NCBI GenBank assembly: GCA_910575105.1
Contig: CAJTDK010000020.1
Coordinates: 1 to 61,693 of the forward strand
Length of the DNA: 61,693 nucleotides
Source of the DNA: Lachnospiraceae bacterium
GTDB lineage: Bacteria; Bacillota; Clostridia; Lachnospirales; Lachnospiraceae
Reading direction: 5' to 3'
Numbering within the stretch: the stretch's first letter is position 1; each line of letters starts with the position of its first letter. This document shows positions 1-61,693 of this stretch, in pieces. A program made the position numbers and the translations under genes. Under the pieces are notes generated by a model. It had not been told where the DNA came from. It did no database searches and worked only from the letters and a program-made list of their open reading frames with translations.

Positions 1-182
1 CACAAGAACCTTGACATCTGAAGAAGCCTAAAACCATAGTTATAGGGATAGTCTGCCCTTTTTTAGGGCTCTTTGTAGGTATTTCTATGCTGGAAGCAGT
101 CTAAAGGTGTTTTCAGAGGTTCTTATAGTGCCATGAATAATTCAGGTTTAGTTTAAGTTTTTACCATACTCCGCTTTTCCCA

Positions 183-685
183 TTAAAAAACCTCATTCTC
201 CGGCTCAAAATATTCCGACAGGGAAAGATACAATTCTTTTGGACGATCTGGCAGATAATTCTCATAGCTGCAAATATCTGCTCTGTGTGGTTTGTGTATT
301 CCACCTGCACCCGCCATGACGGATTTCCCTCCGGTTCCTTTGTGGGCTGTACTTTCAATCCATTCTTCAAATCTTCTATGAAAAAATCTTCTTTCCCATC
401 AAAAAACGGGTCATAATCCCCCTCATCAGGACGCAGGGAATAGTCTTGCTCCCACATAAAAATTTCCAATGTATGCACGATATACCACAACAGCTTCGCC
501 ATCTGCCCGCCCTCCAGCGTGACAGGCTGCTCAACATCCCCCGTCTGAAAATCCGTCATGGTAAGCACACAGCTTTTCCGGTCAATGGTAAAACGGCAGT
601 CAGTCATTTCCATATCGCCATACCCATCGTAAACCTCCGTATGCACTTCAAAAGACAGTGTATTGATGACCAGCTGATTTTTCAT
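183..685 (-). pseudogene. Hypothetical protein gene, frameshifted near its 3' end
   Basis: The reading frame from the ATG at 685 encodes an acidic, soluble-looking protein that I do not recognise. The open frame extends upstream to 772, but that part lies in sequence resembling a group II intron and has no ribosome binding site. Near position 280 the frame switches. The current frame runs on to a basic, unnatural tail ending at 161, while the neighbouring frame gives a much more protein-like ending (YENYLPDRPKELYLSLSEYF and so on) with a stop at 183-185. I infer a single-base frameshift. No strong Shine-Dalgarno sequence is visible before 685, so the 5' end may also be fused. Probably a decayed accessory gene from a mobile element. 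Confidence 0.5.
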
Positions 686-734
686 GGCATTTTGCTCTGC
701 ATGGGGAAAGCAGGCATTGAAAACCTCCCGTGCC

Positions 735-826
735 GTTTCTGCCACTTCCGGCTTCGGCTGTATCCTTCCCACTGCCGGGCGGATTGGGGACTTTCACCCG
801 TTAGAACGTGTGCCCACCAGGCGCAC
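735..826 (-). mobile_element. 5' remnant of a group IIC intron
   Basis: Read on the minus strand from 826, the sequence begins GTGCGCCTGG and continues with GGGTGAAAGTCCC and ACAGCCGAAG, which resemble domain I of bacterial group IIC introns. It starts directly after the T-run of a transcription terminator hairpin (832-868), which is the known insertion preference of this intron class. No reverse transcriptase or domain V/VI is visible; the similarity fades near 735 and an unrelated reading frame follows. I infer a truncated intron. The 3' boundary is approximate. Confidence 0.55.
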
Positions 827-868
827 CAAAAAAGGACAGTCCTATTCGTTAGAATAAGATTGTCCTTT
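826..868 (-). terminator. Intrinsic terminator downstream of hemZ
   Basis: On the minus strand an 8-bp stem (AAAGGACA/TGTCCTTT), extended by a CTTATTC/GAATAGG arm and a 4-nt loop, is followed by TTTTTT. It lies 120 bp after the hemZ stop and should end the recJ-apt-rel-hemZ transcription unit. Confidence 0.8.
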
Positions 869-929
869 AAGGCACAATATTCAGGTTTTCTCATTTATTG
901 CGTATTATTCCGTACTATCAAATAAAAAT

Positions 930-970
930 TTGATGTACTTTTGATGTACTTTTCACCATTTCTTGTACTT
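930..970. repeat. Short direct repeats TTGATGTACTT
   Basis: TTGATGTACTT occurs twice in tandem (930-940, 941-951) and a partial TTGTACTT follows at 963-970, just beyond the hemZ stop. Arrays like this can be integrase arm sites or the edge of an excised element; no integrase gene is present here. Function unknown. Confidence 0.4.
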
Positions 971-989
971 TGAGGGAATGAAGAAGTGA

Positions 990-2402
990 TTAAAAATCCG
1001 TGAGCAGCTTCCGCTTTCTCTCAATCATTTCGTCTATTTTTTGTATATATATAGCCACATCCTTCACATTCTCGCTTCGCTCGATCTGCCCGTCAGGGTA
1101 TACCCTTTTCGAGATACTACCGGCCCCGCAGGCAACTATGGTCTGTTTTTCCTCCATAATAAGTATATTGTATATTCCTGCTTTTTCAACCTTTGCATAG
1201 CCCACATTTTCAAAATTCCCGGCAATATTTTTCTGGCGGTAAAGGTAATAGGGCGACATCCCCATCCTCTCTGCCGACCTGGCCGCCTCTTCGATCATAT
1301 GCCCGATGCAGCCGGCGTCCTCTGTCTCCTGCCGCTCCATCCTCGCCGCCCGCTTGATGGCAAGGGAATGAACGGTGAGATTATCCGGCGCCAATGACTC
1401 GATCTGCCGCAGTGTATCCTTCGCCTCCTCTTCCGTCTCCCCCGGAAGTCCCATGATCAGATCCATGTTGATATTGTCAAAGCCCATCTTACGCGCGAGG
1501 GTGAATGCTCTCTTCACTTCCTCTGCCGTGTGCTTTCTGCCGATCCTGTCAAGAGTACGCTGCTGCATGGTCTGGGGATTGATGGAGATCCTGGTGATCC
1601 CATGAGCTTTTAAGACCGCAAGCTTTCCCTGCGTAACGCTGTCTGGGCGCCCCGCCTCCACCGTATATTCCAGCAGATGTTCCCTGGAAAAATGCGTATC
1701 AATGCAGGATAGAAGCCGCTCAAGCTGCGCTTCCTCCAGAGTGGTCGGCGTCCCTCCGCCGATGTATACCGTATTGAGCCGCTTTCCCCCAGACACCCCT
1801 GCGATAAACCGAAGCTCCTTACACACCGCGTCCAGATAATCATCCATACGGTCCTTCCACACCGCCAGCTCTCCTGAGCTGAAGGAGCAGTAGGCGCAGA
1901 CCGTGGGGCAAAAGGGAATCCCCACATAAAGGCTGTACCCGTCCGCCGTATCCAACCTTTCAAGAAGCGCTCTCTCCCTGACTGCGATCTGCCATGCAAG
2001 CTCTGATTTTTCCCGGCTCACCAGATAATCTTCCATAAACCACCGGACAAAATCCGCCTTCTCCATCCCTTCACCAAGCTTTTTCATGACAAGCTTGGTG
2101 GGACGTACGCCCATCAGGATCCCCCAGGCGAGGGAACGCCCCGTCTGTGCCTGAAGCTGGCGGTAGAGGATGGTATCAAGCAGATGCTTCTGCTCCCTGC
2201 CGTCCGTCCGCCCGGTATCCCGCAAGTCAAGCCCAGGCTTTTTGGCCGCCACAGCCACCACTATTCCGTCCTTGACCACCGTTACATAATTAGAGGCTTT
2301 TTCCTCTATCTGCGAAACGACCTCTGCAGACGGATAAAAAGCCTTTGTCATATGGTACGCATTATAAATATATGTCTCTTCCCTGCATATCACCTGTATC
2401 AT
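990..2402 (-). CDS. hemZ: HemZ, radical SAM coproporphyrinogen dehydrogenase-like protein
   Basis: This 470-residue protein has a radical SAM cluster motif, FCPTVCAYC, with Cys165, Cys169 and Cys172, followed by the SAM-binding GGGTPT at 215-220. The N-terminal extension before the cluster is typical of the HemZ branch rather than HemN/HemW. The family is assigned to oxygen-independent decarboxylation of coproporphyrinogen III, but heme synthesis is often incomplete in these anaerobes, so the real substrate is uncertain. It is the last gene of the minus-strand run recJ, apt, rel, MBL hydrolase, hemZ, a common Lachnospiraceae order, and is followed by a strong terminator. Confidence 0.9.
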   Translation of the reverse strand: MIQVICREETYIYNAYHMTKAFYPSAEVVSQIEEKASNYVTVVKDGIVVAVAAKKPGLDLRDTGRTDGREQKHLLDTILYRQLQAQTGRSLAWGILMGVRPTKLVMKKLGEGMEKADFVRWFMEDYLVSREKSELAWQIAVRERALLERLDTADGYSLYVGIPFCPTVCAYCSFSSGELAVWKDRMDDYLDAVCKELRFIAGVSGGKRLNTVYIGGGTPTTLEEAQLERLLSCIDTHFSREHLLEYTVEAGRPDSVTQGKLAVLKAHGITRISINPQTMQQRTLDRIGRKHTAEEVKRAFTLARKMGFDNINMDLIMGLPGETEEEAKDTLRQIESLAPDNLTVHSLAIKRAARMERQETEDAGCIGHMIEEAARSAERMGMSPYYLYRQKNIAGNFENVGYAKVEKAGIYNILIMEEKQTIVACGAGSISKRVYPDGQIERSENVKDVAIYIQKIDEMIERKRKLLTDF

Positions 2403-2440
2403 ACATGCTATCTCCTAAGTATATCACAACCGGGTATGGC

Positions 2441-2479
2441 CTAGTGTTCCATCCGGTTTCTAACAGGATGGAGCACTAG
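2441..2479. repeat. Intergenic hairpin between MBL gene and hemZ
   Basis: CTAGTGTTCCATCC and GGATGGAGCACTAG form a 14-bp stem (one G-U or mismatch) with an 11-nt loop. No T-run follows on either strand, so it is not a classical terminator. It may be an mRNA processing or stability element in the polycistronic message. Confidence 0.6.
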
Positions 2480-2485
2480 TACACT

Positions 2486-3106
2486 CTACACAAACGGATT
2501 ATGGATTTTCTCATAACCGATGGTGGTCTCTCCCATATGCCCCGGATAGACGTGTGTCCCGTCCGGGAGCTTTAACAGCTTTTCCTTGACAGAATGCATA
2601 AGATCCGATGTGCTGCTGGTCTCAAAATCCGTTCTTCCCACCGAGCACTGGAACAGTGTGTCGCCGCTGAAAAGCACATTCTCTGACGCGATATAATAGC
2701 AGCATCCGCCCCACGTATGGCCCGGTGTATGGATTACCTCAAAGGTATAGCCCGCAAGATCCAAAGTCTGTCTGTCCCTCAGATACTGCGCTCCAGAAAA
2801 GGTATAACCCGCCGTATAAGTGGAAGACTGATTGAGTCTCGCATCATTCATCACCTTCTCATCATCCTCATGGACATAGACCGGCACCGGATATCTCTCC
2901 AAAAATCCGTCTATCCCCATAATATGGTCAAAATGTCCGTGGGTCAGAAGGATCGCCTCGATCTTAAGCTCCTGTTCCTCAATATAATCCAGAATCTTCT
3001 TCGGACACGCCGCAGGGTCAACGATGACTGCCTTCTTCGTCTCCTCATTTACCGCCAGATAACAGTTGGTGCTGATAATCCCTGTCACAAATCTCTCTAC
3101 TTTCAT
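2486..3106 (-). CDS. MBL-fold metallo-hydrolase, glyoxalase II-like
   Basis: A 206-residue soluble metallo-beta-lactamase-fold protein. The metal motif THGHFDH is at 55-61, with further ligands in HTPGH (His130) and SGDT (Asp149), and a C-terminal YPGH. This set is typical of short hydroxyacylglutathione hydrolase-like proteins (YqgX/GloB type); the physiological thioester is unknown. Its ATG shares one base with the rel stop codon (TAATG), so it is probably translationally coupled to rel. It lacks the C-terminal domain of true glyoxalase II, so a generic label is safer. Confidence 0.85.
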   Translation of the reverse strand: MKVERFVTGIISTNCYLAVNEETKKAVIVDPAACPKKILDYIEEQELKIEAILLTHGHFDHIMGIDGFLERYPVPVYVHEDDEKVMNDARLNQSSTYTAGYTFSGAQYLRDRQTLDLAGYTFEVIHTPGHTWGGCCYYIASENVLFSGDTLFQCSVGRTDFETSSTSDLMHSVKEKLLKLPDGTHVYPGHMGETTIGYEKIHNPFV

Positions 3107-5469
3107 TAACCCGTTGTCCTTTCAATATCAATCACGCTCTCAAGCTGGCTGAGCTTTGAGATCACCTTCTCTAGCTCCGACCTGCCGTGAACGATAAATC
3201 CTGTCTCAATGGTAGCCATCCCCTGCTTATTCGTGCGGATATTCATGGACTTCACGTCCACTCCGTTCTCCGTAAAGATCCTGGTCACTTCCATCAGAAG
3301 TCCCTGCTTATCGTAAGCAAACATCTTGATCTCGGCAAGGTACTGCCCTCCTGCCTTCTCTGCCACTCCGCCTTCCCACTCGGCGTCGATAAGCCTTGCC
3401 CGCTCTGCCTCCGTCAGGTGAATCATATTCACGCAGTCTGTCCGATGGATAGACAAGCCCCTTCCTCTCGTGACAAAGCCCACGATCTCATCTCCCGGCA
3501 CAGGATTGCAGCACCGTGAAAAACGGACTGCCACGTCATCAATTCCCTTGACAACGATACCGCTCTTTGATTTGGCGATGTGAACCTTGTTCCTGGCTGC
3601 CTCGGCAAGCTTTCCTAAGACAACCTCGTTGGTCATCTCCTGCTTGTGCTCTTTTCCATACTCCTCCACAAGCCGGTTTACCACCTGGCCTTCCTTAAGG
3701 CCGCCGTGTCCGATGGCCGCAAGCACCGAATCCCAGTCCTTAAAGCCGTATTTGTTCTGGACAATCTCCATATATCTCGGCTGCAGCACATCCGGGGGAT
3801 TGATGGACTTTGTCTTGCAGTAGGACGTGATCATATCCTTTCCCCTGATGATGTTCTCTTCCTTGAACTCCTTCTTGAACCACTGGTTGATCTTGGTCTT
3901 CGCCTGGGTGCTCTTGACAATATTCAGCCAGTCCCGGCTTGGCCCTTTGGAATTCTGGGATGTGAGGATCTCGATCCTGTCGCCGTTCTGGATCTTATAG
4001 TCGATCGTCACAAGCTTCCCGTTCACCCTGGCCCCTACCATCTTATTGCCCACGGCGCTGTGGATCGCATAGGCAAAATCAATAGGCGTAGAGCCATTGG
4101 GAAGGTTCTTCACATCCCCCTGTGGGGTGAAGCAGTAGACATCCTCCGCAAAAAGATCCAGATCGCCCTTTAAGAGGCTTAAAAATTCCCGATTGTCTGA
4201 CATATCCTGCTGCCACTCTAAGATCTGTCTTAACCAGCTTAGCTTCTCCTCCTCCTGGACCTTCACATTCTTCTTCCTGTTCTGTGACTCCTTATATTTC
4301 CAGTGGGCGGCAATACCGTACTCAGCGGTCTTATGCATCTCCACCGTCCGGATCTGGATCTCAAAAGGCTGGCCTGCCGTACTCTGACCCACTGTACTCA
4401 TCAGCGTCGTGTGGAGGGACTGGTACATATTCGGCTTGGGCATGGCGATATAATCCTTAAAACGTCCCGGAATCGGCGTGTACAATTCGTGGATCACCCC
4501 CAAGGCCGCATAGCAGTCCTTCACCGACTCCACAATGATACGTACCGCGAACAGATCGTAGATCTGATCCACTGTCTTATCCTGGTTCACCATCTTCTTA
4601 TAGATGCTGAAAAAATGCTTCACCCGCCCGCTTACCTCTGCCTTGATCTTGGAGTTCTTCATGTGGTCGGACACTTCCTTAACGATCTGGTCTACGAACT
4701 CCTCCCGCTCTGTCTTTCTGGCATTGATCTGCTTTACCAGATCGAAAAACACTTCCGGCTCGTAATACTTCAAGGACAGATCGTCAAGCTCTGTCTTGAT
4801 CTTGGATATACCAAGCCTGTGGGCGATGGGGGCATAGATATCCATCGTCTCCTTCGCCTTCTCCTTCTGCTTGGCAGGCGTCATAAACTGAAGGGTCCGC
4901 ATATTGTGAAGGCGGTCCGCAAGCTTAATGATAATGACCCGGATGTCCTTGGCCATGGCGAGGAACATCTTCCGCAGATTCTCCGCCTGTACCTCAAGCT
5001 TATCCGCGGAGTAGGAAAGCTGCCCTAACTTTGTCACTCCGTCCACCAGAAGGCATACATCCTCCCCGAACTCTTCCTTTAACGTCTCCTCCCCGATCTT
5101 CGTATCCTCGATCACATCGTGCATCATCCCCGCCGCGATCGTCTCCTTATCCATCTCAAGCTCCGCCAGGATGATCGCCACCCACAGCGGATGTACGATA
5201 TATGGCTCGCCGGATTTGCGAAGCTGCTCCCCGTGCGCCTTCTTCGCAAGCTGGTACGCCTTAGAGATCATCGTGACATCGGTGGACGGATGGTATTTCC
5301 GGATGCAGGCAATCAACATGTCATAGAGCTTATCCGGGTCTTCATAATCCTTCGGCGCTTTGATCGCATGGCCGTCTACCACCTCCAGACCAAGTGACAG
5401 ATCCTTTGTAACTGCAGATGATGCAATCCGGTTGTCCAGTGATTCATACGTCGTTTTCCTTTCTGACAT
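3106..5469 (-). CDS. relA: Bifunctional (p)ppGpp synthetase/hydrolase Rel
   Basis: A full-length 787-residue Rel/SpoT-family enzyme that makes and degrades the stringent-response alarmone. The N-terminal HD hydrolase domain holds an intact HD pair (MMHDVIED, about 115-122) plus His93. The synthetase domain (about 240-390) includes RVKHFFSIYKKM and DLFAVRIIV. A TGS domain follows (about 430-490), and a C-terminal ACT domain (about 705-787, EIKMFAYDKQGLLMEVTRIF). Both catalytic domains look intact, so it should be bifunctional. It is preceded by apt and shares its stop codon with the MBL gene start. Confidence 0.95.
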   Translation of the reverse strand: MSERKTTYESLDNRIASSAVTKDLSLGLEVVDGHAIKAPKDYEDPDKLYDMLIACIRKYHPSTDVTMISKAYQLAKKAHGEQLRKSGEPYIVHPLWVAIILAELEMDKETIAAGMMHDVIEDTKIGEETLKEEFGEDVCLLVDGVTKLGQLSYSADKLEVQAENLRKMFLAMAKDIRVIIIKLADRLHNMRTLQFMTPAKQKEKAKETMDIYAPIAHRLGISKIKTELDDLSLKYYEPEVFFDLVKQINARKTEREEFVDQIVKEVSDHMKNSKIKAEVSGRVKHFFSIYKKMVNQDKTVDQIYDLFAVRIIVESVKDCYAALGVIHELYTPIPGRFKDYIAMPKPNMYQSLHTTLMSTVGQSTAGQPFEIQIRTVEMHKTAEYGIAAHWKYKESQNRKKNVKVQEEEKLSWLRQILEWQQDMSDNREFLSLLKGDLDLFAEDVYCFTPQGDVKNLPNGSTPIDFAYAIHSAVGNKMVGARVNGKLVTIDYKIQNGDRIEILTSQNSKGPSRDWLNIVKSTQAKTKINQWFKKEFKEENIIRGKDMITSYCKTKSINPPDVLQPRYMEIVQNKYGFKDWDSVLAAIGHGGLKEGQVVNRLVEEYGKEHKQEMTNEVVLGKLAEAARNKVHIAKSKSGIVVKGIDDVAVRFSRCCNPVPGDEIVGFVTRGRGLSIHRTDCVNMIHLTEAERARLIDAEWEGGVAEKAGGQYLAEIKMFAYDKQGLLMEVTRIFTENGVDVKSMNIRTNKQGMATIETGFIVHGRSELEKVISKLSQLESVIDIERTTG

Positions 5470-5525
5470 ATTACTGCCTCCTTCCTTTAAAAATATGATA
5501 AGGGTAACATCTGTACATGCCCCGG

Positions 5526-6050
5526 TTATTTCCCCGGATAAATAATCACAGAATCCACATCGTATCCTGACAGCTTCTCTCTTCCCTTAAGTCCGGCAAG
5601 CTCCATCAGGAATACGCACTTCACCACTTCCCCGCCGAGTCCTTCGATCAGCTCTATGATCGCCGCATTGGTCCCTCCTGTGGCGATCAGGTCATCTATG
5701 ATCACTACCTTCTGCCCCTTCTTAACGGCATCCTTATGGATCTCGATCTCGGCGGTACCGTATTCCAGCTCATAAGTAACGGAAGCAGTCTCGCAGGGAA
5801 GCTTTCCTTTTTTCCGGATCGGGATAAAGGGCTTGTGCAGATTATAGGCTATAGGCACCCCGAAGATAAACCCGCGGGATTCCGGCCCTGCGATGACATC
5901 GAACTCCACGCCCTTTAACTTCTCCTGCATCAGGTCAATAGCAAGAGCAAGCCCGTCGGCATTCTGGAGGACGCTGGTCACATCCCTGAAAATGATCCCC
6001 GGCTCGGGAAAGTCCGGTATGCTTCTTACATATTCCTCTATTGGTTTCAT
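5526..6050 (-). CDS. apt: Adenine phosphoribosyltransferase
   Basis: Converts adenine and PRPP to AMP in purine salvage. The PRPP-binding signature VVIIDDLIATGGTN is intact at about residues 115-128, and total length (174 aa) matches bacterial Apt. The start is placed at the second ATG (6050) because GGAGAG lies six bases upstream of it; the ATG at 6056 has the same Shine-Dalgarno almost touching it. It lies between recJ and rel. The three form a frequent Firmicutes block linking DNA repair, salvage and stringent response. Confidence 0.93.
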   Translation of the reverse strand: MKPIEEYVRSIPDFPEPGIIFRDVTSVLQNADGLALAIDLMQEKLKGVEFDVIAGPESRGFIFGVPIAYNLHKPFIPIRKKGKLPCETASVTYELEYGTAEIEIHKDAVKKGQKVVIIDDLIATGGTNAAIIELIEGLGGEVVKCVFLMELAGLKGREKLSGYDVDSVIIYPGK

Positions 6051-6148
6051 GGTCATCTCTCCGTTTCTCTTGTAAAATTACGTATATTACAGTATAGCAT
6101 CTTCTGACACGTTTTTCAAATATTTCCGAAAGGCAAAAGGGAGTTTCT

Positions 6149-7909
6149 TTAACGGTAGTGCGTGATGACGATCTGGGGAGTCCTTCTGCCCTGATATTCG
6201 TTGATTCCGGGATAGTAGGTGACTGACATGCTTATGTCCGATCCGCGCCCCCCAAGAAGCTTATCCCATGCGCCTTTGCCATACCTTTCTTCCAGATACG
6301 CCGAGAATGTGCCGATATCCCCGAAGAACATAGCGTCTATGGAAGTACGGGCCTGGTCGCGCACCTTCAATTTCAGCACATTATGATTCTTCCCAAGTAT
6401 CCGGCCTTCTAACAGGGAAATATTTCTCGCGGCGAAGACAGGCTTTGTATTTCCTTTTCCAAATGGCTCCAAAAGCTCAAGCTCCGCCACAAGCGCTTCT
6501 GTCACACAGGAAAAGGGCATCTCCATATCTATGGACACCTTCTCTGCCATATCCTGCTCAGTCAGGGTACAGTTCTCATTCAGTATCCGGCGAAGGAGAG
6601 GGATGTTCTCCTTCTTCAGGGACAGTCCTGCGGCAAGCTTATGCCCGCCGTACTTATCAAGCAGCTCCTTGCAGCGGTTCAAGCCTTCGTACATATGGTA
6701 GGCCTCGATGGACCGCCCGGAACCCTTCACCCCTTCTTGGGCATCCGTCAGGATAAAGACAGGCCGCATATACCGCTCCCTGATCCGCCCCGCCACGATG
6801 CCCGCCAGGCTCTCATGACAGTCCGGCAGATAGATGACAAGCACCCTGTCCTTTCCTTCCGGACTGCTTTCTATCAGTTCGGCCGCCTGCCTGACCGCCT
6901 CCTCGGTCATCTCCTTCCTGCTGTCATTAAGCGCCTTAAGATCTGCTGCCAGCACCTGTGCATCCCGCCAGGAGCCGGCCTGCAGGAGAGCAAGGGAGCG
7001 CTTCGCGGTAGCAAGCCGTCCGCCCGCATTCAGGCAGGGACCCAGCACAAAGCCGATATGGTAGGCGCCGATGCGGCCTTTATCGATCCCGGTACATGTA
7101 AGCAGCGCCTTAAGCCCCGGATTTTCCGTGGTCTTAAGCCGCATAAGCCCTTCCTTTACCAGGATCCGGTTCTCCCCTGCCAGATCCATCACATCTCCCA
7201 CCGTGGCGATCGCTACATTTTCCATAAGGTACAAAAGCTCGTCTGTACTGCGGCCGAAGGCAGCGTAAAGCTTCTCCAGCAACCGGTAGGCCACGGCCGC
7301 GCCGCAAAGCCCCTTGAAGGGATAGGCGCAGTCCGCCTGCTTCGGGTCGATGACGGCATCCGCCGGCGGGAGGATGTAACGTATTTCCCCTTCATGCTCC
7401 TCGAATGGCACCTCGTGGTGATCCGTCACGATCACGGTCATGCCGAGGCTCTTCCCGTAGGCGATCTCCTCTGCGGCCGCTATGCCGTTGTCACAGGTAA
7501 CCACCGTGTCCGTCCCGTCTTTATAGGCCCGCTCCATCAGCTCCATATTCAGCCCATAGCCGTCCTTTATCCGGTCAGGGATATCGCTGTCAGCGTCCGC
7601 TCCTAACCCGCCAAGCCCTTTAAGCAGAATATAAGTAGCATTCACCCCGTCAATATCATAATCGCCGATGACCCGGATCTTTTTCTTTTCCTCAATCTTC
7701 CTTTTCAGAATGCCGGCCGCCTTCTCCATATCCTTCATCAGGCTCCCGTCCGAAAGGTCAGTAAGCTTTCCGTTCAGATACCTTTCGATCGCCTCGTCGC
7801 CTACAATCTCCCTGTTCCGGATCAGGCAGGCAAGCCGGGGACTGATATGAAATCTCCGGGCGATCCGGTCAAACTCAGCGCCCTTTCTTAACAACACCCA
7901 CTGCTCCAT
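6149..7909 (-). CDS. recJ: RecJ-like single-stranded DNA exonuclease (DHH family)
   Basis: A DHH/DHHA1-family phosphoesterase of about 586 residues with the expected N-terminal motifs GDYDIDGVNAT, VTCDNGI and VTDHHE, then a DHHA1 region containing GSGRS and the GGHKLAAG motif. RecJ degrades single-stranded DNA 5' to 3' in recombination and repair. The start at 7909 (or 7915) follows AGGAGG closely; the reading frame extends a few codons upstream to a TTG, but that overlaps the Shine-Dalgarno. Slightly shorter than long Bacillus RecJ, consistent with a compact clostridial form. Confidence 0.88.
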   Translation of the reverse strand: MEQWVLLRKGAEFDRIARRFHISPRLACLIRNREIVGDEAIERYLNGKLTDLSDGSLMKDMEKAAGILKRKIEEKKKIRVIGDYDIDGVNATYILLKGLGGLGADADSDIPDRIKDGYGLNMELMERAYKDGTDTVVTCDNGIAAAEEIAYGKSLGMTVIVTDHHEVPFEEHEGEIRYILPPADAVIDPKQADCAYPFKGLCGAAVAYRLLEKLYAAFGRSTDELLYLMENVAIATVGDVMDLAGENRILVKEGLMRLKTTENPGLKALLTCTGIDKGRIGAYHIGFVLGPCLNAGGRLATAKRSLALLQAGSWRDAQVLAADLKALNDSRKEMTEEAVRQAAELIESSPEGKDRVLVIYLPDCHESLAGIVAGRIRERYMRPVFILTDAQEGVKGSGRSIEAYHMYEGLNRCKELLDKYGGHKLAAGLSLKKENIPLLRRILNENCTLTEQDMAEKVSIDMEMPFSCVTEALVAELELLEPFGKGNTKPVFAARNISLLEGRILGKNHNVLKLKVRDQARTSIDAMFFGDIGTFSAYLEERYGKGAWDKLLGGRGSDISMSVTYYPGINEYQGRRTPQIVITHYR

Positions 7910-8014
7910 TATCATTTCCCTCCTAAACAATTCGCCGATGAAAAACAGCCGCCGTCATCTTCAAAATATCGTCTCCAGATGACAGTGGCTGTCCTATTTC
8001 CAGTTGCTTATCTC

Positions 8015-10156
8015 TTATTTTTTCGCAAACTTTGTCTTCATCACATACCAGAGGGCACCGGTAATGCACACCGAAGAATATCCGCCGCAGACGATACCTA
8101 CCATAAGCGGCAGCGCAAATTCTTTGATCGAGCTTACACCCAATACAAACAGTACCGCTACCATCACGAAAGTCGTCAGCGAGGTGTAGATACTTCTGGT
8201 AAGCGTCTGGGTGATACTCTTGTTCACCAGTTCCTTGATGTCTGTGTTCCTCGTCTTATAATGAAGCTCCTCGCGGATACGGTCAAAGATTACGATGGTC
8301 GCATTGATGGAATAACCTACAATAGTCAGCATACATGCGATAAAAGTATTGCCCACCGACACTCTTGCCGCCGCATAGAAAGCAAGTACTACAAGCACGT
8401 CGTGCAAAAGCGCCACGACCGCACTGGTGGCAAACCGGATATCCTTAAACCTGAACCAGATATAAAGCAGCATACACAATGTCGCAACGATTACTGCGAT
8501 GACCGCGTCACGCCGCATCTCGCCGCTGACCGTAGAGCTGATATTCTCTGCCGTGATCTCTTCTTCCTTTACGTCAAAGCTGTCGGCCAGCGCCTTGTTA
8601 AGCTCCTCGCGCTGGTCAAGTTCTAAGGTTCTTGTCTTGATGATCACCTGCTTTGTTCCCGCAACCTTCTGTGTCTGTACATTATTATCCCCGGTCACTT
8701 TCTCCACAACCGGCACGATCTGCGCATCGATCTCGTCGATAGTATAATCCTTGTCGAATGGAACGGTCGTTGACGTACCGCCCTCGAACTCCAGGCTGTA
8801 CTCAAAGGCTCCCTGTCCTCTCGACCCGTTCACGCCCATAAAGACGAAGCCCGCTACGATCAGCACCAGCGATACCGCAAAGCAGATGTTCTTCTTGCTG
8901 AGGAAATCAATCGATTTTCTCTCCTTCGTCTTATGGTAATATAATTTCTCGTCTCTTAAGCCCACCGCATAGAAAGCAAAGACGATAAGCCGTGTCACTA
9001 CAAGAGCGGTGAACATAGACACGACAATACCGATCGCCAGCGTCTGTGCAAAGCCCTTAACCGTACCGGAACCCCGAAGCCACAGTACCGCAGCCGCGAT
9101 AAGTGTCGTCACGTTGCCGTCCACGATCGCAGACATGGCCTTCTGGAAGCCGGTCTTAAGCGAATTCCTGACGCTCTTTCCAAGGGCGATCTCCTCCTTC
9201 ACACGGGCGAAGATAATGACGTTGGCATCCACTGCCATACCAATACTCAAGATAATACCTGCGATACCTGGCAGTGTCAGCGTCACCTCAAAGGCATTCA
9301 GGATAATCATCACAAGCTCAGTATAGATGATCAGCGCCAGAGAGGCTGCAAATCCCGGAAGATAGTAGGCAAAGATCATAAACAGGAATACCAGCACAAG
9401 ACCGATAGCGCCCGCTTTAAGGCTGGTGCTTATCGCCTGCTCTCCAAGCTGTGCTCCGACTACATTGGAGCGCAGCTCCTCAAGCTCTAATTTCAGCCCT
9501 CCGATGCGAATAGTGGAAGCAAGGTTTTCCGCTTCCTCATAGGTAAAATTACCGGTAATATGGGCACTTCCGTCTGGAATCGCCTCATCTACCTCCGGAT
9601 CGCTGATGACCTCGCCGTCATAGATGATGGCGATCGTCTTCCCGATATTCTCCTCAGTAGCCTGAGCAAATTTCTCTTTTCCTTCATCATTAAGGCTAAG
9701 CTCCACCGAATACTCGGTATTGCCCATCGAGTTCTGTATGGATCTGGCTGTAGCCGTGCTGATATCCGATCCGGTGATCACTGTCGTCCCGTCCTCGGTC
9801 TGGAACTCCAGGGAACCAGGCTTGCCAAGCTCGTCTAAGATCTCATTGGCATTGGTCACGCCGGGAATCTCGATATTGATCCGGTCATTGCCTTCCTGGT
9901 AAACCGTCGCTTCCGTACTGTACTGCTCCACACGTTTCTGCAGCTTATAGATCGTGTCGTTCATCTCACTCTCTGTGGGATTCTTTTCTTTTACCTGGTA
10001 GGTAATACTGACACCGCCTGCCAGATCCAGGCCCAGCTTAATATTCTCCGCCGCTCCGGAATGCTTCTTCCCGATTCCCACGACGGTGGTAAATCCCAGG
10101 AAAGCGATCAGGACCACCGCCAGCACCAGGCTGAGTATACCTCTACTTTTCTTCAT
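8015..10156 (-). CDS. secDF: SecDF fused protein-export membrane subunit
   Basis: A 713-residue fusion of SecD and SecF, the proton-driven accessory subunits of the SecYEG translocon. The SecD half has one N-terminal membrane helix, the LGLDLAGGVSITYQV motif, a periplasmic P1-type region and five further helices (about 235-400). The SecF half starts near 415 (DFLSKKNICFAVSL) with its own first helix, FEGGTSTTV motif and five C-terminal helices. Fused SecDF is common in Firmicutes. It lies 77 bp downstream of the SCIFF maturase gene and may be cotranscribed with it. Confidence 0.93.
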   Translation of the reverse strand: MKKSRGILSLVLAVVLIAFLGFTTVVGIGKKHSGAAENIKLGLDLAGGVSITYQVKEKNPTESEMNDTIYKLQKRVEQYSTEATVYQEGNDRINIEIPGVTNANEILDELGKPGSLEFQTEDGTTVITGSDISTATARSIQNSMGNTEYSVELSLNDEGKEKFAQATEENIGKTIAIIYDGEVISDPEVDEAIPDGSAHITGNFTYEEAENLASTIRIGGLKLELEELRSNVVGAQLGEQAISTSLKAGAIGLVLVFLFMIFAYYLPGFAASLALIIYTELVMIILNAFEVTLTLPGIAGIILSIGMAVDANVIIFARVKEEIALGKSVRNSLKTGFQKAMSAIVDGNVTTLIAAAVLWLRGSGTVKGFAQTLAIGIVVSMFTALVVTRLIVFAFYAVGLRDEKLYYHKTKERKSIDFLSKKNICFAVSLVLIVAGFVFMGVNGSRGQGAFEYSLEFEGGTSTTVPFDKDYTIDEIDAQIVPVVEKVTGDNNVQTQKVAGTKQVIIKTRTLELDQREELNKALADSFDVKEEEITAENISSTVSGEMRRDAVIAVIVATLCMLLYIWFRFKDIRFATSAVVALLHDVLVVLAFYAAARVSVGNTFIACMLTIVGYSINATIVIFDRIREELHYKTRNTDIKELVNKSITQTLTRSIYTSLTTFVMVAVLFVLGVSSIKEFALPLMVGIVCGGYSSVCITGALWYVMKTKFAKK

Positions 10157-10233
10157 GTTTCTCTTCCTTTCTTACCTGTCTAAAGTGATAAAGATTACTG
10201 ACCGCCCAGCAGACAGTAACTTATAAAGCCCCT

Positions 10234-11622
10234 TTAAGATAAGGCCGCCTTTATCATGATCGCGCATTCCACACGCTTCCTTTGCATCTCGCACCCGATG
10301 TCATAAGCATCGTGGATCGTCCCGTGGAAATTATACGCATTGGCCATGCAGCCGCCGCTGCAGTAAAATTTGGCAAAACAACTTCTGCACTTCTCCTTCG
10401 TATAGACATTGCAGCTTCGGAAATCATCCGCGATCTCTGGCTTTACGATCCCGTCGTCCACATTGCCCATCAGGAATTTCTCCTGGCCGACAAACTGATG
10501 GCAGGGATACAGATCCCCCCAGGGCGTCACTGCCAGATACTCCGTCCCTGAACCGCAGCCCGACAGCCGCTTCGCCACGCACGGCCCGCCTTCTAAGTCT
10601 ATCATAAAATGGAAGAAATGAAAACCATTTCCTGACTTTTCCCTCTCGATCATGATCTTTGCCAGCTTATCATACTCCTCCATGATCACCGGAAGATCCG
10701 ATTCCCGGATAGCGTAAGGGTCTGACTCGTCCCCCACCACCGGCTCTATGGACATCTGCTTAAACCCGAGATCCGCAAAATGCAGGATATCCTCAGAAAA
10801 GTCCAGGTTTTCCCTCGTAAATGTCCCCCGGACATAATACCGCTCCTGATTGCGGCTGTCCGCAAGCTTCTGAAACTTCGGTACGATCAGGCTGTAGCTC
10901 CCCGATCCGTTCCTGAAGGGCCGCATACGGTCGTTGACTTCGGGCCGTCCGTCAAGGCTTAAGACCACATTGTCCATCTCCCGGTTGACAAAGGCTTCAA
11001 TCTCGTCGTCGAGAAGCACCCCGTTGGTCGTCACAGTGAACCGGAAATGCTTGTCATGCGCCTTCTCCTGCTCTCTCCCGTAGGCTACCAGGTCCTTCAC
11101 CACCTGCCAGTTAAGGAGCGGCTCCCCGCCGAAGAAATCCACCTCCAGATTGCGCCTGCTCCCGGAGTTGGCGATCAGGAAATCCAGCGCCTTCTTTCCC
11201 ACTTCATAGCTCATGAGGGCACGCCTGCCGTGATACTCCCCTTCCTCCGCAAAGCAGTACTTACAGGCAAGATTGCAGTCGTGAGCGATGTGCAGACACA
11301 GCGCCTTCACCACCGTCTTCCTCTTCTTTACCTCATCCAGAAGGCATTCATAGCAGTCCGGCGCAAAGAGCTGTCCCGCCTCTGCAAGCTCTGCCACGTC
11401 CTCCAGCGCCTCCGCAAGCTCGCTCTCTATGTACCTGTCTCCCAGGCTTTCTTTTAAAAGCGCCAAGGCTCTGCCGTCCTTCAATGTCTTCGGCGTATGC
11501 GTCCCGTCCTGTCCGCTTAAGCAGGCGATGACGTCATAGCACAGCTCATCCACCACATGGACGGCGCCGCTGTTTACATCCAGGACAATATTGTATCCAT
11601 TACTCTTATACTGATGTATCAT
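10234..11622 (-). CDS. scfB: SCIFF peptide maturase ScfB (radical SAM/SPASM)
   Basis: This 462-residue radical SAM enzyme installs thioether crosslinks into the SCIFF peptide encoded just upstream. The cluster motif CNLACKYC gives Cys116, Cys120 and Cys123. A cysteine-rich SPASM region near the C-terminus (CGSGTEYLAV, CRSCFAKFYCSGGC) should hold two auxiliary clusters. The N-terminal region (NSGAVHVVDELCYDVI) resembles the peptide-recognition domain of this family. The start at 11622 is chosen because AAGGGG lies seven bases upstream; longer frames lack a site. The tight pairing with scfA makes the assignment firm. Confidence 0.93.
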   Translation of the reverse strand: MIHQYKSNGYNIVLDVNSGAVHVVDELCYDVIACLSGQDGTHTPKTLKDGRALALLKESLGDRYIESELAEALEDVAELAEAGQLFAPDCYECLLDEVKKRKTVVKALCLHIAHDCNLACKYCFAEEGEYHGRRALMSYEVGKKALDFLIANSGSRRNLEVDFFGGEPLLNWQVVKDLVAYGREQEKAHDKHFRFTVTTNGVLLDDEIEAFVNREMDNVVLSLDGRPEVNDRMRPFRNGSGSYSLIVPKFQKLADSRNQERYYVRGTFTRENLDFSEDILHFADLGFKQMSIEPVVGDESDPYAIRESDLPVIMEEYDKLAKIMIEREKSGNGFHFFHFMIDLEGGPCVAKRLSGCGSGTEYLAVTPWGDLYPCHQFVGQEKFLMGNVDDGIVKPEIADDFRSCNVYTKEKCRSCFAKFYCSGGCMANAYNFHGTIHDAYDIGCEMQRKRVECAIMIKAALS

Positions 11623-11676
11623 CAAGCTACCCCTTTCAGCTAAAGCATTAGATAAACCGCCTAAATACGACAAGAA

Positions 11677-11701
11677 ACAGCGACCCGCAAAAGACCGCTG
11701 T
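11677..11701 (-). terminator. Weak hairpin between scfA and scfB
   Basis: ACAGCG/CGCTGT on the minus strand forms a 6-bp stem with a 13-nt loop followed by TTCTT. It could be a leaky terminator giving more scfA than scfB transcript, which would suit a peptide/enzyme pair. Confidence 0.35.
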
Positions 11702-11730
11702 CCCGAGTATTCCTTTTTACTTAACTGCTG

Positions 11731-11874
11731 CTATTTCTTCTGTTCACAGGTCTGGTTTCCTACTGTGCAGGATGTCTTACATGCAGACTGACAGGATGTC
11801 TGGCACTCGCCGCATCCGCCCTTCTTCACCGTGTTGCTAAACGTCTGTGTATTCAAAGTCTTCACATGCTTCAT
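11731..11874 (-). CDS. scfA: SCIFF precursor peptide (six-cysteine RiPP)
   Basis: A 47-residue peptide starting MKHVKTLNTQTF, with six cysteines in its C-terminal half (Cys21, 24, 28, 32, 36 and 43) and the KKGGCGECQTSCQSACKTSC core of the six-cysteines-in-forty-five (SCIFF) family. AGGAGG precedes the ATG by eight bases. The family is nearly universal in Clostridia and is modified by the adjacent radical SAM/SPASM enzyme to create Cys-to-Thr thioether bonds; its cellular role is not settled. It has its own promoter at 11944-11972. Confidence 0.95.
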   Translation of the reverse strand: MKHVKTLNTQTFSNTVKKGGCGECQTSCQSACKTSCTVGNQTCEQKK

Positions 11875-11943
11875 GATCACGTCCTCCTATCTCTCTTATC
11901 CGTTCTGTAACGCAATTTCTCAGAGTTTCAACTCGTCCGTAGT

Positions 11944-11972
11944 ATTATATCATCCCGGAACTATTTTCGCAA
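11944..11972 (-). promoter_or_regulatory. Sigma-A type promoter of scfA-scfB
   Basis: On the minus strand TTGCGA and TATAAT are separated by exactly 17 bp, about 60 bp upstream of the scfA ribosome binding site. Confidence 0.7.
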
Positions 11973-11980
11973 TCCTTTTC

Positions 11981-12355
11981 TTAAGAAATCATGCCACCGG
12001 CCATTCCTCCCCCGGCGCACAGCACGAATGTGGTCAGAAGATTGGCTCCGTCGCCGTTGAGCCCCCGGTATACGCCAAGCGTAATGAGCAAAAGCAGCCC
12101 GAAATAAACCACGCCGAGGCTCAGTCCCCAGATGTACCGCTTAACCTTCATCAGCTTCCCCATAATAAAGCCTCCCACTAAGGTCGACAGTACATAGATC
12201 CCCACGATCGCAGCCGACACCGTCCGCTCATTTAACTCCAGCCGGTACAAAAGCACGGCCAGTATTACTAAGAGAACGCCCGTCACGATGTAAGCGGCCA
12301 GCAGTGATTTTAACATCCACACAACCTTTGGATTTCTCCGAATCCGTCTCTCCAT
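11981..12355 (-). CDS. TIGR04086 family membrane protein
   Basis: A 124-residue protein with a basic N-terminus (MERRIRRNPK) and four predicted membrane helices at about 13-37, 45-65, 72-95 and 103-124. Helix four ends in a glycine-rich segment (CAGGGMAGGMIS). It matches the small TIGR04086 membrane family of Firmicutes, which often lies beside the SCIFF genes, as here. No catalytic motif is visible and the function is unknown. It is upstream of the scfA promoter and codirectional. Confidence 0.8.
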   Translation of the reverse strand: MERRIRRNPKVVWMLKSLLAAYIVTGVLLVILAVLLYRLELNERTVSAAIVGIYVLSTLVGGFIMGKLMKVKRYIWGLSLGVVYFGLLLLITLGVYRGLNGDGANLLTTFVLCAGGGMAGGMIS

Positions 12356-12413
12356 CCTATCCCTCCCTTGCCTAATACAAGGTATGACTCAGGGATTAAG
12401 ATTATTCCGGAAA

Positions 12414-12962
12414 TTATTGCTCCATCTGTTTTCCTAAAAATCCCGCCGCGCAGGACGCCATCTTCTGCTCCAGCTCAGAGAACTTCTTCTTGGCCTCCTT
12501 GGCTAAAAGAATCACTCCCCCGATCACATCACCCTCGCAGAGGATGGGGCTGATGACCTCATGGGCATATTCGTCCTCCTGGTTGGTGGTGATCTTGATA
12601 AACTTTTTATCCTCCTCCGAGGCCATGACAGAACTCCGGTCCTCCAGCACCCGCTCTAGCTGCTTGCTGATGTATTTATCCTGCAGTTCCTTTTTCCCGG
12701 TGCCCGCAGCCGCCACGATCTGGTCTGTATCGCAGACACACACCAGGCATCCCATGGTCTGGGAAAGGCTCTCCGCATACTGCTTTGCAAATGCCGACAG
12801 CTCCCCGATAGGTGAATATTTTTTCAGGATGATCTCACCTTCCCTGTCTGTGAAGATCTCTAATGGGTCGCCCTCCCGGATTCTCAATGTCCTCCGGATC
12901 TCCTTCGGGATCACGACCCTTCCCAAATCATCAATTCTGCGTACAATTCCTGTTGCCTTCAT
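12414..12962 (-). CDS. spoVT: Stage V sporulation protein T (SpoVT)
   Basis: A 182-residue transcription factor. Residues 1-50 form the AbrB-type swapped-hairpin DNA-binding domain (MKATGIVRRIDDLGRVVIPK). Residues about 56-182 form the GAF-like effector domain characteristic of SpoVT. In Bacillus it is made in the forespore under sigma-G and modulates sigma-G genes for coat, germination and spore resistance. A CGGAGG ribosome binding site precedes the ATG. It lies 51 bp downstream of the MoxR-linked membrane protein, although functional linkage with that operon is doubtful. Confidence 0.94.
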   Translation of the reverse strand: MKATGIVRRIDDLGRVVIPKEIRRTLRIREGDPLEIFTDREGEIILKKYSPIGELSAFAKQYAESLSQTMGCLVCVCDTDQIVAAAGTGKKELQDKYISKQLERVLEDRSSVMASEEDKKFIKITTNQEDEYAHEVISPILCEGDVIGGVILLAKEAKKKFSELEQKMASCAAGFLGKQMEQ

Positions 12963-13013
12963 AAATATTCCTCCGTTTTTGTATTCAGATATGCTGTGTG
13001 CGAACTGTTACTA

Positions 13014-14312
13014 TTATCTGTCAAAATTGGAGAAAATATGCACGCACTGTTTTACTTCTTCTTTTGTACATTCTTCATTTCCATACCGCGCTTTTTCGTA
13101 CAGATCATGGGCAACACGGAAATCCCGGCTTTTATCCGGTCTGGCGTCAACGCGGTAAAACCCGGCCTTCTCTTCCAGTTCAAGGGGCGTCTCGCTCCCT
13201 GATATGCTTCCGGCCGCTCTGCGCTTCACCGCCCGCCGGTAAAGTCTGCGTATCCTCCTGGCAGGGGAAAATATGCCCTCTTTTTTCGCCCCGGTCTTCA
13301 CCCCTTCGCCGGCCTCACCGTCCTCCTCATCCTTCCCGAGAAATACCACCTCATCCCCGCCTTCATCCGAAAAATTCTCTGCCGCCCGCCTGACCGCAGC
13401 AAAGACCATACGAAGTGCCAGCCAGGAGATCCAGATCAGCATCAGAAGACACACCAGCTTCGACGCAGCTTTCATCCACGGCGGCGTCTCCTTCGCCGAG
13501 GCCTTAATCCGCATCAGCTCCTCCATCATCAGATCAGGCTCTGCACTCTCCGCGTAAGCTTCCTCCCCGCTGGTATATTCCGCCGGCTGCCCTTCAAACC
13601 GTAGCTTTGTCAGCGGCTCCTCATGATAGAGCGCCGCCGGAAGCATGGACAGAAGAAGAAGGATCGTCCCCGCTGCCAGAATACCCGCCCCGGTTCTCTT
13701 CATGCCCTTTACCGGAAGATTGGCCACATACCGGTTCCTCTCCGCAAATTCCTCAAGCTGCCAAAGACAGCAGTAAACCAGGCAGACCCAAAGCTCCGCC
13801 GCCAGGAGGGAAAGCATCAGTCCCAAAAGCCCGTAAGCCCCAGAGGCCACAAGCCCCAGATACAGCAGCGCGAACAGCAGGCAGTGGGTGATCTTCGGAC
13901 AGTCGAGCAGAGTCGGCGCCTCCCAAAACTGTGCTCCTTCCTGCGCCCCTGCCTCCCCTGGCATCTCCCGCATCCTCCGCCTGATCTCCCCCTGCTTAAG
14001 CTTTGCATAGCAGCGGAACAGGCAGATCAATACCGTAAACCATCCCACAAGCCGGCTGCCGGCAAAGAGCGCCATGGCCCATACAAGCGTCGTCCCAAAC
14101 AGGCAGAATAGCACAAGGCTCTTACACCTCCTTACCAGAATATCTGTCACCACCACCGGAATGAAAAGCACTGCCCCCAGGGCCAGAAACCGAAAAAGCG
14201 CCGCTCCCTCCATATGCCGCACCCCCGCAAAGAGCACCCAGACACCCTCAAGAATAAGTATACTGTGTACCCAGGACAGCAGGCGCAGCGCAAATCCTTT
14301 CTTCCTTCTCAT
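13014..14312 (-). CDS. Polytopic membrane protein of the MoxR/DUF58 operon
   Basis: A 432-residue protein with several N-terminal helices (about 15-110), a second cluster (about 145-190), a further helix near 210-230, an external acidic stretch and a final helix near 300-315. The charged cytoplasmic C-terminus ends with a DUF4129-like segment (DLYEKARYGNEECTKEEV). The start at 14312 gives an ATGA overlap with the DUF58 stop, indicating translational coupling. MoxR, DUF58 and such membrane proteins (often with transglutaminase domains) form surface-associated assemblies of unknown task. No transglutaminase domain is visible here. Confidence 0.75.
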   Translation of the reverse strand: MRRKKGFALRLLSWVHSILILEGVWVLFAGVRHMEGAALFRFLALGAVLFIPVVVTDILVRRCKSLVLFCLFGTTLVWAMALFAGSRLVGWFTVLICLFRCYAKLKQGEIRRRMREMPGEAGAQEGAQFWEAPTLLDCPKITHCLLFALLYLGLVASGAYGLLGLMLSLLAAELWVCLVYCCLWQLEEFAERNRYVANLPVKGMKRTGAGILAAGTILLLLSMLPAALYHEEPLTKLRFEGQPAEYTSGEEAYAESAEPDLMMEELMRIKASAKETPPWMKAASKLVCLLMLIWISWLALRMVFAAVRRAAENFSDEGGDEVVFLGKDEEDGEAGEGVKTGAKKEGIFSPARRIRRLYRRAVKRRAAGSISGSETPLELEEKAGFYRVDARPDKSRDFRVAHDLYEKARYGNEECTKEEVKQCVHIFSNFDR

Positions 14313-15481
14313 CCTTCCATCTCCCATCGAAAAACCGCCGCCCTTCCCGGCGACTCATTCCCCCAAAAGCCGGACGAGAAGCCGCCCGATCCGAATCCCT
14401 CTTTGGTTCTCCCAGAGACCGCCGCAGCATCCAGCTCATCCCCGGAACTCACCGGGATCACCCACAGGACCGGATTACCGCCTTCCGCCAGCGATGCCAC
14501 AGCCCCGGCAGTCTCCTCATCCAGATTCATAGAGATGACAACGTAGATCAGCTCCGTCGATAGCTCCTTCTTTTCCCGGGAGAGCACCTGGCTGATCCGC
14601 TTCGTTTCCTGATAAATATCGATCCGCGAAAGCTCCTCATAGAGCTTTTCAAGCCTCCCGGCTCCTTCCTTTAGATGAACGGGCTTCATACCATTTCCCG
14701 TCACCGTAAGCTCCATCCTTCCTTTCACTACCCGGGCCGCCAGCGACGCCGCAATGCGGATCCCCTCCTCATTGAGCCTGTCCTGGCGGACGATTCCCGG
14801 GTCTTCCGTATCCAGGATTATCCGCATCCGAATATTCGTAGCAGAATCGAACTGATTCACCAACAGCCCCTGCCCCTTGGCCGATGCCTTCCAGTTGATC
14901 TGGTTCATGGGATCCGACGGGCGGTACTCCCTGATCCCCGCAAACTGGAAGGGATCTGGAAAAAGCCTGTTCTTCGTCACCACCATCCCCGACACGGCCC
15001 TGCATAAAAGCGCTATCCGACGGCTGTCCACAAGCCTGGGATACACATACATAAAGGTCTGGAATTGCCGGTCGTCGTGAAAGCTTTTCCGGAAGAAAAA
15101 ATCATAGCCGATAACATCCGCCCCCTTAATCTCGTAAAATCCTCTTCGCCCGCACACAAAAGGAAGCCGCCTGATTACCTTCTGCCGGACAAAGAGGGAA
15201 AAGATATCCCTCCGGTAGCTCTGATCCGACACACTGGCATTGTCCTTCGCCTCCCCCGAAAACTTAAGGGCGCGCCCCATAGCCAGATTCACCTCCAGCG
15301 CAGGAAGAGGCAGAAGCTTATCATTAGTGATCTCCTCACGCAGATAGGCGGTGTCCCCCTCGTAGGCAGCGCGGGTTTCAAACGCCACCGCGATACCAAG
15401 CCCCCTGCTCCAGTACCTTCTATATAAAAGCCGCTGCAAGAGGTAAAATCCCCCCGCTCCCGCAAGCAGTAATAACAGCAT
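14309..15481 (-). CDS. DUF58 domain protein
   Basis: A 390-residue protein with one N-terminal membrane helix pair (MLLLLLAGAGGFYLLQ), an Ig-like middle region, and the DUF58 core around 195-225 (REYRPSDPMNQINWKASAK). The C-terminal half has a von Willebrand factor A-like fold, which in this family works with MoxR ATPases. It lies 27 bp downstream of moxR and overlaps the next gene by four bases. The role is probably chaperone-like or metal-dependent assembly at the membrane; no specific substrate can be named. Confidence 0.85.
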   Translation of the reverse strand: MLLLLLAGAGGFYLLQRLLYRRYWSRGLGIAVAFETRAAYEGDTAYLREEITNDKLLPLPALEVNLAMGRALKFSGEAKDNASVSDQSYRRDIFSLFVRQKVIRRLPFVCGRRGFYEIKGADVIGYDFFFRKSFHDDRQFQTFMYVYPRLVDSRRIALLCRAVSGMVVTKNRLFPDPFQFAGIREYRPSDPMNQINWKASAKGQGLLVNQFDSATNIRMRIILDTEDPGIVRQDRLNEEGIRIAASLAARVVKGRMELTVTGNGMKPVHLKEGAGRLEKLYEELSRIDIYQETKRISQVLSREKKELSTELIYVVISMNLDEETAGAVASLAEGGNPVLWVIPVSSGDELDAAAVSGRTKEGFGSGGFSSGFWGNESPGRAAVFRWEMEG

Positions 15482-15508
15482 GATCTCACTCCTTTACCGT
15501 CTCTGCCC

Positions 15509-16453
15509 TTAACGTCTGTCCCATCTTTCCGTCGGAAGCTCCACAGCCCCCACAATCCCCTCGATCACTCTCTCCCCGCTCCTTGTATCTCCTGCGGAGA
15601 CAGAAAGGCTCAGCCGGTGGGCAAGCACCGGAACCGCCACACATTTAATATCCTCCGGCACCACATACTCCCGCCCCTCAGTCATGGCAAATCCCTGGGC
15701 AGCGCGCACAAAAGCGATAGTCCCCCTCGGGCTTACGCCATGGACGATCCTCCCGTGCTTTCTCGTCTCATGAACAAGCCCGATCATATATTTCATCAGA
15801 TCCCGGTGGACATACACCTGCCTGCACCGCTCCTGTAGCCCTATGATATCCTCCCTGCCGCAGACACCCGAAAGCTCCGTTAAAGGCTCACCGCGAAGAA
15901 AGCGCTCTGCCATGGAAAGCTCCTGGTCCGGTGTCATCTCCTCCATGGAGATCCGCATAAGGAACCGATCCGTCTGCGCCTCCGGCAGCGGAAATGTCCC
16001 CAGCGTCTCTAAAGGATTCTGGGTGGCGATCACAAAAAACGGCCCGGAAAGCTTCCTTGTCACTCCATCCACCGTCACCTGGCTCTCTGCCATACACTCA
16101 AGAAGGCTGCTCTGGGTCTTGGGAGTAGCCCGGTTAATCTCGTCTGCCAGCAGGATATTGCAGAATACCGGTCCCTCCCGGAACACGAACCTTCCCTCCT
16201 TCGCGTCAAAATAATCAAGCCCCGTCACATCCGACGGAAGCAGATCCGGTGTGAACTGAACCCGCCCGAACTGCGCGTTCACCGATCTGGCAAGGGATTT
16301 GGCAAGCACCGTCTTGCCCGTCCCCGGAACATCCTCCAAAAGCACATGCCCTCCTGCTAAAAGCGCCGTAAGCATCAGCTTTATGGTCGTATCATTCCCG
16401 ATCATAACCTTTGCAATATTATCCTGAAGATCTCTAAGTACCTGAAGCTCCAT
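15509..16453 (-). CDS. MoxR family AAA+ ATPase
   Basis: This 314-residue ATPase has Walker A DVPGTGKT at 41-48, Walker B LLADEIN near 102-108, and the MoxR signature ECMAESQVTVDG, followed by an arginine-bearing sensor region and C-terminal lid. The frame is open upstream to 16618, but the family begins at the MELQVLRDLQ sequence, so the ATG at 16453 is preferred. First gene of the moxR, DUF58, membrane-protein operon. MoxR proteins act as chaperones for metal or cofactor insertion into partner complexes. Confidence 0.9.
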   Translation of the reverse strand: MELQVLRDLQDNIAKVMIGNDTTIKLMLTALLAGGHVLLEDVPGTGKTVLAKSLARSVNAQFGRVQFTPDLLPSDVTGLDYFDAKEGRFVFREGPVFCNILLADEINRATPKTQSSLLECMAESQVTVDGVTRKLSGPFFVIATQNPLETLGTFPLPEAQTDRFLMRISMEEMTPDQELSMAERFLRGEPLTELSGVCGREDIIGLQERCRQVYVHRDLMKYMIGLVHETRKHGRIVHGVSPRGTIAFVRAAQGFAMTEGREYVVPEDIKCVAVPVLAHRLSLSVSAGDTRSGERVIEGIVGAVELPTERWDRR

Positions 16454-16611
16454 CCTCTTATCCCATCCCTTCTGTAAATAAAAGCCAGAAGCCCTGACCG
16501 CTGCTAAAGGCCGCTCCTGTGCTGCCGGGCGCAAAGTGAACCGCAACGCTCCTTCCCCCTGCTTATATTGTACCAAATCTCTGTATGATTCACTATAATT
16601 ATTTTCAAAAC

Positions 16612-16640
16612 TTGCCAATCCGGACGCATTCTGCTAAAAT
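16612..16640 (+). promoter_or_regulatory. Promoter of the GatB/YqeY gene
   Basis: TTGCCA and TAAAAT with a 17-bp spacer lie about 25 bp upstream of the ribosome binding site of the plus-strand gene at 16680. Confidence 0.6.
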
Positions 16641-16679
16641 GTGAACCGTAAGCAAGAGACGAGAATGGAGGAGTGAACC

Positions 16680-17126
16680 ATGAGTAAGATCGATGAAGTA
16701 AGAGCTGATATGGTCAAAGCCATGAAGGCCGGCGACAAGGGCAGGAAGGATACCTTATCCCTTTTATTATCCGCACTTAAGAATAAAGCGATCGACAAAA
16801 GAGAAGACCTGACCCCGGAGGAGGAGACACAGGTCATCCTTAAGGAGATCAAGCAGGTAAAGGAAACACTGGACATGACTCCCGCAGACCGGGAGGATAT
16901 CATCAGAGAATGCACCGACCGCCTGAATGTACTGAACGACTACGCGCCGAAGATGATGGACGAAGGCGAGATCCGTGAAGTCATCAAGGCTGTCCTTGCC
17001 GAGACAGGGATCGACGCCCCTACCGCTAAGGATAAGGGAAAGATCATGAAAGTGCTTATGCCGAAAGTAAAAGGCAAGGCTGACGGCAAGCTGGTGAACG
17101 AGATCTTTACTGCATTTTTGCAGTAA
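16680..17126 (+). CDS. yqeY: GatB/YqeY domain-containing protein
   Basis: A 148-residue all-helical protein matching the YqeY family: an N-terminal helical bundle (MSKIDEVRADMVKAMKAGDK) and a C-terminal GatB-tail-like domain (PTAKDKGKIMKVLMPKVKGKADGKLVNEI). The domain is the tRNA-binding tail of GatB, so a tRNA-related role is suspected but not proven for the free-standing form. GGAGG precedes the ATG. It is one of few plus-strand genes here, has its own promoter and ends at a bidirectional terminator. Confidence 0.88.
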   Translation: MSKIDEVRADMVKAMKAGDKGRKDTLSLLLSALKNKAIDKREDLTPEEETQVILKEIKQVKETLDMTPADREDIIRECTDRLNVLNDYAPKMMDEGEIREVIKAVLAETGIDAPTAKDKGKIMKVLMPKVKGKADGKLVNEIFTAFLQ

Positions 17127-17147
17127 GGTAAAAAACGTAATAAAAAA

Positions 17148-17175
17148 AGGGCAGCATCCTTATCCTGCTGCCCTT
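17148..17175. terminator. Bidirectional terminator
   Basis: AGGGCAGCA/TGCTGCCCT forms a 9-bp stem. On the minus strand it is followed by TTTTTTT and on the plus strand by TTT, so it separates the convergent yqeY and foldase genes. Confidence 0.8.
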
Positions 17176-17199
17176 TAGGTTTGTCAAGTGCACACGGCT

Positions 17200-18276
17200 C
17201 TATTCGCCGCTCTCCGTACTCTCCGCCTGGTCGTCTGTCTTCACCTCATCCGCATAAGGCTCACTCTCCGCCTGCTTCATGGTAACACCAAGGTCATTGA
17301 AGCTGATCTTTTCCCATGCCTTTTCATTCACTTCGGTCTTCGCCTCTTCAAGCCATGTCTCCGTAACATCCGTATATAACTGGTTTTCCCGCTCGGTGAT
17401 GATCTCCTTTTTCCGGGATTCTGTAGCATCCTTATCCTTAAGGCTGGTCACCTTCGCAACGTAGCATCCGTTCTCCGTCTCGATCACGTCCGTCACCTCA
17501 TCCTTTTTCAGCGCATCCGCCGCCTTCACCAGATCAGTATTCGGGGTCTCCGTCTCAGCGTCAAATGCAGCGTCCTGCACGTCTACGTCCTGCTCCCCGG
17601 CAAGCTCTAAAAACTTATCGCTGTCTTCCTTGGCGCTCTTAGCGAAGTCTTCCGCCTTTTTCTTTACCGCCGCCTTCTCCTCGTCAGTCATGTCGGCAGA
17701 AGTATCCCCTTCTGTTTTGTCATAGGAGAAGAATACATAATCCATCTTTTTTCTGGCCGCTTCATCGTCAGATACATTCTTATCCGCATCCTTCTGGATC
17801 TCCGTGCGCATCCGCTGCTCCACCGCTATCAGTGTCAGCATGCGCTCCACCGCTTCCTTGTTGGACATGATCTTTTCCTTGTTCTCCAGGGAATTGTCCT
17901 CGTCGAACTCCTTTGCCGCCTTCGCGACCACATCCTTCTCCGCATCCGAAAGCACCACGTCGTAATCCTTCATGTGCTGCTCTAATACCAGCATCCGCTT
18001 CAGCTCATCCTGAATGGAGTCCTTAATGGCCTCCTCGTAGGTCTTGCCCTCGTCCGCCTCGGTATTCCACATATTATTCCCCATATATGCAAAATAAGTC
18101 TCGTACTGTGCCTGTGTGTATCTCGCGTAAAAATTTGCCACATCTGCCGTGAGCTCTGAATCATTCACCTTTAAGACCACTTCATTGGGGCTTACGGTGA
18201 TCAGGCTGCAGCCGGTCAGGGACGAAAACGCAACCGTCACCGCTGCGGCAATCGCCGATAATCTTTTTCTCATCAT
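17200..18276 (-). CDS. SurA/PrsA-like lipoprotein peptidylprolyl isomerase
   Basis: A 358-residue secreted lipoprotein. The signal peptide ends in SSLTGC, making Cys23 the lipidated residue. A SurA N-terminal-like helical domain follows (about 30-150), then a PpiC-like region with partially conserved parvulin features (DFAKSAKEDSDKFLELAGEQ), and an acidic tail. It would act as a foldase on the outer face of the membrane. The parvulin core is divergent, so isomerase activity is not assured. The start at 18276 has AAGGAGG nine bases upstream. It is 48 bp downstream of mfd. Confidence 0.8.
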   Translation of the reverse strand: MMRKRLSAIAAAVTVAFSSLTGCSLITVSPNEVVLKVNDSELTADVANFYARYTQAQYETYFAYMGNNMWNTEADEGKTYEEAIKDSIQDELKRMLVLEQHMKDYDVVLSDAEKDVVAKAAKEFDEDNSLENKEKIMSNKEAVERMLTLIAVEQRMRTEIQKDADKNVSDDEAARKKMDYVFFSYDKTEGDTSADMTDEEKAAVKKKAEDFAKSAKEDSDKFLELAGEQDVDVQDAAFDAETETPNTDLVKAADALKKDEVTDVIETENGCYVAKVTSLKDKDATESRKKEIITERENQLYTDVTETWLEEAKTEVNEKAWEKISFNDLGVTMKQAESEPYADEVKTDDQAESTESGE

Positions 18277-18324
18277 ATCCGAATCCTCCTTGGTACCTGC
18301 TAACTTATACATTATACATGGATT

Positions 18325-21300
18325 CTAGCATTCTATCAATCCCTTTATTTCATTTAACATATTTTTCACAATATCCATGGAGCTTTCCTGGACTTCCTTC
18401 TTATTTTTATTCAACTTCCGGTAGACGAAGCAGGGCGCCTGCGAATCTGTCTTGAGTACCAGCTCGCCCTTATGCCGCCCAATCAGCTCCGGGATCTTTT
18501 CCGGACGCACCTTCGCCTTCTCGAACATGGTAAAGGTATACGTCTCGCCTTTCTGCTCCACCGCCGTGACATAGGCGCTGTGAGCCCTGGCCTTAAGAGC
18601 CGCCACCATAAGGAGCTTTTCTACCTTCTTCGGGATATCGCCGAAACGGTCGATGAGCTCCTCAGTCATATCCTCCATCTCTTCACTGGACTCTATAGCC
18701 GCGATCCTCTTGTAGATATCAAGCTTCTGGTACTCGTTGGGGATATAGCTGTCAGGGATATACGCATCCACATTAAGGTCGATGGTCGTGGTATAGGACT
18801 CCTCCTTCGCCTCCCCCTTAAGATACCGCACCGCTTCATTGAGCATCTTGCAGTAGAGGTCGTATCCCACTGCCTCCATATGTCCGTGCTGCTCGGCGCC
18901 TAAGAGATTGCCCGCTCCGCGGATCTCAAGATCGCGCATGGCGATCTTGATGCCCGAACCAAGATCCGTAAATTCCCGGATCGCCGCCAGCCGCTTTTCC
19001 GCCACCTCCTTAAGGAGCTTATCCCTCCGATAGAGCAAAAATGCATAGGCCATGCGGTTCGAGCGCCCCACGCGCCCTCTGAGCTGATAGAGCTGGGACA
19101 GCCCCAGACGGTCCGCGTCGTGGATGATCATCGTATTTACATTGGAGATATCAAGTCCGGTCTCGATGATGGTCGTGGATACCAGCACATCGATCTCACC
19201 GCCGATGAAATCATACATGATCCTCTCCAACTCTCTCTCCTTCATCTGCCCGTGGGCAAAGGAAACCGTAAGCTCCGGCACCAGCTTCTGGACATTAGCC
19301 GTCACCTCAGCGATATCCTCCACCCGGTTGTAGACATAATACACCTGCCCCTGCCTTGCGCACTCCCGCTCGATCGCCTCCCGCACCATCTCGTCATTGT
19401 ACTCCATGACATAGGTCTGAATAGGCAGGCGGTCATTGGGCGCCTCCTCAAGAACGCTCATATCCCGGATACCGATCAGGCTCATATGGAGCGTGCGGGG
19501 AATAGGCGTGGCCGTCAGGGTCAGCACATCCACGTTCTCCTTCATCTTCTTGATCTTTTCCTTGTGCTGCACGCCGAACCGCTGCTCCTCATCAATGATG
19601 AGAAGCCCCAGATCCTTGAACTTCATATCATTTCCCAACACCCGGTGCGTGCCAATCACAATATCCACAAGCCCCCTTTTGAGATCCTCGACGGTCTTCT
19701 TCTGCTGGGCAGGCGTCCTAAACCGGCACATCAGGTCCACCCGCACCGGAAAGTCCTTCATCCTCTGCAAAAATGTATTGTAATGCTGCTGTGCCAATAT
19801 GGTTGTCGGCACCAGATATACTACCTGCTTACTCTCCTGCACCGCTTTGAACGCCGCACGGATAGCGATCTCGGTCTTGCCGTAGCCCACATCCCCGCAG
19901 ACCAGGCGGTCCATGATCTTTTTGCTTCTCATATCCCGCTTCACCGCCTCGATGGCAAGGATCTGATCCTCCGTCTCCTCAAAGGGGAACATCTCTTCGA
20001 ACTCCCTCTGCCAGACCGTATCCTCCCCGTACTGGTAGCCCTCCGACTTTTCCCTGGCCGCGTAAAGCTCCACTAAGTCTTTGGCAATCTCCTTCACCGC
20101 GCCCCGCACCCGGCTCTTTGTCCGGTTCCACTCCTGGGAACCAAGACTGTTGAGCCGCGGCTTTTTCGCATCCGCGTTGGCGTACTTCTGGATCAGGTCA
20201 AGCTGGGTGGCCGGGATATACAGATTCCCGCCTTTGGCGTAGGATATCTTCATATAGTCCTTGGAAATCTTATCCACCTCGATCTTCTCGATCCCCTGGT
20301 AGATGCCAAGCCCGTGGCTTTCATGCACCACATAATCTCCCGGCTTTAATTCCGCAAAGCTCTGGATCTTGCGCCCCTCGTACTGGCGGCGCTTCTTTTT
20401 CTTCTTGATCTTTCCGAAGATATCCGTCTCGGAGATAACGGTAAACTTAAGAAGGGGGTACTCGTACCCTTCCGCCACATACCCGTACACCGTCATAATC
20501 TCCCCCGGCTTCACCTCCCGATCCATATCCTCACTGTAGAAGCTGCTCAGATTGTAATCCCGCAGATCCTCCGCCAGCCGCTTTGCCCTGGTGCGGGAGC
20601 CGGAAAGGAGCACCACCCGGTATCCGCTGCGCTTAAGCCTTTTCAGATCCTGCGTCAGCATATCGAAGCTGTTATTGTATGGGTTCACACTCTTGCACTG
20701 GAGACTGTATGTCCCCCGCACATCAAAGCCCGCGCAGCGCATCTCCAGCGCCAGAAAGCCGATGCTCCCATAATCGTTCATCCGGCGCACGATCTCCTGC
20801 GTGGGATAGAGCTTCGCCTCCCCGCCGGTCACCGCATACCCGCTCTCTATACGCTTCTTCTGGGCTTCCATGAATTCTTCTTCTACGCCCTGTCCCTTTT
20901 CCAGGAGACGGAGAGGCTCATCCAAAAACAGGATGGTATCCGCGCAGTCAAAATATTCCAGAAAGGAGACGCCTCTCTCCCCCTCTCCCGGGAACTCTAC
21001 GGCAGGATAGATCACCGCCTCCGTAAGATTCTCTATGGAACGCTGGGACTCTGCGTCAAAGGTTCGGATAGAGTCCACCTCGTCTCCCCAAAGCTCGATA
21101 CGCACAGGAAGCTCTCCGGTGAGCGGATAGATATCCAGGATCCCTCCCCGCACCGCGAACTGCCCGGGTCCTTCCACCTGCTCTTCCCGGTCATATCCGA
21201 TTCCAACAAGCTGCCGGACAAGTTCATCTATGTCAACCGGCGCATCCCCTGCGATCCTGATGACCCTCTCCCTGATCACTTCCTTGGGAAGCAATGCATC

Positions 21301-21669
21301 CATAAACGCGTCAAAGCTTGTAACCACCGTAACGGATTCCCTGGATATGACCGCCTCTAACACCTCCATCCGCTGCCGGATGAGCTCCTTGCTCCGAAGG
21401 TCCGCCTGATAGAAAAGCAGATCCTTCGCCGGATACAGATAAGTGTCCCCGTCAAGGAAACGATATTCCTCATAGACCTTTTTGGCCTTCGACTCACTGG
21501 AACAGGCGATGACTTTATATTTACAGCCATCGCTAAGCGCGTACATCATATGTGTCTTCTGGGAATTCACGCAGCCGCAGACCCGTATCATCCCAGGCTT
21601 TTCTTTTCTCGTCTTATAAAGTTCCCCGAACTCTGCCAGTTCGCTAAGCGGGCTTATCAAGGCTTGCAT
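18325..21669 (-). CDS. mfd: Transcription-repair coupling factor Mfd
   Basis: A full-length 1114-residue Mfd, the translocase that removes stalled RNA polymerase and recruits UvrA. The N-terminal UvrB-like region is followed by the RNA-polymerase-interaction domain (about 445-520, PGDYVVHESHGLGIY). The translocase core has Walker A CGDVGYGKTEIA and the DEEQ box IIDEEQRFGV, then the TATPIPRTL motif and a C-terminal regulatory domain. It begins three bases after the pth stop. Nothing unusual is seen in the conserved motifs. Confidence 0.95.
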   Translation of the reverse strand: MQALISPLSELAEFGELYKTRKEKPGMIRVCGCVNSQKTHMMYALSDGCKYKVIACSSESKAKKVYEEYRFLDGDTYLYPAKDLLFYQADLRSKELIRQRMEVLEAVISRESVTVVTSFDAFMDALLPKEVIRERVIRIAGDAPVDIDELVRQLVGIGYDREEQVEGPGQFAVRGGILDIYPLTGELPVRIELWGDEVDSIRTFDAESQRSIENLTEAVIYPAVEFPGEGERGVSFLEYFDCADTILFLDEPLRLLEKGQGVEEEFMEAQKKRIESGYAVTGGEAKLYPTQEIVRRMNDYGSIGFLALEMRCAGFDVRGTYSLQCKSVNPYNNSFDMLTQDLKRLKRSGYRVVLLSGSRTRAKRLAEDLRDYNLSSFYSEDMDREVKPGEIMTVYGYVAEGYEYPLLKFTVISETDIFGKIKKKKKRRQYEGRKIQSFAELKPGDYVVHESHGLGIYQGIEKIEVDKISKDYMKISYAKGGNLYIPATQLDLIQKYANADAKKPRLNSLGSQEWNRTKSRVRGAVKEIAKDLVELYAAREKSEGYQYGEDTVWQREFEEMFPFEETEDQILAIEAVKRDMRSKKIMDRLVCGDVGYGKTEIAIRAAFKAVQESKQVVYLVPTTILAQQHYNTFLQRMKDFPVRVDLMCRFRTPAQQKKTVEDLKRGLVDIVIGTHRVLGNDMKFKDLGLLIIDEEQRFGVQHKEKIKKMKENVDVLTLTATPIPRTLHMSLIGIRDMSVLEEAPNDRLPIQTYVMEYNDEMVREAIERECARQGQVYYVYNRVEDIAEVTANVQKLVPELTVSFAHGQMKERELERIMYDFIGGEIDVLVSTTIIETGLDISNVNTMIIHDADRLGLSQLYQLRGRVGRSNRMAYAFLLYRRDKLLKEVAEKRLAAIREFTDLGSGIKIAMRDLEIRGAGNLLGAEQHGHMEAVGYDLYCKMLNEAVRYLKGEAKEESYTTTIDLNVDAYIPDSYIPNEYQKLDIYKRIAAIESSEEMEDMTEELIDRFGDIPKKVEKLLMVAALKARAHSAYVTAVEQKGETYTFTMFEKAKVRPEKIPELIGRHKGELVLKTDSQAPCFVYRKLNKNKKEVQESSMDIVKNMLNEIKGLIEC

Positions 21670-21672
21670 TCT

Positions 21673-22257
21673 CTATGCCTCCTCCGGCTTTACTTTACGG
21701 TTATATTCGTTCATGGCTGCGTCCGTCTCGCCATTTAAGATCATGGCCGCCGCCCTTACTGCCTTCTCATACCCTGCTTCCATCTCTTCTCTCTCGTCTT
21801 TGGAAAAACGGCTGAGAACGTAGTCTGCAAGGTCCATTCTTTTCGGCTTCTCTCCCACGCCGATCTTGATGCGCACAAACACGTCCGTATCAAGGTGGGA
21901 GATGATATTCTTGATCCCGTTGTGACCTCCGGCGCTCCCCTTCTTGCGGATCCTGAGCTGTCCCACCCCAAGGCTCACATCGTCATAGATGACAAGCAGC
22001 TCCTGATCCTCGTCGATCTTATAGTAGTCTGTAAGACTCCTCACGCTCTCACCGCTTAAGTTCATATACGTCTGGGGCTTTGCTAAGATAACCTTCTTCC
22101 CCTCGATGATGCCCTTTCCTATCAGCGCGCGGCTCTTTCTTGTCTCTACGGTTATATTATATTTGTCCGCCAAACGATCTATCACATCAAATCCCACATT
22201 GTGCCTTGTCCCCTCATACTGGAGGGTAGGATTTCCAAGTCCAACTATCACAAACAT
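21673..22257 (-). CDS. pth: Peptidyl-tRNA hydrolase
   Basis: A 194-residue enzyme that releases peptides from peptidyl-tRNA dropped by ribosomes. The signature GLGNPTLQYEGTRHNVGF contains catalytic His19, and the second motif AKPQTYMNLSGES and GSAGGHNGIK are present. Length and motif order match bacterial Pth. It lies immediately upstream of mfd, a conserved Firmicutes arrangement. Confidence 0.95.
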   Translation of the reverse strand: MFVIVGLGNPTLQYEGTRHNVGFDVIDRLADKYNITVETRKSRALIGKGIIEGKKVILAKPQTYMNLSGESVRSLTDYYKIDEDQELLVIYDDVSLGVGQLRIRKKGSAGGHNGIKNIISHLDTDVFVRIKIGVGEKPKRMDLADYVLSRFSKDEREEMEAGYEKAVRAAAMILNGETDAAMNEYNRKVKPEEA

Positions 22258-22320
22258 ATCTTCACCTCATCTTTTCCCTTCTACATTCTACAGGAATACC
22301 CCTGATTTGTCATGCATAAT

Positions 22321-22348
22321 TTTAACAATTATTTCATATCATTATAAA
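22321..22348 (+). promoter_or_regulatory. Possible promoter of the gene at 22384
   Basis: TTTAAC and TATAAA with a 16-bp spacer lie in an AT-rich stretch 20-odd bases before the AGGAGG of the plus-strand gene. Confidence 0.45.
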
Positions 22349-22383
22349 GAACAAAAAAACATACAATTATGAGGAGGACTGCC

Positions 22384-22818
22384 ATGAGTTCCAAAACTAA
22401 AATCGTTGTATTGCATATGAAGGAGATTGTATATACTGCCATTTTTGCAGTTTTAGCAATAGTATTGATCCTGTTACTGATATTTATGTTCCGGCCAAAG
22501 AGCCAGGAAACCAGCGCTGAAGCAGAAAAATACGTCCCCGGCGTCTATACCTCTACCGTGACCCTCAACAACACGGCGCTGGAGGTAGAAGTCACCGTGG
22601 ACGAATCCCACATCAACTCCATCCGTTTCTCCAACCTGGACGAAACCGTAACCACCATGTACCCGCTGATCCAGCCTACCATCGAAAATATCGCGGAGCA
22701 GGTATATGAAAAACAATCTCTGGACAATATCGAATATTCTGAGGAGTATCCCTATACCTCCCAGATTCTTACCGGTGCAATAGACGATGCTTTAGAAAAA
22801 GCCATAACTGCCGAGTAG
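22384..22818 (+). CDS. Small membrane-anchored FMN-binding-like protein
   Basis: A 144-residue protein with one membrane helix at about 14-37, then an external domain (GVYTSTVTLNNTALEVEVTVDESHINSI) whose beta pattern resembles the FMN-bind fold of NqrC/RnfG-type proteins. No threonine flavinylation motif of the usual kind is obvious, so cofactor binding is unproven. The start at 22384 follows AGGAGG by six bases; an ATG at 22369 overlaps that site. Monocistronic on the plus strand, with a terminator overlapping the stop codon. Confidence 0.6.
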   Translation: MSSKTKIVVLHMKEIVYTAIFAVLAIVLILLLIFMFRPKSQETSAEAEKYVPGVYTSTVTLNNTALEVEVTVDESHINSIRFSNLDETVTTMYPLIQPTIENIAEQVYEKQSLDNIEYSEEYPYTSQILTGAIDDALEKAITAE

Positions 22819-22829
22819 GCAGCTATGGC
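22800..22829 (+). terminator. Terminator overlapping the stop codon
   Basis: AGCCATA-ACTGCC and GGCAG-TATGGCT pair with a GAGTA loop that contains the TAG stop; TTTCTT follows on the plus strand. Confidence 0.7.
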
Positions 22830-22841
22830 TTTCTTAAAAGA

Positions 22842-23105
22842 TCAGCCTTCCACGATCAAGTATTTTCCATTCGGAATCGCAAACACTTCCGATGCCTCTT
22901 CCAGTTCCTCTGCGGACATCCCGTCCACATCCAGACCTTCCTCACTAAGAAACTGCCGCACTTCCTCAATGCTGTCCACCACTGCTGCCATGCAGTCCTC
23001 TAAAAAAGCTTCTGCTTCCTCAAGAGTCTCTGCCACCGGCTCGTCGAAGAGCCTTCCCTGATTCTTAAGGAAAGCCTTAAGACACTCCTCGTCATACTCA
23101 TACAT
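22842..23105 (-). CDS. Small acidic conserved protein, function unknown
   Basis: An 87-residue, strongly acidic, predominantly helical protein (MYEYDEECLKAFLKNQGRLF, EEVRQFLSEEGLDVDGMSAE) ending in a short beta-like PNGKYLIVEG. No signal peptide, membrane helix or known motif. AAGGGAGGG lies upstream of the ATG. I do not recognise the family; the regular helix pattern and good ribosome binding site support a real gene. It is codirectional with the HAD phosphatase gene upstream, 41 bp away. Confidence 0.7.
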   Translation of the reverse strand: MYEYDEECLKAFLKNQGRLFDEPVAETLEEAEAFLEDCMAAVVDSIEEVRQFLSEEGLDVDGMSAEELEEASEVFAIPNGKYLIVEG

Positions 23106-23146
23106 ACCTGACTGCCCTCCCTTCTTTTCTTATTCTATCCTAATTC

Positions 23147-23797
23147 TTATAAAAGCTTTAGAAGTTCCTTTGGCCTATCGATCAGGCATGCTGCCCCTGC
23201 TGCCTTAAGCTCCTCCTCTGTCCGGAACCCCCAGGCCACGCTGACCGTCCTTGTCATGGCGTTTTGCCCCGTAGCGATATCCACCTCAGAATCACCTACG
23301 TAAAGGCATTCCTCCTTCGCTGCCCCAAGCCTCTCCAAAATGGCGCTGATCCCCTCCGGCGACGGCTTCCTTCGCATTCCTTCCTGCTGCCCCTGCACAG
23401 CGTCAAAGACTTCACGCCCGAAGATCTCCTCCGCCACCTTGACCGTCTGCCTATGAGGCTTGTTGGAAAGAACCGCCAGCTTCACGCCCCGTTCCTTAAG
23501 CTCCTTTAGCAATGCCGTGATCCCTTCATAGGGTGTTACATGATATGTACAGTTCTCGTCAAATATGCGTCCGTATATCTCCATCGCCTCCTCAAGCCTT
23601 AAGGCTTCGCTGTCGCCTGCCGCCCGTATAGACTTATCCAGAAGCACCCTCGCCCCATTTCCCACAAAGCTCTGGCACTGTTCTTTTGTGATCGGGGGAA
23701 GCCCCATCTCCTTAAGAGTCTCCCCCACCGAATAGGTCAGTGACTCGATCGTATCCGTCAAAGTTCCGTCCAGATCAAAAATACATGCTTTTATCAT
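23147..23797 (-). CDS. HAD hydrolase, phosphoglycolate phosphatase-like
   Basis: A 216-residue haloacid-dehalogenase phosphatase. Motif I is DLDGTLTDT at 8-16 (nucleophile Asp8), motif II LSNKPH, motif III lysine in RRKPSPEG, and motif IV VGDSEVDIATG. An all-alpha cap lies between motifs I and II. Closest to the Gph/PgmB subfamily acting on phosphoglycolate or similar small phosphates; the substrate cannot be decided from sequence. A mobile 146-bp repeat lies 20 bp upstream. Confidence 0.85.
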   Translation of the reverse strand: MIKACIFDLDGTLTDTIESLTYSVGETLKEMGLPPITKEQCQSFVGNGARVLLDKSIRAAGDSEALRLEEAMEIYGRIFDENCTYHVTPYEGITALLKELKERGVKLAVLSNKPHRQTVKVAEEIFGREVFDAVQGQQEGMRRKPSPEGISAILERLGAAKEECLYVGDSEVDIATGQNAMTRTVSVAWGFRTEEELKAAGAACLIDRPKELLKLL

Positions 23798-23816
23798 CGT
23801 ATATTCCTCCGTTTTC

Positions 23817-23962
23817 GTTACTATTCACGGATCAGGGGCCGCTCATAGCAACGATTCGTGGCGGCATTCCGAGTTTTGCTGCGCAAAAGCCGCTCCTCAC
23901 TCCTGGTTCATGTTCTTACGGAATGCGCAGCCAGTTCGTATTCCTGGCCCATGAACAGTAAC
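23817..23962 (+). mobile_element. 146-bp repeat (family 1), copy A, intact
   Basis: It begins GTTACTATTCACGGATCAGG and ends CCTGGCCCATGAACAGTAAC, imperfect terminal inverted repeats matching at 16 of 20 positions. The flanks CCGTTTTC (23809-23816) and CCGTCTTC (23963-23970) look like an 8-bp target duplication with one change. An internal TTTTGC-TGC-GCAAAA hairpin is present and there is no coding capacity. Other copies are at 42928, 53889 and, partial, 55513. I interpret it as a non-autonomous miniature transposable element. Confidence 0.8.
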
Positions 23963-24069
23963 CCGTCTTCCTCCATGATAGTATGAACGCAGGAGAATTT
24001 CAAGTACGGATTGCGTATCGGCATGATTTTTCGTTCAGCTCAGTGACTGTTCATTCCGTTTACAGTAAC

Positions 24070-24846
24070 TCAGCTCAGATACTGTTTCATGGTCCGAAGC
24101 GCATTTTTCTCAAGACGGCTTACCTGGGCCTGGGATATGCCGACATCCTCCGCCACCTCCATCTGGGTACGCCCCTCGAAAAACCGAAGCCTGATGATAT
24201 ACCGTTCCCGCTGGCTCAAGTGCTCCATCGCCGCCTCAAGGGAAAGATTCTCCACCCATTTTTCTTCCTTATTTTTTGTATCGCTTAACTGATCCATCAC
24301 GTAGAGGGCATCGCCGCCGTCGTTGTACACCGGCTCATTGAGACTCATGGGCGCCTGGATGGCATCCAGTGCAAAGACGATATCCTCCTTGGAGATACCG
24401 ATCTCCTGCGCGATCTCCTGCACCGTCGGCTCCTTCTGGTGCTGCTTGACATAATTTTCCTTGGCGTAGATTGCCTTGTACGCCGTATCCCTAAGGGACC
24501 GGCTCACCCGGATGCTGTTGTTATCCCGCATGTATCTGCGGATCTCCCCAATGATCATGGGTACGGCATAGGTACTGAATTTTACATCCAGCTCCGTGTT
24601 GAAGTTATTGATCGCCTTGATCAGGCCGATACACCCAATCTGGAACAAATCATCCGGGTTCTCATTGCTGGCGCCGAATCTTTTGATCACGCTGAGCACC
24701 AGCCGCAGGTTCCCTTTGATATATTCCTCCTTCGCCTGCTCGTCTCCCTGTTTTATTCGCGCAAACAAAGCTTCCTTCTCCTCTTCTTTCAGGATAGGAA
24801 GCTTTGCTGTATTCACACCACATATTTCTACTTTTCCCTGTGCCAT
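24070..24846 (-). CDS. sigG: Sporulation sigma factor SigG
   Basis: A 258-residue sigma-70 family protein with region 2 ([38 protein letters not shown]), region 3 and region 4 (LSQRERYIIRLRFFEGRTQ, ISQAQVSRLEK). The N-terminal tag VEICGVNTAKLPIL is typical of sigma-G, the late forespore sigma factor, and it lies near spoIIGA-sigE as in Bacillus and Clostridia. The start at 24846 has AGGAGG eight bases upstream; the frame extends to 24903 without another site. A candidate forespore promoter lies at 24885-24912. Confidence 0.95.
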   Translation of the reverse strand: MAQGKVEICGVNTAKLPILKEEEKEALFARIKQGDEQAKEEYIKGNLRLVLSVIKRFGASNENPDDLFQIGCIGLIKAINNFNTELDVKFSTYAVPMIIGEIRRYMRDNNSIRVSRSLRDTAYKAIYAKENYVKQHQKEPTVQEIAQEIGISKEDIVFALDAIQAPMSLNEPVYNDGGDALYVMDQLSDTKNKEEKWVENLSLEAAMEHLSQRERYIIRLRFFEGRTQMEVAEDVGISQAQVSRLEKNALRTMKQYLS

Positions 24847-24884
24847 AATGAAAACCTCCTGCCAGATTAAATCATCTAGTAGGA

Positions 24885-24912
24885 ATTTTCTCCATATGTA
24901 CATGACTTATTC
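24885..24912 (-). promoter_or_regulatory. Candidate sigma-F/sigma-G promoter of sigG
   Basis: On the minus strand GAATA and GGAGAAAAT are spaced by 14 bp, close to the Bacillus sigma-F pattern (GYATA, about 15 bp, GGnnAnAnT). It lies 39 bp before the sigG ATG. Pattern matching only. Confidence 0.4.
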
Positions 24913-24953
24913 CCCATTCAGGGAAAATAAAAAAACTTTTAGTCCTTGACAGT

Positions 24954-26558
24954 CTATCTGTCCCACTTATCGGCAAGATTGTGAATCTGCGTCTCGAACT
25001 TGGCAAGCTCCTTATTGGCAAGCCCCTCGTTCCGATATACCACCTCAAGCAGCCGCTTCGCCGCCGAAACCACGCGCTGGAACGCTGTCTTCTTGCGGAC
25101 ATCCACAGGCTTCACCGATGCCTTTCTCACCGGGACGCCGACTGTAAGAATCTCGCCGGTGGCCAAGTCCACGCAGCCGCCGGAATAAGGCGCCATAGCC
25201 GGACAGCCAAACCGCTCAGTGACGGTCTGGGCAAATTCATCTGTCACACTGTCCTCGCCATGTACGACGAATACATGCTGAGGCGTCTCCTTGAAGCCGG
25301 ACAGCCAGTCAAGAAGGCCGTTCATATCCGCATGTCCGCTGATGCCCTTTAAAGATTTGATCGTGGCATTCACCTCCACGCTCTCACCGAAGAGCTTCAC
25401 CTCATCGGCGCCTTCAATGAGCTTTCTTCCGAGAGTCCCCACCGCCTGGTAGCCCACGAAACAGATGGTAGATTCCCTTCTCCACAGATTATGCTTTAAA
25501 TGGTGGCGGATACGTCCCGCCTCACACATACCGGAGGCCGACAGGATGACCTTCGGCTTCTCGTCAAAGTTGATCATCCTTGATTCGTCGCTGGTCACCG
25601 AGGTCTTAAGCCCCGGGAACAAAAGAGGATTGATTCCTTTTCTGATCAGCTCCATGGCATCCTCGTCAAAACAGGACTGGACATTTTTATTGAACACTCT
25701 CGTCGCCTGCACTGCCAGCGGACTGTCTACATACACCTCAAATCCCGGAAACTCCGGCAGAAGATTCCTTTCCTTAATCTCACGGATAAAATAGAGAAGC
25801 TCCTGTGTGCGCCCTACCGCGAAGGAGGGAACGACTACATTGCCGCCTTTTTCAAATGTCTCCCGCAAGATCGCCGTGAAATCTCCCACATAATCCGGCT
25901 TTTTTTCCGCATGCACCCGGTTGCCATAGGTGGACTCGATCACGATGTAATCCGCCTTTTCCACCTTCACCGGATTCTTGATGATGGGCTGATCGGCATT
26001 TCCCACATCCCCGGAAAATACGATCTTTTTCGACACCCCGTCTTCCGTGATCCAGATCTCGATAGAGGAGGAGCCGAGAAGGTGCCCCATATCGTTGAAG
26101 CGGACCTCGATGCCCTCGCACAGCTCGATCTTCTGGTCATAATCCAACGGATGCAGAAGCTTTATGGCTGCGTCCGCATGCTCCATCGTATAGAGCGGTT
26201 CATATTCCGGCGCGCCGCTCCGTCTCGCCTTACGGTTTCTCCACTCTGCCTCAAATTCCTGAATATGCGCACTGTCACGAAGCATGATGTTGCTCAAGTC
26301 CGACGTCGCAAAGGTAGTAATGATCTCACCCTCAAACCCTTCCTTGCACAGCACCGGGATACGCCCCGAATGGTCGATGTGTGCATGGGTCAAAAGGACG
26401 TAGTCGATATCCCCCGCCGCCACAGGAAGCTCCTGATTCTCATAAAGATCCGGCCCCTGCTCCATCCCGCAGTCGATCAGGATATTTTTATTACATGCCT
26501 GAAGCAGATGACAGCTTCCCGTCACCTCATGGTCTGCCCCAATAAAAGTAAGTTTCAT
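24954..26558 (-). CDS. MBL-fold/beta-CASP RNA-processing-type hydrolase
   Basis: A 534-residue protein. The metallo-beta-lactamase motif LTHAHIDHSGRIP gives the His-x-His-x-Asp-His ligands near residues 58-63. The beta-CASP insertion follows (SFAVGRTQELLYFI, SPLAVQATRVF, ILSASGMCEAGRIRHHL) and a KLFGESVEVNA segment with SGHADMNGLL completes the site. The architecture matches YSH1/CPSF-73-like exonuclease family members in bacteria, which act on RNA. The start at 26558 follows AAGGAG by eight bases. It sits between sigE and sigG, which are usually adjacent. Confidence 0.88.
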   Translation of the reverse strand: MKLTFIGADHEVTGSCHLLQACNKNILIDCGMEQGPDLYENQELPVAAGDIDYVLLTHAHIDHSGRIPVLCKEGFEGEIITTFATSDLSNIMLRDSAHIQEFEAEWRNRKARRSGAPEYEPLYTMEHADAAIKLLHPLDYDQKIELCEGIEVRFNDMGHLLGSSSIEIWITEDGVSKKIVFSGDVGNADQPIIKNPVKVEKADYIVIESTYGNRVHAEKKPDYVGDFTAILRETFEKGGNVVVPSFAVGRTQELLYFIREIKERNLLPEFPGFEVYVDSPLAVQATRVFNKNVQSCFDEDAMELIRKGINPLLFPGLKTSVTSDESRMINFDEKPKVILSASGMCEAGRIRHHLKHNLWRRESTICFVGYQAVGTLGRKLIEGADEVKLFGESVEVNATIKSLKGISGHADMNGLLDWLSGFKETPQHVFVVHGEDSVTDEFAQTVTERFGCPAMAPYSGGCVDLATGEILTVGVPVRKASVKPVDVRKKTAFQRVVSAAKRLLEVVYRNEGLANKELAKFETQIHNLADKWDR

Positions 26559-26594
26559 ACGCACAACTCCTTTTTCTTTTATTGTAGCACTTTT

Positions 26595-27329
26595 TCAGGA
26601 ATATTTCACCATTTCCCGCTTAAGTCTTTGCATAATCTTTTTTTCCAGCCTGGAAATGTAGGACTGGGAGATCCCCAGGATGTCTGCCACCTCCTTCTGG
26701 GTCTTCTCCTCCCCGTCCGGCATCCCGAGCCCGAAGCGCATCTGCACGATCTTGCGCTCCCGCCCCGACAGCCTGCTGATCGCCTTGATCAGCAGCTTTC
26801 TCTCCACCTCATTTTCCAGATTGCGGTAGATGGTATCCTCTTCCGTCCCCAAAATGTCTGACAGAAGAAGTTCATTGCCGTCCCAGTCCACATTCAGCGG
26901 TTCGTCGATAGACACCTCAAGCTTTGTCTTGTTATTCCTCCGCAGATACATAAGTATCTCGTTTTCTATACACCGGGAGGCGTAGGTAGCAAGCTTGATG
27001 TTCTTCTTGGGATTGAAGGTGTTGATCGCCTTGATCAGCCCGATGGTCCCGATGGAGATCAGGTCCTCTACGCCTACTCCGGTATTGTCGAATTTCTTTG
27101 CTATGTAGACGACGAGCCGCAGATTGTGCTCAATGAGCAGATTTTTCGCCCGCTCCCCGCCTGAGGTACCCAGCTTTTCTATGGCCTCTGACTCCTCTGT
27201 CTGTTCAAGGGGCGGCGGCAGGATATCCGAGCCTCCGATATAGTGGACCTCATTGCTCTCTGCGAATAAGAATGCTTTCAGATTTGCAAACATAGATAGT
27301 TTCAATGGTCGTGCTGCTGTATTTATCAT
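26595..27329 (-). CDS. sigE: Sporulation sigma factor SigE (pro-sigma-E)
   Basis: A 244-residue sigma factor of the early mother cell. It has an N-terminal pro-sequence (about 1-30) to be removed by SpoIIGA, region 2 ([37 protein letters not shown]) and region 4 ([32 protein letters not shown]). The arrangement spoIIGA-sigE with the protease gene 63 bp upstream is conserved. Sigma-E would drive the cotJ operon and other mother-cell genes. Confidence 0.96.
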
Positions 27330-27392
27330 ATCTTTTCATTCCCTCCAATATACTTTGACGGACAAAGGCCGCCAGTCCCTCAGGGACATGTG

Positions 27393-28190
27393 TTATAGTC
27401 CTATGGCTAACTCTGGATTCAGGATCATCCCGTAGCCGTCAGACCCCAGCTCTTCACCGCACACTGCAAGCAGCGGCTGCTTCACCTCTGCCGCGCCCTT
27501 GGCTCCCGCCAGACGCATGCCGTCGATCTCGAACAGCGGCAGCGCGCCGTTTTCCTTCCCAATGGAATGGTACGGGATATAGCGCATTCCCGGTTCTTTC
27601 AGATCCTCTGAGAACCCAAGGCTCTCCGCTGTCCTAAGCCCGATGATGCTGACCGGCTTCCCGGTCCTTGCATCCTTAAGCCTGTTCCCGGTATCCACCA
27701 GCGCCTTTACCCGGCAGCTCTTATCTCCCTTGTATATTACCGCCGTGCAATGGCTGCGGTTATATCTGATCAGTGTCTCCATCAGGCTCCAGGCTCCGGA
27801 CGCAAGCAGGTATCCGCCAAGCGCCAGCACAAAGAACAGGCTTGCGTACCTTACGTACTGGCGCAAAAAGCTCATGATGCCTCCAAGCAAAAAGCCTCCG
27901 ATGTAAAGGAACAGGAAGGCTTTCAAAAGAGAGCGTCCCCATTCGACACAAAGCCCTGCCTTAAGCATGACGACATTCACCGCGCCGTGAAGCAAAAGAA
28001 GCTTTACCGCCGCCCAGGGAATGGGTGCTGCAATGACCAGGCAGGTCATGGCCGCTCCCGCCGCCGCCCCGAAGATCACGCGCCCATGGGAGGCCGTGCA
28101 AAGAAGCATCCGCCTAAGAAGCATCAGCAGAATATAGTCCATCATAAAATTAACAAGGAAAAATAGGTCTATGTATAATTCATACTGCAC
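27393..28190 (-). CDS. spoIIGA: Sigma-E processing peptidase SpoIIGA
   Basis: A 265-residue integral membrane aspartic protease that cleaves pro-sigma-E after a signal from the forespore. Five N-terminal helices (about 8-150) precede a cytoplasmic protease domain with the catalytic motif ALVDTGNRL. The C-terminus ends with GYGMILNPEL, expected for the family. I place the start at the GTG at 28190 (AAGG six bases upstream, QYELYIDLFFLVN immediately after), because an upstream ATG at 28265 falls at or before the predicted transcription start. Confidence 0.92.
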   Translation of the reverse strand: MQYELYIDLFFLVNFMMDYILLMLLRRMLLCTASHGRVIFGAAAGAAMTCLVIAAPIPWAAVKLLLLHGAVNVVMLKAGLCVEWGRSLLKAFLFLYIGGFLLGGIMSFLRQYVRYASLFFVLALGGYLLASGAWSLMETLIRYNRSHCTAVIYKGDKSCRVKALVDTGNRLKDARTGKPVSIIGLRTAESLGFSEDLKEPGMRYIPYHSIGKENGALPLFEIDGMRLAGAKGAAEVKQPLLAVCGEELGSDGYGMILNPELAIGL

Positions 28191-28270
28191 ATCCTGCCTT
28201 CTTTCCGTTACTACCCACTCCGTGGCCAGCAACCGCTTTCCTTCCTTTCGCCGGTACTTCAACAAGCTCT

Positions 28271-28336
28271 ATTATATGGACTGTGTGAAGAAAAATTTGT
28301 CATACCCTGAAAGTTATATCGGATTTTTCTCGACAA
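28271..28336 (-). promoter_or_regulatory. spoIIG-type promoter with Spo0A box
   Basis: On the minus strand ATGACA and TATAAT are separated by 21 bp, too wide for ordinary sigma-A use but like the 22-bp spacing of the Bacillus spoIIG promoter, which needs Spo0A. TTGTCGAGA (28328-28336), one change from the Spo0A box TTGTCGAAA, lies upstream near -68, and a degenerate reverse box (TTTGTCATA) overlaps the -35. Confidence 0.6.
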
Positions 28337-28343
28337 TGAATGA

Positions 28344-28377
28344 CAAAAAGACCGTATGGATATAATCCATACGGTCT
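28344..28377 (-). terminator. Terminator of ftsZ
   Basis: A perfect 13-bp stem, AGACCGTATGGAT/ATCCATACGGTCT, with a 3-nt loop is followed by TTTTT on the minus strand, 16 bp after the ftsZ stop. Confidence 0.9.
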
Positions 28378-28392
28378 CGTGATTCTCTTTTC

Positions 28393-29652
28393 CTATCGCT
28401 TAAAAAAATCCGGAATCTTAATCGACTGCTCTTTTACCTTCGGGGACGGCGCTTTCGGCGTCTCCAGCGTCGGAGACTGCTGCGGCGCGGTTATCGGTCT
28501 TCTCGGCACAGACGTAGTAGCTCCGCCTCTCGTAGGAGCCATGCCGAGATCAAGCTTCGGCGGCTGCGGCTGCTGATGCTGGTGCTGCGGTGCACCTAAC
28601 GGCTTCATCCCGCCCTGCTTGTCATAATTATCGTAGGGGGTCTGCGCTCCTGCCGGCCTTTGGTTCTCAAGCCTGGACTTAAGCTTGGACGCTGTCCCGT
28701 TCACATTGTGAAGACCCGTAGCGATAACGGTAATCACCGCCTCGTCAGTCCTGGAATCATCGTACATCGCTCCGAAGATGATATTCGCATCCTCTCCCGC
28801 AAGCTCCTGAACGAACTCTGCCGCATCTGATGCATCCATAAGGGTGATATCACCGGATACATTGATAATTACGTGCGATGCACCTGCAATGGTTGTCTCA
28901 AGCAGCGGGCTGGCAACTGCCTGCTTCACCGCCTCAAGTGCCTTGTCATCACCTCTGCCCTGTCCGATACCGATATGTGCGATACCCTTATCGGTCATCA
29001 CCGTCTGTACATCGGCAAAGTCGAGGTTGATGAGAGATGGAACATTGATCAGGTCAGTAATACCCTGTATACCCTGCTGCAGTACCTCGTCGGCTTTCTT
29101 CAGCGCCTCCGGCATCGTCGTACGTCTATCCACAACCTCTAAAAGCTTATCATTAGGAATGACGATAAGCGTGTCCACATTCTCTTTTAACTTTTCAATA
29201 CCGGCAAGGGCATTGTTCATACGTGCCTTGGATTCGAAACGGAAGGGCTTTGTCACAACGCCTACGGTCAGCGCGCCGAGCCCTTTGGCAATACGCGCTA
29301 CAACAGGAGTTGCCCCTGTCCCGGTTCCGCCGCCCATACCACAGGTGACAAAGACCATATCCGCGCCCTTAAGCGCTGCGGAAATCTCTTCCTCACTCTC
29401 CTCTGCAGCCTTTTCTCCTACCTCAGGCTTGGCTCCCGCGCCAAGTCCCTTTGTAATCTTCTCTCCGATCTGCATAAGCGTCGGGGCTTTGCTAAGCTGA
29501 AGCGCCTGCTTGTCTGTATTCACTGCAATAAACTCCACACCGGCAATCTGTTCGTCGATCATGCGGTTCACGGCATTGTTACCGCCGCCGCCTACTCCAA
29601 CAACAATAATCTTTGCCGCCGCTTCCGATTCATTAGTTTTAATTTCTAGCAA
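28393..29652 (-). CDS. ftsZ: Cell division protein FtsZ
   Basis: Tubulin-like GTPase forming the Z-ring. The GTP-binding motif [11 protein letters not shown] is intact, as are the N-terminal [13 protein letters not shown] and the synergy-loop region. After the core (about 1-320) a linker rich in Gln/Pro ([12 protein letters not shown]) leads to the conserved C-terminal peptide IKIPDFFKR, which binds FtsA/SepF. The start is the TTG at 29652 ([17 protein letters not shown]), eight bases after GGAGG; the ATG at 29697 has no site and would add an atypical extension. Length is 419 codons. Confidence 0.96.
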
Positions 29653-29739
29653 GGGTTTCTCCTCCTTCGTTTCCTCATATATATATCTCCATCCCATGTA
29701 TCGGGCTCTCTAATACATGCACGTCGCCATATATACTAT

Positions 29740-29768
29740 ATAATATAAGCTTTTGTACAAAATATCAA
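29740..29768 (-). promoter_or_regulatory. Promoter of ftsZ
   Basis: TTGATA and TATTAT with a 17-bp spacer lie between ftsQ and ftsZ on the minus strand, so ftsZ can be transcribed apart from the dcw cluster. Confidence 0.6.
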
Positions 29769-29787
29769 TAGAATTACGCAATTTTTC

Positions 29788-30795
29788 TTAATTTTCTTTT
29801 TCCGTGTCCTTTCCCTTCTTTTTCCCCGCCTTCTTCTTCTCGAAAGTGATGGTCTCCCGGTTCTCGGAATAATTTTCCATATGGAGGACGCCTTTTGTTC
29901 TCCCCAGTTTCTCCATGATCGGCGGGATCTGGGCGATCTTTTCCGCGGAAACCGTACTTCCCAGACTCACGCGCACATTATTGATATACAGATAGATACT
30001 TCCGTCCTTGCACACAAGCTTCTTCGGCGTGAGCTCATATTTCTTAAGCTCTTTCGTCGTCTCTAAGATCTCTTCGAATATGCCGGGATCCCCGCTTTCC
30101 ATCTGCTGGTAGAGCTTAATGCTCTTTATCGGGATCCCTTCCACTCTGGTCAGGCTCTCGATCACCTCGCCGCTGATATAGATCACAAGCCCGTCCTTGT
30201 CAAAATAGATATTTTCCTCCCCTTCTGTGATATAGCCGATGATGGTCTTTTCCTTTACCGACACTTTCACGTGCCAGGGCGCCTTAAGCGTCACCGTCAC
30301 GCTGTCAAAGCAGGGGAGCACCTCTCCCTTCCCGGCCATATACTTTCCGAATATGTAGAGAGCATTGACCGAGTATTTATCGTTCTGCACCATTTCCCTG
30401 ACCTGCTTGTCGGTACAGTATTGATTCCCGGCGATCTCGATCTTCTGCACCTTGAACAAGACGACGATCAGAAGCCCTGTTATGGCAAGCCCGAGAAAAG
30501 TAGCCACAAGCGGGTACAGAAAACGCAGCCTTTTCTTTTTCCTGCGCCTTCTTCTCACCGGCCTTTCCCCCTCCCCGTAAGGATCGCAGCCGCCTCTCCT
30601 TCCGTAATCATCATACTGGCCGCCGTATCTTCCCTCATTCCCATATTGGCCATAGCCGCCGTAACGGCTTTCACTGCTGTAACGCCCGGAATTGCCGTAA
30701 CGGCTTTCACTGCTGTAACGCGCATGACCGCCGTAACGACCTTCATCCGGGTACCCCCTGGTCCCGTAAGTTTCCCGATCAGTTCTTCTCCCCAT
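29788..30795 (-). CDS. ftsQ: Cell division protein FtsQ/DivIB
   Basis: A 335-residue bitopic membrane protein. An unusual N-terminal region (about 10-70) is built of Tyr/Gly/Arg/Ser repeats (RYSSESRYG occurs twice), then a basic RRRRKKKRLRF stretch, a single helix (about 93-115), a POTRA domain (VQKIEIAGNQYCTDKQVREM) and a beta domain. A lysine-rich C-terminal tail ends the protein. DivIB stabilises the FtsL/FtsB complex at the septum. It lies between ftsW and ftsZ. Confidence 0.88.
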   Translation of the reverse strand: MGRRTDRETYGTRGYPDEGRYGGHARYSSESRYGNSGRYSSESRYGGYGQYGNEGRYGGQYDDYGRRGGCDPYGEGERPVRRRRRKKKRLRFLYPLVATFLGLAITGLLIVVLFKVQKIEIAGNQYCTDKQVREMVQNDKYSVNALYIFGKYMAGKGEVLPCFDSVTVTLKAPWHVKVSVKEKTIIGYITEGEENIYFDKDGLVIYISGEVIESLTRVEGIPIKSIKLYQQMESGDPGIFEEILETTKELKKYELTPKKLVCKDGSIYLYINNVRVSLGSTVSAEKIAQIPPIMEKLGRTKGVLHMENYSENRETITFEKKKAGKKKGKDTEKEN

Positions 30796-30836
30796 GTATA
30801 CTCCTCCCCGGCGGTCCCTCCTCCGCCGCTATACGT

Positions 30837-31916
30837 TTATCGTACCATTGATGACACACTGAGCACAAGCCCCATTTCCAGCAAAAGAAATACAACCGAT
30901 GTCCCTCCGTAGCTCACAAAGGGCAGGGTGATCCCTGTGTTTGGTATCGTATTTGTTACAACGGCGATGTTCAAGATGACCTGAATCATCATATGGGCCA
31001 TCGCCCCCGACGCGATCAGCGCCCCGAACAGATCCTCCGCATGGGTCGCAATGACAAAAAAGCGCCAGATGAGGATCAGAAACAGGATCATCACGAATCC
31101 CGCGCCAAAAAGCCCCAGCTCCTCACAGATGATGGAAAAGATCATGTCGTTCTGCGCCTCCGGCACAAACCCCAGCTTCTGCACGCTCTCCCCAAGTCCC
31201 CTGCCAAAGAGCCCGCCGGAGCCGATGGCATAAAGCCCCTGAAGCGTCTGATAGCCCTTCTCGAACTTTTCCGGGTTCCTCCAGATCTCCAGGCGTTCCA
31301 AGCGGTAGCTTTCCAGAGCCAGGAATATGGTCATGAACCCTCCCCCGAGGGCTCCCATGAAGATGAACTGCCCGTACTTTGGACTTGCCACGAACACGAC
31401 GATCACGCCGATTCCCAGGATGATGATGGCCGTACTTAAGTTGCTGGCGCCCACAAGTCCCACGATAGGAAGGATCAGAAGCATCACCTTCGCGAGAGCA
31501 GAAAGCTTCCCCATCTCCTTCACATTTTTGGAGACAATGTGGGCCAGGAACAAGATCACGGCAACCTTTGCAAACTCCGAAGGCTGGAATGAAAAGGGGC
31601 CCAAAGACAGCCATCTTTTGGACCCGTTGTATTCTTCTCCTACGAACAGCACCGCGACTGCCAGCAGTATGGCGGTGAGGTATCCCAAAAATGCCAGATT
31701 CCTCCAGATATGGTAATCCATCCTTGCCACGATAAACATGCCGATAATCCCAAGCCCGGTGGCAAACGCCTGCTTTTTCAGGTAATAGAAAGCGTCATGG
31801 AACTTTACCTCGCCGTTATATGCGCTGGTACTGTATAAAATTATCAGCCCGAAGGCCACTAAAAACATTAATGCAGTAAGAAGCGTAATGTCATACTTTT
31901 TCTTTTTTTGCTGCAA
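30837..31916 (-). CDS. ftsW: SEDS peptidoglycan polymerase FtsW/SpoVE
   Basis: A SEDS-family glycosyltransferase with about ten helices. Family motifs include GLIILYSTSAY, GSKRWLSLGPFSFQPSEFAK, the GRGLGESVQKLGFVPEAQNDMIFSIICEE loop (catalytic Asp follows N in QND) and PNTGITLPFVSYGG. It works with the class B PBPs encoded upstream. The start is uncertain: the frame's first GTG overlaps the AAGGAG, so TTG at 31916 is preferred. It may serve as FtsW or as the sporulation-specific SpoVE; location in the dcw cluster does not separate these. Confidence 0.9.
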   Translation of the reverse strand: MQQKKKKYDITLLTALMFLVAFGLIILYSTSAYNGEVKFHDAFYYLKKQAFATGLGIIGMFIVARMDYHIWRNLAFLGYLTAILLAVAVLFVGEEYNGSKRWLSLGPFSFQPSEFAKVAVILFLAHIVSKNVKEMGKLSALAKVMLLILPIVGLVGASNLSTAIIILGIGVIVVFVASPKYGQFIFMGALGGGFMTIFLALESYRLERLEIWRNPEKFEKGYQTLQGLYAIGSGGLFGRGLGESVQKLGFVPEAQNDMIFSIICEELGLFGAGFVMILFLILIWRFFVIATHAEDLFGALIASGAMAHMMIQVILNIAVVTNTIPNTGITLPFVSYGGTSVVFLLLEMGLVLSVSSMVR

Positions 31917-31931
31917 CTTAACAAGCACTCC

Positions 31932-33284
31932 TTATAAGGAATTTACGATCTCTTTAAATACTCTTCCGCGTACTTCATAATTGGGGAACATCCCCCAGCT
32001 CGCACATGCAGGCGAAAGCAGCACCGCCTCCCCGTCACAGGCCGTCTTTGCCGCCAGCAGCACCGCCTCCTCAAAAGTATCCACGAGAACATAGTCATGG
32101 AAGCCGCATTTTCGGGCCGCATCTGCGATCTTTTCTTTCGTCTGCCCGAGGAGGATAAGCTTCTTTACCTTCCCGTCAAAAGACTGGATCCACTCCCTAT
32201 AGTCAGAGTCCTTGTCATACCCGCCGCCGATCAACACCGTTTTGCGGTTCATGGCCTGTATGCCCTTGATGGCCGCGTCAGGATTCGTCCCCTTGGAATC
32301 ATTGTAATATGCCACGCCCTTTTTCTCCGTCACATATTCAATCCTGTGCTCCACACCCTGAAAATCCTTTGCCGCCTTCCGGATAATGTCAAAAGGCACG
32401 CCGTAAACCGCCGCCATGGCGATCGCCGCCATATAATTCTCATAATTGTGGAGTCCGAGAAGCTTAAGCTCATCCACACGGCAAACCTCCACTTCGTCCG
32501 GATATTTGAAGATAATCTTCCCATCATCGAGATAGATCCCCTGTTCTATCTTACGCCGGCTGCTGAAATATAGAACCTTCGCAGCGATATTTTCTCCAAA
32601 TTCCCTTGTACGCGCATCCTCATAGTTGAGGATACAGTAATCCGAAGCCGTCTGGTTCTTCGCAATGTTCTTCTTGGCATTCACATAATTCTCCATCGTA
32701 TGATGACGGTTCAAGTGATCCGGCGTGAAATTAAGGATCGCGCTGACCCTGGGCCTAAACGTCAGCACTGTCTCAAGCTGGAAGCTGCTCATCTCCGCCA
32801 CCGCCACAGACTTGTCCGTCATCTCATCGGCTGCTGCCGTGTAGGGATTGCCGATATTGCCCACCACGAACACCTCGTCCTGGTACGCCTTCATGATCTC
32901 GCCGAGAAGCGCCGTCGTCGTGGTCTTCCCGTTGGTTCCGGTGATTGCCAGCACGTCTCCTTTGCCGAACTCATAAGCCAGCTCCACCTCTCCGGTAACC
33001 AGTATCCCGCGCTCCTTCATGGCTTCCACCGCCAAAAGATCCGTGGGCACGCCGGGGCTTAGCACTGCAATCTTAATTCTGCCTAAAAGCTCCTGGGGAA
33101 ATTCCCCGGTCACAATCTCTGCTTTAGAATCTTTTTGAAGCTTCGCCCTTATCTCTTCTTTGTCAAGCTTTTCGTTCCCGTCATAGAGAACCACCTTCGC
33201 ACCGTGCTTTTCTAATAGCTTCACTGCGCCGATGCCGCTGATGCCGGAACCGAATACAAGTACATCTTTCTCTGATACTTCCAT
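31932..33284 (-). CDS. murD: UDP-MurNAc-L-alanine:D-glutamate ligase MurD
   Basis: A 450-residue Mur ligase adding D-glutamate to UDP-MurNAc-L-Ala. It has the N-terminal Rossmann domain (VLVFGSGISGIGAVKLLEKHG), the ATP-binding P-loop ITGTNGKTTTTALLGE, and the C-terminal domain with YNDSKGTNPDAA and LSPACASWGMF. The start at 33284 has GGGAGG six bases upstream; the frame extends to 33407 without homology. It lies between mraY and ftsW. Confidence 0.95.
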   Translation of the reverse strand: MEVSEKDVLVFGSGISGIGAVKLLEKHGAKVVLYDGNEKLDKEEIRAKLQKDSKAEIVTGEFPQELLGRIKIAVLSPGVPTDLLAVEAMKERGILVTGEVELAYEFGKGDVLAITGTNGKTTTTALLGEIMKAYQDEVFVVGNIGNPYTAAADEMTDKSVAVAEMSSFQLETVLTFRPRVSAILNFTPDHLNRHHTMENYVNAKKNIAKNQTASDYCILNYEDARTREFGENIAAKVLYFSSRRKIEQGIYLDDGKIIFKYPDEVEVCRVDELKLLGLHNYENYMAAIAMAAVYGVPFDIIRKAAKDFQGVEHRIEYVTEKKGVAYYNDSKGTNPDAAIKGIQAMNRKTVLIGGGYDKDSDYREWIQSFDGKVKKLILLGQTKEKIADAARKCGFHDYVLVDTFEEAVLLAAKTACDGEAVLLSPACASWGMFPNYEVRGRVFKEIVNSL

Positions 33285-33322
33285 AGCTTCCTCCCTGTAT
33301 TTGCTGTACATCCTGACCGGCC

Positions 33323-34279
33323 CTACATCGCCATAAGCGCAATCAGGCAGAGCAGCGCTGTTATGATAGAAAATACTGCCACGACCCTTGTCTCTGACCA
33401 TCCGCACAGCTCAAAATGATGATGTATGGGCGCCATCTTAAAGATCCTCTTGCCGCCCGTCCGCTTAAAATATGTGACCTGGATCATCACCGACAGCACT
33501 TCCACCAGATAGATCAGCCCCACAATAATGATAAATATAGGCATCTGGAGCATATACGCTGTGGAGGCCACGAATCCGCCCAGCGCCAGCGAGCCTGTAT
33601 CCCCCATGAACACGCTGGCCGGATACACATTAAATAGAAGAAACCCGAGGAGTGCTCCCACGACCGCGCAGGTCACCGGCTCTATCCCGCTCTTCGTCCC
33701 GATGGCAACTACCGTGAAAAATGTCGCCACAAGAACCGTCACGCTGGAGGCAAGGCCGTCTAAGCCGTCAGTGAAGTTCACGCCGTTCACCGTACCGATG
33801 ACTGCGATAAACATAAGCGGGATCGCAAGCCACCCGATATCCAGGTATTTCCCCCCTGAGAACGGGATCAGCATCGCTAACGGCACATCTGTAAACTTGA
33901 TGACATAGAAAGCAAACACCGCCGTCACCACGATCTGCAGCGCCATCTTCTGCCGCGGGAACAGGCCGTCCGAGCGTCTCATGACCACCTTTAGGTAATC
34001 ATCCAGAAACCCGATCAGTCCAAAGCCCAGCGTCACAAACAGGATCGGGATGATCTTCGGGTGTCCCTTCATATAAAATACAGAAGTGATCACAACGCTC
34101 AGCAGGATGATCACGCCCCCCATAGTAGGCGTGCCCGCCTTCTTAAGATGGGACTTCACCCCATCTTCTCTCTCCGTCTGCCCCATCTTAAGCCTTCTTA
34201 AAACCGGGATAACCACCGGACCCATGACCACGCTCAGCACGAACGCAATAAGCACCGGCATAAATACTGTATAATCCAT
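33323..34279 (-). CDS. mraY: Phospho-MurNAc-pentapeptide translocase MraY
   Basis: A 318-residue polytopic enzyme (about ten helices) that transfers phospho-MurNAc-pentapeptide to undecaprenyl phosphate, forming lipid I. Conserved motifs present are GTPTMGG, FLDDYLKV (aspartates for magnesium), NFTDGLDGLA, FMGDTGSLALGG and the histidine loop APIHHHFEL. The start at 34279 follows GAGGTG at a good spacing. Confidence 0.95.
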   Translation of the reverse strand: MDYTVFMPVLIAFVLSVVMGPVVIPVLRRLKMGQTEREDGVKSHLKKAGTPTMGGVIILLSVVITSVFYMKGHPKIIPILFVTLGFGLIGFLDDYLKVVMRRSDGLFPRQKMALQIVVTAVFAFYVIKFTDVPLAMLIPFSGGKYLDIGWLAIPLMFIAVIGTVNGVNFTDGLDGLASSVTVLVATFFTVVAIGTKSGIEPVTCAVVGALLGFLLFNVYPASVFMGDTGSLALGGFVASTAYMLQMPIFIIIVGLIYLVEVLSVMIQVTYFKRTGGKRIFKMAPIHHHFELCGWSETRVVAVFSIITALLCLIALMAM

Positions 34280-34333
34280 ACCACACCTCTTCATCTCTTT
34301 TGTTCACTAATCTTACCTAGTATACTTCATTTC

Positions 34334-36055
34334 CTAATCTTTTTCAATGCCAAGATACGGCAATACATTTTCAAATATATTTTTTACCACCGGAGCGGCG
34401 ATCGTCCCGCCGTAATAGACGCCCTTGGGATTGTAGATCACGCACATCCCAAGAACCTGCGGGTCGTCTGCCGGGGCAAATCCTACAAAGGAGGAGATAT
34501 ATTTGTTGGCGCTTCTGGGCAATGTCTGGGAGGTAGCCGTCTTCCCGCCGATATGGTACCCTTCTACGAATGCATTTTTCCCGGAACCCTCGGAGACTAC
34601 ACTCTCCAGCAACTTCTTCATGGTCTCGGAGGTATCTTTCGACACGATCCTCTTTTTCCGGCTGTAGTCGAACTTTTCTACCTCTTTCCCGTCGCTGTCT
34701 AATACACTTACGCCGAAATGGGGCGTGATGCGTTCCCCGCCGTTGACGATGGAGGCAACTGTGGTGGCGAGCTGCAGCGGCGTGATCTGGAAGGACTGGC
34801 CGAAGCTCATCGTGGCAAGCTCGACCTGTCCGACATTCTCCTTCTTATGCATAATGGTCCCGGCCTCTCCCGGCAAGTCTACGCCTGTGGTGCCCATTAG
34901 CCCGAATTGCTGGAAATATTTATAAAAATTCTCTGTGCCAAGCCGCAGGCCGATCTCGATAAACACCGGGTTGCAGGAATTCTGTATCCCTTCCACGAAG
35001 TTTTCCGCCCCGTGGCCGCCTACCTTATGGCAACGGATCTTCCGGTCCTCTACAACCTTGTAGCCGGGGCAGCTGAAATTATCATTTAAAGACACCACGC
35101 CCTCCTCGAGGCAGGAGGCGGCGGTGATTACCTTGAAGGTAGAACCCGGCTCATAGGTATCGTTGATGCAGCCGTTTCTCCACATCTGGTTCAGCGCATC
35201 CTGCTTTTTTTCGTCGGACAGTCCTTCGCCGCTTCCGGTATTCAGGGTAAAGGGATCGTTCAGGTTGAATTCCGGCACGTTGACCATGGCGATGACCTCT
35301 CCGTTCTGGGGATTCATCAGGAGGATCCCCACCTTATCTGCCTGCTTTTCTTCCATGACCTTTTCCGCCATCTGCTGGGCGTACATCTGGATGTTGTAGT
35401 CAAGGCTTATCTTCAGCGTATTGCCGGCCACCGGCTCGATCCGGTCCTCCGCCACGCCGTCAAGCTCCACCCCTCTGGCGTCGGTGGTCGTAAGAATTGT
35501 CCCATTCTTGCCCTTTAAGTATTCTTCGTACTTGACCTCAAGCCCGATGATTCCCTGATTGTCCCCTCCGGTAAATCCAAGAACCTTGGACGCAAGCTCA
35601 TTATACGGGTAAAAACGTTTGAAATCCTCATCCACCTTCACACCGTCAAGCTCCATCTCCCGGATCCGGTCGCCCGATGCCTTCTCCACGTTCGTCTTGA
35701 TCCGTTCCATGGAAGATACCTTCTCCACTTTCTTCCTGACCTCGTCCTCCTCAAGGCCAAGCTCTGCTGACAGGGCTTTGATGATCTTTTCCGGCTCCTT
35801 GATCTGGCTGTGGATAACGGATATGGTACAAACCGTCTTGTTGGTGGCAAGGACTGTCCCCTTTGCGTCCACGATCTCTCCCCTCGCCGCCTTGATCTCC
35901 CGCTCCCTCTCGTGAAGCGCCTCCGCCTTCTTCTGGTAATATTCTGCGTCAAATACCATCAGATATACAAGCCGCCCCAATAGGCCGAGAATAACCGCGA
36001 CTGCACAGAAGAATACGACTAAGATCTTCCTCCTGTTATACGTCTTATTTTTCAT
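34334..36055 (-). CDS. Class B penicillin-binding protein (FtsI/SpoVD type), second copy
   Basis: A 573-residue transpeptidase with one N-terminal helix (about 8-30), a dimerisation domain and the transpeptidase domain. The active-site serine is in EPGSTFKV, the SxN motif is in SCNPVF and the KTG-type motif is in GGKTATSQ. No C-terminal PASTA domain is seen, which argues against canonical SpoVD. It directly follows another class B PBP, so one may be the vegetative FtsI and the other the sporulation protein. The Shine-Dalgarno lies inside a strong hairpin (36066-36112). Confidence 0.9.
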   Translation of the reverse strand: MKNKTYNRRKILVVFFCAVAVILGLLGRLVYLMVFDAEYYQKKAEALHEREREIKAARGEIVDAKGTVLATNKTVCTISVIHSQIKEPEKIIKALSAELGLEEDEVRKKVEKVSSMERIKTNVEKASGDRIREMELDGVKVDEDFKRFYPYNELASKVLGFTGGDNQGIIGLEVKYEEYLKGKNGTILTTTDARGVELDGVAEDRIEPVAGNTLKISLDYNIQMYAQQMAEKVMEEKQADKVGILLMNPQNGEVIAMVNVPEFNLNDPFTLNTGSGEGLSDEKKQDALNQMWRNGCINDTYEPGSTFKVITAASCLEEGVVSLNDNFSCPGYKVVEDRKIRCHKVGGHGAENFVEGIQNSCNPVFIEIGLRLGTENFYKYFQQFGLMGTTGVDLPGEAGTIMHKKENVGQVELATMSFGQSFQITPLQLATTVASIVNGGERITPHFGVSVLDSDGKEVEKFDYSRKKRIVSKDTSETMKKLLESVVSEGSGKNAFVEGYHIGGKTATSQTLPRSANKYISSFVGFAPADDPQVLGMCVIYNPKGVYYGGTIAAPVVKNIFENVLPYLGIEKD

Positions 36056-36065
36056 CCCACACAAA

Positions 36066-36112
36066 AACCTCGCAAAAGCTTTTGTATAACTTATTATTGC
36101 TTTTACGAGGTT
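36066..36112 (-). terminator. Hairpin between the two PBP genes
   Basis: AACCTCGTAAAAGC/GCTTTTGCGAGGTT forms a 14-bp stem with one mismatch and an 18-19-nt loop on the minus strand, followed by TTTTTG. It begins inside the upstream stop codon and ends ten bases before the next ATG, and its 3' arm contains the only GAGG of the downstream gene. It may terminate or attenuate transcription, or control translation. Confidence 0.65.
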
Positions 36113-37952
36113 ATTCGCTTTTTGACGCTTTTTCCACGCCGAGATACGGGAATATCTCTTCCATGATGTCCGCCGCCATCTCTACCGCAAAGCCGCTGTT
36201 AGCCTGCTGTCCTGCATTTGGCTCGTCGATCACCACATAGACTACTACCTGGGGATTTTCCTGGGGCGCGTAACCGATAAAGGAGACAAGGTATTTCCCG
36301 TTTCCTCTCGGAAGCTTCTCAGCAGTCCCGGTCTTCCCGCCTACTTCGTATCCTTCCACTGCAGCATCCCCGCCGGTTCCTTCCTCCACGACGCCGAGCA
36401 TATATTCCTTGATCAGGTCGCTGGTCTCCTTCGAGATGGTGCGCCTTGCCAGTACAGGATCCTTATTCTCAGTCACATTGCCGTTCTCATCCTGGATCCG
36501 CTTCACGATGTGAGGCTCGTAATAATCCCCGCCGTTGATGAGTGAGCAGAAGCCCGCCGCAAGCTGGGTGACCGTGACGTTGAAGTTCTGGCCGAAGGCG
36601 TTGGTCGCAAGACTGGCGGGATCCATATTCTCAGCCGTGTACAAAAGGCCGTCCGTAGCCGCTTCGCCCGGAAGGTCGATACCGGTATACTCCCCGAATC
36701 CGAAAAGTCTCTGGTAGCGGCAGAACTCCTCTTTGCCGATGGTGTTGCCGATATGCATCAGCGCCACGTTGCAGGAATTTTCCAGGGATTTTTTCAGGCT
36801 CTGAGGGCCGTGGCCGCTCCGGTTGCTGCAATGGATGTCGTGATCCCCGATATGCAGCATACCGCCGCAGGTATATGTTTCATCGCCCGTAAGCACTCCA
36901 AGTTCAAAACCTGCCGATATGGTAAAGGGCTTAATGGTCGAACCTGGTTCATAGGTTCCGCTTACGCAGAAGTTATTCCAGAGATTGTTCAGTATATCAA
37001 GCCTCTCTTCGTTTGTCATCTCCTTGATCTCGTCCTCGGAATAATACTTCGACAGATCCCTTGGATTATTAAGGTCATAATTCGGATAAGAAGCTTCCGC
37101 GAGTATCTCGCCGTTCTGAGGATTCATGACGATCACCGCCGTGTTCTTGCTCCCCTCTCCTTTCCTTGCCTGATTCTTATGACTTTCGTTGAATTTTAAA
37201 ATGTGCTTTTCCACAATGCTCTGCACCTGGACGTCGATGGTAGATACGACGGTATCTCCGTTCTGTGGCTCCTTCACTGTCCGTTCCACGGAAGAAATGT
37301 CGTCCAAATACCCGTACTCACGGCCGTCCGTGCCGTTTAAGACGGAGTTATAGGAGGCTTCGATCCCGTTGCTTCCCACATTGCCGTCCACCGTAAATCC
37401 GATAACGTCGCTGGCCAGTGTCTCATAAGGATATTTCCTGACGTAGTCCTCTTCAAGCCAGATGCCCTTCACATTGGGATAGTTCTTATTATCAGCGTCT
37501 ATCTTTTCAAACTCCTGGGCGGTGGCGTAATCTACGCCCTTCATCATGATGTTATATCTGCCGGAAGGATTTTTCTCAAGCACCTCCCGGATATCCTCTT
37601 CCTTAATGTCAAAACAGGATTTTAACACATCGATGGTCGGCTCTTCATATTTCTTATCACTGAGCATCACCTTCGCGTCCAAGATCACGTTGTAGATCCG
37701 TTCGCTGGTGGCAATCTTCGTGCCGTTGCGGTCTACGATGTCCCCTCGCTTGAAGGGGATCACCCGGCTGTCATACTGCTGCTGGTCAAGCACTACCTTT
37801 GTGTATTTATCGCCGCTGGCCGCATTAATATAGGTAATCTTACCGATCAAGAAAACGAAAACCAGTACAATTGCCGCAAAGGACATGACCAGCTTCTTCT
37901 GCATTAACCTGTTGAATTTTTTTTTCCAAATCTTTTTTCTGCGTCTTCTCAT
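36111..37952 (-). CDS. Class B penicillin-binding protein (FtsI/PbpB type), first copy
   Basis: A 613-residue transpeptidase with a very basic N-terminus (RRRRKKIWKKKF), one helix (about 20-42), and a PBP dimerisation domain. The transpeptidase domain has active-site EPGSTIKPF, SCNVALMH as the SxN motif and GGKTGTAEKL as the KTG motif. The acidic tail has no PASTA repeats. It lies between ftsL and the second PBP gene, the usual position of ftsI. It crosslinks septal peptidoglycan with FtsW. Confidence 0.9.
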   Translation of the reverse strand: MRRRRKKIWKKKFNRLMQKKLVMSFAAIVLVFVFLIGKITYINAASGDKYTKVVLDQQQYDSRVIPFKRGDIVDRNGTKIATSERIYNVILDAKVMLSDKKYEEPTIDVLKSCFDIKEEDIREVLEKNPSGRYNIMMKGVDYATAQEFEKIDADNKNYPNVKGIWLEEDYVRKYPYETLASDVIGFTVDGNVGSNGIEASYNSVLNGTDGREYGYLDDISSVERTVKEPQNGDTVVSTIDVQVQSIVEKHILKFNESHKNQARKGEGSKNTAVIVMNPQNGEILAEASYPNYDLNNPRDLSKYYSEDEIKEMTNEERLDILNNLWNNFCVSGTYEPGSTIKPFTISAGFELGVLTGDETYTCGGMLHIGDHDIHCSNRSGHGPQSLKKSLENSCNVALMHIGNTIGKEEFCRYQRLFGFGEYTGIDLPGEAATDGLLYTAENMDPASLATNAFGQNFNVTVTQLAAGFCSLINGGDYYEPHIVKRIQDENGNVTENKDPVLARRTISKETSDLIKEYMLGVVEEGTGGDAAVEGYEVGGKTGTAEKLPRGNGKYLVSFIGYAPQENPQVVVYVVIDEPNAGQQANSGFAVEMAADIMEEIFPYLGVEKASKSE

Positions 37953-37966
37953 CTGCCCCACCCGAC

Positions 37967-38494
37967 TTACTTTTTATCCGACTGTGCCAATACGCCGTCC
38001 TCCGGAATATTCTCGTACTGCTTCACATAATCTGCAGAAGGCCTCTGGTATCCAACTACCTGATCCGGTGTGGCATACACCATACCAAGTCCCTCCTGCG
38101 CCTTTTCCCGGATCTCTTCCAGGTTCACGGAATCCATGACTGCATTATACTTTGTGTGGTTCTCCTCCCTCATGTCCGCCAGTTCCCCCTGAAGGGCGGC
38201 GATATTTTTCGAATAACTAGTCAGGCGTGACTGCAGCTTTACATAATTTACGCAGATAACCAATGCAAGAATCGCCGCAGCGCTCAGGAACACTACATAT
38301 CCCGGGCTCATGCGCAGCGCTTTTTTGCGGTTCTTTTGTACCTGACGGCTGACCTTTTTCTTCGGCCTCTTAACTCTTTTTCTCTCTGGTGCCTGTTCTG
38401 GCTTCGGAACCGCATTGCCATACACATACATCTGCCCTGCCGCTCCGTTATACCTCTGTCTGCTGTCTGCAACTGGTGCACGTCTTGCCGCCAT
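37967..38494 (-). CDS. ftsL: FtsL-like septum formation protein
   Basis: A protein of about 175 residues with a long basic, Lys/Arg-rich cytoplasmic N-terminus, a single helix (about 67-88, VVFLSAAAILALVICVNYV) and an extracellular coiled coil (LTSYSKNIAALQGELADMRE). Position between rsmH and the PBP gene and this topology identify it as FtsL, although sequence conservation is weak as usual. The second ATG (38494) is better spaced from GGGGTGA than the first (38500). Confidence 0.8.
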   Translation of the reverse strand: MAARRAPVADSRQRYNGAAGQMYVYGNAVPKPEQAPERKRVKRPKKKVSRQVQKNRKKALRMSPGYVVFLSAAAILALVICVNYVKLQSRLTSYSKNIAALQGELADMREENHTKYNAVMDSVNLEEIREKAQEGLGMVYATPDQVVGYQRPSADYVKQYENIPEDGVLAQSDKK

Positions 38495-38517
38495 ATACAT
38501 TCACCCCTTTTTTCGCC

Positions 38518-39453
38518 TTATCTGCGTTCAAAGATACGAAGCTTCGCACTTTTCGCGCGGCTGTTCTCCTCCGTCTCCTTTGCGCTTGGCAGAATCGGCT
38601 TTTTTGTGATAATACTCCCCTTTGAAACATTTCCGCATATACATACCGGAAAATCACTGGGACAGGTGCACGGATTCTCATTCCTGCGGAACGCGCTCTT
38701 TACGATCCTGTCCTCTAACGAGTGGAAGGTGATGATGCACAGCCTCCCGCCCGGATTCAGTATATCGATCATGTCATCCAGCGATTCCCTCAACACGTCA
38801 AGCTCACCGTTAAGCTCGATGCGGATCGCCTGAAATGTCCTCTTTGCCGGATGTCCTGATTTCTTCTGGTATTTCATCGGTATCGACTGCCTGATGATCT
38901 CTGTAAGCTGACCGGTAGTCTCAATAGAACATTTACCGCGTGCCTGTACGATGTGCTTTGCGATGTTCTTCGCAAATTTATCCTCACCGTAGTCCCTGAT
39001 CACGCGGTAAAGTTCCATCTCACTATAATCATTGACGATATCCCTGGCCGTCGTCTTCTGACGTCTATCCATCCGCATGTCCAAAGATGCATCTTCGCGA
39101 TAGGAAAATCCCCGCTCTGCCGTATCTAACTGGTAAGATGATACGCCCAGATCCAGTACAATTCCATCGACCTTGTCAATGCCTATGTGATGGAGCAGCG
39201 ACTTCATCTCACAATAGTTGCTCCTCACTATCGTGACCCTTTCCCCGAAGTCTTTTAATCGGATGCCCGCAGCCTCGATGGCCGCCTCATCCCTGTCTAT
39301 TCCTACAATACTCCCCTTTTTGCCAAGGCGTGTTGCGATCTCGTAAGCATGTCCCCCTCCCCCGAGAGTTCCGTCTACATAGATGCCGTCTGCCTTAATG
39401 CCTAATCCGTTAACAGTTTCGTCAAGTAATACTGATTTGTGTCTGAACTCCAT
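38518..39453 (-). CDS. rsmH: 16S rRNA (cytosine1402-N4)-methyltransferase RsmH
   Basis: A 311-residue SAM-dependent methyltransferase (formerly MraW) that modifies C1402 of 16S rRNA. The SAM motif [14 protein letters not shown] is near 26-39, with the family motifs [16 protein letters not shown] and [16 protein letters not shown] precedes the ATG. It lies 11 bp after mraZ, as in most dcw clusters. Confidence 0.95.
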
Positions 39454-39464
39454 ATCCTCTCCCT

Positions 39465-39905
39465 CTAGATACTGAATCCACTTGCTTCCATATCCGATGC
39501 GATATCCTCAATGCTAAGCTCCACTTCAGCATTCTTTTCATCCCATCTTGCCTTGTCCCAAATCTCAGCACGCTTCCCCATGCCGATAAAAACTACTTCT
39601 TTATCTAACTTTGCATAGTCTCTCAGAACAGACGAGATTAATGTTCTGCCTTGTTTATCAAGATCCCCGTCTATCGCACTCCCCTGAAAGAAATATGCAA
39701 AAGCGCGGGCTTTTTTATCCGTGGTGGTCGGTAAGGCGTTAAGTTTCTCTTCGAAAGCGTTCCACTCTTGTTCCGGGTATACATACAGACAATTCTCCAT
39801 GCCCTTGGTGATGACGAAATGCTCCCCCAGATCGTCACGCATCTTTGCAGGAATGATAATTCTGCCTTTGGCATCGATATTATGACTGTACTCCCCCTTC
39901 AGCAC
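39465..39905 (-). CDS. mraZ: Transcriptional regulator MraZ
   Basis: A 146-residue protein with two AbrB-like repeats ([20 protein letters not shown] near 4-23 and [20 protein letters not shown] near 78-97). MraZ forms a ring and binds repeated sites upstream of its own gene to regulate the dcw cluster. The start is a GTG at 39905 with GAGGGTGA upstream. First gene of the cluster. Four AAGTGG-type boxes lie immediately upstream at exact 10-bp spacing. Confidence 0.95.
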
Positions 39906-39934
39906 TGGAACTCACCCTCTTTCAAAGTGGGCTT

Positions 39935-39991
39935 CCACTTTTTAAATCATTCGCACCACTTTCTTCTACTTTTCACCACTTCCTACCACTT
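39935..39991 (-). promoter_or_regulatory. MraZ operator: AAGTGG boxes at 10-bp period
   Basis: On the minus strand AAGTGG begins at 39991, 39981 and 39961, with AAGTAG at 39971 completing four boxes at exact 10-bp spacing. A fifth AAGTGG lies at 39940. MraZ proteins are known to bind direct GTGG-type repeats with helical spacing. The array lies between the -10 of the cluster promoter and the mraZ start. Confidence 0.8.
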
Positions 39992-39997
39992 GAACCC

Positions 39998-40026
39998 ATT
40001 GTAAACTACTTTTTGGGTGATTTCAA
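39998..40026 (-). promoter_or_regulatory. dcw cluster promoter
   Basis: TTGAAA and TACAAT with a 17-bp spacer on the minus strand, directly before the MraZ box array. Confidence 0.75.
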
Positions 40027-40089
40027 CCCCTTTTTTGAAATTTCTCCCGGCGTCTCTTTGCCCAGGCAGAGAAAAAAACACATCAAAAT

Positions 40090-40126
40090 AGCCGGCAAAC
40101 CACGGTTATTCCGCAGTTTGCCGGCT
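40090..40126 (-). terminator. Terminator downstream of the small membrane protein
   Basis: AGCCGGCAAAC/GTTTGCCGGCT forms an 11-bp stem with a 15-nt loop; ATTTTG and a later T-run follow on the minus strand. It isolates the dcw promoter from upstream transcription. Confidence 0.75.
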
Positions 40127-40209
40127 AGAGTGATCTTACTTTACCGCCAAAATTTTTCTTCATCCTTTTATTACTGTCTTACTGTCCCCTCTGCGACCGG
40201 CAGCGTCTG

Positions 40210-40464
40210 CTATTCAGCTTCATCTGCCGCCTCATCGAGCTCCTGGGAAAAATCTGTCAATGCCGAATAGTCAATCTCCACCTCTTCCTTGGACTTCTTC
40301 GATTCGTAGGTCCCATAGGCCGAATAACCGATCCAGCCGATCAGCAGGATTGCAACAACGCCCACCACGCACTTTCTAAGGACGTTCTGTACCTTTTCCT
40401 TCTTCAACGTCTGCTTGCGTTCTGCTTTTTCCTTTTTATATCTGTCAACCTTTTCCTGACTCAT
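40210..40464 (-). CDS. Small single-pass membrane protein, function unknown
   Basis: An 84-residue protein with a highly charged Lys/Glu-rich N-terminus (MSQEKVDRYKKEKAERKQTL), one membrane helix at about 35-53 (VVGVVAILLIGWIGYSAYG) and an acidic C-terminus. It looks like a bitopic scaffold or accessory protein; I do not recognise the family. The start at 40464 has AGAAGGAG upstream; the frame extends to 40527 without a site. Monocistronic, ended by the terminator at 40090. Confidence 0.7.
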   Translation of the reverse strand: MSQEKVDRYKKEKAERKQTLKKEKVQNVLRKCVVGVVAILLIGWIGYSAYGTYESKKSKEEVEIDYSALTDFSQELDEAADEAE

Positions 40465-40536
40465 GCTCCTGTTACTCCTTCTGTAATAAATTACTAATAA
40501 AGCCTGCAAAGAAGCTCCTTCATGCAAGCTATACTA

Positions 40537-40689
40537 GTACATCGAAAAATAAGTATCTGGCCATATCACGCAGGATGATTTTTCAGATACAAGCCAGATT
40601 TTCGACGGCGTAGCGGTGGCTACGGTTAGAAAATCTAACGCAGTAGCTGGAAAATCAGACAAGTGATATGGCTGGTTACTTATTATTTC
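40537..40689. mobile_element. TA-flanked hairpin element (family 2), intact copy
   Basis: A 153-bp non-coding unit flanked by TA on both sides. Its ends are imperfect inverted repeats (GTACATCGAAAAATAAG... against GAAATAATAAG..., then GGCCATATCAC/GTGATATGGC). An internal GGCGTAGC/GCTAC hairpin is shared with the copy at 53920. The TA flanks fit an IS630/Tc1-type transposase acting in trans. A fragment of the same family lies at 53259-53325. Confidence 0.7.
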
Positions 40690-40717
40690 TAGTATAAGTC
40701 TATCACAAATCTGAAAA

Positions 40718-41557
40718 CTATACAACTACGATTATTCCACCATCCGATGCATACATACTGCTGATCCCCGCCGTGTCAAGGACGATGATATCCTTAAACT
40801 CCGCCTTCGTCTCCAGCATATGCTTCACCTGCTCTGCACGCTCACGGCAGTTACAGTGAGAAATGGCGAGAATCCGCTCCTTCGAACCCTTCAGGTTACC
40901 AATGACCGTATCGCACATCTTCGCCAGCGCCTTCTTGACCCCTCTGGCCTGGCCGAGCTGACAGATCATCCCCTCCGCAGTCGCTCCCATCACCGGCTTG
41001 ATGTTAAGGGCAGTCGCCACCACTGCCTTAAGCCCGGTAAGCCTGCCGTTCTTACGCAGTGTGTCAAGGGTCTCCAGAACGAAATAAGTATTCTGGCCCT
41101 CGATATAATCCTCCACCGTCCGGACCGTCTCTGAAAAGCTCATCCCGCCCTCCTCGCACTCTGCGATCTTCAGCGCGATCAATGTCTCCCCGACGGATGC
41201 CGAACGGGAATTGAACACATAGATATCCTTCCCGCCGTACTCTTCAAGATAAAGCTTTCTGCCAAGTTCTGCACTGTTGTAGGAACCGCTGAGTTCCGCT
41301 GAGAGCGTCACCGCGTAGACGTGTTCCTCCTCCCCGCAATACAGCTCCATATAGCGTTCAGGCGACGGGCAGGAAGATCTGGGGCACTCCGGCGATTCCT
41401 TCACTCTCCTTAAGAAATCTGCCTGGTCAAATGTCTCGTCATCCACAATATGATGTCCTGCCACCTCAATACTCAGGGACGCTGTCATAAAATGTCCCGA
41501 TTCCTTCATGCTGCTGCTCAGCTCTCCGCAGCTATCGACAACAACTTTATAGCTCAT
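40718..41557 (-). CDS. degV: DegV family fatty acid-binding protein
   Basis: A 279-residue DegV-fold protein. It starts with VVVDSCGELSSSM, carries the CPRSSCPSPERYM segment that forms part of the lipid pocket, and has VTLSAELSGSYNSA and RKNGRLTGLKAVVATALNIKPVM typical of the family. DegV (FakB-like) proteins bind a fatty acid and present it to the kinase FakA; no FakA is in this window. Monocistronic. The ribosome binding site GGAAGGA lies before the ATG. Confidence 0.9.
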   Translation of the reverse strand: MSYKVVVDSCGELSSSMKESGHFMTASLSIEVAGHHIVDDETFDQADFLRRVKESPECPRSSCPSPERYMELYCGEEEHVYAVTLSAELSGSYNSAELGRKLYLEEYGGKDIYVFNSRSASVGETLIALKIAECEEGGMSFSETVRTVEDYIEGQNTYFVLETLDTLRKNGRLTGLKAVVATALNIKPVMGATAEGMICQLGQARGVKKALAKMCDTVIGNLKGSKERILAISHCNCRERAEQVKHMLETKAEFKDIIVLDTAGISSMYASDGGIIVVV

Positions 41558-41676
41558 ATCCTTCCTCCCGATACACCTATATCAACGTGCTTTTCGCATG
41601 TCATTCATTTCTATAATACGTAGTTTTGAATACTACTTAATCATCATAGCATATTTATGCCGGAAAGGAAAGCATT

Positions 41677-42840
41677 TTATTCACTAAACTGGATTCTCCT
41701 TGAAACACCCAGGGCAATACCCATCTCCACCATCAAAAACAAGATGGACGTACCTCCGTAGCTGATAAAGGGCAGGGTGATTCCTGTCGTCGGGATCAGG
41801 TTGATCACCACCGCCACATTCAGGATCACCTGAAGGGCAATATGTACAAAAATTCCTGTCACCACCAGTGAACCGTAAAGATCCGGCGCGTTCTGGGCGA
41901 TAAACAAAAGCCTGTACAAAAGCATTCCGAACAGAAGCAGGATGATGATAGCGCCAAATACGCCAAGCTCCTCGCAGATGACCGAAAGGATCATATCGTT
42001 CTGCACCTCGGGGATGATCATCTTCTGCGCGCTGTTGCCCAGCCCTTTTCCGAAAAAGCCGCCGGAGCCGATGGCATAGAGCGCCTGCATGACCTGAAAG
42101 CCTCCCTCCGATGCATGGGCCTCCGGATCGAGCCACACCAGGATTCTGCGCAGGCGGAAGCTTTCCATATGAGTAAGGCTCGCGGCAAGGATCTGCACAG
42201 CGGCAACAATCAGGATAAGTCCCCCCACAGCCACAGCGATAAAAGGCGCCGTCTTCGGATGCACCACAAACACCATAACGCAGGAAATCCCCATAACGAT
42301 AATCGCCGTACTCAGGTTATCGGTCAGCAGATACACGCAGGCGGCAGATATCCCGCCCCACACCAATACCTTTATCACTCCGTCGAGAGTCGCGATCTGC
42401 TTTCCGATCTTGCAGATCAGAAGCGGAATGAAGAGGATCACCGCAATCTTCGCCAGCTCCGCCGGCTGGAACTGCTGCCCTGCCGGAAGCCTGATCCAGC
42501 GCCTGGCTCCGTTTACCTTCTTCCCCAAAGGAGTCTGCACAAGCGCCATCAGGAAAACAGATACAAAATACAGTCGCTTTGCAATCTTCGTATACCAGCG
42601 GTAATCGATCTTCGAGATAATATAAACGCCCGCAAACCCTGCCACGCAGAACACAAGCTGCCGCTTAAAATAGTACATACTGTCGCCGTGGCTTGCCAGC
42701 GCGCTGTACGCGCTCGTGCTGTACAGCATGACCAGCCCGAAGCACACGAGAAAGATCAGTATCGCCACCAGACTGTAATCGTAATACCTGATCTTCTCCG
42801 GCCTTTTGCTTTTTTTCTCCCTCGTTTTCTTATTTGCCAT
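41677..42840 (-). CDS. SEDS family polymerase (RodA/FtsW/SpoVE paralogue)
   Basis: A second SEDS glycosyltransferase, 387 residues, with about ten helices. Motifs: LVMLYSTSAYSAL, GARRWIRLPAGQQFQPAEL, KMIIPEVQNDMILSVICEE and PTTGITLPFISYGG. It begins at 42840 with GGAGTG eight bases upstream; the open frame continues into the mobile repeat at 42928, which is not part of the gene. It could be the FtsW, RodA or SpoVE of this organism; having two SEDS genes beside two class B PBPs suggests separate vegetative and sporulation pairs. Confidence 0.88.
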   Translation of the reverse strand: MANKKTREKKSKRPEKIRYYDYSLVAILIFLVCFGLVMLYSTSAYSALASHGDSMYYFKRQLVFCVAGFAGVYIISKIDYRWYTKIAKRLYFVSVFLMALVQTPLGKKVNGARRWIRLPAGQQFQPAELAKIAVILFIPLLICKIGKQIATLDGVIKVLVWGGISAACVYLLTDNLSTAIIVMGISCVMVFVVHPKTAPFIAVAVGGLILIVAAVQILAASLTHMESFRLRRILVWLDPEAHASEGGFQVMQALYAIGSGGFFGKGLGNSAQKMIIPEVQNDMILSVICEELGVFGAIIILLLFGMLLYRLLFIAQNAPDLYGSLVVTGIFVHIALQVILNVAVVINLIPTTGITLPFISYGGTSILFLMVEMGIALGVSRRIQFSE

Positions 42841-43067
42841 ATCATTTACACTCCAATCGCTATTATTATACTTGGATGCAGGCATAAAAACAACCTTCAC
42901 TTTTATTTTCGGACACCTTTTGCGGGGGTTGCTATTCACGGCACAGAGGCCGCCCATAGCAGCGATCCGTGGCGGCATTCCAAGTTTTGCTGCGCAAAAG
43001 CCGCCCCTCACTCCTGTATCATGTTCGTACGGAATGCGCCGCCAGTGCGCATTCCTGACCCGTGAAC

Positions 43068-44791
43068 CAATGTCAGTTAGTTAAGCCCTTGGCTTAGATT
43101 CCCATGCAGGGTCTAACAAAAATTTTCTGAAAAATTCACTCAAATGGGTTGACACAGAGTTCAAAATGTGTGGCCGCTCTCGCTACTGATTGTATTTTAA
43201 GAGACAGCGAGAGCGGCTCTTGTAATTTAGAAGTATATTATTTATCTGATTACAAGGAGGTTTCACCTGTCATTTGCACAACAAACCAAACACCGTTTAT
43301 TTGAAATTATTTCAGAAATGGCTTCTCATCCAGGAGATTTCTCTAATCACCCTGAAACGGACCTCTCGAGAAACAGAAAACTGGATTTTCACAATTTACT
43401 ACAGCTTATCGTTTCTATGGAGGCGGGCTCTGTAAAGGATGAACTGCTAAAGTTCTTCTCTTTTGCGAAAGATACTGCCTCTCATTCTGCTTTCTTCCAG
43501 CAAAGAGCCATGCTTTCGGATGATGCGCTGCCTTATCTGTTCCATTCCTTTAACTAACTTTATCCATACACTTTCTATAAAGACAAGTACCAGCTTCTCG
43601 CTGCGGATGGGTCTTCCTTTACTTTTACCAGAAATCCGTTGGATATTGATTCCTATTTTGCTCCGGACGGCAAGACCACCAATGGTTACAACCAAGTTCA
43701 CATCTTCCCCCTTTTTGACCTTATATCAAAAAGATATACCGACTGCGTGGTTCAGCCAGTCAGGAAAAAGAACGAGTTTCGTGCTCTCTGCACCTTAATT
43801 GACAGGCATCAGACAGTTCCCGGCATAGTTCCTATCTCTATCGCGGACCGGGGGGCATTCGTTCAATGTCTTTGCACATGCCGCCGAACATCATTTTCAT
43901 TGCATGATTAGAGCTGCTGACATTAAAATGCAGCGCATCCTTGGTAACGACTTCCCGGCTCAGGACTGTTTTGATGTTCAGGTTAATGGTATACTCACCA
44001 GGTCCAATTCAAAGAAAAAACGCCGCCACCCAGAATTGGAAGAACCGTACAGATTTATCTGCAAGAATGTCGCCTTTGATTATATCGATTCAGATAAAAC
44101 GACGGAATATCCTATTGCCCTGCGCATTCTCAGATTCAGAATCTCAGAGGATGGTTATGAGAACATTATCACAAACCTGTCTCCGGAAGAATTTTCGGTC
44201 GATGAAATCAAATACCTTTACCATCTAAGATGGGGAATCGAAACTTCTTTCCGTGAATTGAAGCATGTGCTCGGGACTTCGAACTTCCATTCCAAGCAAC
44301 GCAGATTCATAGAAATGGAACTATGGGCGCGGCTTCTTCTATATAACTTCTGCTCCATCGTTACCAGACAGGTAATCATCAACCGCAAGGGCAGGAAGCA
44401 TCAGCTTCAGGTGAATTATTCTGTCGCCTACAAAGCATGTCACTATTTCCTGCGCCTTCAACGTGGAGAATCTCCGCCAGACATAGAAGGCCTGACAGCA
44501 AGGAATACCCTTCCCATCAGGCCCGACGAACCTATGCCGCCAGCATAGGTTCCGGGTTCCGGTCAGCTTTACCTATCGTTTTGCGTAAAGCTGGCTAACC
44601 CAACACTGATAGTATAACACATTTTCAGACGGATGGCTATTCGTCTACTTGGTGTGCAAAGAAAACAAGTTACTTTTACCGGAACATATCAAACAAACGC
44701 CGATGTTCCGTTTATATCCTTTACGTTCCCCCGATTGTAGAAAACGATAGGCTTAGGGTTATTCAAAAGCGTCCCTAACTAACTGACATTG
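43068..44791 (+). mobile_element. IS4-family insertion sequence, 1724 bp
   Basis: The ends CAATGTCAGTTAGTTA and its reverse complement form a 16-bp perfect terminal inverted repeat. A 9-bp target duplication CCCGTGAAC flanks it (43059-43067 and 44792-44800). The single transposase gene is broken. The insertion disrupts a 146-bp repeat rather than a gene. The perfect ends and duplication suggest a fairly recent arrival despite the dead transposase. Confidence 0.9.
43267..44548 (+). pseudogene. IS4-family transposase, two disabling mutations
   Basis: The sequence encodes a DDE transposase with first Asp in AADGSSFTF, second in SIADRG, and the IS4 signature Y-x2-R-x3-E-x6-K in YHLRWGIETSFRELK. 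The frame begins after AAGGAGG at what is now a CTG, is stopped by TAA at 43555, and shifts by one base in a run of G near 43851-43856. The remaining frame continues to 44548. It cannot make a functional enzyme without suppression; movement would need a related transposase elsewhere in the genome. Confidence 0.85.
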
Positions 44792-44904
44792 CCCGTGAAC
44801 AGTAACTTTGCGGGGCGCTATGCTGCTATTTACTCCGTGACTGGCAGCGTGCAAAAATCCATTTAAAATTGCCTTAAGTAAATGCACTAACCTGTGTGAG
44901 CAGT

Positions 44905-44932
44905 AACCCTTTTATCATATTTTCATACAATA
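44905..44932 (+). promoter_or_regulatory. Mother-cell sigma (E/K) promoter of the cotJ operon
   Basis: CATACAATA (44924-44932) matches the sigma-E -10 (CATACAnT) and the sigma-K -10 (CATAnnnTA). AAC lies 16 bp upstream, as in the sigma-K pattern. It is 33 bp before the cotJA ATG. Pattern matching only, but fits a spore-coat operon. Confidence 0.65.
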
Positions 44933-44965
44933 ATATTGCAATTGATTAAGGAAGGAGAAATCTAT

Positions 44966-45277
44966 ATGCCAAATTTCCGTTACCAGTCACCTGACTATAT
45001 GAACATGCGGCGCGGAAACTGCCGGAACTTAACGGCGCCTGCGCAGGCTTCCTGCCAGACTTCCTGCGAAGCTCCCTGCCGCGATGCAGCGCCGTCACCC
45101 GTATGCTGCAATGACAAAGGCGGTTATGATGAACTGCGGGGAATGCCTCTTGCCATGGCATACGTACCGTGGCAGGAGTGGTGTGCACTCTATGAGGCCG
45201 ATAAAGCTTTTTGCCGCGGTACCATTTTTGAAGAGCTTGACAAACCATTTCGAGGGATAGGAGGATGCTGCAAATGA
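44966..45277 (+). CDS. cotJA: Spore coat protein CotJA
   Basis: A 103-residue protein. The N-terminus is Cys-rich (RGNCRNLTAPAQASCQTSC) and the C-terminal half has the CotJA signature LAMAYVPWQEWCALYEADKA. CotJA is a coat-associated protein made in the mother cell. GGAAGGAG lies upstream of the ATG at 44966. It overlaps cotJB by four bases (ATGA). Eight or more cysteines suggest crosslinking or metal binding; the exact role is unknown. Confidence 0.9.
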   Translation: MPNFRYQSPDYMNMRRGNCRNLTAPAQASCQTSCEAPCRDAAPSPVCCNDKGGYDELRGMPLAMAYVPWQEWCALYEADKAFCRGTIFEELDKPFRGIGGCCK

Positions 45278-45543
45278 GCGAACAGAAACCTTGCCGGCGC
45301 GAATTACTGGAATGGATCAATACCGTAAGCTTTGCCGTGGATGACGTCAAGCTGTTTTTAGACACACATCCATGTAATGCGGAAGCTCTGGAATATTTTG
45401 AGGAATTCAAGAAACAGCGTGTTCAGGCTTTAAAGGAATACGCAAAATATTATGGTCCCCTGACCATCGATACCGCCAGCCCGTGCGAAGACCACTGGAC
45501 ATGGATACACGAGCCGTGGCCGTGGCAGAAAGGAGGATGCTAG
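45274..45543 (+). CDS. cotJB: Spore coat protein CotJB
   Basis: An 89-residue protein of the CotJB family: a helical N-terminus (LEWINTVSFAVDDVKLFLDT), then YAKYYGPLTIDTA and a C-terminal tryptophan-rich HWTWIHEPWPW. It overlaps the cotJA stop by four bases and has AGGAGG upstream, so the two are coupled. Coat-associated, made together with CotJA and CotJC. Confidence 0.92.
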   Translation: MSEQKPCRRELLEWINTVSFAVDDVKLFLDTHPCNAEALEYFEEFKKQRVQALKEYAKYYGPLTIDTASPCEDHWTWIHEPWPWQKGGC

Positions 45544-45546
45544 TTT

Positions 45547-45969
45547 ATGTGGAATTATGAAAAAAGATTACAGTATCCGGTAAACATCACACAGACAAAT
45601 CCGAAGACCGCACAGGTGATCATCAGCCAGTTCGGCGGGCCTGACGGAGAGCTTGCGGCTTCCATGCGGTATCTGTCGCAGCGGTATACGATGCCTTATA
45701 ATGAAGTGACGGGGATATTGACTGATATAGGTACAGAAGAATTAGCCCACATGGAAATCATCTGCGCCATCGTCCACCAGCTTACCAGGGATCTCACCCC
45801 GGAGCAGATCGAAAAATCCGGCTTTGACAAATACTACGTGGACCACACCCTCGCCCTCTGGCCGCAGTCTGCAGGCGGCACCCCCTGGACGGCCACTTAC
45901 TTCCAGTCCAAGGGCGACCCAATCACAGATCTGCATGAGGATATGGCAGCAGATGCTGCGAGCATGTAA
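45547..45969 (+). CDS. cotJC: cotJC 5' part (interrupted gene; intact coding ends at 45953)
   Basis: The first 135 codons of the spore-coat manganese-catalase-like CotJC, with three of five expected metal ligands: Glu35 (DGELAASMR), Glu65 and His68 (EELAHME). At 45953 the frame enters foreign sequence and stops after a few codons (DAASM), giving a 140-residue truncated protein. The missing 68 codons lie at 60702-60906. Joining at the GA dinucleotide restores EDMAAEQKAR and gives a 203-residue protein. It ends the cotJA-cotJB-cotJC operon. As it stands the product lacks Glu136 and His169 and should be inactive. Confidence 0.93.
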   Translation: MWNYEKRLQYPVNITQTNPKTAQVIISQFGGPDGELAASMRYLSQRYTMPYNEVTGILTDIGTEELAHMEIICAIVHQLTRDLTPEQIEKSGFDKYYVDHTLALWPQSAGGTPWTATYFQSKGDPITDLHEDMAADAASM

Positions 45970-45976
45970 AAACAAC
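45930..45976 (+). other. attL of the cotJC element
   Basis: The left junction. The crossover dinucleotide GA is at 45952-45953. To its right lie TGCTGCG, AGCA and the arm TGTAAAAACAAC (45965-45976), which mirror the right junction. Confidence 0.85.
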
Positions 45977-46047
45977 AGCCAGACTCAAAAATCCTTTACC
46001 GGACAGCAAAACTTAAAAAACCACTGCTCATTCCGCATCCGGCAGCC

Positions 46048-47610
46048 TCAAAAATTCCAATAGATTTTGACTGGAACATCGCGGGTACCAGGAATCCGCC
46101 TGCCCACAGCAATATGATCAATCAGCTTTTCAACCATCTCCCTGTCCAGCTTCTCAACCTTAGTATACTGCTCAATAAGCTGGCGGCGGCTGTTTCCCCT
46201 CTGCTCATTTTCCCTGAGGGCAGCAAGTTGCTCCCCGGCTCCTTCCGCCAATCTCTCAAGCCGCTCCTTCTCGGCAGAAAAATCCCTGGAAAATTCCAGA
46301 TATTCCCTTTCCGATATAATGCCCCTGACCTTATCCAGATAAAGTTCACGGATACAACCGGCATATTCGCCGGCCTTTTTCCGGTACGCGGCAGCATCTT
46401 TTTTCAGCCGCTGTTCCTTTTCCTCCAGGTTATGATGGAATTCAATCTTTTCCTCCAATTCATCCTGGTCAAGATATTCGTCAAAAAAACGATTGAGCGC
46501 AGAGACTACCGCCTGCGCAAGCCCCGTCACCGAGATAAAAGCGCCTGCGCAAGCCTCCTTTGACACATGACGGCTGGAGCAGGTAAGATAGCGCCGCCCG
46601 TCGGACATTTTACGGGAGCGCATGGTGCAGCCGCAGTTGATACAGCAGGCTTTGCGGGCAAACAGGCCGATCTCTCCGGTGGAGAAAGGTTTTGTCCTCT
46701 CCGCCATAAGTACCTGGACCTTTTCCCACAATTCGCGGCTGATCACCGGCTCGTGGGTGCCTTCCACAACGTACCACTGCTCCTTCGGCCGCGGCCTGTT
46801 CTGCTTCGTCTTATAAGACACACTCCCGTACCTGCCCTGCACCATATTCCCGATATAGATCTCATTGCTCAGCATCCTGGAAATTGCGGAATAACTCCAG
46901 AGGGTGCTCTGCTTCTTTTCCGGCTGCCGGTACCTCAGCCCCTGCCGCCGTTTGTACTCGGTAGGATTCGGCACTCCCCGGTCGTTCAGCATCCGGGCGA
47001 TCGCAGTCTTTCCATACCCCCGGGAAAATAAAGTGAACACTTCCCTGACGATTCCCGCCGCCTCCTCGTCAATGAGCAAATGTCCCTTCTGCCCGGGGTC
47101 TTTTTTATAGCCATATAATGCAAACGCCCCGATATGCAGCCCGTTTTTCCGGCGGTTTGTCAAAACGCTCTTGATATTTTCAGACATATCCTCCAGATAC
47201 CACTCATTGACAAGACCGTTAATCTGCCGGGACTTTTTATTTCCCTTGTTGGCCGTATCTGCATGGTCAACGACACTGACAAAACGGACTCCCCATACCG
47301 GAAACAGACCGTGGATATATTTTTCCACAAGCTCCAGCTCGCGGGTAAAGCGGGACTGGGTCTTGCAGAGGACCACGTCTATTTTCCGCTGCTGCGCATC
47401 CGACAACAGTTTCTTAAATCCCGGGCGGTTCCGGTCCGCGCCCGCGTAATCATCGTCACTGTAAATTTGATAAATCTCCCAGCCCTGTTCCAATGCATAC
47501 CGGATCAGCATGGACTTTTGATTCTGAATACTGCCCGAATCATCTGTCCCGGATTGCTTATTTTTGTCTTCTTCAGATAAACGGCAATAAATCCCTACCT
47601 TCAGCGCCAT
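46048..47610 (-). CDS. Large serine recombinase
   Basis: A 520-residue site-specific recombinase. The catalytic domain (about 1-150) has the serine in YCRLSEED (Ser12) and the arginine region TQSRFTREL. A recombinase domain follows (about 165-300, PNPTEYKRRQGL). The zinc-ribbon Cys cluster (CCINCGCTMRS, then TCSSRHVSKEACAG) and a long C-terminal coiled coil (about 390-480) complete the large-serine-integrase architecture. Its 3' end points at cotJC and lies 95 bp from the left junction. It overlaps a 45-codon gene by one base (TGATG). It is the obvious candidate for integration and excision of the cotJC element. Confidence 0.93.
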   Translation of the reverse strand: MALKVGIYCRLSEEDKNKQSGTDDSGSIQNQKSMLIRYALEQGWEIYQIYSDDDYAGADRNRPGFKKLLSDAQQRKIDVVLCKTQSRFTRELELVEKYIHGLFPVWGVRFVSVVDHADTANKGNKKSRQINGLVNEWYLEDMSENIKSVLTNRRKNGLHIGAFALYGYKKDPGQKGHLLIDEEAAGIVREVFTLFSRGYGKTAIARMLNDRGVPNPTEYKRRQGLRYRQPEKKQSTLWSYSAISRMLSNEIYIGNMVQGRYGSVSYKTKQNRPRPKEQWYVVEGTHEPVISRELWEKVQVLMAERTKPFSTGEIGLFARKACCINCGCTMRSRKMSDGRRYLTCSSRHVSKEACAGAFISVTGLAQAVVSALNRFFDEYLDQDELEEKIEFHHNLEEKEQRLKKDAAAYRKKAGEYAGCIRELYLDKVRGIISEREYLEFSRDFSAEKERLERLAEGAGEQLAALRENEQRGNSRRQLIEQYTKVEKLDREMVEKLIDHIAVGRRIPGTRDVPVKIYWNF

Positions 47611-47747
47611 CAGCTGACAGCGGTACTCCCCTTATCCTTTTCATGCGGATTGGCCAGCCCGCCCCATCTTCTGGTAAATTCCTTCTTACGATTCTTTTCA
47701 TTGCCGCTTTTGAAGATGTCTGCACAGATTACCTGTGTCTCTTTCAT
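47610..47747 (-). CDS. Small protein coupled to the recombinase, candidate directionality factor
   Basis: A 45-residue basic protein (MKETQVICADIFKSGNEKNR, then KKEFTRRW) whose TGA overlaps the recombinase ATG. An AGAGGTGA precedes the start (an ATG one codon earlier at 47750 is possible). A homologous 46-codon gene lies at 55315-55455 upstream of a recombinase remnant, sharing TQVIC and RKKEFTRRW, so the pair is conserved. Small proteins encoded beside serine integrases can be recombination directionality factors; that function is an inference here. A hairpin (CTGCA/TGCAG, 47765-47785) lies upstream in both copies. Confidence 0.7.
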   Translation of the reverse strand: MKETQVICADIFKSGNEKNRKKEFTRRWGGLANPHEKDKGSTAVS

Positions 47748-47829
47748 CATGCAATCACCTCTTTCTGCACTAACAGCCTATGCAGCAACGCTTGTACCTT
47801 ATGTGATGACAAAAAGGTCTGAAAAGAAA

Positions 47830-49818
47830 TCATCTTTCATCCACAGGAATAAGCCTGCCTATCCGGCCGACATAGCTGCAGATCAGGTCTGCGGCAGCCT
47901 CCTCGCCCACCGATGCGTCAATACACAGCTCGTAGCCATGGGGATCGCCCCATTCCTTCCCGGAAACACTTTTGTAGTAGGCGCCTCTGGCGGCATCAGA
48001 CCGGGCAATGCTCTTTTTCGCCGCTTCCGGGCTGTCCCCATACATCTCCATTACCTTCTTCTCACGGTAGCTTTTGGGCGCATAGATAAAGATACGCACC
48101 ACATCCGGATAATTTTGCAGCACATAATCAGCCGAGCGCCCGATGATGACGCAGGAGCCCGCATCCGCAATCCGGCGGATCGCCTTTTCCTGCGCGGCGA
48201 TGGCACGCTTCACCGGGTCGGCCGTGAGGTAGAGTTCCTTCATAACGGCATTTTCATCGGAATTGATGCCGGAGATAAATTCCTCCGCCAGGCCGCTTTC
48301 CTGTGCAGCGACTGCCACCAGCTCTTTGTAATAGCAGGGAATGCCCAGCCGGGCGGCTGTTAGCTGGCCGATCCGTTTCCCGGCAGAGCCATGCTCCCTG
48401 GCAATCGTGATGATGGCTCCCTGCCGGGACGGCTGAATGACCGCCGCAGGCTCTCCGGCCTTAGTCCCGCGCCCTAATTCCTCCCATACCCGGATCATGA
48501 CAGCCCCAGTAGCCAGTACAGCCAGTATATCCGCAATAGGTGCGGCCCAGAAAATGCCCGTAACGCCCATGGGAACCGGAATCAGCAAGGAAAAAACGAT
48601 TAGCAGCACATCCCGCAGGACAGACAAAGGCGCGGCTGCCCTGGCCTTGCCGATAGACTGCAGAAAGATGGCGCAGACCTTCTGGGCGCAGGTGACCAGG
48701 ATAAGGGAAAGGTAGATCCGCAGGCAGAGCACGGCGAAACCAAAGTAGACCGGGTCGTCCGCCGAGCCGAACATCCGGATAAATACGCCGGGAAGAGCCT
48801 CGAAGAAAATTGTGCAGGCCAGGCCCACGATCACCGTCCACCGGATCATCAACCGCAAAAGCTCCCTCACCCGGCCATAATTTTTTGCACCATAGTTATA
48901 ACCCACGATCGGCTGCGCACCGGCGGCGATACCGATGGCAACGTTCAATACGATCTGGAAAAGCTTCATAATAACTACAAACGCCGCCAGAGGAATATCT
49001 GCACCATAGGGCGACCTGGCGCCGTACTTCACCAGCAGGATATTGTTGACTACGGTAATAATCACGATGGAAAGCTGTGTAAGCAGGCTGGACGTGCCCA
49101 GAGCCATCACCGGTTTCAAAAGGGCGATACTGGGCCGGAAACTGCCGGCGCTCACCCAGAACGTCTTCGCGCGCCTTAAATAAGCCGCACAGATCAAGAA
49201 GCTGACAAACTGCCCCAGAACCGTCGCCCAGGCCGCACCTTTGATCCCCATGTCAAGGACGAAGATTGCCACCGGATCGCCGATGATGTTGATGACCGCC
49301 CCAGTGAGCATGGCGGCCATGGCATACTTCGGGCTTCCGTCCGCCCGGATAATGGACGCCAGGGTATTCTGGGTCATGGCAAGGGGCATCATGGCGAAGA
49401 TGATCACACCGTAATCATGAGCCATCGAAAGATTAGCATCCGTTGCTCCGATCAGGAGCAGCAGGCCGTCCCCCCACAGATAGGCAACAGTGGTCACAGC
49501 CACGCCGGAGAAAAAGGAACCGAAGACTGCGCTGCCAACGCTCCTGTGGATCTCGTCAGTTTCCCCGCGGCCCAGAGAAACACTCAGTGCGGCCGCCGCC
49601 CCGTCGCCAAAGAACAGGCTCAACCCCCATCCTACTACCGTGATCGGAAAGATCACACCGGTGGCTGCATTTCCCAGATAGCCTACGCCGTTGCCCACAA
49701 AGATCTGGTCTACGATGTTATACAGACACGAAATAATAAGGGAACATATGCAGGGAACCGCGAACTGCAAAAGCAGCTTCCCCACTTTTTCTGTGCCAAG
49801 ATATTTACTATTTTCCAT
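47830..49818 (-). CDS. MATE efflux transporter fused to a cytidylate-kinase-like domain
   Basis: A 662-residue fusion. Residues about 1-450 form a MATE-family multidrug/cation antiporter with twelve helices (VPCICSLIISCLYNIVDQIF, SIIRADGSPKYAMAAMLTG). Residues about 465-662 match the cytidylate kinase-like family (Cytidylate_kin2): a P-loop-like AREHGSAGKRIG, then VIIGRSADYVLQ and RSDAARGAYYKSVSG. The join is continuous with no stop or frameshift. The kinase-like domain would be cytoplasmic. AAGGAGG precedes the ATG at 49818. The nucleotide specificity is unknown. Confidence 0.85.
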   Translation of the reverse strand: MENSKYLGTEKVGKLLLQFAVPCICSLIISCLYNIVDQIFVGNGVGYLGNAATGVIFPITVVGWGLSLFFGDGAAAALSVSLGRGETDEIHRSVGSAVFGSFFSGVAVTTVAYLWGDGLLLLIGATDANLSMAHDYGVIIFAMMPLAMTQNTLASIIRADGSPKYAMAAMLTGAVINIIGDPVAIFVLDMGIKGAAWATVLGQFVSFLICAAYLRRAKTFWVSAGSFRPSIALLKPVMALGTSSLLTQLSIVIITVVNNILLVKYGARSPYGADIPLAAFVVIMKLFQIVLNVAIGIAAGAQPIVGYNYGAKNYGRVRELLRLMIRWTVIVGLACTIFFEALPGVFIRMFGSADDPVYFGFAVLCLRIYLSLILVTCAQKVCAIFLQSIGKARAAAPLSVLRDVLLIVFSLLIPVPMGVTGIFWAAPIADILAVLATGAVMIRVWEELGRGTKAGEPAAVIQPSRQGAIITIAREHGSAGKRIGQLTAARLGIPCYYKELVAVAAQESGLAEEFISGINSDENAVMKELYLTADPVKRAIAAQEKAIRRIADAGSCVIIGRSADYVLQNYPDVVRIFIYAPKSYREKKVMEMYGDSPEAAKKSIARSDAARGAYYKSVSGKEWGDPHGYELCIDASVGEEAAADLICSYVGRIGRLIPVDER

Positions 49819-49932
49819 AAGTCCTCCTTCAATTTGCGCAAAAAAAGACACCTATAGCACCCATACCGTAATCAGATTTACGCGCGGTGCGCCACATGTG
49901 TCGTTGATTTTGCCTAATATAGTTTCTAGTAC

Positions 49933-49962
49933 ATTATAACTTTTTTCTCCTTTAGAAATCAA
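49933..49962 (-). promoter_or_regulatory. Promoter of the MATE fusion gene
   Basis: TTGATT and TATAAT with an 18-bp spacer on the minus strand, about 115 bp upstream of the start. The remaining bases of the 250-bp gap to the ATPase gene show no other gene. Confidence 0.55.
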
Positions 49963-50068
49963 AGGACATTTTCTACAAAAAACCGCAGAGTGACGTTCGG
50001 ATAAAATGCACAAAATCCTGCAAAAGGCTTATGCTAGTTATCTGGCCGGCAAAAAGTCCGGTCCCCGG

Positions 50069-52144
50069 CTAATCCAGCAGATTCTTCATGCTGTTTAAGC
50101 TGATCGCCAGCGTGGACGCATTATGCACGAACGCAGATACCGTGGGCTGTACCAGACCCCCGATCCCAAACAGTATCAGCCCCGAATTAATCCCGATAAT
50201 GCTAAAATAGTTCTTTCGGATCCGCACGGACAGCCGGTCACTAATGGATTTCAATGTCACAAGAGCGGACAGCCTGTCTGCGTCAATCGTAATTCCCGCA
50301 ACATCCCTGGCGATCTGCGCGCCGTCGCTGACAGCAATCCCCACATCCGCAGCCGAAAGCGCCGGCGAGTCATTCATGCCGTCTCCAACCATGACCACCT
50401 TCTTGCCCACTGCCTTTTCCTTTTCCACAAATGCCGCCTTATCCTCCGGCAGCACTTCAGAATAATACTCATCCACGCCGATCCTTGACGCAATAGTACG
50501 TGCCGTCCTCTCACTGTCCCCCGTCATCATAACGATCTTTTTAAAGCCCGCCTCTTTTAACGACGCGATAACCTCCCCGGCCTCCTCCCGCAATGGGTCT
50601 TCAATACAGATGACCGCGGCCAGCTTACCTTCAATCGCAAGATACAGGTGGGAATATTCCGCCGGAAGGCGCTCAAACATCTCCTGCATCCCCTCTGGCA
50701 CCCGGCAGCGCTCATCCTCAAACACAAAATGATAGCTCCCGATGATCACCTTTCTGCCGTCCACCACAGAGGATATCCCATGAGCCACAATATACTCTAC
50801 TTTAGAGTGCCTTTCTTCATGGACGATCCCCCGCTCCATGGCTGCCTGGACAACTGCCCTGGCCATAGAATGGGGAAAATGCTCTTCCAGACATGCCGCC
50901 AGCCCTAAAAGCCCATCCTCGCTTTCCGAAACAAATGGCACAATCTTTGCCACAACAGGATGCGCCTTCGTCACCGTCCCTGTCTTATCAAAAACAATCG
51001 TGTCCGCCTCTGCGATCCTTTCCAAATATTTCCCGCCTTTAACGGTAATCTGATATGTACCCGCTTCCCTGATCGCCGACAATACTGCGATCGGGATAGA
51101 CAGCTTCAGCGCGCAGGAAAAATCCACCATCAGCACGGACAGTGCCTTTGATGCATTTCCCGTCAGAAGATAGACTAAGGCTGCCCCAAACAGAGTATAG
51201 GGCACCAGCTTATCCGCCATCTGCAGAGCATTTCCTTCCATAGAAGATTTTAACCGCTCTGATTCCTCGATCATACGGACGATTTTTTCATATTTATTCG
51301 AACCGGACGTTTCTTTTACCTGGACAATCAATCCCCCTGCTTCCAGTACCGTCCCCGCATAGACATATCCTCCAGCTTCCTTTGGAACCGGCAATGCTTC
51401 CCCGGTTAAGGATGCCTGGCTGACTTCACCGCTCCCCTTAGTCACCACCCCGTCAAACGGGATGACGCTTCCCATGCGGATGACGATGGAATCGCCCTGC
51501 TTTACCTGATCTGTATCCACCGGGACCTCCCTGCCATCCTTCAGAAGCCATACCTTGCTTATATTCAGCGACATGCTCCTTGCCAGGTCATCCACGGATT
51601 TCTTGTGCGTCCACTCCTCCAGGATCTCACCGATATCGAGCAGGAACATAACAGAGCCTGCCGTATTAATATTGCCCCTGAGCAGCGATACCGCAATTGC
51701 CGTCCCATCCAGGACAGACACATCGACCTTCCCCTTCCCCAATGCCCGGATACCTTTCCAGATATATCTCACCGACTTGCCGATCACGATAACATTCCTG
51801 GCCGGCACAGGCAAAAACAGCTTACTTCCAATCCTCAATACGACCTTCCTGACGATCTTATCCCAGTACCTCCGGCTCGTCTCCCTCCCCGAATTCTGCC
51901 AGACATGCTCTGGCACCGCCGGATCATGGAAGGAAAACCACTTAAGGATGCGAATGATCTCCTCCCTCGTTCCGTCATAGCAGATCGCTGCATCCTGATT
52001 TCTTTCATACACCTTTACCGCTGTGACAGATTCCTGGTTCAAAAGATAATACTGGAGTATATCTGCCTCCTTCAGTGACATCCGCCCGCAGGCGAAACGG
52101 ACCCTCATACGCCCCTTTATCTCATGTACAATCTTAAATTTCAT
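50069..52144 (-). CDS. Heavy-metal P1B-type ATPase with SCAL in place of CPC
   Basis: A 691-residue metal-transporting ATPase. It starts with an HMA_2-like domain lacking CxxC (MKFKIVHEIKGRMRVRF), then has the actuator motif SLTGEALPVP (TGEA at 247-250), phosphorylation site FDKTGT (386-390) and MVGDGMNDSPAL. The membrane metal motif that is CPC or CPx in most relatives reads DFSCALKLS (343-346). The metal cannot be named; linkage to a Fur-like regulator suggests iron, zinc or manganese. It is the last gene of the operon starting at the palindromic promoter at 53424. Confidence 0.88.
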   Translation of the reverse strand: MKFKIVHEIKGRMRVRFACGRMSLKEADILQYYLLNQESVTAVKVYERNQDAAICYDGTREEIIRILKWFSFHDPAVPEHVWQNSGRETSRRYWDKIVRKVVLRIGSKLFLPVPARNVIVIGKSVRYIWKGIRALGKGKVDVSVLDGTAIAVSLLRGNINTAGSVMFLLDIGEILEEWTHKKSVDDLARSMSLNISKVWLLKDGREVPVDTDQVKQGDSIVIRMGSVIPFDGVVTKGSGEVSQASLTGEALPVPKEAGGYVYAGTVLEAGGLIVQVKETSGSNKYEKIVRMIEESERLKSSMEGNALQMADKLVPYTLFGAALVYLLTGNASKALSVLMVDFSCALKLSIPIAVLSAIREAGTYQITVKGGKYLERIAEADTIVFDKTGTVTKAHPVVAKIVPFVSESEDGLLGLAACLEEHFPHSMARAVVQAAMERGIVHEERHSKVEYIVAHGISSVVDGRKVIIGSYHFVFEDERCRVPEGMQEMFERLPAEYSHLYLAIEGKLAAVICIEDPLREEAGEVIASLKEAGFKKIVMMTGDSERTARTIASRIGVDEYYSEVLPEDKAAFVEKEKAVGKKVVMVGDGMNDSPALSAADVGIAVSDGAQIARDVAGITIDADRLSALVTLKSISDRLSVRIRKNYFSIIGINSGLILFGIGGLVQPTVSAFVHNASTLAISLNSMKNLLD

Positions 52145-52164
52145 CTAAACCTGACCTCCCCTCG

Positions 52165-52194
52165 CAAAAAACACCTGCAGTATCCCGCAGGTGT
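52165..52194 (-). terminator. Hairpin between the DUF6110 and ATPase genes
   Basis: ACACCTGC/GCAGGTGT stem with an 8-nt loop followed by TTTTTTGCG on the minus strand. It may attenuate rather than fully end transcription into the ATPase gene. Confidence 0.7.
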
Positions 52195-52220
52195 CCTGAT
52201 CCTCCATCCATGACAGCATT

Positions 52221-52532
52221 TTATTCTGTGCTGTCTGTTTCCTTGCATTCTTCATCCTCAGAACCGCTTTCATCCTCAAATTCCGTCTCTCCTGCAGCTC
52301 TCTCTTCATTAAGCTGCACAGCTTCCGCATAGATATCCTCCGCATTCTCCTGCACGCATGCAGCCGTCTTCAGGACACATTCCTTCGCCCGGAGCACCGC
52401 AGCCGTACAATGGGTATATACCTTTTTCGCATCCTTGCTGGATAAGATCTTAATGCCTGCCGTACCAAACAGCACCCCTGCTGCAAAAATCCCTGTTTTT
52501 TTCCCGTCAAGCTTACACAACACATCCATCAT
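52221..52532 (-). CDS. DUF6110 family protein
   Basis: A 103-residue protein with a hydrophobic N-terminal segment (GIFAAGVLFGTAGIKILSS), a Lys/Cys-containing middle (THCTAAVLRAKECVLKTAACV) and an acidic tail. It matches the small DUF6110 family often encoded beside clostridial metal P1B ATPases. No catalytic motif; possibly an accessory membrane protein. It lies between the 26-codon gene and the ATPase gene. Confidence 0.7.
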   Translation of the reverse strand: MMDVLCKLDGKKTGIFAAGVLFGTAGIKILSSKDAKKVYTHCTAAVLRAKECVLKTAACVQENAEDIYAEAVQLNEERAAGETEFEDESGSEDEECKETDSTE

Positions 52533-52551
52533 ACCAATATTCCTCCCTCGT

Positions 52552-52632
52552 CTATTTATGATTGTAACCTGTGTAGAATACCATAACCATACAGATCACC
52601 GCAGCCCACGCCCAAAATCTGTGCTTTTTCAT
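52552..52632 (-). CDS. 26-residue membrane peptide
   Basis: MKKHRFWAWAAVICMVMVFY plus a short tail: a basic N-terminus, one hydrophobic helix, then YNHK. AGGAGG lies seven bases before the ATG. It is in line with the metal operon and 19 bp upstream of the DUF6110 gene. Such small membrane peptides accompany DUF6110/ATPase operons; function unknown. Confidence 0.65.
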   Translation of the reverse strand: MKKHRFWAWAAVICMVMVFYTGYNHK

Positions 52633-52777
52633 ATGTAGCCCTCCTTTATCCTCCAATTATACTTTCTGGATCCCCTAATTTCCAATACATTCATCTTATT
52701 GACAAATTTTCTCATTAAAAGGTACTGCCGCTCACTCCGTGGCCAGCAGCACGAAAAATCCCGCCGGACGCCCGGGC

Positions 52778-53239
52778 TTAAGGATCATTCTTTAGGAATG
52801 GTTCCAGTGTAATGCTGACAATCTGCTGTTCATCCGCATATCCGCAGGCTCTCAGCCCTTCCAGGACAACCATGAAACAGCGCTGGGCAGAAAGGCAGAA
52901 AACAGTATGGTCATCCAGCTCGATGACACATGCATTTTTCCTGCCAGAATCCATGCAGCAGGAGATTTTATACATATTTCCCCTGCGGATCGCCCCTATT
53001 TCTTCCAGAAGGTTGATCATCCGGTATACGGTAGCCGCGCCTATACTGCTGTCCTCTTTTTTCGCCTTATAGTAGATCTCCTTGCAGCTGGCGCATTCTT
53101 CCTGTAAGATCACATCCAGAAGCATCTGCCTCTGCTTTGTGATCCTGTATTTCTTTTCCCTTAGCCGTTTAAGGATCAGCTCCTTTTTCATTTTTGTACT
53201 GCAGAAGCCCTCCGGCCTCTTTTTCTTCCTATATGCCAT
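52778..53239 (-). CDS. Fur family transcriptional regulator
   Basis: A 153-residue Fur-like repressor. The winged-helix domain (about 25-95) includes YRITKQRQMLLDVIL and AATVYRMINLLEEIGAI. The C-terminal dimerisation half keeps a histidine (ELDDHTVFCL) but lacks the typical HHDHxxC and CxxC motifs, so metal sensing may be altered or served by the scattered cysteines (SCCMDSG). GGGAGGGAG precedes the ATG. It probably regulates the metal operon it belongs to. Confidence 0.85.
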   Translation of the reverse strand: MAYRKKKRPEGFCSTKMKKELILKRLREKKYRITKQRQMLLDVILQEECASCKEIYYKAKKEDSSIGAATVYRMINLLEEIGAIRRGNMYKISCCMDSGRKNACVIELDDHTVFCLSAQRCFMVVLEGLRACGYADEQQIVSITLEPFLKNDP

Positions 53240-53258
53240 CCCTGCTCCCTCCCGCTAG

Positions 53259-53325
53259 TAGAAAAGCCTGAAAATCTAACGCAGTAGCGGGAAAATCAGA
53301 CAAGTGATATGGCTGGTTCTTCTTT
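53259..53325. mobile_element. Fragment of family-2 hairpin element
   Basis: It shares GAAAATCTAACGCAGTAG and AATCAGACAAGTGATATGGC with the 40537-40689 copy but lacks the other half and the inner hairpin. It lies between the Fur gene and the 24-codon reading frame. Confidence 0.75.
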
Positions 53326-53339
53326 TCCCCTGATTTTCT

Positions 53340-53414
53340 TTATCGTATACTGCTCCCCCCGTATCCATCATTGTCAGCGGCGTCATTCGTTATTCTCTCT
53401 TCTTTCTTTTGCAT
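53340..53414 (-). CDS. 24-codon leader-like reading frame
   Basis: MQKKEERITNDAADNDGYGG then SSIR and stop. AGAGGAG lies seven bases before the ATG, and the palindromic promoter at 53424-53464 is directly upstream. It may be the truncated start of a longer gene cut by the repeat fragment next to it, or a leader peptide. Weak support beyond its ribosome binding site. Confidence 0.4.
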   Translation of the reverse strand: MQKKEERITNDAADNDGYGGSSIR

Positions 53415-53423
53415 AGTAAATCT

Positions 53424-53464
53424 CCTCTTTCAGTTAGTATATACTAACTGAAAGAGGTTGTCAA
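53424..53464 (-). promoter_or_regulatory. Consensus promoter overlapped by a 34-bp perfect palindrome
   Basis: On the minus strand TTGACA (53459-53464) and TATACT (53436-53441) are spaced by 17 bp. The sequence CCTCTTTCAGTTAGTAT and its exact reverse complement form a 34-bp perfect palindrome (53424-53457) covering the -10 and spacer. It is a probable operator, perhaps for the Fur-like regulator encoded downstream or a DtxR-type protein. Confidence 0.75.
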
Positions 53465-53469
53465 TTTCC

Positions 53470-53610
53470 TTATTGAGAAAAATTATCATTATAAAGCACT
53501 CCGTCCGGCTCATAAACCTTTGGCAGAGCAAGCGCGAACCCCACACCGAACACGATCTCCCTGACCATGGAGAGCATGGTTGAGGCATACGCTTTCCCCA
53601 TTGCCTCCAT
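53470..53610 (-). pseudogene. MATE transporter remnant
   Basis: A 46-codon frame containing MLSMVREIVFGVGFALALP and DGVLYNDN, which matches an internal to C-terminal segment of MATE transporters, with nothing before or after. A GGAGA precedes an ATG, but the peptide cannot be a transporter. Probably a leftover of a second MATE gene. Confidence 0.55.
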
Positions 53611-53888
53611 ATCTGTCTCCTTTCTCCTTAACTGGGCAAAAGCTAGTACTACGTTGCGTAATTAACAGTAACTTTTGCCCCTGTACATAAAAGAAGCGCA
53701 TAACCCTGGCTGCTGGATTTAGGCCAAAGGCTACACGCTGGATGCACTACACTATTTTTATCGAGAAAATCACATGGCAGGTAACTGGATTTACGCAGTA
53801 TAAACCACACATTCTTGTTTATTATACATCTTTTGCAGGAAAAATTCAAAGGAAATTTTGCACAAAAGATTTTTCGGGGAACTCCTTC

Positions 53889-54196
53889 GATACTGTTCAT
53901 GGGTCAGGAATGCGCACTAGTACAGCGAAAATTAAGTTTTGGACAGTTTGGCGCAGAATGTTTTCTGAGCGTGCTGCTTCACAAACGCAGGCGTAGCGAT
54001 GGCTACGCCGAGACTTGGGGAGTAGTGCTATCAGGAAAATCAGCAGGCCAAACTGACAATTCCTTAATATTCGCTGTACTAGCTGCGCATTCCGTAAGAA
54101 TATGATCCAGGAGTGTGGGGCGGCTTTTGCGCAGCAAAACTCGGAATACCGCCACGAATCGTTGCTATGAGCGGCTCCTGGGCCGTGAATAGTAAC
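53889..54196 (-). mobile_element. 146-bp repeat (family 1), copy C, split by a family-2 element
   Basis: Positions 53889-53917 and 54083-54196 rebuild a family-1 repeat in the opposite orientation to copy A. The outer flanks ACTCCTTC and ACCCCTTC look like an 8-bp target duplication with one change. The interruption is the TA-flanked family-2 element at 53920-54080. Confidence 0.75.
53920..54080. mobile_element. Family-2 hairpin element nested in a family-1 repeat
   Basis: A 161-bp unit bounded by TA (53918-53919, 54081-54082) with terminal inverted repeats starting GTACAGCGAA. The central GGCGTAGC-GATG-GCTACGCC hairpin matches the 40.5-kb copy. Non-coding. Confidence 0.75.
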
Positions 54197-54202
54197 ACCC
54201 CT

Positions 54203-54871
54203 TCACCGCACATTCCCATGGTGCCTGTGGCCATCACGGCGTCCATGCCCATGGCCGCCGTAATGACCGTGATGATGCCCGTGTTCGTGACCATTCCTAT
54301 CCCCGCCGTAACGCTCTCTCCAATCCGCACAGACTCTTTCCAGCAGCGACAGCAATTGCCGGCTCTCCTCTTCCGAGAGACAGGAAAACATCTCTTCATG
54401 CCGTTCTTGGCGCTGCACCAGCGCTTTTGCTGCAAGCTCCCTGCCGCTTCCGGTCAGGAGGAGATCTGTTATCCTACGGTCGGCTTTATTCTTTGTGCGG
54501 ACGATCAGTCCTGCATTCTCAAGCTTAGAAAGGATTTCACTGGCCGAGCCCGGCATGATTCCCAAACGCTCTGTCAGGTCCCTCTGCGTCATCCCTTCTG
54601 ACTCATTCAGGATGATCAGGATACGCTTCTGGCTTGCTTTTCCCTCATACATCTGGCGCATCATATGACTTAAATCCCGCAGATTGATGATCAGCTTATC
54701 ATTCCTGTCTGCGTTGTGGTCATACGCTGTACCTCTCTCATGGCCATGCTCTTTTGCATGCCGCTGCTTTTGAATGTTCCCGGTGCGGCCATATTCCTCC
54801 CCTCTGCCGCAGCGCGGCTCACTCAGATCACAGTGCCTTTCGCATCCTGGGCATATATTTTTTTCTGTCAT
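54203..54871 (-). CDS. MarR family regulator with Cys-rich head and His-rich tail
   Basis: A 222-residue regulator. Residues 1-25 hold four or five cysteines (CPGCERHCDLSEPRCGRG). The MarR winged helix spans about 60-175 (RDLTERLGIMPGSASEIL, RTKNKADRRITDLLLTGSG). The C-terminal 35 residues are very rich in His and Gly (HEHGHHHGHYGGHGHGRRD). Both ends could bind metal ions such as nickel, zinc or cobalt. The promoter upstream is flanked by AGGTACCT palindromes, the probable operator. No target gene is evident in the same operon. Confidence 0.85.
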   Translation of the reverse strand: MTEKNICPGCERHCDLSEPRCGRGEEYGRTGNIQKQRHAKEHGHERGTAYDHNADRNDKLIINLRDLSHMMRQMYEGKASQKRILIILNESEGMTQRDLTERLGIMPGSASEILSKLENAGLIVRTKNKADRRITDLLLTGSGRELAAKALVQRQERHEEMFSCLSEEESRQLLSLLERVCADWRERYGGDRNGHEHGHHHGHYGGHGHGRRDGHRHHGNVR

Positions 54872-54891
54872 AAATCAATCCTCCTTTTCAT

Positions 54892-54939
54892 TAGGTACCT
54901 TGATTATATCCCGATCCCACTATTTTGTCAAGGTACCTA
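54892..54939 (-). promoter_or_regulatory. Perfect-consensus promoter between two operator halves
   Basis: On the minus strand TTGACA (54926-54931) and TATAAT (54903-54908) are spaced by 17 bp, a full consensus. TAGGTACCTTGA (54892-54903) and TCAAGGTACCTA (54928-54939) are exact inverted repeats covering both promoter elements. Probable autoregulation by the MarR protein. Confidence 0.8.
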
Positions 54940-55007
54940 GAAATATTTTTATGTTGAACACCCAATGGATTGCTGGTCACGGTGTGAACGTTAATCGCCA
55001 GATCCCC

Positions 55008-55196
55008 TTAGATTCTCCGGTGGTGTATGTCCGCTTTGGCAGGAATGTACAGCTTTTGTACACTTCCCGCAGCTGAATCACAACCCGAACTACAGTCTGA
55101 ACCACAGCCTGAACCGCAATCCAAATCCCGGACCGGAAGCGGAAAAGCGATGAAAAACAGCCCCTGAAGCGGATCTTTCCACTCCAGGAGCTGCCA
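55008..55196 (-). pseudogene. 3' remnant of a Cys-rich protein gene
   Basis: An open frame without a start, ending DCGSGCGSDCSSGC, then QKLYIPAKADIHHRRI and stop. The GSGC repeats are typical of a metal-binding tail. Upstream residues are not recognisable. It may be the end of a metal-related gene truncated during rearrangement. Confidence 0.35.
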
Positions 55197-55247
55197 TTAC
55201 GCTTATGTCCAACCCTGACACCCTGTTAAATTATACCAATCTGGATT

Positions 55248-55314
55248 CTACATATCACGCCTGTTTCTGTCCTCCTCTGATAAGCAGCAATAAATCCCTG
55301 CCTTCGGTATACTG
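55248..55314 (-). pseudogene. N-terminal remnant of a second serine recombinase
   Basis: After the small gene at 55315, the sequence reads IPKAGIYCCLSEEDRNRRDM then stop, matching the first codons of the intact recombinase (VGIYCRLSEED). The expected start ATG reads ACA and only about 20 codons remain. Confidence 0.75.
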
Positions 55315-55455
55315 TCAGCCGGCACTGTTATATCCTTCATCCTTTTCCCGCTGATTGACCAGTTCGATCCATCTTCTGGTAAATTCCTTCTTTCGCTCTT
55401 TTTTATCGACGCTTTTGAAGACGCTTTCACAGATCACCTGCGTTCCTTTTGCCAT
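55315..55455 (-). CDS. Second copy of the small recombinase-linked protein
   Basis: A 46-residue homologue of the 47610-47747 product, starting MAKGTQVICESVFKSVDKKE and sharing RKKEFTRRW. The upstream region (hairpin CTGCA/TGCAG and TACAAGCGTT) is also conserved. It precedes a dead recombinase, so it is either a relic or still expressed and able to act on the intact recombinase. Confidence 0.6.
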   Translation of the reverse strand: MAKGTQVICESVFKSVDKKERKKEFTRRWIELVNQREKDEGYNSAG

Positions 55456-55512
55456 TCAATCACCCCTGCTTTCTGCATTAACAGCCTATGCAGAAACGCT
55501 TGTACGTTATGT

Positions 55513-55570
55513 GTATCATGTTCTTACGGAATGCGCAGCCAGTGCGTATTCCTGACCCATGAACAGTAAC
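55513..55570 (+). mobile_element. Family-1 repeat, copy D, right-end fragment
   Basis: GTATCATGTTCTTACGG through CCTGACCCATGAACAGTAAC matches the last 58 bp of copies A and B. The left part is missing; it abuts the upstream region of the small recombinase-linked gene. Confidence 0.8.
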
Positions 55571-55761
55571 CTTAGTACGTCATTGCATTATTCGTAATAA
55601 TTTAAAATATTTACACGTTGGTTTCTATATGATAAAATGGCACTTAAGTTTACGCAAATTATGTTTCAAAAAAACAAAAAATATCTTCCCTCTTTGCACT
55701 TCACTTCAACTATATAATCCAAATTATTTTCTAACATCTTTAGACTAATAGACTGCCCTGC
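55571..55761. other. AT-rich intergenic stretch, no gene seen
   Basis: About 190 bp of AT-rich sequence with several weak -10-like hexamers (for example TATGATAAAAT near 55630) but no convincing promoter, gene or repeat. Confidence 0.5.
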
Positions 55762-56082
55762 ATGCAGATACAGGAAGAAGTTTATTTCTGTCAGGTCACG
55801 CACCGAACTTGGGATGCTATCCTCCATGCCATAAGGGAAGCGCACAAGGACGATACGAACAGTACGGCGGACGGCTCCAATGCCATGAAACTAATCAAAG
55901 ACGCAAAGAAGGCACTGGCTGTGCCGGGTTCCTATCTGGATGTGTTCATCGCCCTTATGTGTACGCAGCTTCAAATCCGATATGAGAAGCTGTCGGAGCA
56001 GGAGCGTATGGTTTTGAAGAATATTATGAAGAAAACTCCGGCATATAAGGATTCCCCGTTGAGCAGGATGAAGCGGAGATAA
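55762..56082 (+). CDS. Hypothetical protein, probably a mobile-element remnant
   Basis: A 106-residue helical, basic protein (SNAMKLIKDAKKALAVPGSY, LSEQERMVLKNIMKKTPAYK). No ribosome binding site lies before the ATG, so the 5' end may be lost. I do not recognise the family. It is flanked by AT-rich sequence and an opposite-strand AraC gene. Confidence 0.45.
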   Translation: MQIQEEVYFCQVTHRTWDAILHAIREAHKDDTNSTADGSNAMKLIKDAKKALAVPGSYLDVFIALMCTQLQIRYEKLSEQERMVLKNIMKKTPAYKDSPLSRMKRR

Positions 56083-56197
56083 AGAAATACCGTTGCTTGG
56101 GTTTTTTATCCATGCAACGGCATTTTGTGGTAGTTCTAATTCAGTTGAGAAGCGAACTATCAAGAAATTGAAAAGGATTCACCAAGATTTCTGGTTA

Positions 56198-57022
56198 TCA
56201 ATTCTTTTCTATAGGTATCCAGATTTCGCTGTAATTCATATCTTTCGTATACATCTCAATATTATAATTACCTGCAAGCTTATATACCTTACAGGAGGGA
56301 AGCCACTCGCTCCATATTTTTGTATTCACATCCTGTAAAGATTTCGGCAATGCTCCATAACAGGGAAATACTGCCCATGTCCCGGCTGGAATTACTTTTG
56401 TTTCCAATCCCTCAGGAACTTCGCTTGCCGGACTGTAATTATCAGCTATCAAATATTCAAAGTTTTGACCTTCACTGTCCATGCAGATCCCATACATTCC
56501 ACATACGATTTTCCCATTCTCGCTTTTCATATGTTCCTGCCAAAACTCAGGAATTTTTTGATAGGAAGTTTCCGAATTGAATTTACGAGAAACTCCCATA
56601 ACTGTGAACTGTTCCTTTTCCACAATTTTATACTCTAACATAGTACCACCCTTCAATGTAAGTTTTATTTTCAGCGGAGCAACAGAATTTAGGCTGCAAT
56701 TCTTTTCTCTTGCCTTGGAAGGCGTTATCCCATGAAATTTAGTGAATGCTTTTGCAAAGCTGTCAGGCGAACTGTATCCATACTTCAGTGCAACATCAAG
56801 CACCTTGATATCGGATGAACAAAGTTCTTGGGCAGCTAGAGTCAGACGGCGGTTTTTGATATACTCCCCAACTGTAAATCCACATAATACATTGAATATT
56901 TTTTGAAAGTAGAAACTTGACACAAATGCTTTGCTTGCGATTTCACTTACATCAATATCTTCGGTCAGATGCTCTTCAATGTAACAAATTGCATTACGTA
57001 TACCGCTATTCCAACTATTCAT
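56198..57022 (-). CDS. AraC family regulator with GyrI-like domain
   Basis: A 274-residue regulator. Two helix-turn-helix motifs are in the N-terminal 105 residues (VSEIASKAFVSSFYFQKIF, VLDVALKYGYSSPDSFAKAF). The C-terminal half (about 118-274, EYKIVEKEQFTVMGVSRKF) is a GyrI/Rob-like small-molecule-binding domain. Such proteins often activate multidrug efflux. AAGGAG precedes the ATG at 57022; the frame is open to 57151 without similarity. Confidence 0.88.
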   Translation of the reverse strand: MNSWNSGIRNAICYIEEHLTEDIDVSEIASKAFVSSFYFQKIFNVLCGFTVGEYIKNRRLTLAAQELCSSDIKVLDVALKYGYSSPDSFAKAFTKFHGITPSKAREKNCSLNSVAPLKIKLTLKGGTMLEYKIVEKEQFTVMGVSRKFNSETSYQKIPEFWQEHMKSENGKIVCGMYGICMDSEGQNFEYLIADNYSPASEVPEGLETKVIPAGTWAVFPCYGALPKSLQDVNTKIWSEWLPSCKVYKLAGNYNIEMYTKDMNYSEIWIPIEKN

Positions 57023-57162
57023 GGGTATCCTTCTCCTTCCTGTGTCACTGTAATTATATTGTACAGGCAAAATCTTAAATTTTCCCGATATTTTGTGTTC
57101 TCTAGTGTAGGATGGCTCCATTATACTACAATAACTTTTCAGAATATTCAAAGCTACAGGGT

Positions 57163-57297
57163 ATGTCCATAATTCCCCTGTCAGGATAAGGGAGCTGTAC
57201 CGTGCCGGGTGTTCTTGCTTGAGATAGTCCCGGTGTAGTCGCCTACCAGAATATAATCAATGCCGTTCTCTGTGATTCTTTCTTTCAGTATTTCCAT
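57163..57297 (-). pseudogene. tnpV remnant with internal deletion
   Basis: MEILKERITENGIDYILVGD matches the start of TnpV, a small protein of conjugative/mobilisable transposons. After VGDY, an internal deletion shifts the frame; the expected DYLKQEHPARYSSLILTGEL follows in another frame, and the end is cut off. Marks a decayed transposon. Confidence 0.7.
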
Positions 57298-57529
57298 TGT
57301 CGTTCCCTTCTGTAGTGGAAGGCTCGTCACTGACCAGCTCAATCACGTCCATAATTCCACAATCCAGCGTTTCGCAGATTCGTGCCAGCGTGTCCATGCT
57401 GATATGTTTCCCCTCTTTGCCCATGTTGGCTATCATATTTGTGGTCAGGCCAGCAGCAAGCCTTAAATCTTCTTTCCTCATGTTGCGCTCTATCAGTGTG
57501 TGCCAGAGCGGTTTGTAGCTGATGTGCAT
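57257..57529 (-). CDS. XRE family helix-turn-helix regulator
   Basis: A 90-residue Cro/C1-type protein (HISYKPLWHTLIERNMRKED, then AAGLTTNMIANMGK and ISMDTLARICETLDCGIMDV). The compact length fits the YozG-like group commonly upstream of tnpV in transposons, and it overlaps the tnpV remnant here by 41 bases as in those elements. It appears intact. Confidence 0.8.
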   Translation of the reverse strand: MHISYKPLWHTLIERNMRKEDLRLAAGLTTNMIANMGKEGKHISMDTLARICETLDCGIMDVIELVSDEPSTTEGNDNGNTERKNHRERH

Positions 57530-57670
57530 GTTTATCCCTGCCTTTCTGCCCCGGATGGGCGTTTATCCCCATTATATCAGGATTCTTGCTAACTCACAAA
57601 TATTTCTTGACGGTATCGCCGATTTCGTCTGGATTGTACTTTTCCTTTCCTCTTTTGCTTACCTCTAATT

Positions 57671-57817
57671 AGCCGCGACCTGCTTGACAGGCTAAAGGAC
57701 GACACTTATCAACTGATCATTCTGCCATACTGCCCAGATGAGGACAGCTTTTCCTCTGCCCGCCTGTGCGAGGAGCAGCTCGGGAAATTCAAAGGGGTCT
57801 TCAGTGCTCCCTTTTAG
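57671..57817 (+). pseudogene. 3' fragment of an unidentified gene
   Basis: An open frame reading RDLLDRLKDDTYQLIILPYC, PDEDSFSSARLCEEQLGKFK and a short tail before TAG. It looks like real protein sequence but has no start and no known match I can name. It could be a truncated mobile-element gene. Confidence 0.3.
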
Positions 57818-57836
57818 CCGGCGTACGGCCAAAGCT

Positions 57837-58295
57837 TTACACGGTCTTCTCAAAGGCAATATCCCCGCGGATGTATTCATAATCGTCAAGCTGTATCTCC
57901 TGAAATCCGAACTTTTCATAGATATGCAGGGCCGCCTTAAGCTTCCGGTTAGAAATGATAAACACTCTTGCCGCGCCGTGTCCAATGGCCCACTGCATAG
58001 CCGCCTCAAATACTGCGCTCCCGCACCCTTTATGGGGACGGTGCTTGTTGGAAGCCAGCTTGCAGATCTCCCATGTCGCATCCTGCATATGCTTTGCCAT
58101 ACACACCGCAAGAACTTCATCCTCCTCAATGGCAAAATAGATCATCGCGCCGTTTTTGATATCCTCTTCAATATTTTCAAACGTCTCCTTATCCTCTTTT
58201 TCCAAAAAACCGAAATTGTCAACAATCCAATCTGTATTGTACTCTATAAATTTGTCCTTGTATTTTGGATCATACGGTATCACTTTCATCTTCAT
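57837..58295 (-). CDS. GNAT family N-acetyltransferase
   Basis: A 152-residue acetyltransferase. Motif A is present as KHRPHKGCGSAVFEAAMQWA, with motif B in ALHIYEKFGFQEIQ. The substrate is unknown. The start at 58295 (ATG after AGGAAAGGA) follows the MarR gene stop by 15 bases, so the two are one operon under a MarR-type operator. Confidence 0.85.
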   Translation of the reverse strand: MKMKVIPYDPKYKDKFIEYNTDWIVDNFGFLEKEDKETFENIEEDIKNGAMIYFAIEEDEVLAVCMAKHMQDATWEICKLASNKHRPHKGCGSAVFEAAMQWAIGHGAARVFIISNRKLKAALHIYEKFGFQEIQLDDYEYIRGDIAFEKTV

Positions 58296-58310
58296 CAATT
58301 CCTTTCCTCT

Positions 58311-58769
58311 TTATTGCCGGACGCCAGCTTGGGCATCCTCCGGAACCGCCGCCAATATTCTTTCGATAGTTTCCATCGCTTCTGCCAGCCGGACATACTC
58401 TTCCTTTGGCACATGCCGGATGGCTTCCCTGATCCCCTGATTGGCCTTATCAGTCAGTTCTTTTGTCATGTGTTTTCCTTTTTCCGTCAGCCGGATCTTG
58501 TATGACCGAGCGTCAGTCTTTGACCTTTCTCTCTCAAGAAGCTCTTCCTTCTCAAACCGCTTAATGATCCGGCTCATGTATCCTTTATCGATACGAAGCT
58601 CCCTGATAATATCATCCGCAGCACATTCCTTCCGTCTATACAATTCGTATAAGACACGGGACTCTGTCATGGAATAATCGGAATGGAGATAACTGCTCTC
58701 ATAAAGATTCATGACCGGCAGATAAAATCGGTTAAATCTTCTAATCTTCAGAACGATGTCGTCATTCAT
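58311..58769 (-). CDS. MarR family transcriptional regulator
   Basis: A 152-residue winged-helix repressor (CAADDIIRELRIDKGYMSRI, RERSKTDARSYKIRLTEKGK). It precedes the acetyltransferase gene and probably controls this two-gene operon through two GTTG-N7-CAAC sites at its promoter. Confidence 0.88.
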   Translation of the reverse strand: MNDDIVLKIRRFNRFYLPVMNLYESSYLHSDYSMTESRVLYELYRRKECAADDIIRELRIDKGYMSRIIKRFEKEELLERERSKTDARSYKIRLTEKGKHMTKELTDKANQGIREAIRHVPKEEYVRLAEAMETIERILAAVPEDAQAGVRQ

Positions 58770-58785
58770 CCTGCCCCCCTATTTA

Positions 58786-58834
58786 GTTGCTTTTGTCAAC
58801 CATAATCATAGCCTCAACAGTTGCTTTTGTCAAC
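58786..58834 (-). promoter_or_regulatory. MarR/acetyltransferase promoter with tandem operators
   Basis: TTGACA (58828-58833) and TATGAT (58805-58810) are spaced by 17 bp on the minus strand. GTTGACAAAAGCAAC occurs twice (58820-58834 and 58786-58800), once over the -35 and once at the start region. Each unit is an imperfect palindrome. Confidence 0.75.
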
Positions 58835-58877
58835 TATTTTCGTAAAGGGCGAACAGTCACCCCATAATCTCCTTGTC

Positions 58878-59117
58878 CTATGCAAACAGCGCTCCCGCTT
58901 TTTCGTATAATTCATGCAGGCGGCCATATGCCTCAATTGACGGCTCCGCGCCATAAGTTACACCCCAGTCGTTGAGCTGCGGCGCAGCTATGATCATATC
59001 CGGCTCATGGTCCTTTTCCGTAAAGCCGAGTTCCTCCGGCATAAGATTGCCCCGTCTCCTGGAAATACAGCCCCCATATCCCGGCAGGGTGAAATAAAGC
59101 GCAAATGCATCAGCCAT
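58878..59117 (-). pseudogene. C-terminal remnant of a probable alpha/beta hydrolase
   Basis: 79 codons with GFTEKDHEPDMIIAAPQLND followed by WGVTYGAEPSIEAYGRLHEL. The ending resembles some small hydrolase or esterase families, but the catalytic parts are absent and the first 20 residues look like junction sequence. Remnant. Confidence 0.4.
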
Positions 59118-59234
59118 CCCTCCTCGTCATGAATCTGTATTTCCAAAACATGCTGTTAAAAGCTTAAGAGCCCCAGAGTTATGTTCATTCACACCAGCCT
59201 GAATTCCATAACTCTGCGACCCTGTATCATCTTG

Positions 59235-59486
59235 CTATCTTAACACCGTATTCTCAATATAATCCCTTATCTCACGGCTATCCTTGGTAAACAGCCCGTC
59301 GTCTACCTGCGCCCCCTTCGCGCAGTCCCGGATAAATGCTACGGACTGGCGGTACTGGAAGGTATCCATGGATGCCGACTGAGATACGGGATAAATCCTT
59401 TTCCCGGTCAGATCATAGCTTTCCAAAAATATCCCTACGGTCATCGACGCCATATGCCACCATATTGCGTGACCAGATTGATACAA
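59235..59486 (-). pseudogene. Truncated flavodoxin
   Basis: The C-terminal half of a long-chain flavodoxin: AIWWHMASMTVGIFLESYDL (normally GYPIWWG) through DDGLFTKDSREIRDYIENTV. The N-terminal FMN phosphate loop is missing; sequence upstream (59487-59618) is unrelated. Not functional as it stands. Confidence 0.7.
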
Positions 59487-59618
59487 TCTTTGAATGGGTG
59501 CTATCGTTTTTTACATTTACCGCAAATGCACCAAAATCAACACTTTTCAGAAAGGCAGATGCACCCATGCATGGGAGGCTATCGCTATTTTTTGCACCCA
59601 AAAGATTCTACTGTTTTA

Positions 59619-60218
59619 TCACTCCATTCGATCTTTTTCCGTAATTTCTCTAATAACCCTGCACGGATTGCCCGCAGCAAGGCTGTGTGGCGGTATATTC
59701 CTTGTTACGACACTGCCAGCCCCAATAACAGAGCCTTCGCCGATTGTTACGCCTCCACAAACAACTACGTTAGCTGCTAGCCAACAATCTTTTTCAATAA
59801 TAATAGGCTTCGCATATTCAAGGTTATACATACTGCCATCTTCACGCATCCTGCAGTTCCGCTCTTTAGGGAGCAACGGATGCATAGGTGTAGCAATAGT
59901 GACATTTGGACCAATCATCACATTATCTCCAATGTGGACGGGACAGACATCCAGACAGGTAAAGTTAAAATTTGCCCCACTGTATTTTCCGAAATATGTA
60001 TTGCAGCCGTAATCAAAGTAGACTGGTGCCTGTAGTCCAGGTATTTCCTGAGTATTCGAAAGCAATTCTTTGAGGATTTCATACTGCTTTTCACTTTCAT
60101 CCTCATCAGTCAAATTATAGCGTCTTGCCAGTTTACGTGCTTTCAGGCGCAATTGATCCAACTCAGGATCAGATGGATCATAAAGCTGTCCTGCAAGCAT
60201 TTTTTCTTTTTCAGTCAT
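59619..60218 (-). CDS. maa: Sugar O-acetyltransferase (maltose/galactoside type)
   Basis: A 199-residue hexapeptide-repeat acetyltransferase. The Mac domain is at 4-58 (EKMLAGQLYDPSDPELDQLR), then the left-handed beta helix with NFNFTCLDVCPVHIGDNVMI, the catalytic histidine in ATPMHPLL and the C-terminal IGAGSVVTRNIPPHSLAAGN. It transfers acetyl from acetyl-CoA to a sugar. Complete and preceded by AGAGGTG. It stands alone within decayed neighbours. Confidence 0.9.
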   Translation of the reverse strand: MTEKEKMLAGQLYDPSDPELDQLRLKARKLARRYNLTDEDESEKQYEILKELLSNTQEIPGLQAPVYFDYGCNTYFGKYSGANFNFTCLDVCPVHIGDNVMIGPNVTIATPMHPLLPKERNCRMREDGSMYNLEYAKPIIIEKDCWLAANVVVCGGVTIGEGSVIGAGSVVTRNIPPHSLAAGNPCRVIREITEKDRME

Positions 60219-60273
60219 TGACTACACCTCTTTCATGATAATCTTGCTTTGTTGGTCATACCCGACATTAAAA

Positions 60274-60558
60274 TTATACCTCAATTCTTTGCAGATTTCC
60301 ACGCAAAGTAACAGTTGGCAGGCAATCCTTACTGTACTGGATCAGGTACTTGGCATCCCGGTACAGAGATTTTCCCGCCGCAGTCACAAAAAGCCCCCGG
60401 TGCGTCCGCTCAAATAACCGCACAGTAAGGCTTTCCTCCAGAGAATTGATTTGCTTGATGACCGCCGGCGAAGTGTTATACATCTTCTCCGCAGCCTTGC
60501 TGAAGCTCCCGGAATCCACCACACAGATAAACGTCTCAAGCTGAGGATTATACATCAT
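60274..60558 (-). pseudogene. LysR family regulator, truncated
   Basis: 94 codons with the complete N-terminal helix-turn-helix (SGSFSKAAEKMYNTSPAVIK, QINSLEESLTVRLFERTHRG), then a short tail (LPTVTLRGNLQRIEV). The roughly 200-residue effector domain is absent. GGAGAG lies upstream of the ATG at 60558. It may bind DNA but cannot sense an effector. Confidence 0.75.
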
Positions 60559-60676
60559 ACTGGCATCTCTCCTATCTTTATCACAGCATATGCATATCCG
60601 CACATGCTGTGTAAGCTTTTATAAATGCAAGAATGAATTCATCCAAAAGATCAGCTTCACTGTTACCGTTTTGCAG

Positions 60677-60720
60677 GTTGTTCTTACAAAATCGCAGCAG
60701 AGCAGAAAGCGCGCACAACC
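60677..60720 (+). other. attR of the cotJC element
   Basis: The right junction. The arm GTTGTTCTTACA (60677-60688), a 4-bp gap AAAT, CGCAGCA (60693-60699), then the GA dinucleotide at 60700-60701, after which cotJC resumes. Confidence 0.85.
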
Positions 60721-60906
60721 TACGACAACATCCTGCGGCTGGTAAAGGATCCGGAGATCTGCGAGCCGATCAAGTTCTTAAGGGCGCGTGAGATCGTGCA
60801 CTATCAGAGATTTGGTGAATCTTTAAGGATCGTCCAGGATCACTTAGACAGCAAGAATTTCTATGCCATCAATCCGGAATTCGATCTGAATCCGAACTGC
60901 AAATAA
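60702..60906 (+). CDS. cotJC: cotJC 3' part (interrupted gene)
   Basis: 68 codons completing CotJC: QKARTTYDNILRLVKDPE, then LRAREIVHYQRFGESL with Glu166 and His169 (metal ligands in reconstituted numbering), and YAINPEFDLNPNC plus Lys before TAA. It has no start or ribosome binding site of its own. Fused after codon 135 of the 5' part, the reading frame continues without any stop, and codon 136 becomes GAG (Glu136, a further metal ligand) rather than GAT. No mutation is visible in it. Confidence 0.92.
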
Positions 60907-60959
60907 GCGGGCGCAGACCAACCTGTCCAGAATCTGCCTGAAGCACCTGCAGTCAAATA

Positions 60960-60986
60960 CAGGCCGGAGCACAACGCCCCGGCCTG
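60960..60986. terminator. Hairpin downstream of cotJC 3' part
   Basis: CAGGCCGG/CCGGCCTG forms an 8-bp stem with an 11-nt loop. Only short T stretches follow (TATTTG on the minus strand), so it may serve both converging genes weakly. Confidence 0.5.
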
Positions 60987-60997
60987 CACAGTTAAAG

Positions 60998-61489
60998 CTA
61001 TCCCCTAAAGAAAACCATATACGCGATCACTGCAGCTACGACCACGATCGCAATTCCGAGTATGATGATCGGTGCCTTGGACACTCTTTCCTCATCATCG
61101 TAATAATCATCGTCATCATAGTAGTCGTCATCCTCATAGTCTCTCTGACGCTTTTTCGTACTTACCTTATCCTTCGTCTTTTTCTTTCTGCTCTTCCCGT
61201 CGCCTACCGCAAGCATCTCGTCATAAGCTCTGCGCATCTCATCCTCACGTTTATCACGGACCTTTTTCGGGGGAACATTGGAATACCTCGGCTCCTCCTC
61301 TTCTTCATGAACCTTTGCTTTTTTTGCTTTCATCTTCTGCTTCGGCGCACTGCTCTTAGAAGCCTTTTCCTCCTGCTTCGGCGCACTGCCCTGGGGAGCC
61401 TTGTATTTCTTCTTACAGTTATAACATAATAGATAATTCGGATCTTTCTTTCCCGGCCGTAACTGTTCACCACATATCGGACACTTCAT
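60998..61489 (-). CDS. Zinc-ribbon protein with C-terminal membrane anchor
   Basis: A 163-residue protein. A zinc ribbon with two CxxC pairs (MKCPICGEQL and LLCYNCKKKY) starts it, followed by a long Lys/Glu/Ala-rich linker, a Tyr/Asp-rich stretch (YEDDDYYDDDDYYDDEE) and one C-terminal membrane helix (about 142-160). The topology suggests a tail-anchored cytoplasmic protein. The function is unknown. It is outside the cotJC element and converges with cotJC. Confidence 0.8.
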   Translation of the reverse strand: MKCPICGEQLRPGKKDPNYLLCYNCKKKYKAPQGSAPKQEEKASKSSAPKQKMKAKKAKVHEEEEEPRYSNVPPKKVRDKREDEMRRAYDEMLAVGDGKSRKKKTKDKVSTKKRQRDYEDDDYYDDDDYYDDEERVSKAPIIILGIAIVVVAAVIAYMVFFRG

Positions 61490-61527
61490 TTGTACTTCCT
61501 GCCTCCTCGCCTCGTAATCTGTTATAG

Positions 61528-61556
61528 ATTATACTACAAGAATATGAAAATAGCAA
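61528..61556 (-). promoter_or_regulatory. Promoter of the zinc-ribbon gene
   Basis: TTGCTA and TATAAT with a 17-bp spacer on the minus strand, 40 bp upstream of the start. Confidence 0.65.
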
Positions 61557-61643
61557 ACATTTGTCTGATTTTATCTGTTCTTTCGTAACAGTTCAGCCTT
61601 GCGACTGGCAAAAGAGAGAAATTGAAAAAGTTTTTTCTTCTGA

Positions 61644-61652
61644 TTATCCACA
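61644..61652 (+). promoter_or_regulatory. Single DnaA-box sequence
   Basis: TTATCCACA, the exact DnaA-box consensus, near the window edge in AT-rich sequence. One box alone does not make an origin; more would have to lie beyond the window. Confidence 0.3.
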
Positions 61653-61693
61653 TGGAAACACGTAATTTTACGAATTTAATTGCTTTGTGATTA

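What the first reader, a model, noticed from the sequence alone, without database searches (positions are those of the whole stretch)
45547..60906. cotJC is split by a 14.7-kb serine-recombinase element: a probable skin-like sporulation rearrangement
Seen: the 5' part of cotJC ends at 45953 and the 3' part resumes at 60702. 407 + 205 nt give 204 codons with no stop, and the conserved EDMAAEQKAR crosses the junction. The split protein lacks two expected metal ligands (Glu136, His169) of the manganese-catalase fold. The intervening DNA carries an intact large serine recombinase by the left junction. Known: excision of skin from sigK and of SPbeta from spsM rebuilds sporulation genes in Bacillus. 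Inferred: this element does the same for a spore-coat enzyme. I cannot search, so whether cotJC elements have been described is open.
Basis: partly seen in the sequence, partly recalled or inferred. Interest (0 to 1): 0.97.

Follow-up and report, generated by a model that had tools for sequence, protein, structure and literature searches.

The report
Spore-coat gene split by mobile elements
In this gut bacterium a gene for a spore-coat enzyme is cut in two by a 14.7-kb mobile element that carries its own DNA-recombining enzyme and what look like spore-only switches, and the same gene is cut by related and unrelated elements in many other gut spore-formers, so the gene is probably stitched together only in cells that are making spores.

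Summary
cotJC is split at its Glu136 codon by a 14,748-bp element with an intact large serine recombinase (LSR); the genome has no other copy. None of six genomes of the genus shows a near-full-length cotJC. Of 99 Lachnospiraceae genomes with a match (150 searched), 34 lack one; all 34 keep the SpoIVA ATPase domain, full length in 104 of 105 strong control matches. Of the 80 best LSR relatives, 69 end within 200 bp of the codon-136 junction. Other LSR clades hit about four more places in cotJC. Split halves stay open and constrained. A 47-aa ORF precedes 73 of these 80 LSRs; a sigma-E-type promoter (ATA-N17-CATA) stands before 64 of the 73 (about 1 expected by shuffling), its stricter form upstream of 62 of 73, against 0 of 22 LSRs elsewhere in the genus. 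This resembles SPbeta and C. difficile skin. Excision itself is inferred. My searches of the held papers found no account of cotJC interruption. Verdict: a new, widespread variant of sporulation gene-intervening elements.

The parts
44966..45277 (+). cotJA, first gene of the cotJABC operon
   Evidence: ORF (listed from an upstream TTG; ATG at 44966); name recalled
45265..45543 (+). cotJB
   Evidence: ORF; name recalled
45547..45953 (+). cotJC 5' half (up to GA of the Glu136 codon)
   Evidence: PF05067 match 2.1e-36; junction
45952..45953 (+). GA crossover core, left junction (inferred)
45954..45976 (+). element-side attachment arm (right arm of attP)
   Evidence: 23-nt arm, 19 of 23 positions palindromic with 60677-60699 around GA
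46048..47610 (-). intact large serine recombinase, 520 aa (Resolvase, Recombinase, Zn ribbon, DUF4368)
   Evidence: Pfam; its 3' end is 95 bp from the junction
47610..47750 (-). small ORF copy 1 (46 aa), candidate directionality factor; stop overlaps the LSR start; the conserved WIELIN motif is degraded
   Evidence: translation; relatives
47775..47802 (-). sigma-E-type promoter: ATA (47802-47800), 17 nt, CATA (47782-47779)
47830..49851 (-). cargo: MATE transporter fused to a cytidylate-kinase-like domain
   Evidence: Pfam, NCBIfam
50069..52144 (-). cargo: heavy-metal P-type ATPase
52778..53239 (-). cargo: Fur-family regulator
54203..54871 (-). cargo: MarR-family regulator
55248..55310 (-). remnant of the N-terminus of a second LSR
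   Evidence: frame with similarity to the LSR start; coordinates approximate
55315..55455 (-). small ORF copy 2 (46 aa), intact conserved motif FTRRWIELVNQ
55483..55510 (-). second sigma-E-type promoter, ATA (55510-55508), 17 nt, CATA (55490-55487)
56198..57151 (-). cargo: AraC-type regulator with GyrI-like/Cass2 domain
57837..58298 (-). cargo: GNAT acetyltransferase
58311..58769 (-). cargo: MarR-family regulator
59619..60218 (-). cargo: maltose acetyltransferase-like protein
60274..60603 (-). N-terminal piece of a LysR-type regulator
60677..60699 (+). element-side attachment arm (left arm of attP)
60700..60701 (+). GA crossover core, right junction (inferred)
60702..60906 (+). cotJC 3' half (rest of codon 136 to stop)
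   Evidence: PF05067 match 8.2e-8; junction

Best explanation
A site-specific mobile element sits in the Glu136 codon of cotJC, the coat Mn-catalase gene. In vegetative cells cotJC is off and the element stays. In the mother cell sigma-E switches on the element's small ORF (candidate directionality factor) together with the LSR; the LSR recombines the two junctions at GA, the element leaves as a circle, and an intact cotJC is made. The mother cell dies and the forespore keeps the element, so element and host both lose little. SHOWN: split gene, att-like sites, intact LSR, promoter-like sequences, constraint on both halves, recurrence at the same codon in many genera. INFERRED: sigma-E use of the promoters, the small ORF's role, excision, and a working CotJC.
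For: In-frame break at one codon in many genera, in both element orientations. Element arms palindromic around GA and alike between elements. No other intact cotJC in the genome; no near-full-length copy in any of the 6 genomes of the genus (two of them 77% and 89% complete). 34 of 99 cotJC-positive family genomes lack a near-full-length copy, all 34 with a strong SpoIVA match; SpoIVA ATPase domain full length in 104 of 105 strong matches. Stops after codon 136 in 2 of 61 right-half rows (codons 187 and 199 of 203) and a stop in 1 of 46 left-half rows; dN/dS of split 3' halves 0.163 (109 pairs) vs 0.204 in intact genes (12 pairs). ATA-N17-CATA before 64 of 73 small ORFs, 200 shuffles mean 1.0, maximum 4; ATA-N17-CATAnnnT within 500 bp of the LSR in 62 of 73 vs 0 of 22 LSRs of the genus away from cotJC. 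ATA at -35 marks sigma-E in C. difficile (PMC3789822, passages). Different small ORFs at two other cotJC sites have the same promoter layout. LSR present in growing cells plus a small mother-cell-specific excision factor is the tested layout in SPbeta (PMC4191935, passages) and C. difficile skin (PMC5025042, passages).
Against: No excised form seen (weak searches). 9 of 73 small ORFs lack the exact promoter motif. Of 12 LSRs at codons 62-63 examined, 7 had it near the LSR. Nine LSRs at the codon-35 site and two at codons 65-68 showed no consistent promoter of this kind (L015 has one with spacing 16). dS is above 1 in most pairs and insertions may be young, so constraint is weak evidence. The window's small ORF next to the LSR has lost part of its motif. 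The small ORFs match no known family. No LSR was seen beside 8 of 32 breaks in the DNA fetched; for one of these, G084, both ends were fetched.
Confidence: 0.85

Rival explanations
1. Selfish insertions without programmed excision: the LSRs simply use the most conserved stretches of a dispensable gene as attB, and cotJC is dead in carriers.
For: Distantly related LSRs often target the same gene (PMC10083194, passages). C. difficile coat catalase mutants had no significant coat defect, as cited in PMC11222575 (passages). A member of the same LSR clade sits in a PTS-like gene in Holdemanella biformis.
Against: Halves rarely decay and have dN/dS like intact genes; the sigma-E-type promoter is found at cotJC-borne LSRs and not at 22 others.
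Confidence: 0.1
2. Ordinary excision of a mobile element at any growth phase (ICE/IME-like life cycle), with the sporulation link incidental.
For: Near-identical LSRs in Blautia, Roseburia and Hungatella records show recent transfer; many codon-136 LSRs also seem to have a TATAAT-like box between small ORF and LSR (49 of 73 by a loose pattern without control).
Confidence: 0.08
3. Host-beneficial switch: the element has been kept because it prevents early CotJC synthesis. Compatible with the best explanation.
For: No genome of the genus shows a near-full-length copy. A benefit is proposed for gin (PMC5595907, Discussion read); skin deletion in C. difficile gives premature sigma-K activity and altered spore surface (PMC5025042, passages).
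Against: Different LSRs at the same site in one genus (window LSR 71% identical to that of G001) suggest turnover; 65 of 99 cotJC-positive genomes have a near-full-length copy.
Confidence: 0.2

Closest known systems
skin of Clostridioides difficile (sigK; LSR CD1231 plus RDF CD1234)
   Same: LSR-carrying element splits a mother-cell gene; small excision factor under a sigma-E promoter, LSR constitutive (PMC5025042, passages including the abstract).
   Different: Target is cotJC, not sigK; here the small ORF lies directly upstream of the LSR; many elements carry other cargo; several LSR clades and sites in one gene.
SPbeta prophage in spsM of Bacillus subtilis (SprA/SprB)
   Same: LSR plus a 58-aa factor with a mother-cell promoter rebuilds a spore-surface gene (PMC4191935, passages including the abstract).
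   Different: SPbeta is an active prophage; the window element has no phage structural gene that I found; the small proteins here match no known family.
gin in gerE of Bacillus cereus (GirC/GirX)
   Same: Non-phage cargo element with LSR and accessory factor in a sporulation gene, attachment site with inverted repeats (PMC5595907, abstract, Introduction and Discussion read).
   Different: gin has three recombinase genes and one reported site.
yin in yabG of Clostridium botulinum
   Same: Intervening element in a coat-related sporulation gene, excised as a circle (PMC10747680, abstract and Introduction read).
   Different: Reported in a single isolate; prophage-like.
TndX/TnpX-type LSRs with DUF4368
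   Same: Domain make-up of the window LSR; GA crossover dinucleotide (recalled for Tn4451/Tn5397).
   Different: That clade is described as multi-targeting (PMC10083194, passages); this branch is almost confined to one codon of cotJC.

Membership tests
sporulation gene-intervening (skin-like) elements | Interrupts a sporulation gene in frame, so that precise excision restores the ORF | tested here: met
sporulation gene-intervening (skin-like) elements | Encodes an intact site-specific recombinase near an end | tested here: met
   3' end 95 bp from the junction
sporulation gene-intervening (skin-like) elements | attL/attR with short shared core and inverted-repeat arms; empty site in relatives | tested here: met
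sporulation gene-intervening (skin-like) elements | Recombination directionality factor | tested here: inconclusive
   Conserved small ORF before the LSR in 73 of 80 loci, dN/dS median 0.36 over 289 pairs; function untested; no family match
sporulation gene-intervening (skin-like) elements | Mother-cell sigma control of recombinase or RDF | tested here: inconclusive
   Promoter sequences met; expression not testable here
sporulation gene-intervening (skin-like) elements | Excision in sporulating cells | not testable with these tools
   no reads or cultures
prophage | Phage structural genes in the element | tested here: not met
   window cargo scanned is transporters, enzymes and regulators; not every small ORF was scanned. 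The 38.8-38.9-kb elements of G042 and G121 at codons 65-68 together carry portal, terminase and tail genes
TndX/TnpX-like DUF4368 LSR | Resolvase + Recombinase + DUF4368 domains | tested here: met
TndX/TnpX-like DUF4368 LSR | Multi-targeting | tested here: not met
   69 of 80 best relatives end at the cotJC codon-136 junction; 77 of 80 loci hold a cotJC piece at E up to 0.01

The most novel reading that the evidence does not exclude
cotJC is the commonest programmed DNA rearrangement known in spore-formers: at least five LSR clades, carried by prophages and by small cargo elements, have each settled on conserved codons around the metal-binding residues of one coat enzyme, at least two of them with sigma-E-driven excision factors of their own kind; in some hosts the gene lies in three pieces and needs two different recombinases to be rebuilt in the mother cell.
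Probability: 0.6. Interest if true: 0.93.

Novelty: new variant of a known kind. Interest (0 to 1): 0.87.

Why it matters
Only a handful of target genes of such rearrangements are named in the papers I saw (sigK, spsM, spoVFB, gerE, yabG; PMC10747680). Here about a third of the cotJC-positive Lachnospiraceae genomes sampled lack a near-full-length gene, so spore-coat catalase in common gut bacteria may depend on DNA excision. It offers a replicated natural experiment on why mobile elements choose mother-cell genes, a set of cotJC-specific LSRs with conserved attP-like sites, and candidate directionality factors under 70 aa. Annotation may be calling cotJC broken in many species where it is only interrupted.

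Tried and rejected
Chance juxtaposition or assembly error: rejected, the same junction recurs in many genera. A second intact cotJC: none. Simple pseudogene: rejected for most. Of the 34 genomes without a near-full-length copy, G033 really has a frameshift and no element (L178) and G112 has only a weak match, so 32 remain; an LSR ORF (some cut by contig ends) was seen within 2 kb of a break in 24 of these 32 and not in 8 (G004, G036, G052, G084, G098, G132, G139, G148); for G084 both ends were fetched, for the other seven one end.

Free circles: attP-like pattern, 0 hits in IMG/VR, 0 in the 184 loci then held and 0 of 397 genomes. Ten IMG/VR relatives of the LSR were listed but not analysed. 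A class-wide scan found PF05067 in 193 of 293 genomes; 47 by my count have no match better than 1e-41, and I did not check these for LSRs. phi027 in C. difficile lies next to, not in, a cotJC homologue (PMC11222575, passages), so it is no precedent. The promoter control counted 0 of 25; three of those had no true upstream stretch, so I recounted: 0 of 22 (30 of 51 matches had loci, 4 lie at cotJC, 4 had too little upstream DNA). The LSR tree used 28 randomly drawn codon-136 LSRs plus the window's; long branches make its deep order unsure.
Full report
Observation. cotJC stops being cotJC at 45953 and resumes at 60702; joined it gives 203 codons and a stop. The host genome (4.24 Mb, 86 contigs, 99.96% complete) has only these two pieces of the family. 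It has a strong full-length SpoIVA match and several sigma factors of the sporulation type, two of them in the window (about 24-27 kb) and the best sigK-model match elsewhere in one uninterrupted frame (which is sigE, sigG or sigK is my inference, none passed that model's cut-off). So the host looks like a spore-former by gene content.

Junctions. The break falls at GA, bases 1-2 of the Glu136 codon. GA is present in 46 of 46 left and 61 of 61 right rows; right halves keep Glu in 61 of 61, so there GA is expected anyway, while in 44 of 46 left halves the codon has become Asp and the next bases are element DNA. The element sides are alike between elements with different cargo: GTTGTTCTTATATGATTGCAGCA, GA, TGGTGCAATCATATAAGAACAAC or close to it. 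In the window the two arms are palindromic at 19 of 23 positions around GA. This is what an attP of a serine recombinase looks like. Elements lie in both orientations: among 80 LSR rows assigned to codon 136 (a few genomes twice), the LSR points at the 5' half in 32 and at the 3' half in 45 (3 others).

Recurrence. A scan of named genomes of 84,980 species gave 393 relatives of the LSR; the best 80 were kept. In 69 of 80 the LSR's 3' end is within 200 bp of the codon-136 junction, and 77 of 80 loci hold a cotJC piece at E up to 0.01. The three without are L028 (Holdemanella biformis, in a gene I read as PTS mannose IID-like), L038, and L048 with an attP-like junction that suggests tandem elements. 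Hosts by record title include Lachnospiraceae, Oscillospiraceae, Caproiciproducens, Anaerotignum and Longicatena. LSRs of L030 and L032 (two Blautia records) are identical, and those of L033 (Roseburia MAG) and L038 (Hungatella) nearly so, so transfer is recent.

Prevalence. None of 6 genomes of the genus shows a near-full-length cotJC; two of them are 77% and 89% complete. Of 150 family genomes, 99 have a match; by my reading of the table 34 have none better than 1e-41. Two of the 34 are not element cases (G033, G112). Of the other 32, an LSR was seen within 2 kb of a break in 24. Control: the SpoIVA ATPase domain in the same draw matched in 109, strongly in 105, full length in 104; all 34 genomes are among the strong ones.

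Several sites, several recombinases. Other elements break cotJC near codons 32-36, 62-63, 65-68 and 173-176. These lie at or near the conserved residues Glu35, Glu65, His68, Glu136 and His169 of the Mn-catalase fold (alignment; ligand roles recalled). In the tree the 11 codon-35 LSRs form one clade (100/100); LSRs labelled s65 form two clades, of which one matches the codon 62-63 junctions and the other the junctions a few codons on; codon-174 LSRs (2 rows plus one unassigned) and codon-136 LSRs form their own. Long branches make the deep order unsure. Up to 23 of 80 loci show breaks at two or three sites (a few may be contig ends). The clearest is G001, where one contig holds cotJC in three pieces over 38 kb. 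The 38.8-38.9-kb elements at codons 65-68 in G042 and G121 are prophages by their joint gene content (44 of 71 ORFs scanned). In 27 elements with both cotJC ends in the locus, length was 2.9-17.8 kb; 90 of 111 cargo ORFs from 25 of these elements were scanned, with two-component systems, ABC and MATE transporters and sigma factors most frequent and no named phage structural or transfer family among the top 25 of either library.

Regulation. A conserved ORF of about 47 aa (consensus CxSVFKxGExTTxKxxFTxKWIELINxxEKNK) precedes the LSR in 73 of 80 loci (the window's own copy has lost the motif I searched with and is not among the 73). Upstream of it, ATA-N17-CATA is present in 64 of 73 (mean 1.0, maximum 4 in 200 shuffles), and spacing 17 stands out. 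At least two unlike spacer sequences share this frame. In C. difficile, ATA at -35 distinguishes sigma-E from sigma-K, which has AC (PMC3789822, passages). Within 500 bp upstream the stricter ATA-N17-CATAnnnT is in 62 of 73 but in 0 of 22 LSRs of the genus not at cotJC. LSRs at codons 62-63 have another small ORF with the same promoter frame in 7 of 12 cases looked at, and the codon-174 LSR of L016 a third. At the codon-35 site (9 LSRs) and codons 65-68 (2) I saw no consistent promoter of this kind. I read the pattern as repeated recruitment of mother-cell control. The counts are not independent, since elements are related.

The window element has two copies of the small ORF: copy 1 overlaps the LSR start but has lost the WIELIN motif, copy 2 (55315-55455) keeps it, has its own promoter, and is followed only by an LSR remnant. 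A composite of two elements is likely, and a small ORF outliving its LSR hints that the small ORF is needed.

Constraint. In the window no ORF of 50 aa or more with a start codon covers the right half in its frame, yet in relatives only 2 of 61 right-half rows hold a stop after codon 136 (L085 codon 199, L082 codon 187), and 1 of 46 left rows holds one (L167, codon 8); at the other sites 1 of 30 right pieces starting at codons 57-68 (L140) and none of 22 left pieces had one; of 20 right pieces starting at codons 10-38 only L063 did, past its own codon-136 break. dN/dS: split 3' halves 0.163 (109 pairs), intact 0.204 (12 pairs); split 5' halves 0.175 (97), intact 0.135 (15). dS is mostly above 1, so this says 'no visible relaxation', not more.

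Mechanism and standing. LSR plus a small sporulation-induced factor was shown for SPbeta (PMC4191935) and C. difficile skin (PMC5025042). By anatomy these cotJC elements work the same way; by membership they meet the structural features, while excision and RDF function are untested. Interrupted sporulation genes named in PMC10747680 are sigK, spsM, spoVFB, gerE and yabG. Searches of the held library for cotJC or Mn-catalase interruption found none (listings and abstracts seen, passages only where cited); most subscription papers and preprints are not in it, and the supplements of the LSR survey PMC10083194 could not be read here, so its target table may list cotJC.

Noticed in passing
L028:11551 onward: In Holdemanella biformis an LSR of the codon-136 clade sits in a gene that reads like a PTS mannose IID component (by eye), at GCACCA-GA, a probable secondary site.
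   Followed up: partly
L027 and L048, after the LSR: Complete attP-like sequences, in L027 inside the cotJC gap, suggest tandem or composite elements.
   Followed up: partly
window 43904-44548: ORF that reads like a transposase (by eye) upstream of the cotJ operon.
   Followed up: no
G000:C27:9130-13844 and G002:C66:576-5290: Three LSR genes in a row in two species of the genus; in G002 on the same contig as a cotJC piece, about 28 kb away.
   Followed up: no
L143: In G053 two copies of the cotJC 3' part (codons 59-200) lie 3.5 kb apart.
   Followed up: no
between small ORF and LSR in many codon-136 elements: Inverted repeat around a TATAAT-like box (by eye); recalls the inverted repeats reported before the C. 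difficile skin LSR (PMC5025042, passages).
   Followed up: no
window 47830-49851: MATE transporter fused to a cytidylate-kinase-like domain as cargo.
   Followed up: no
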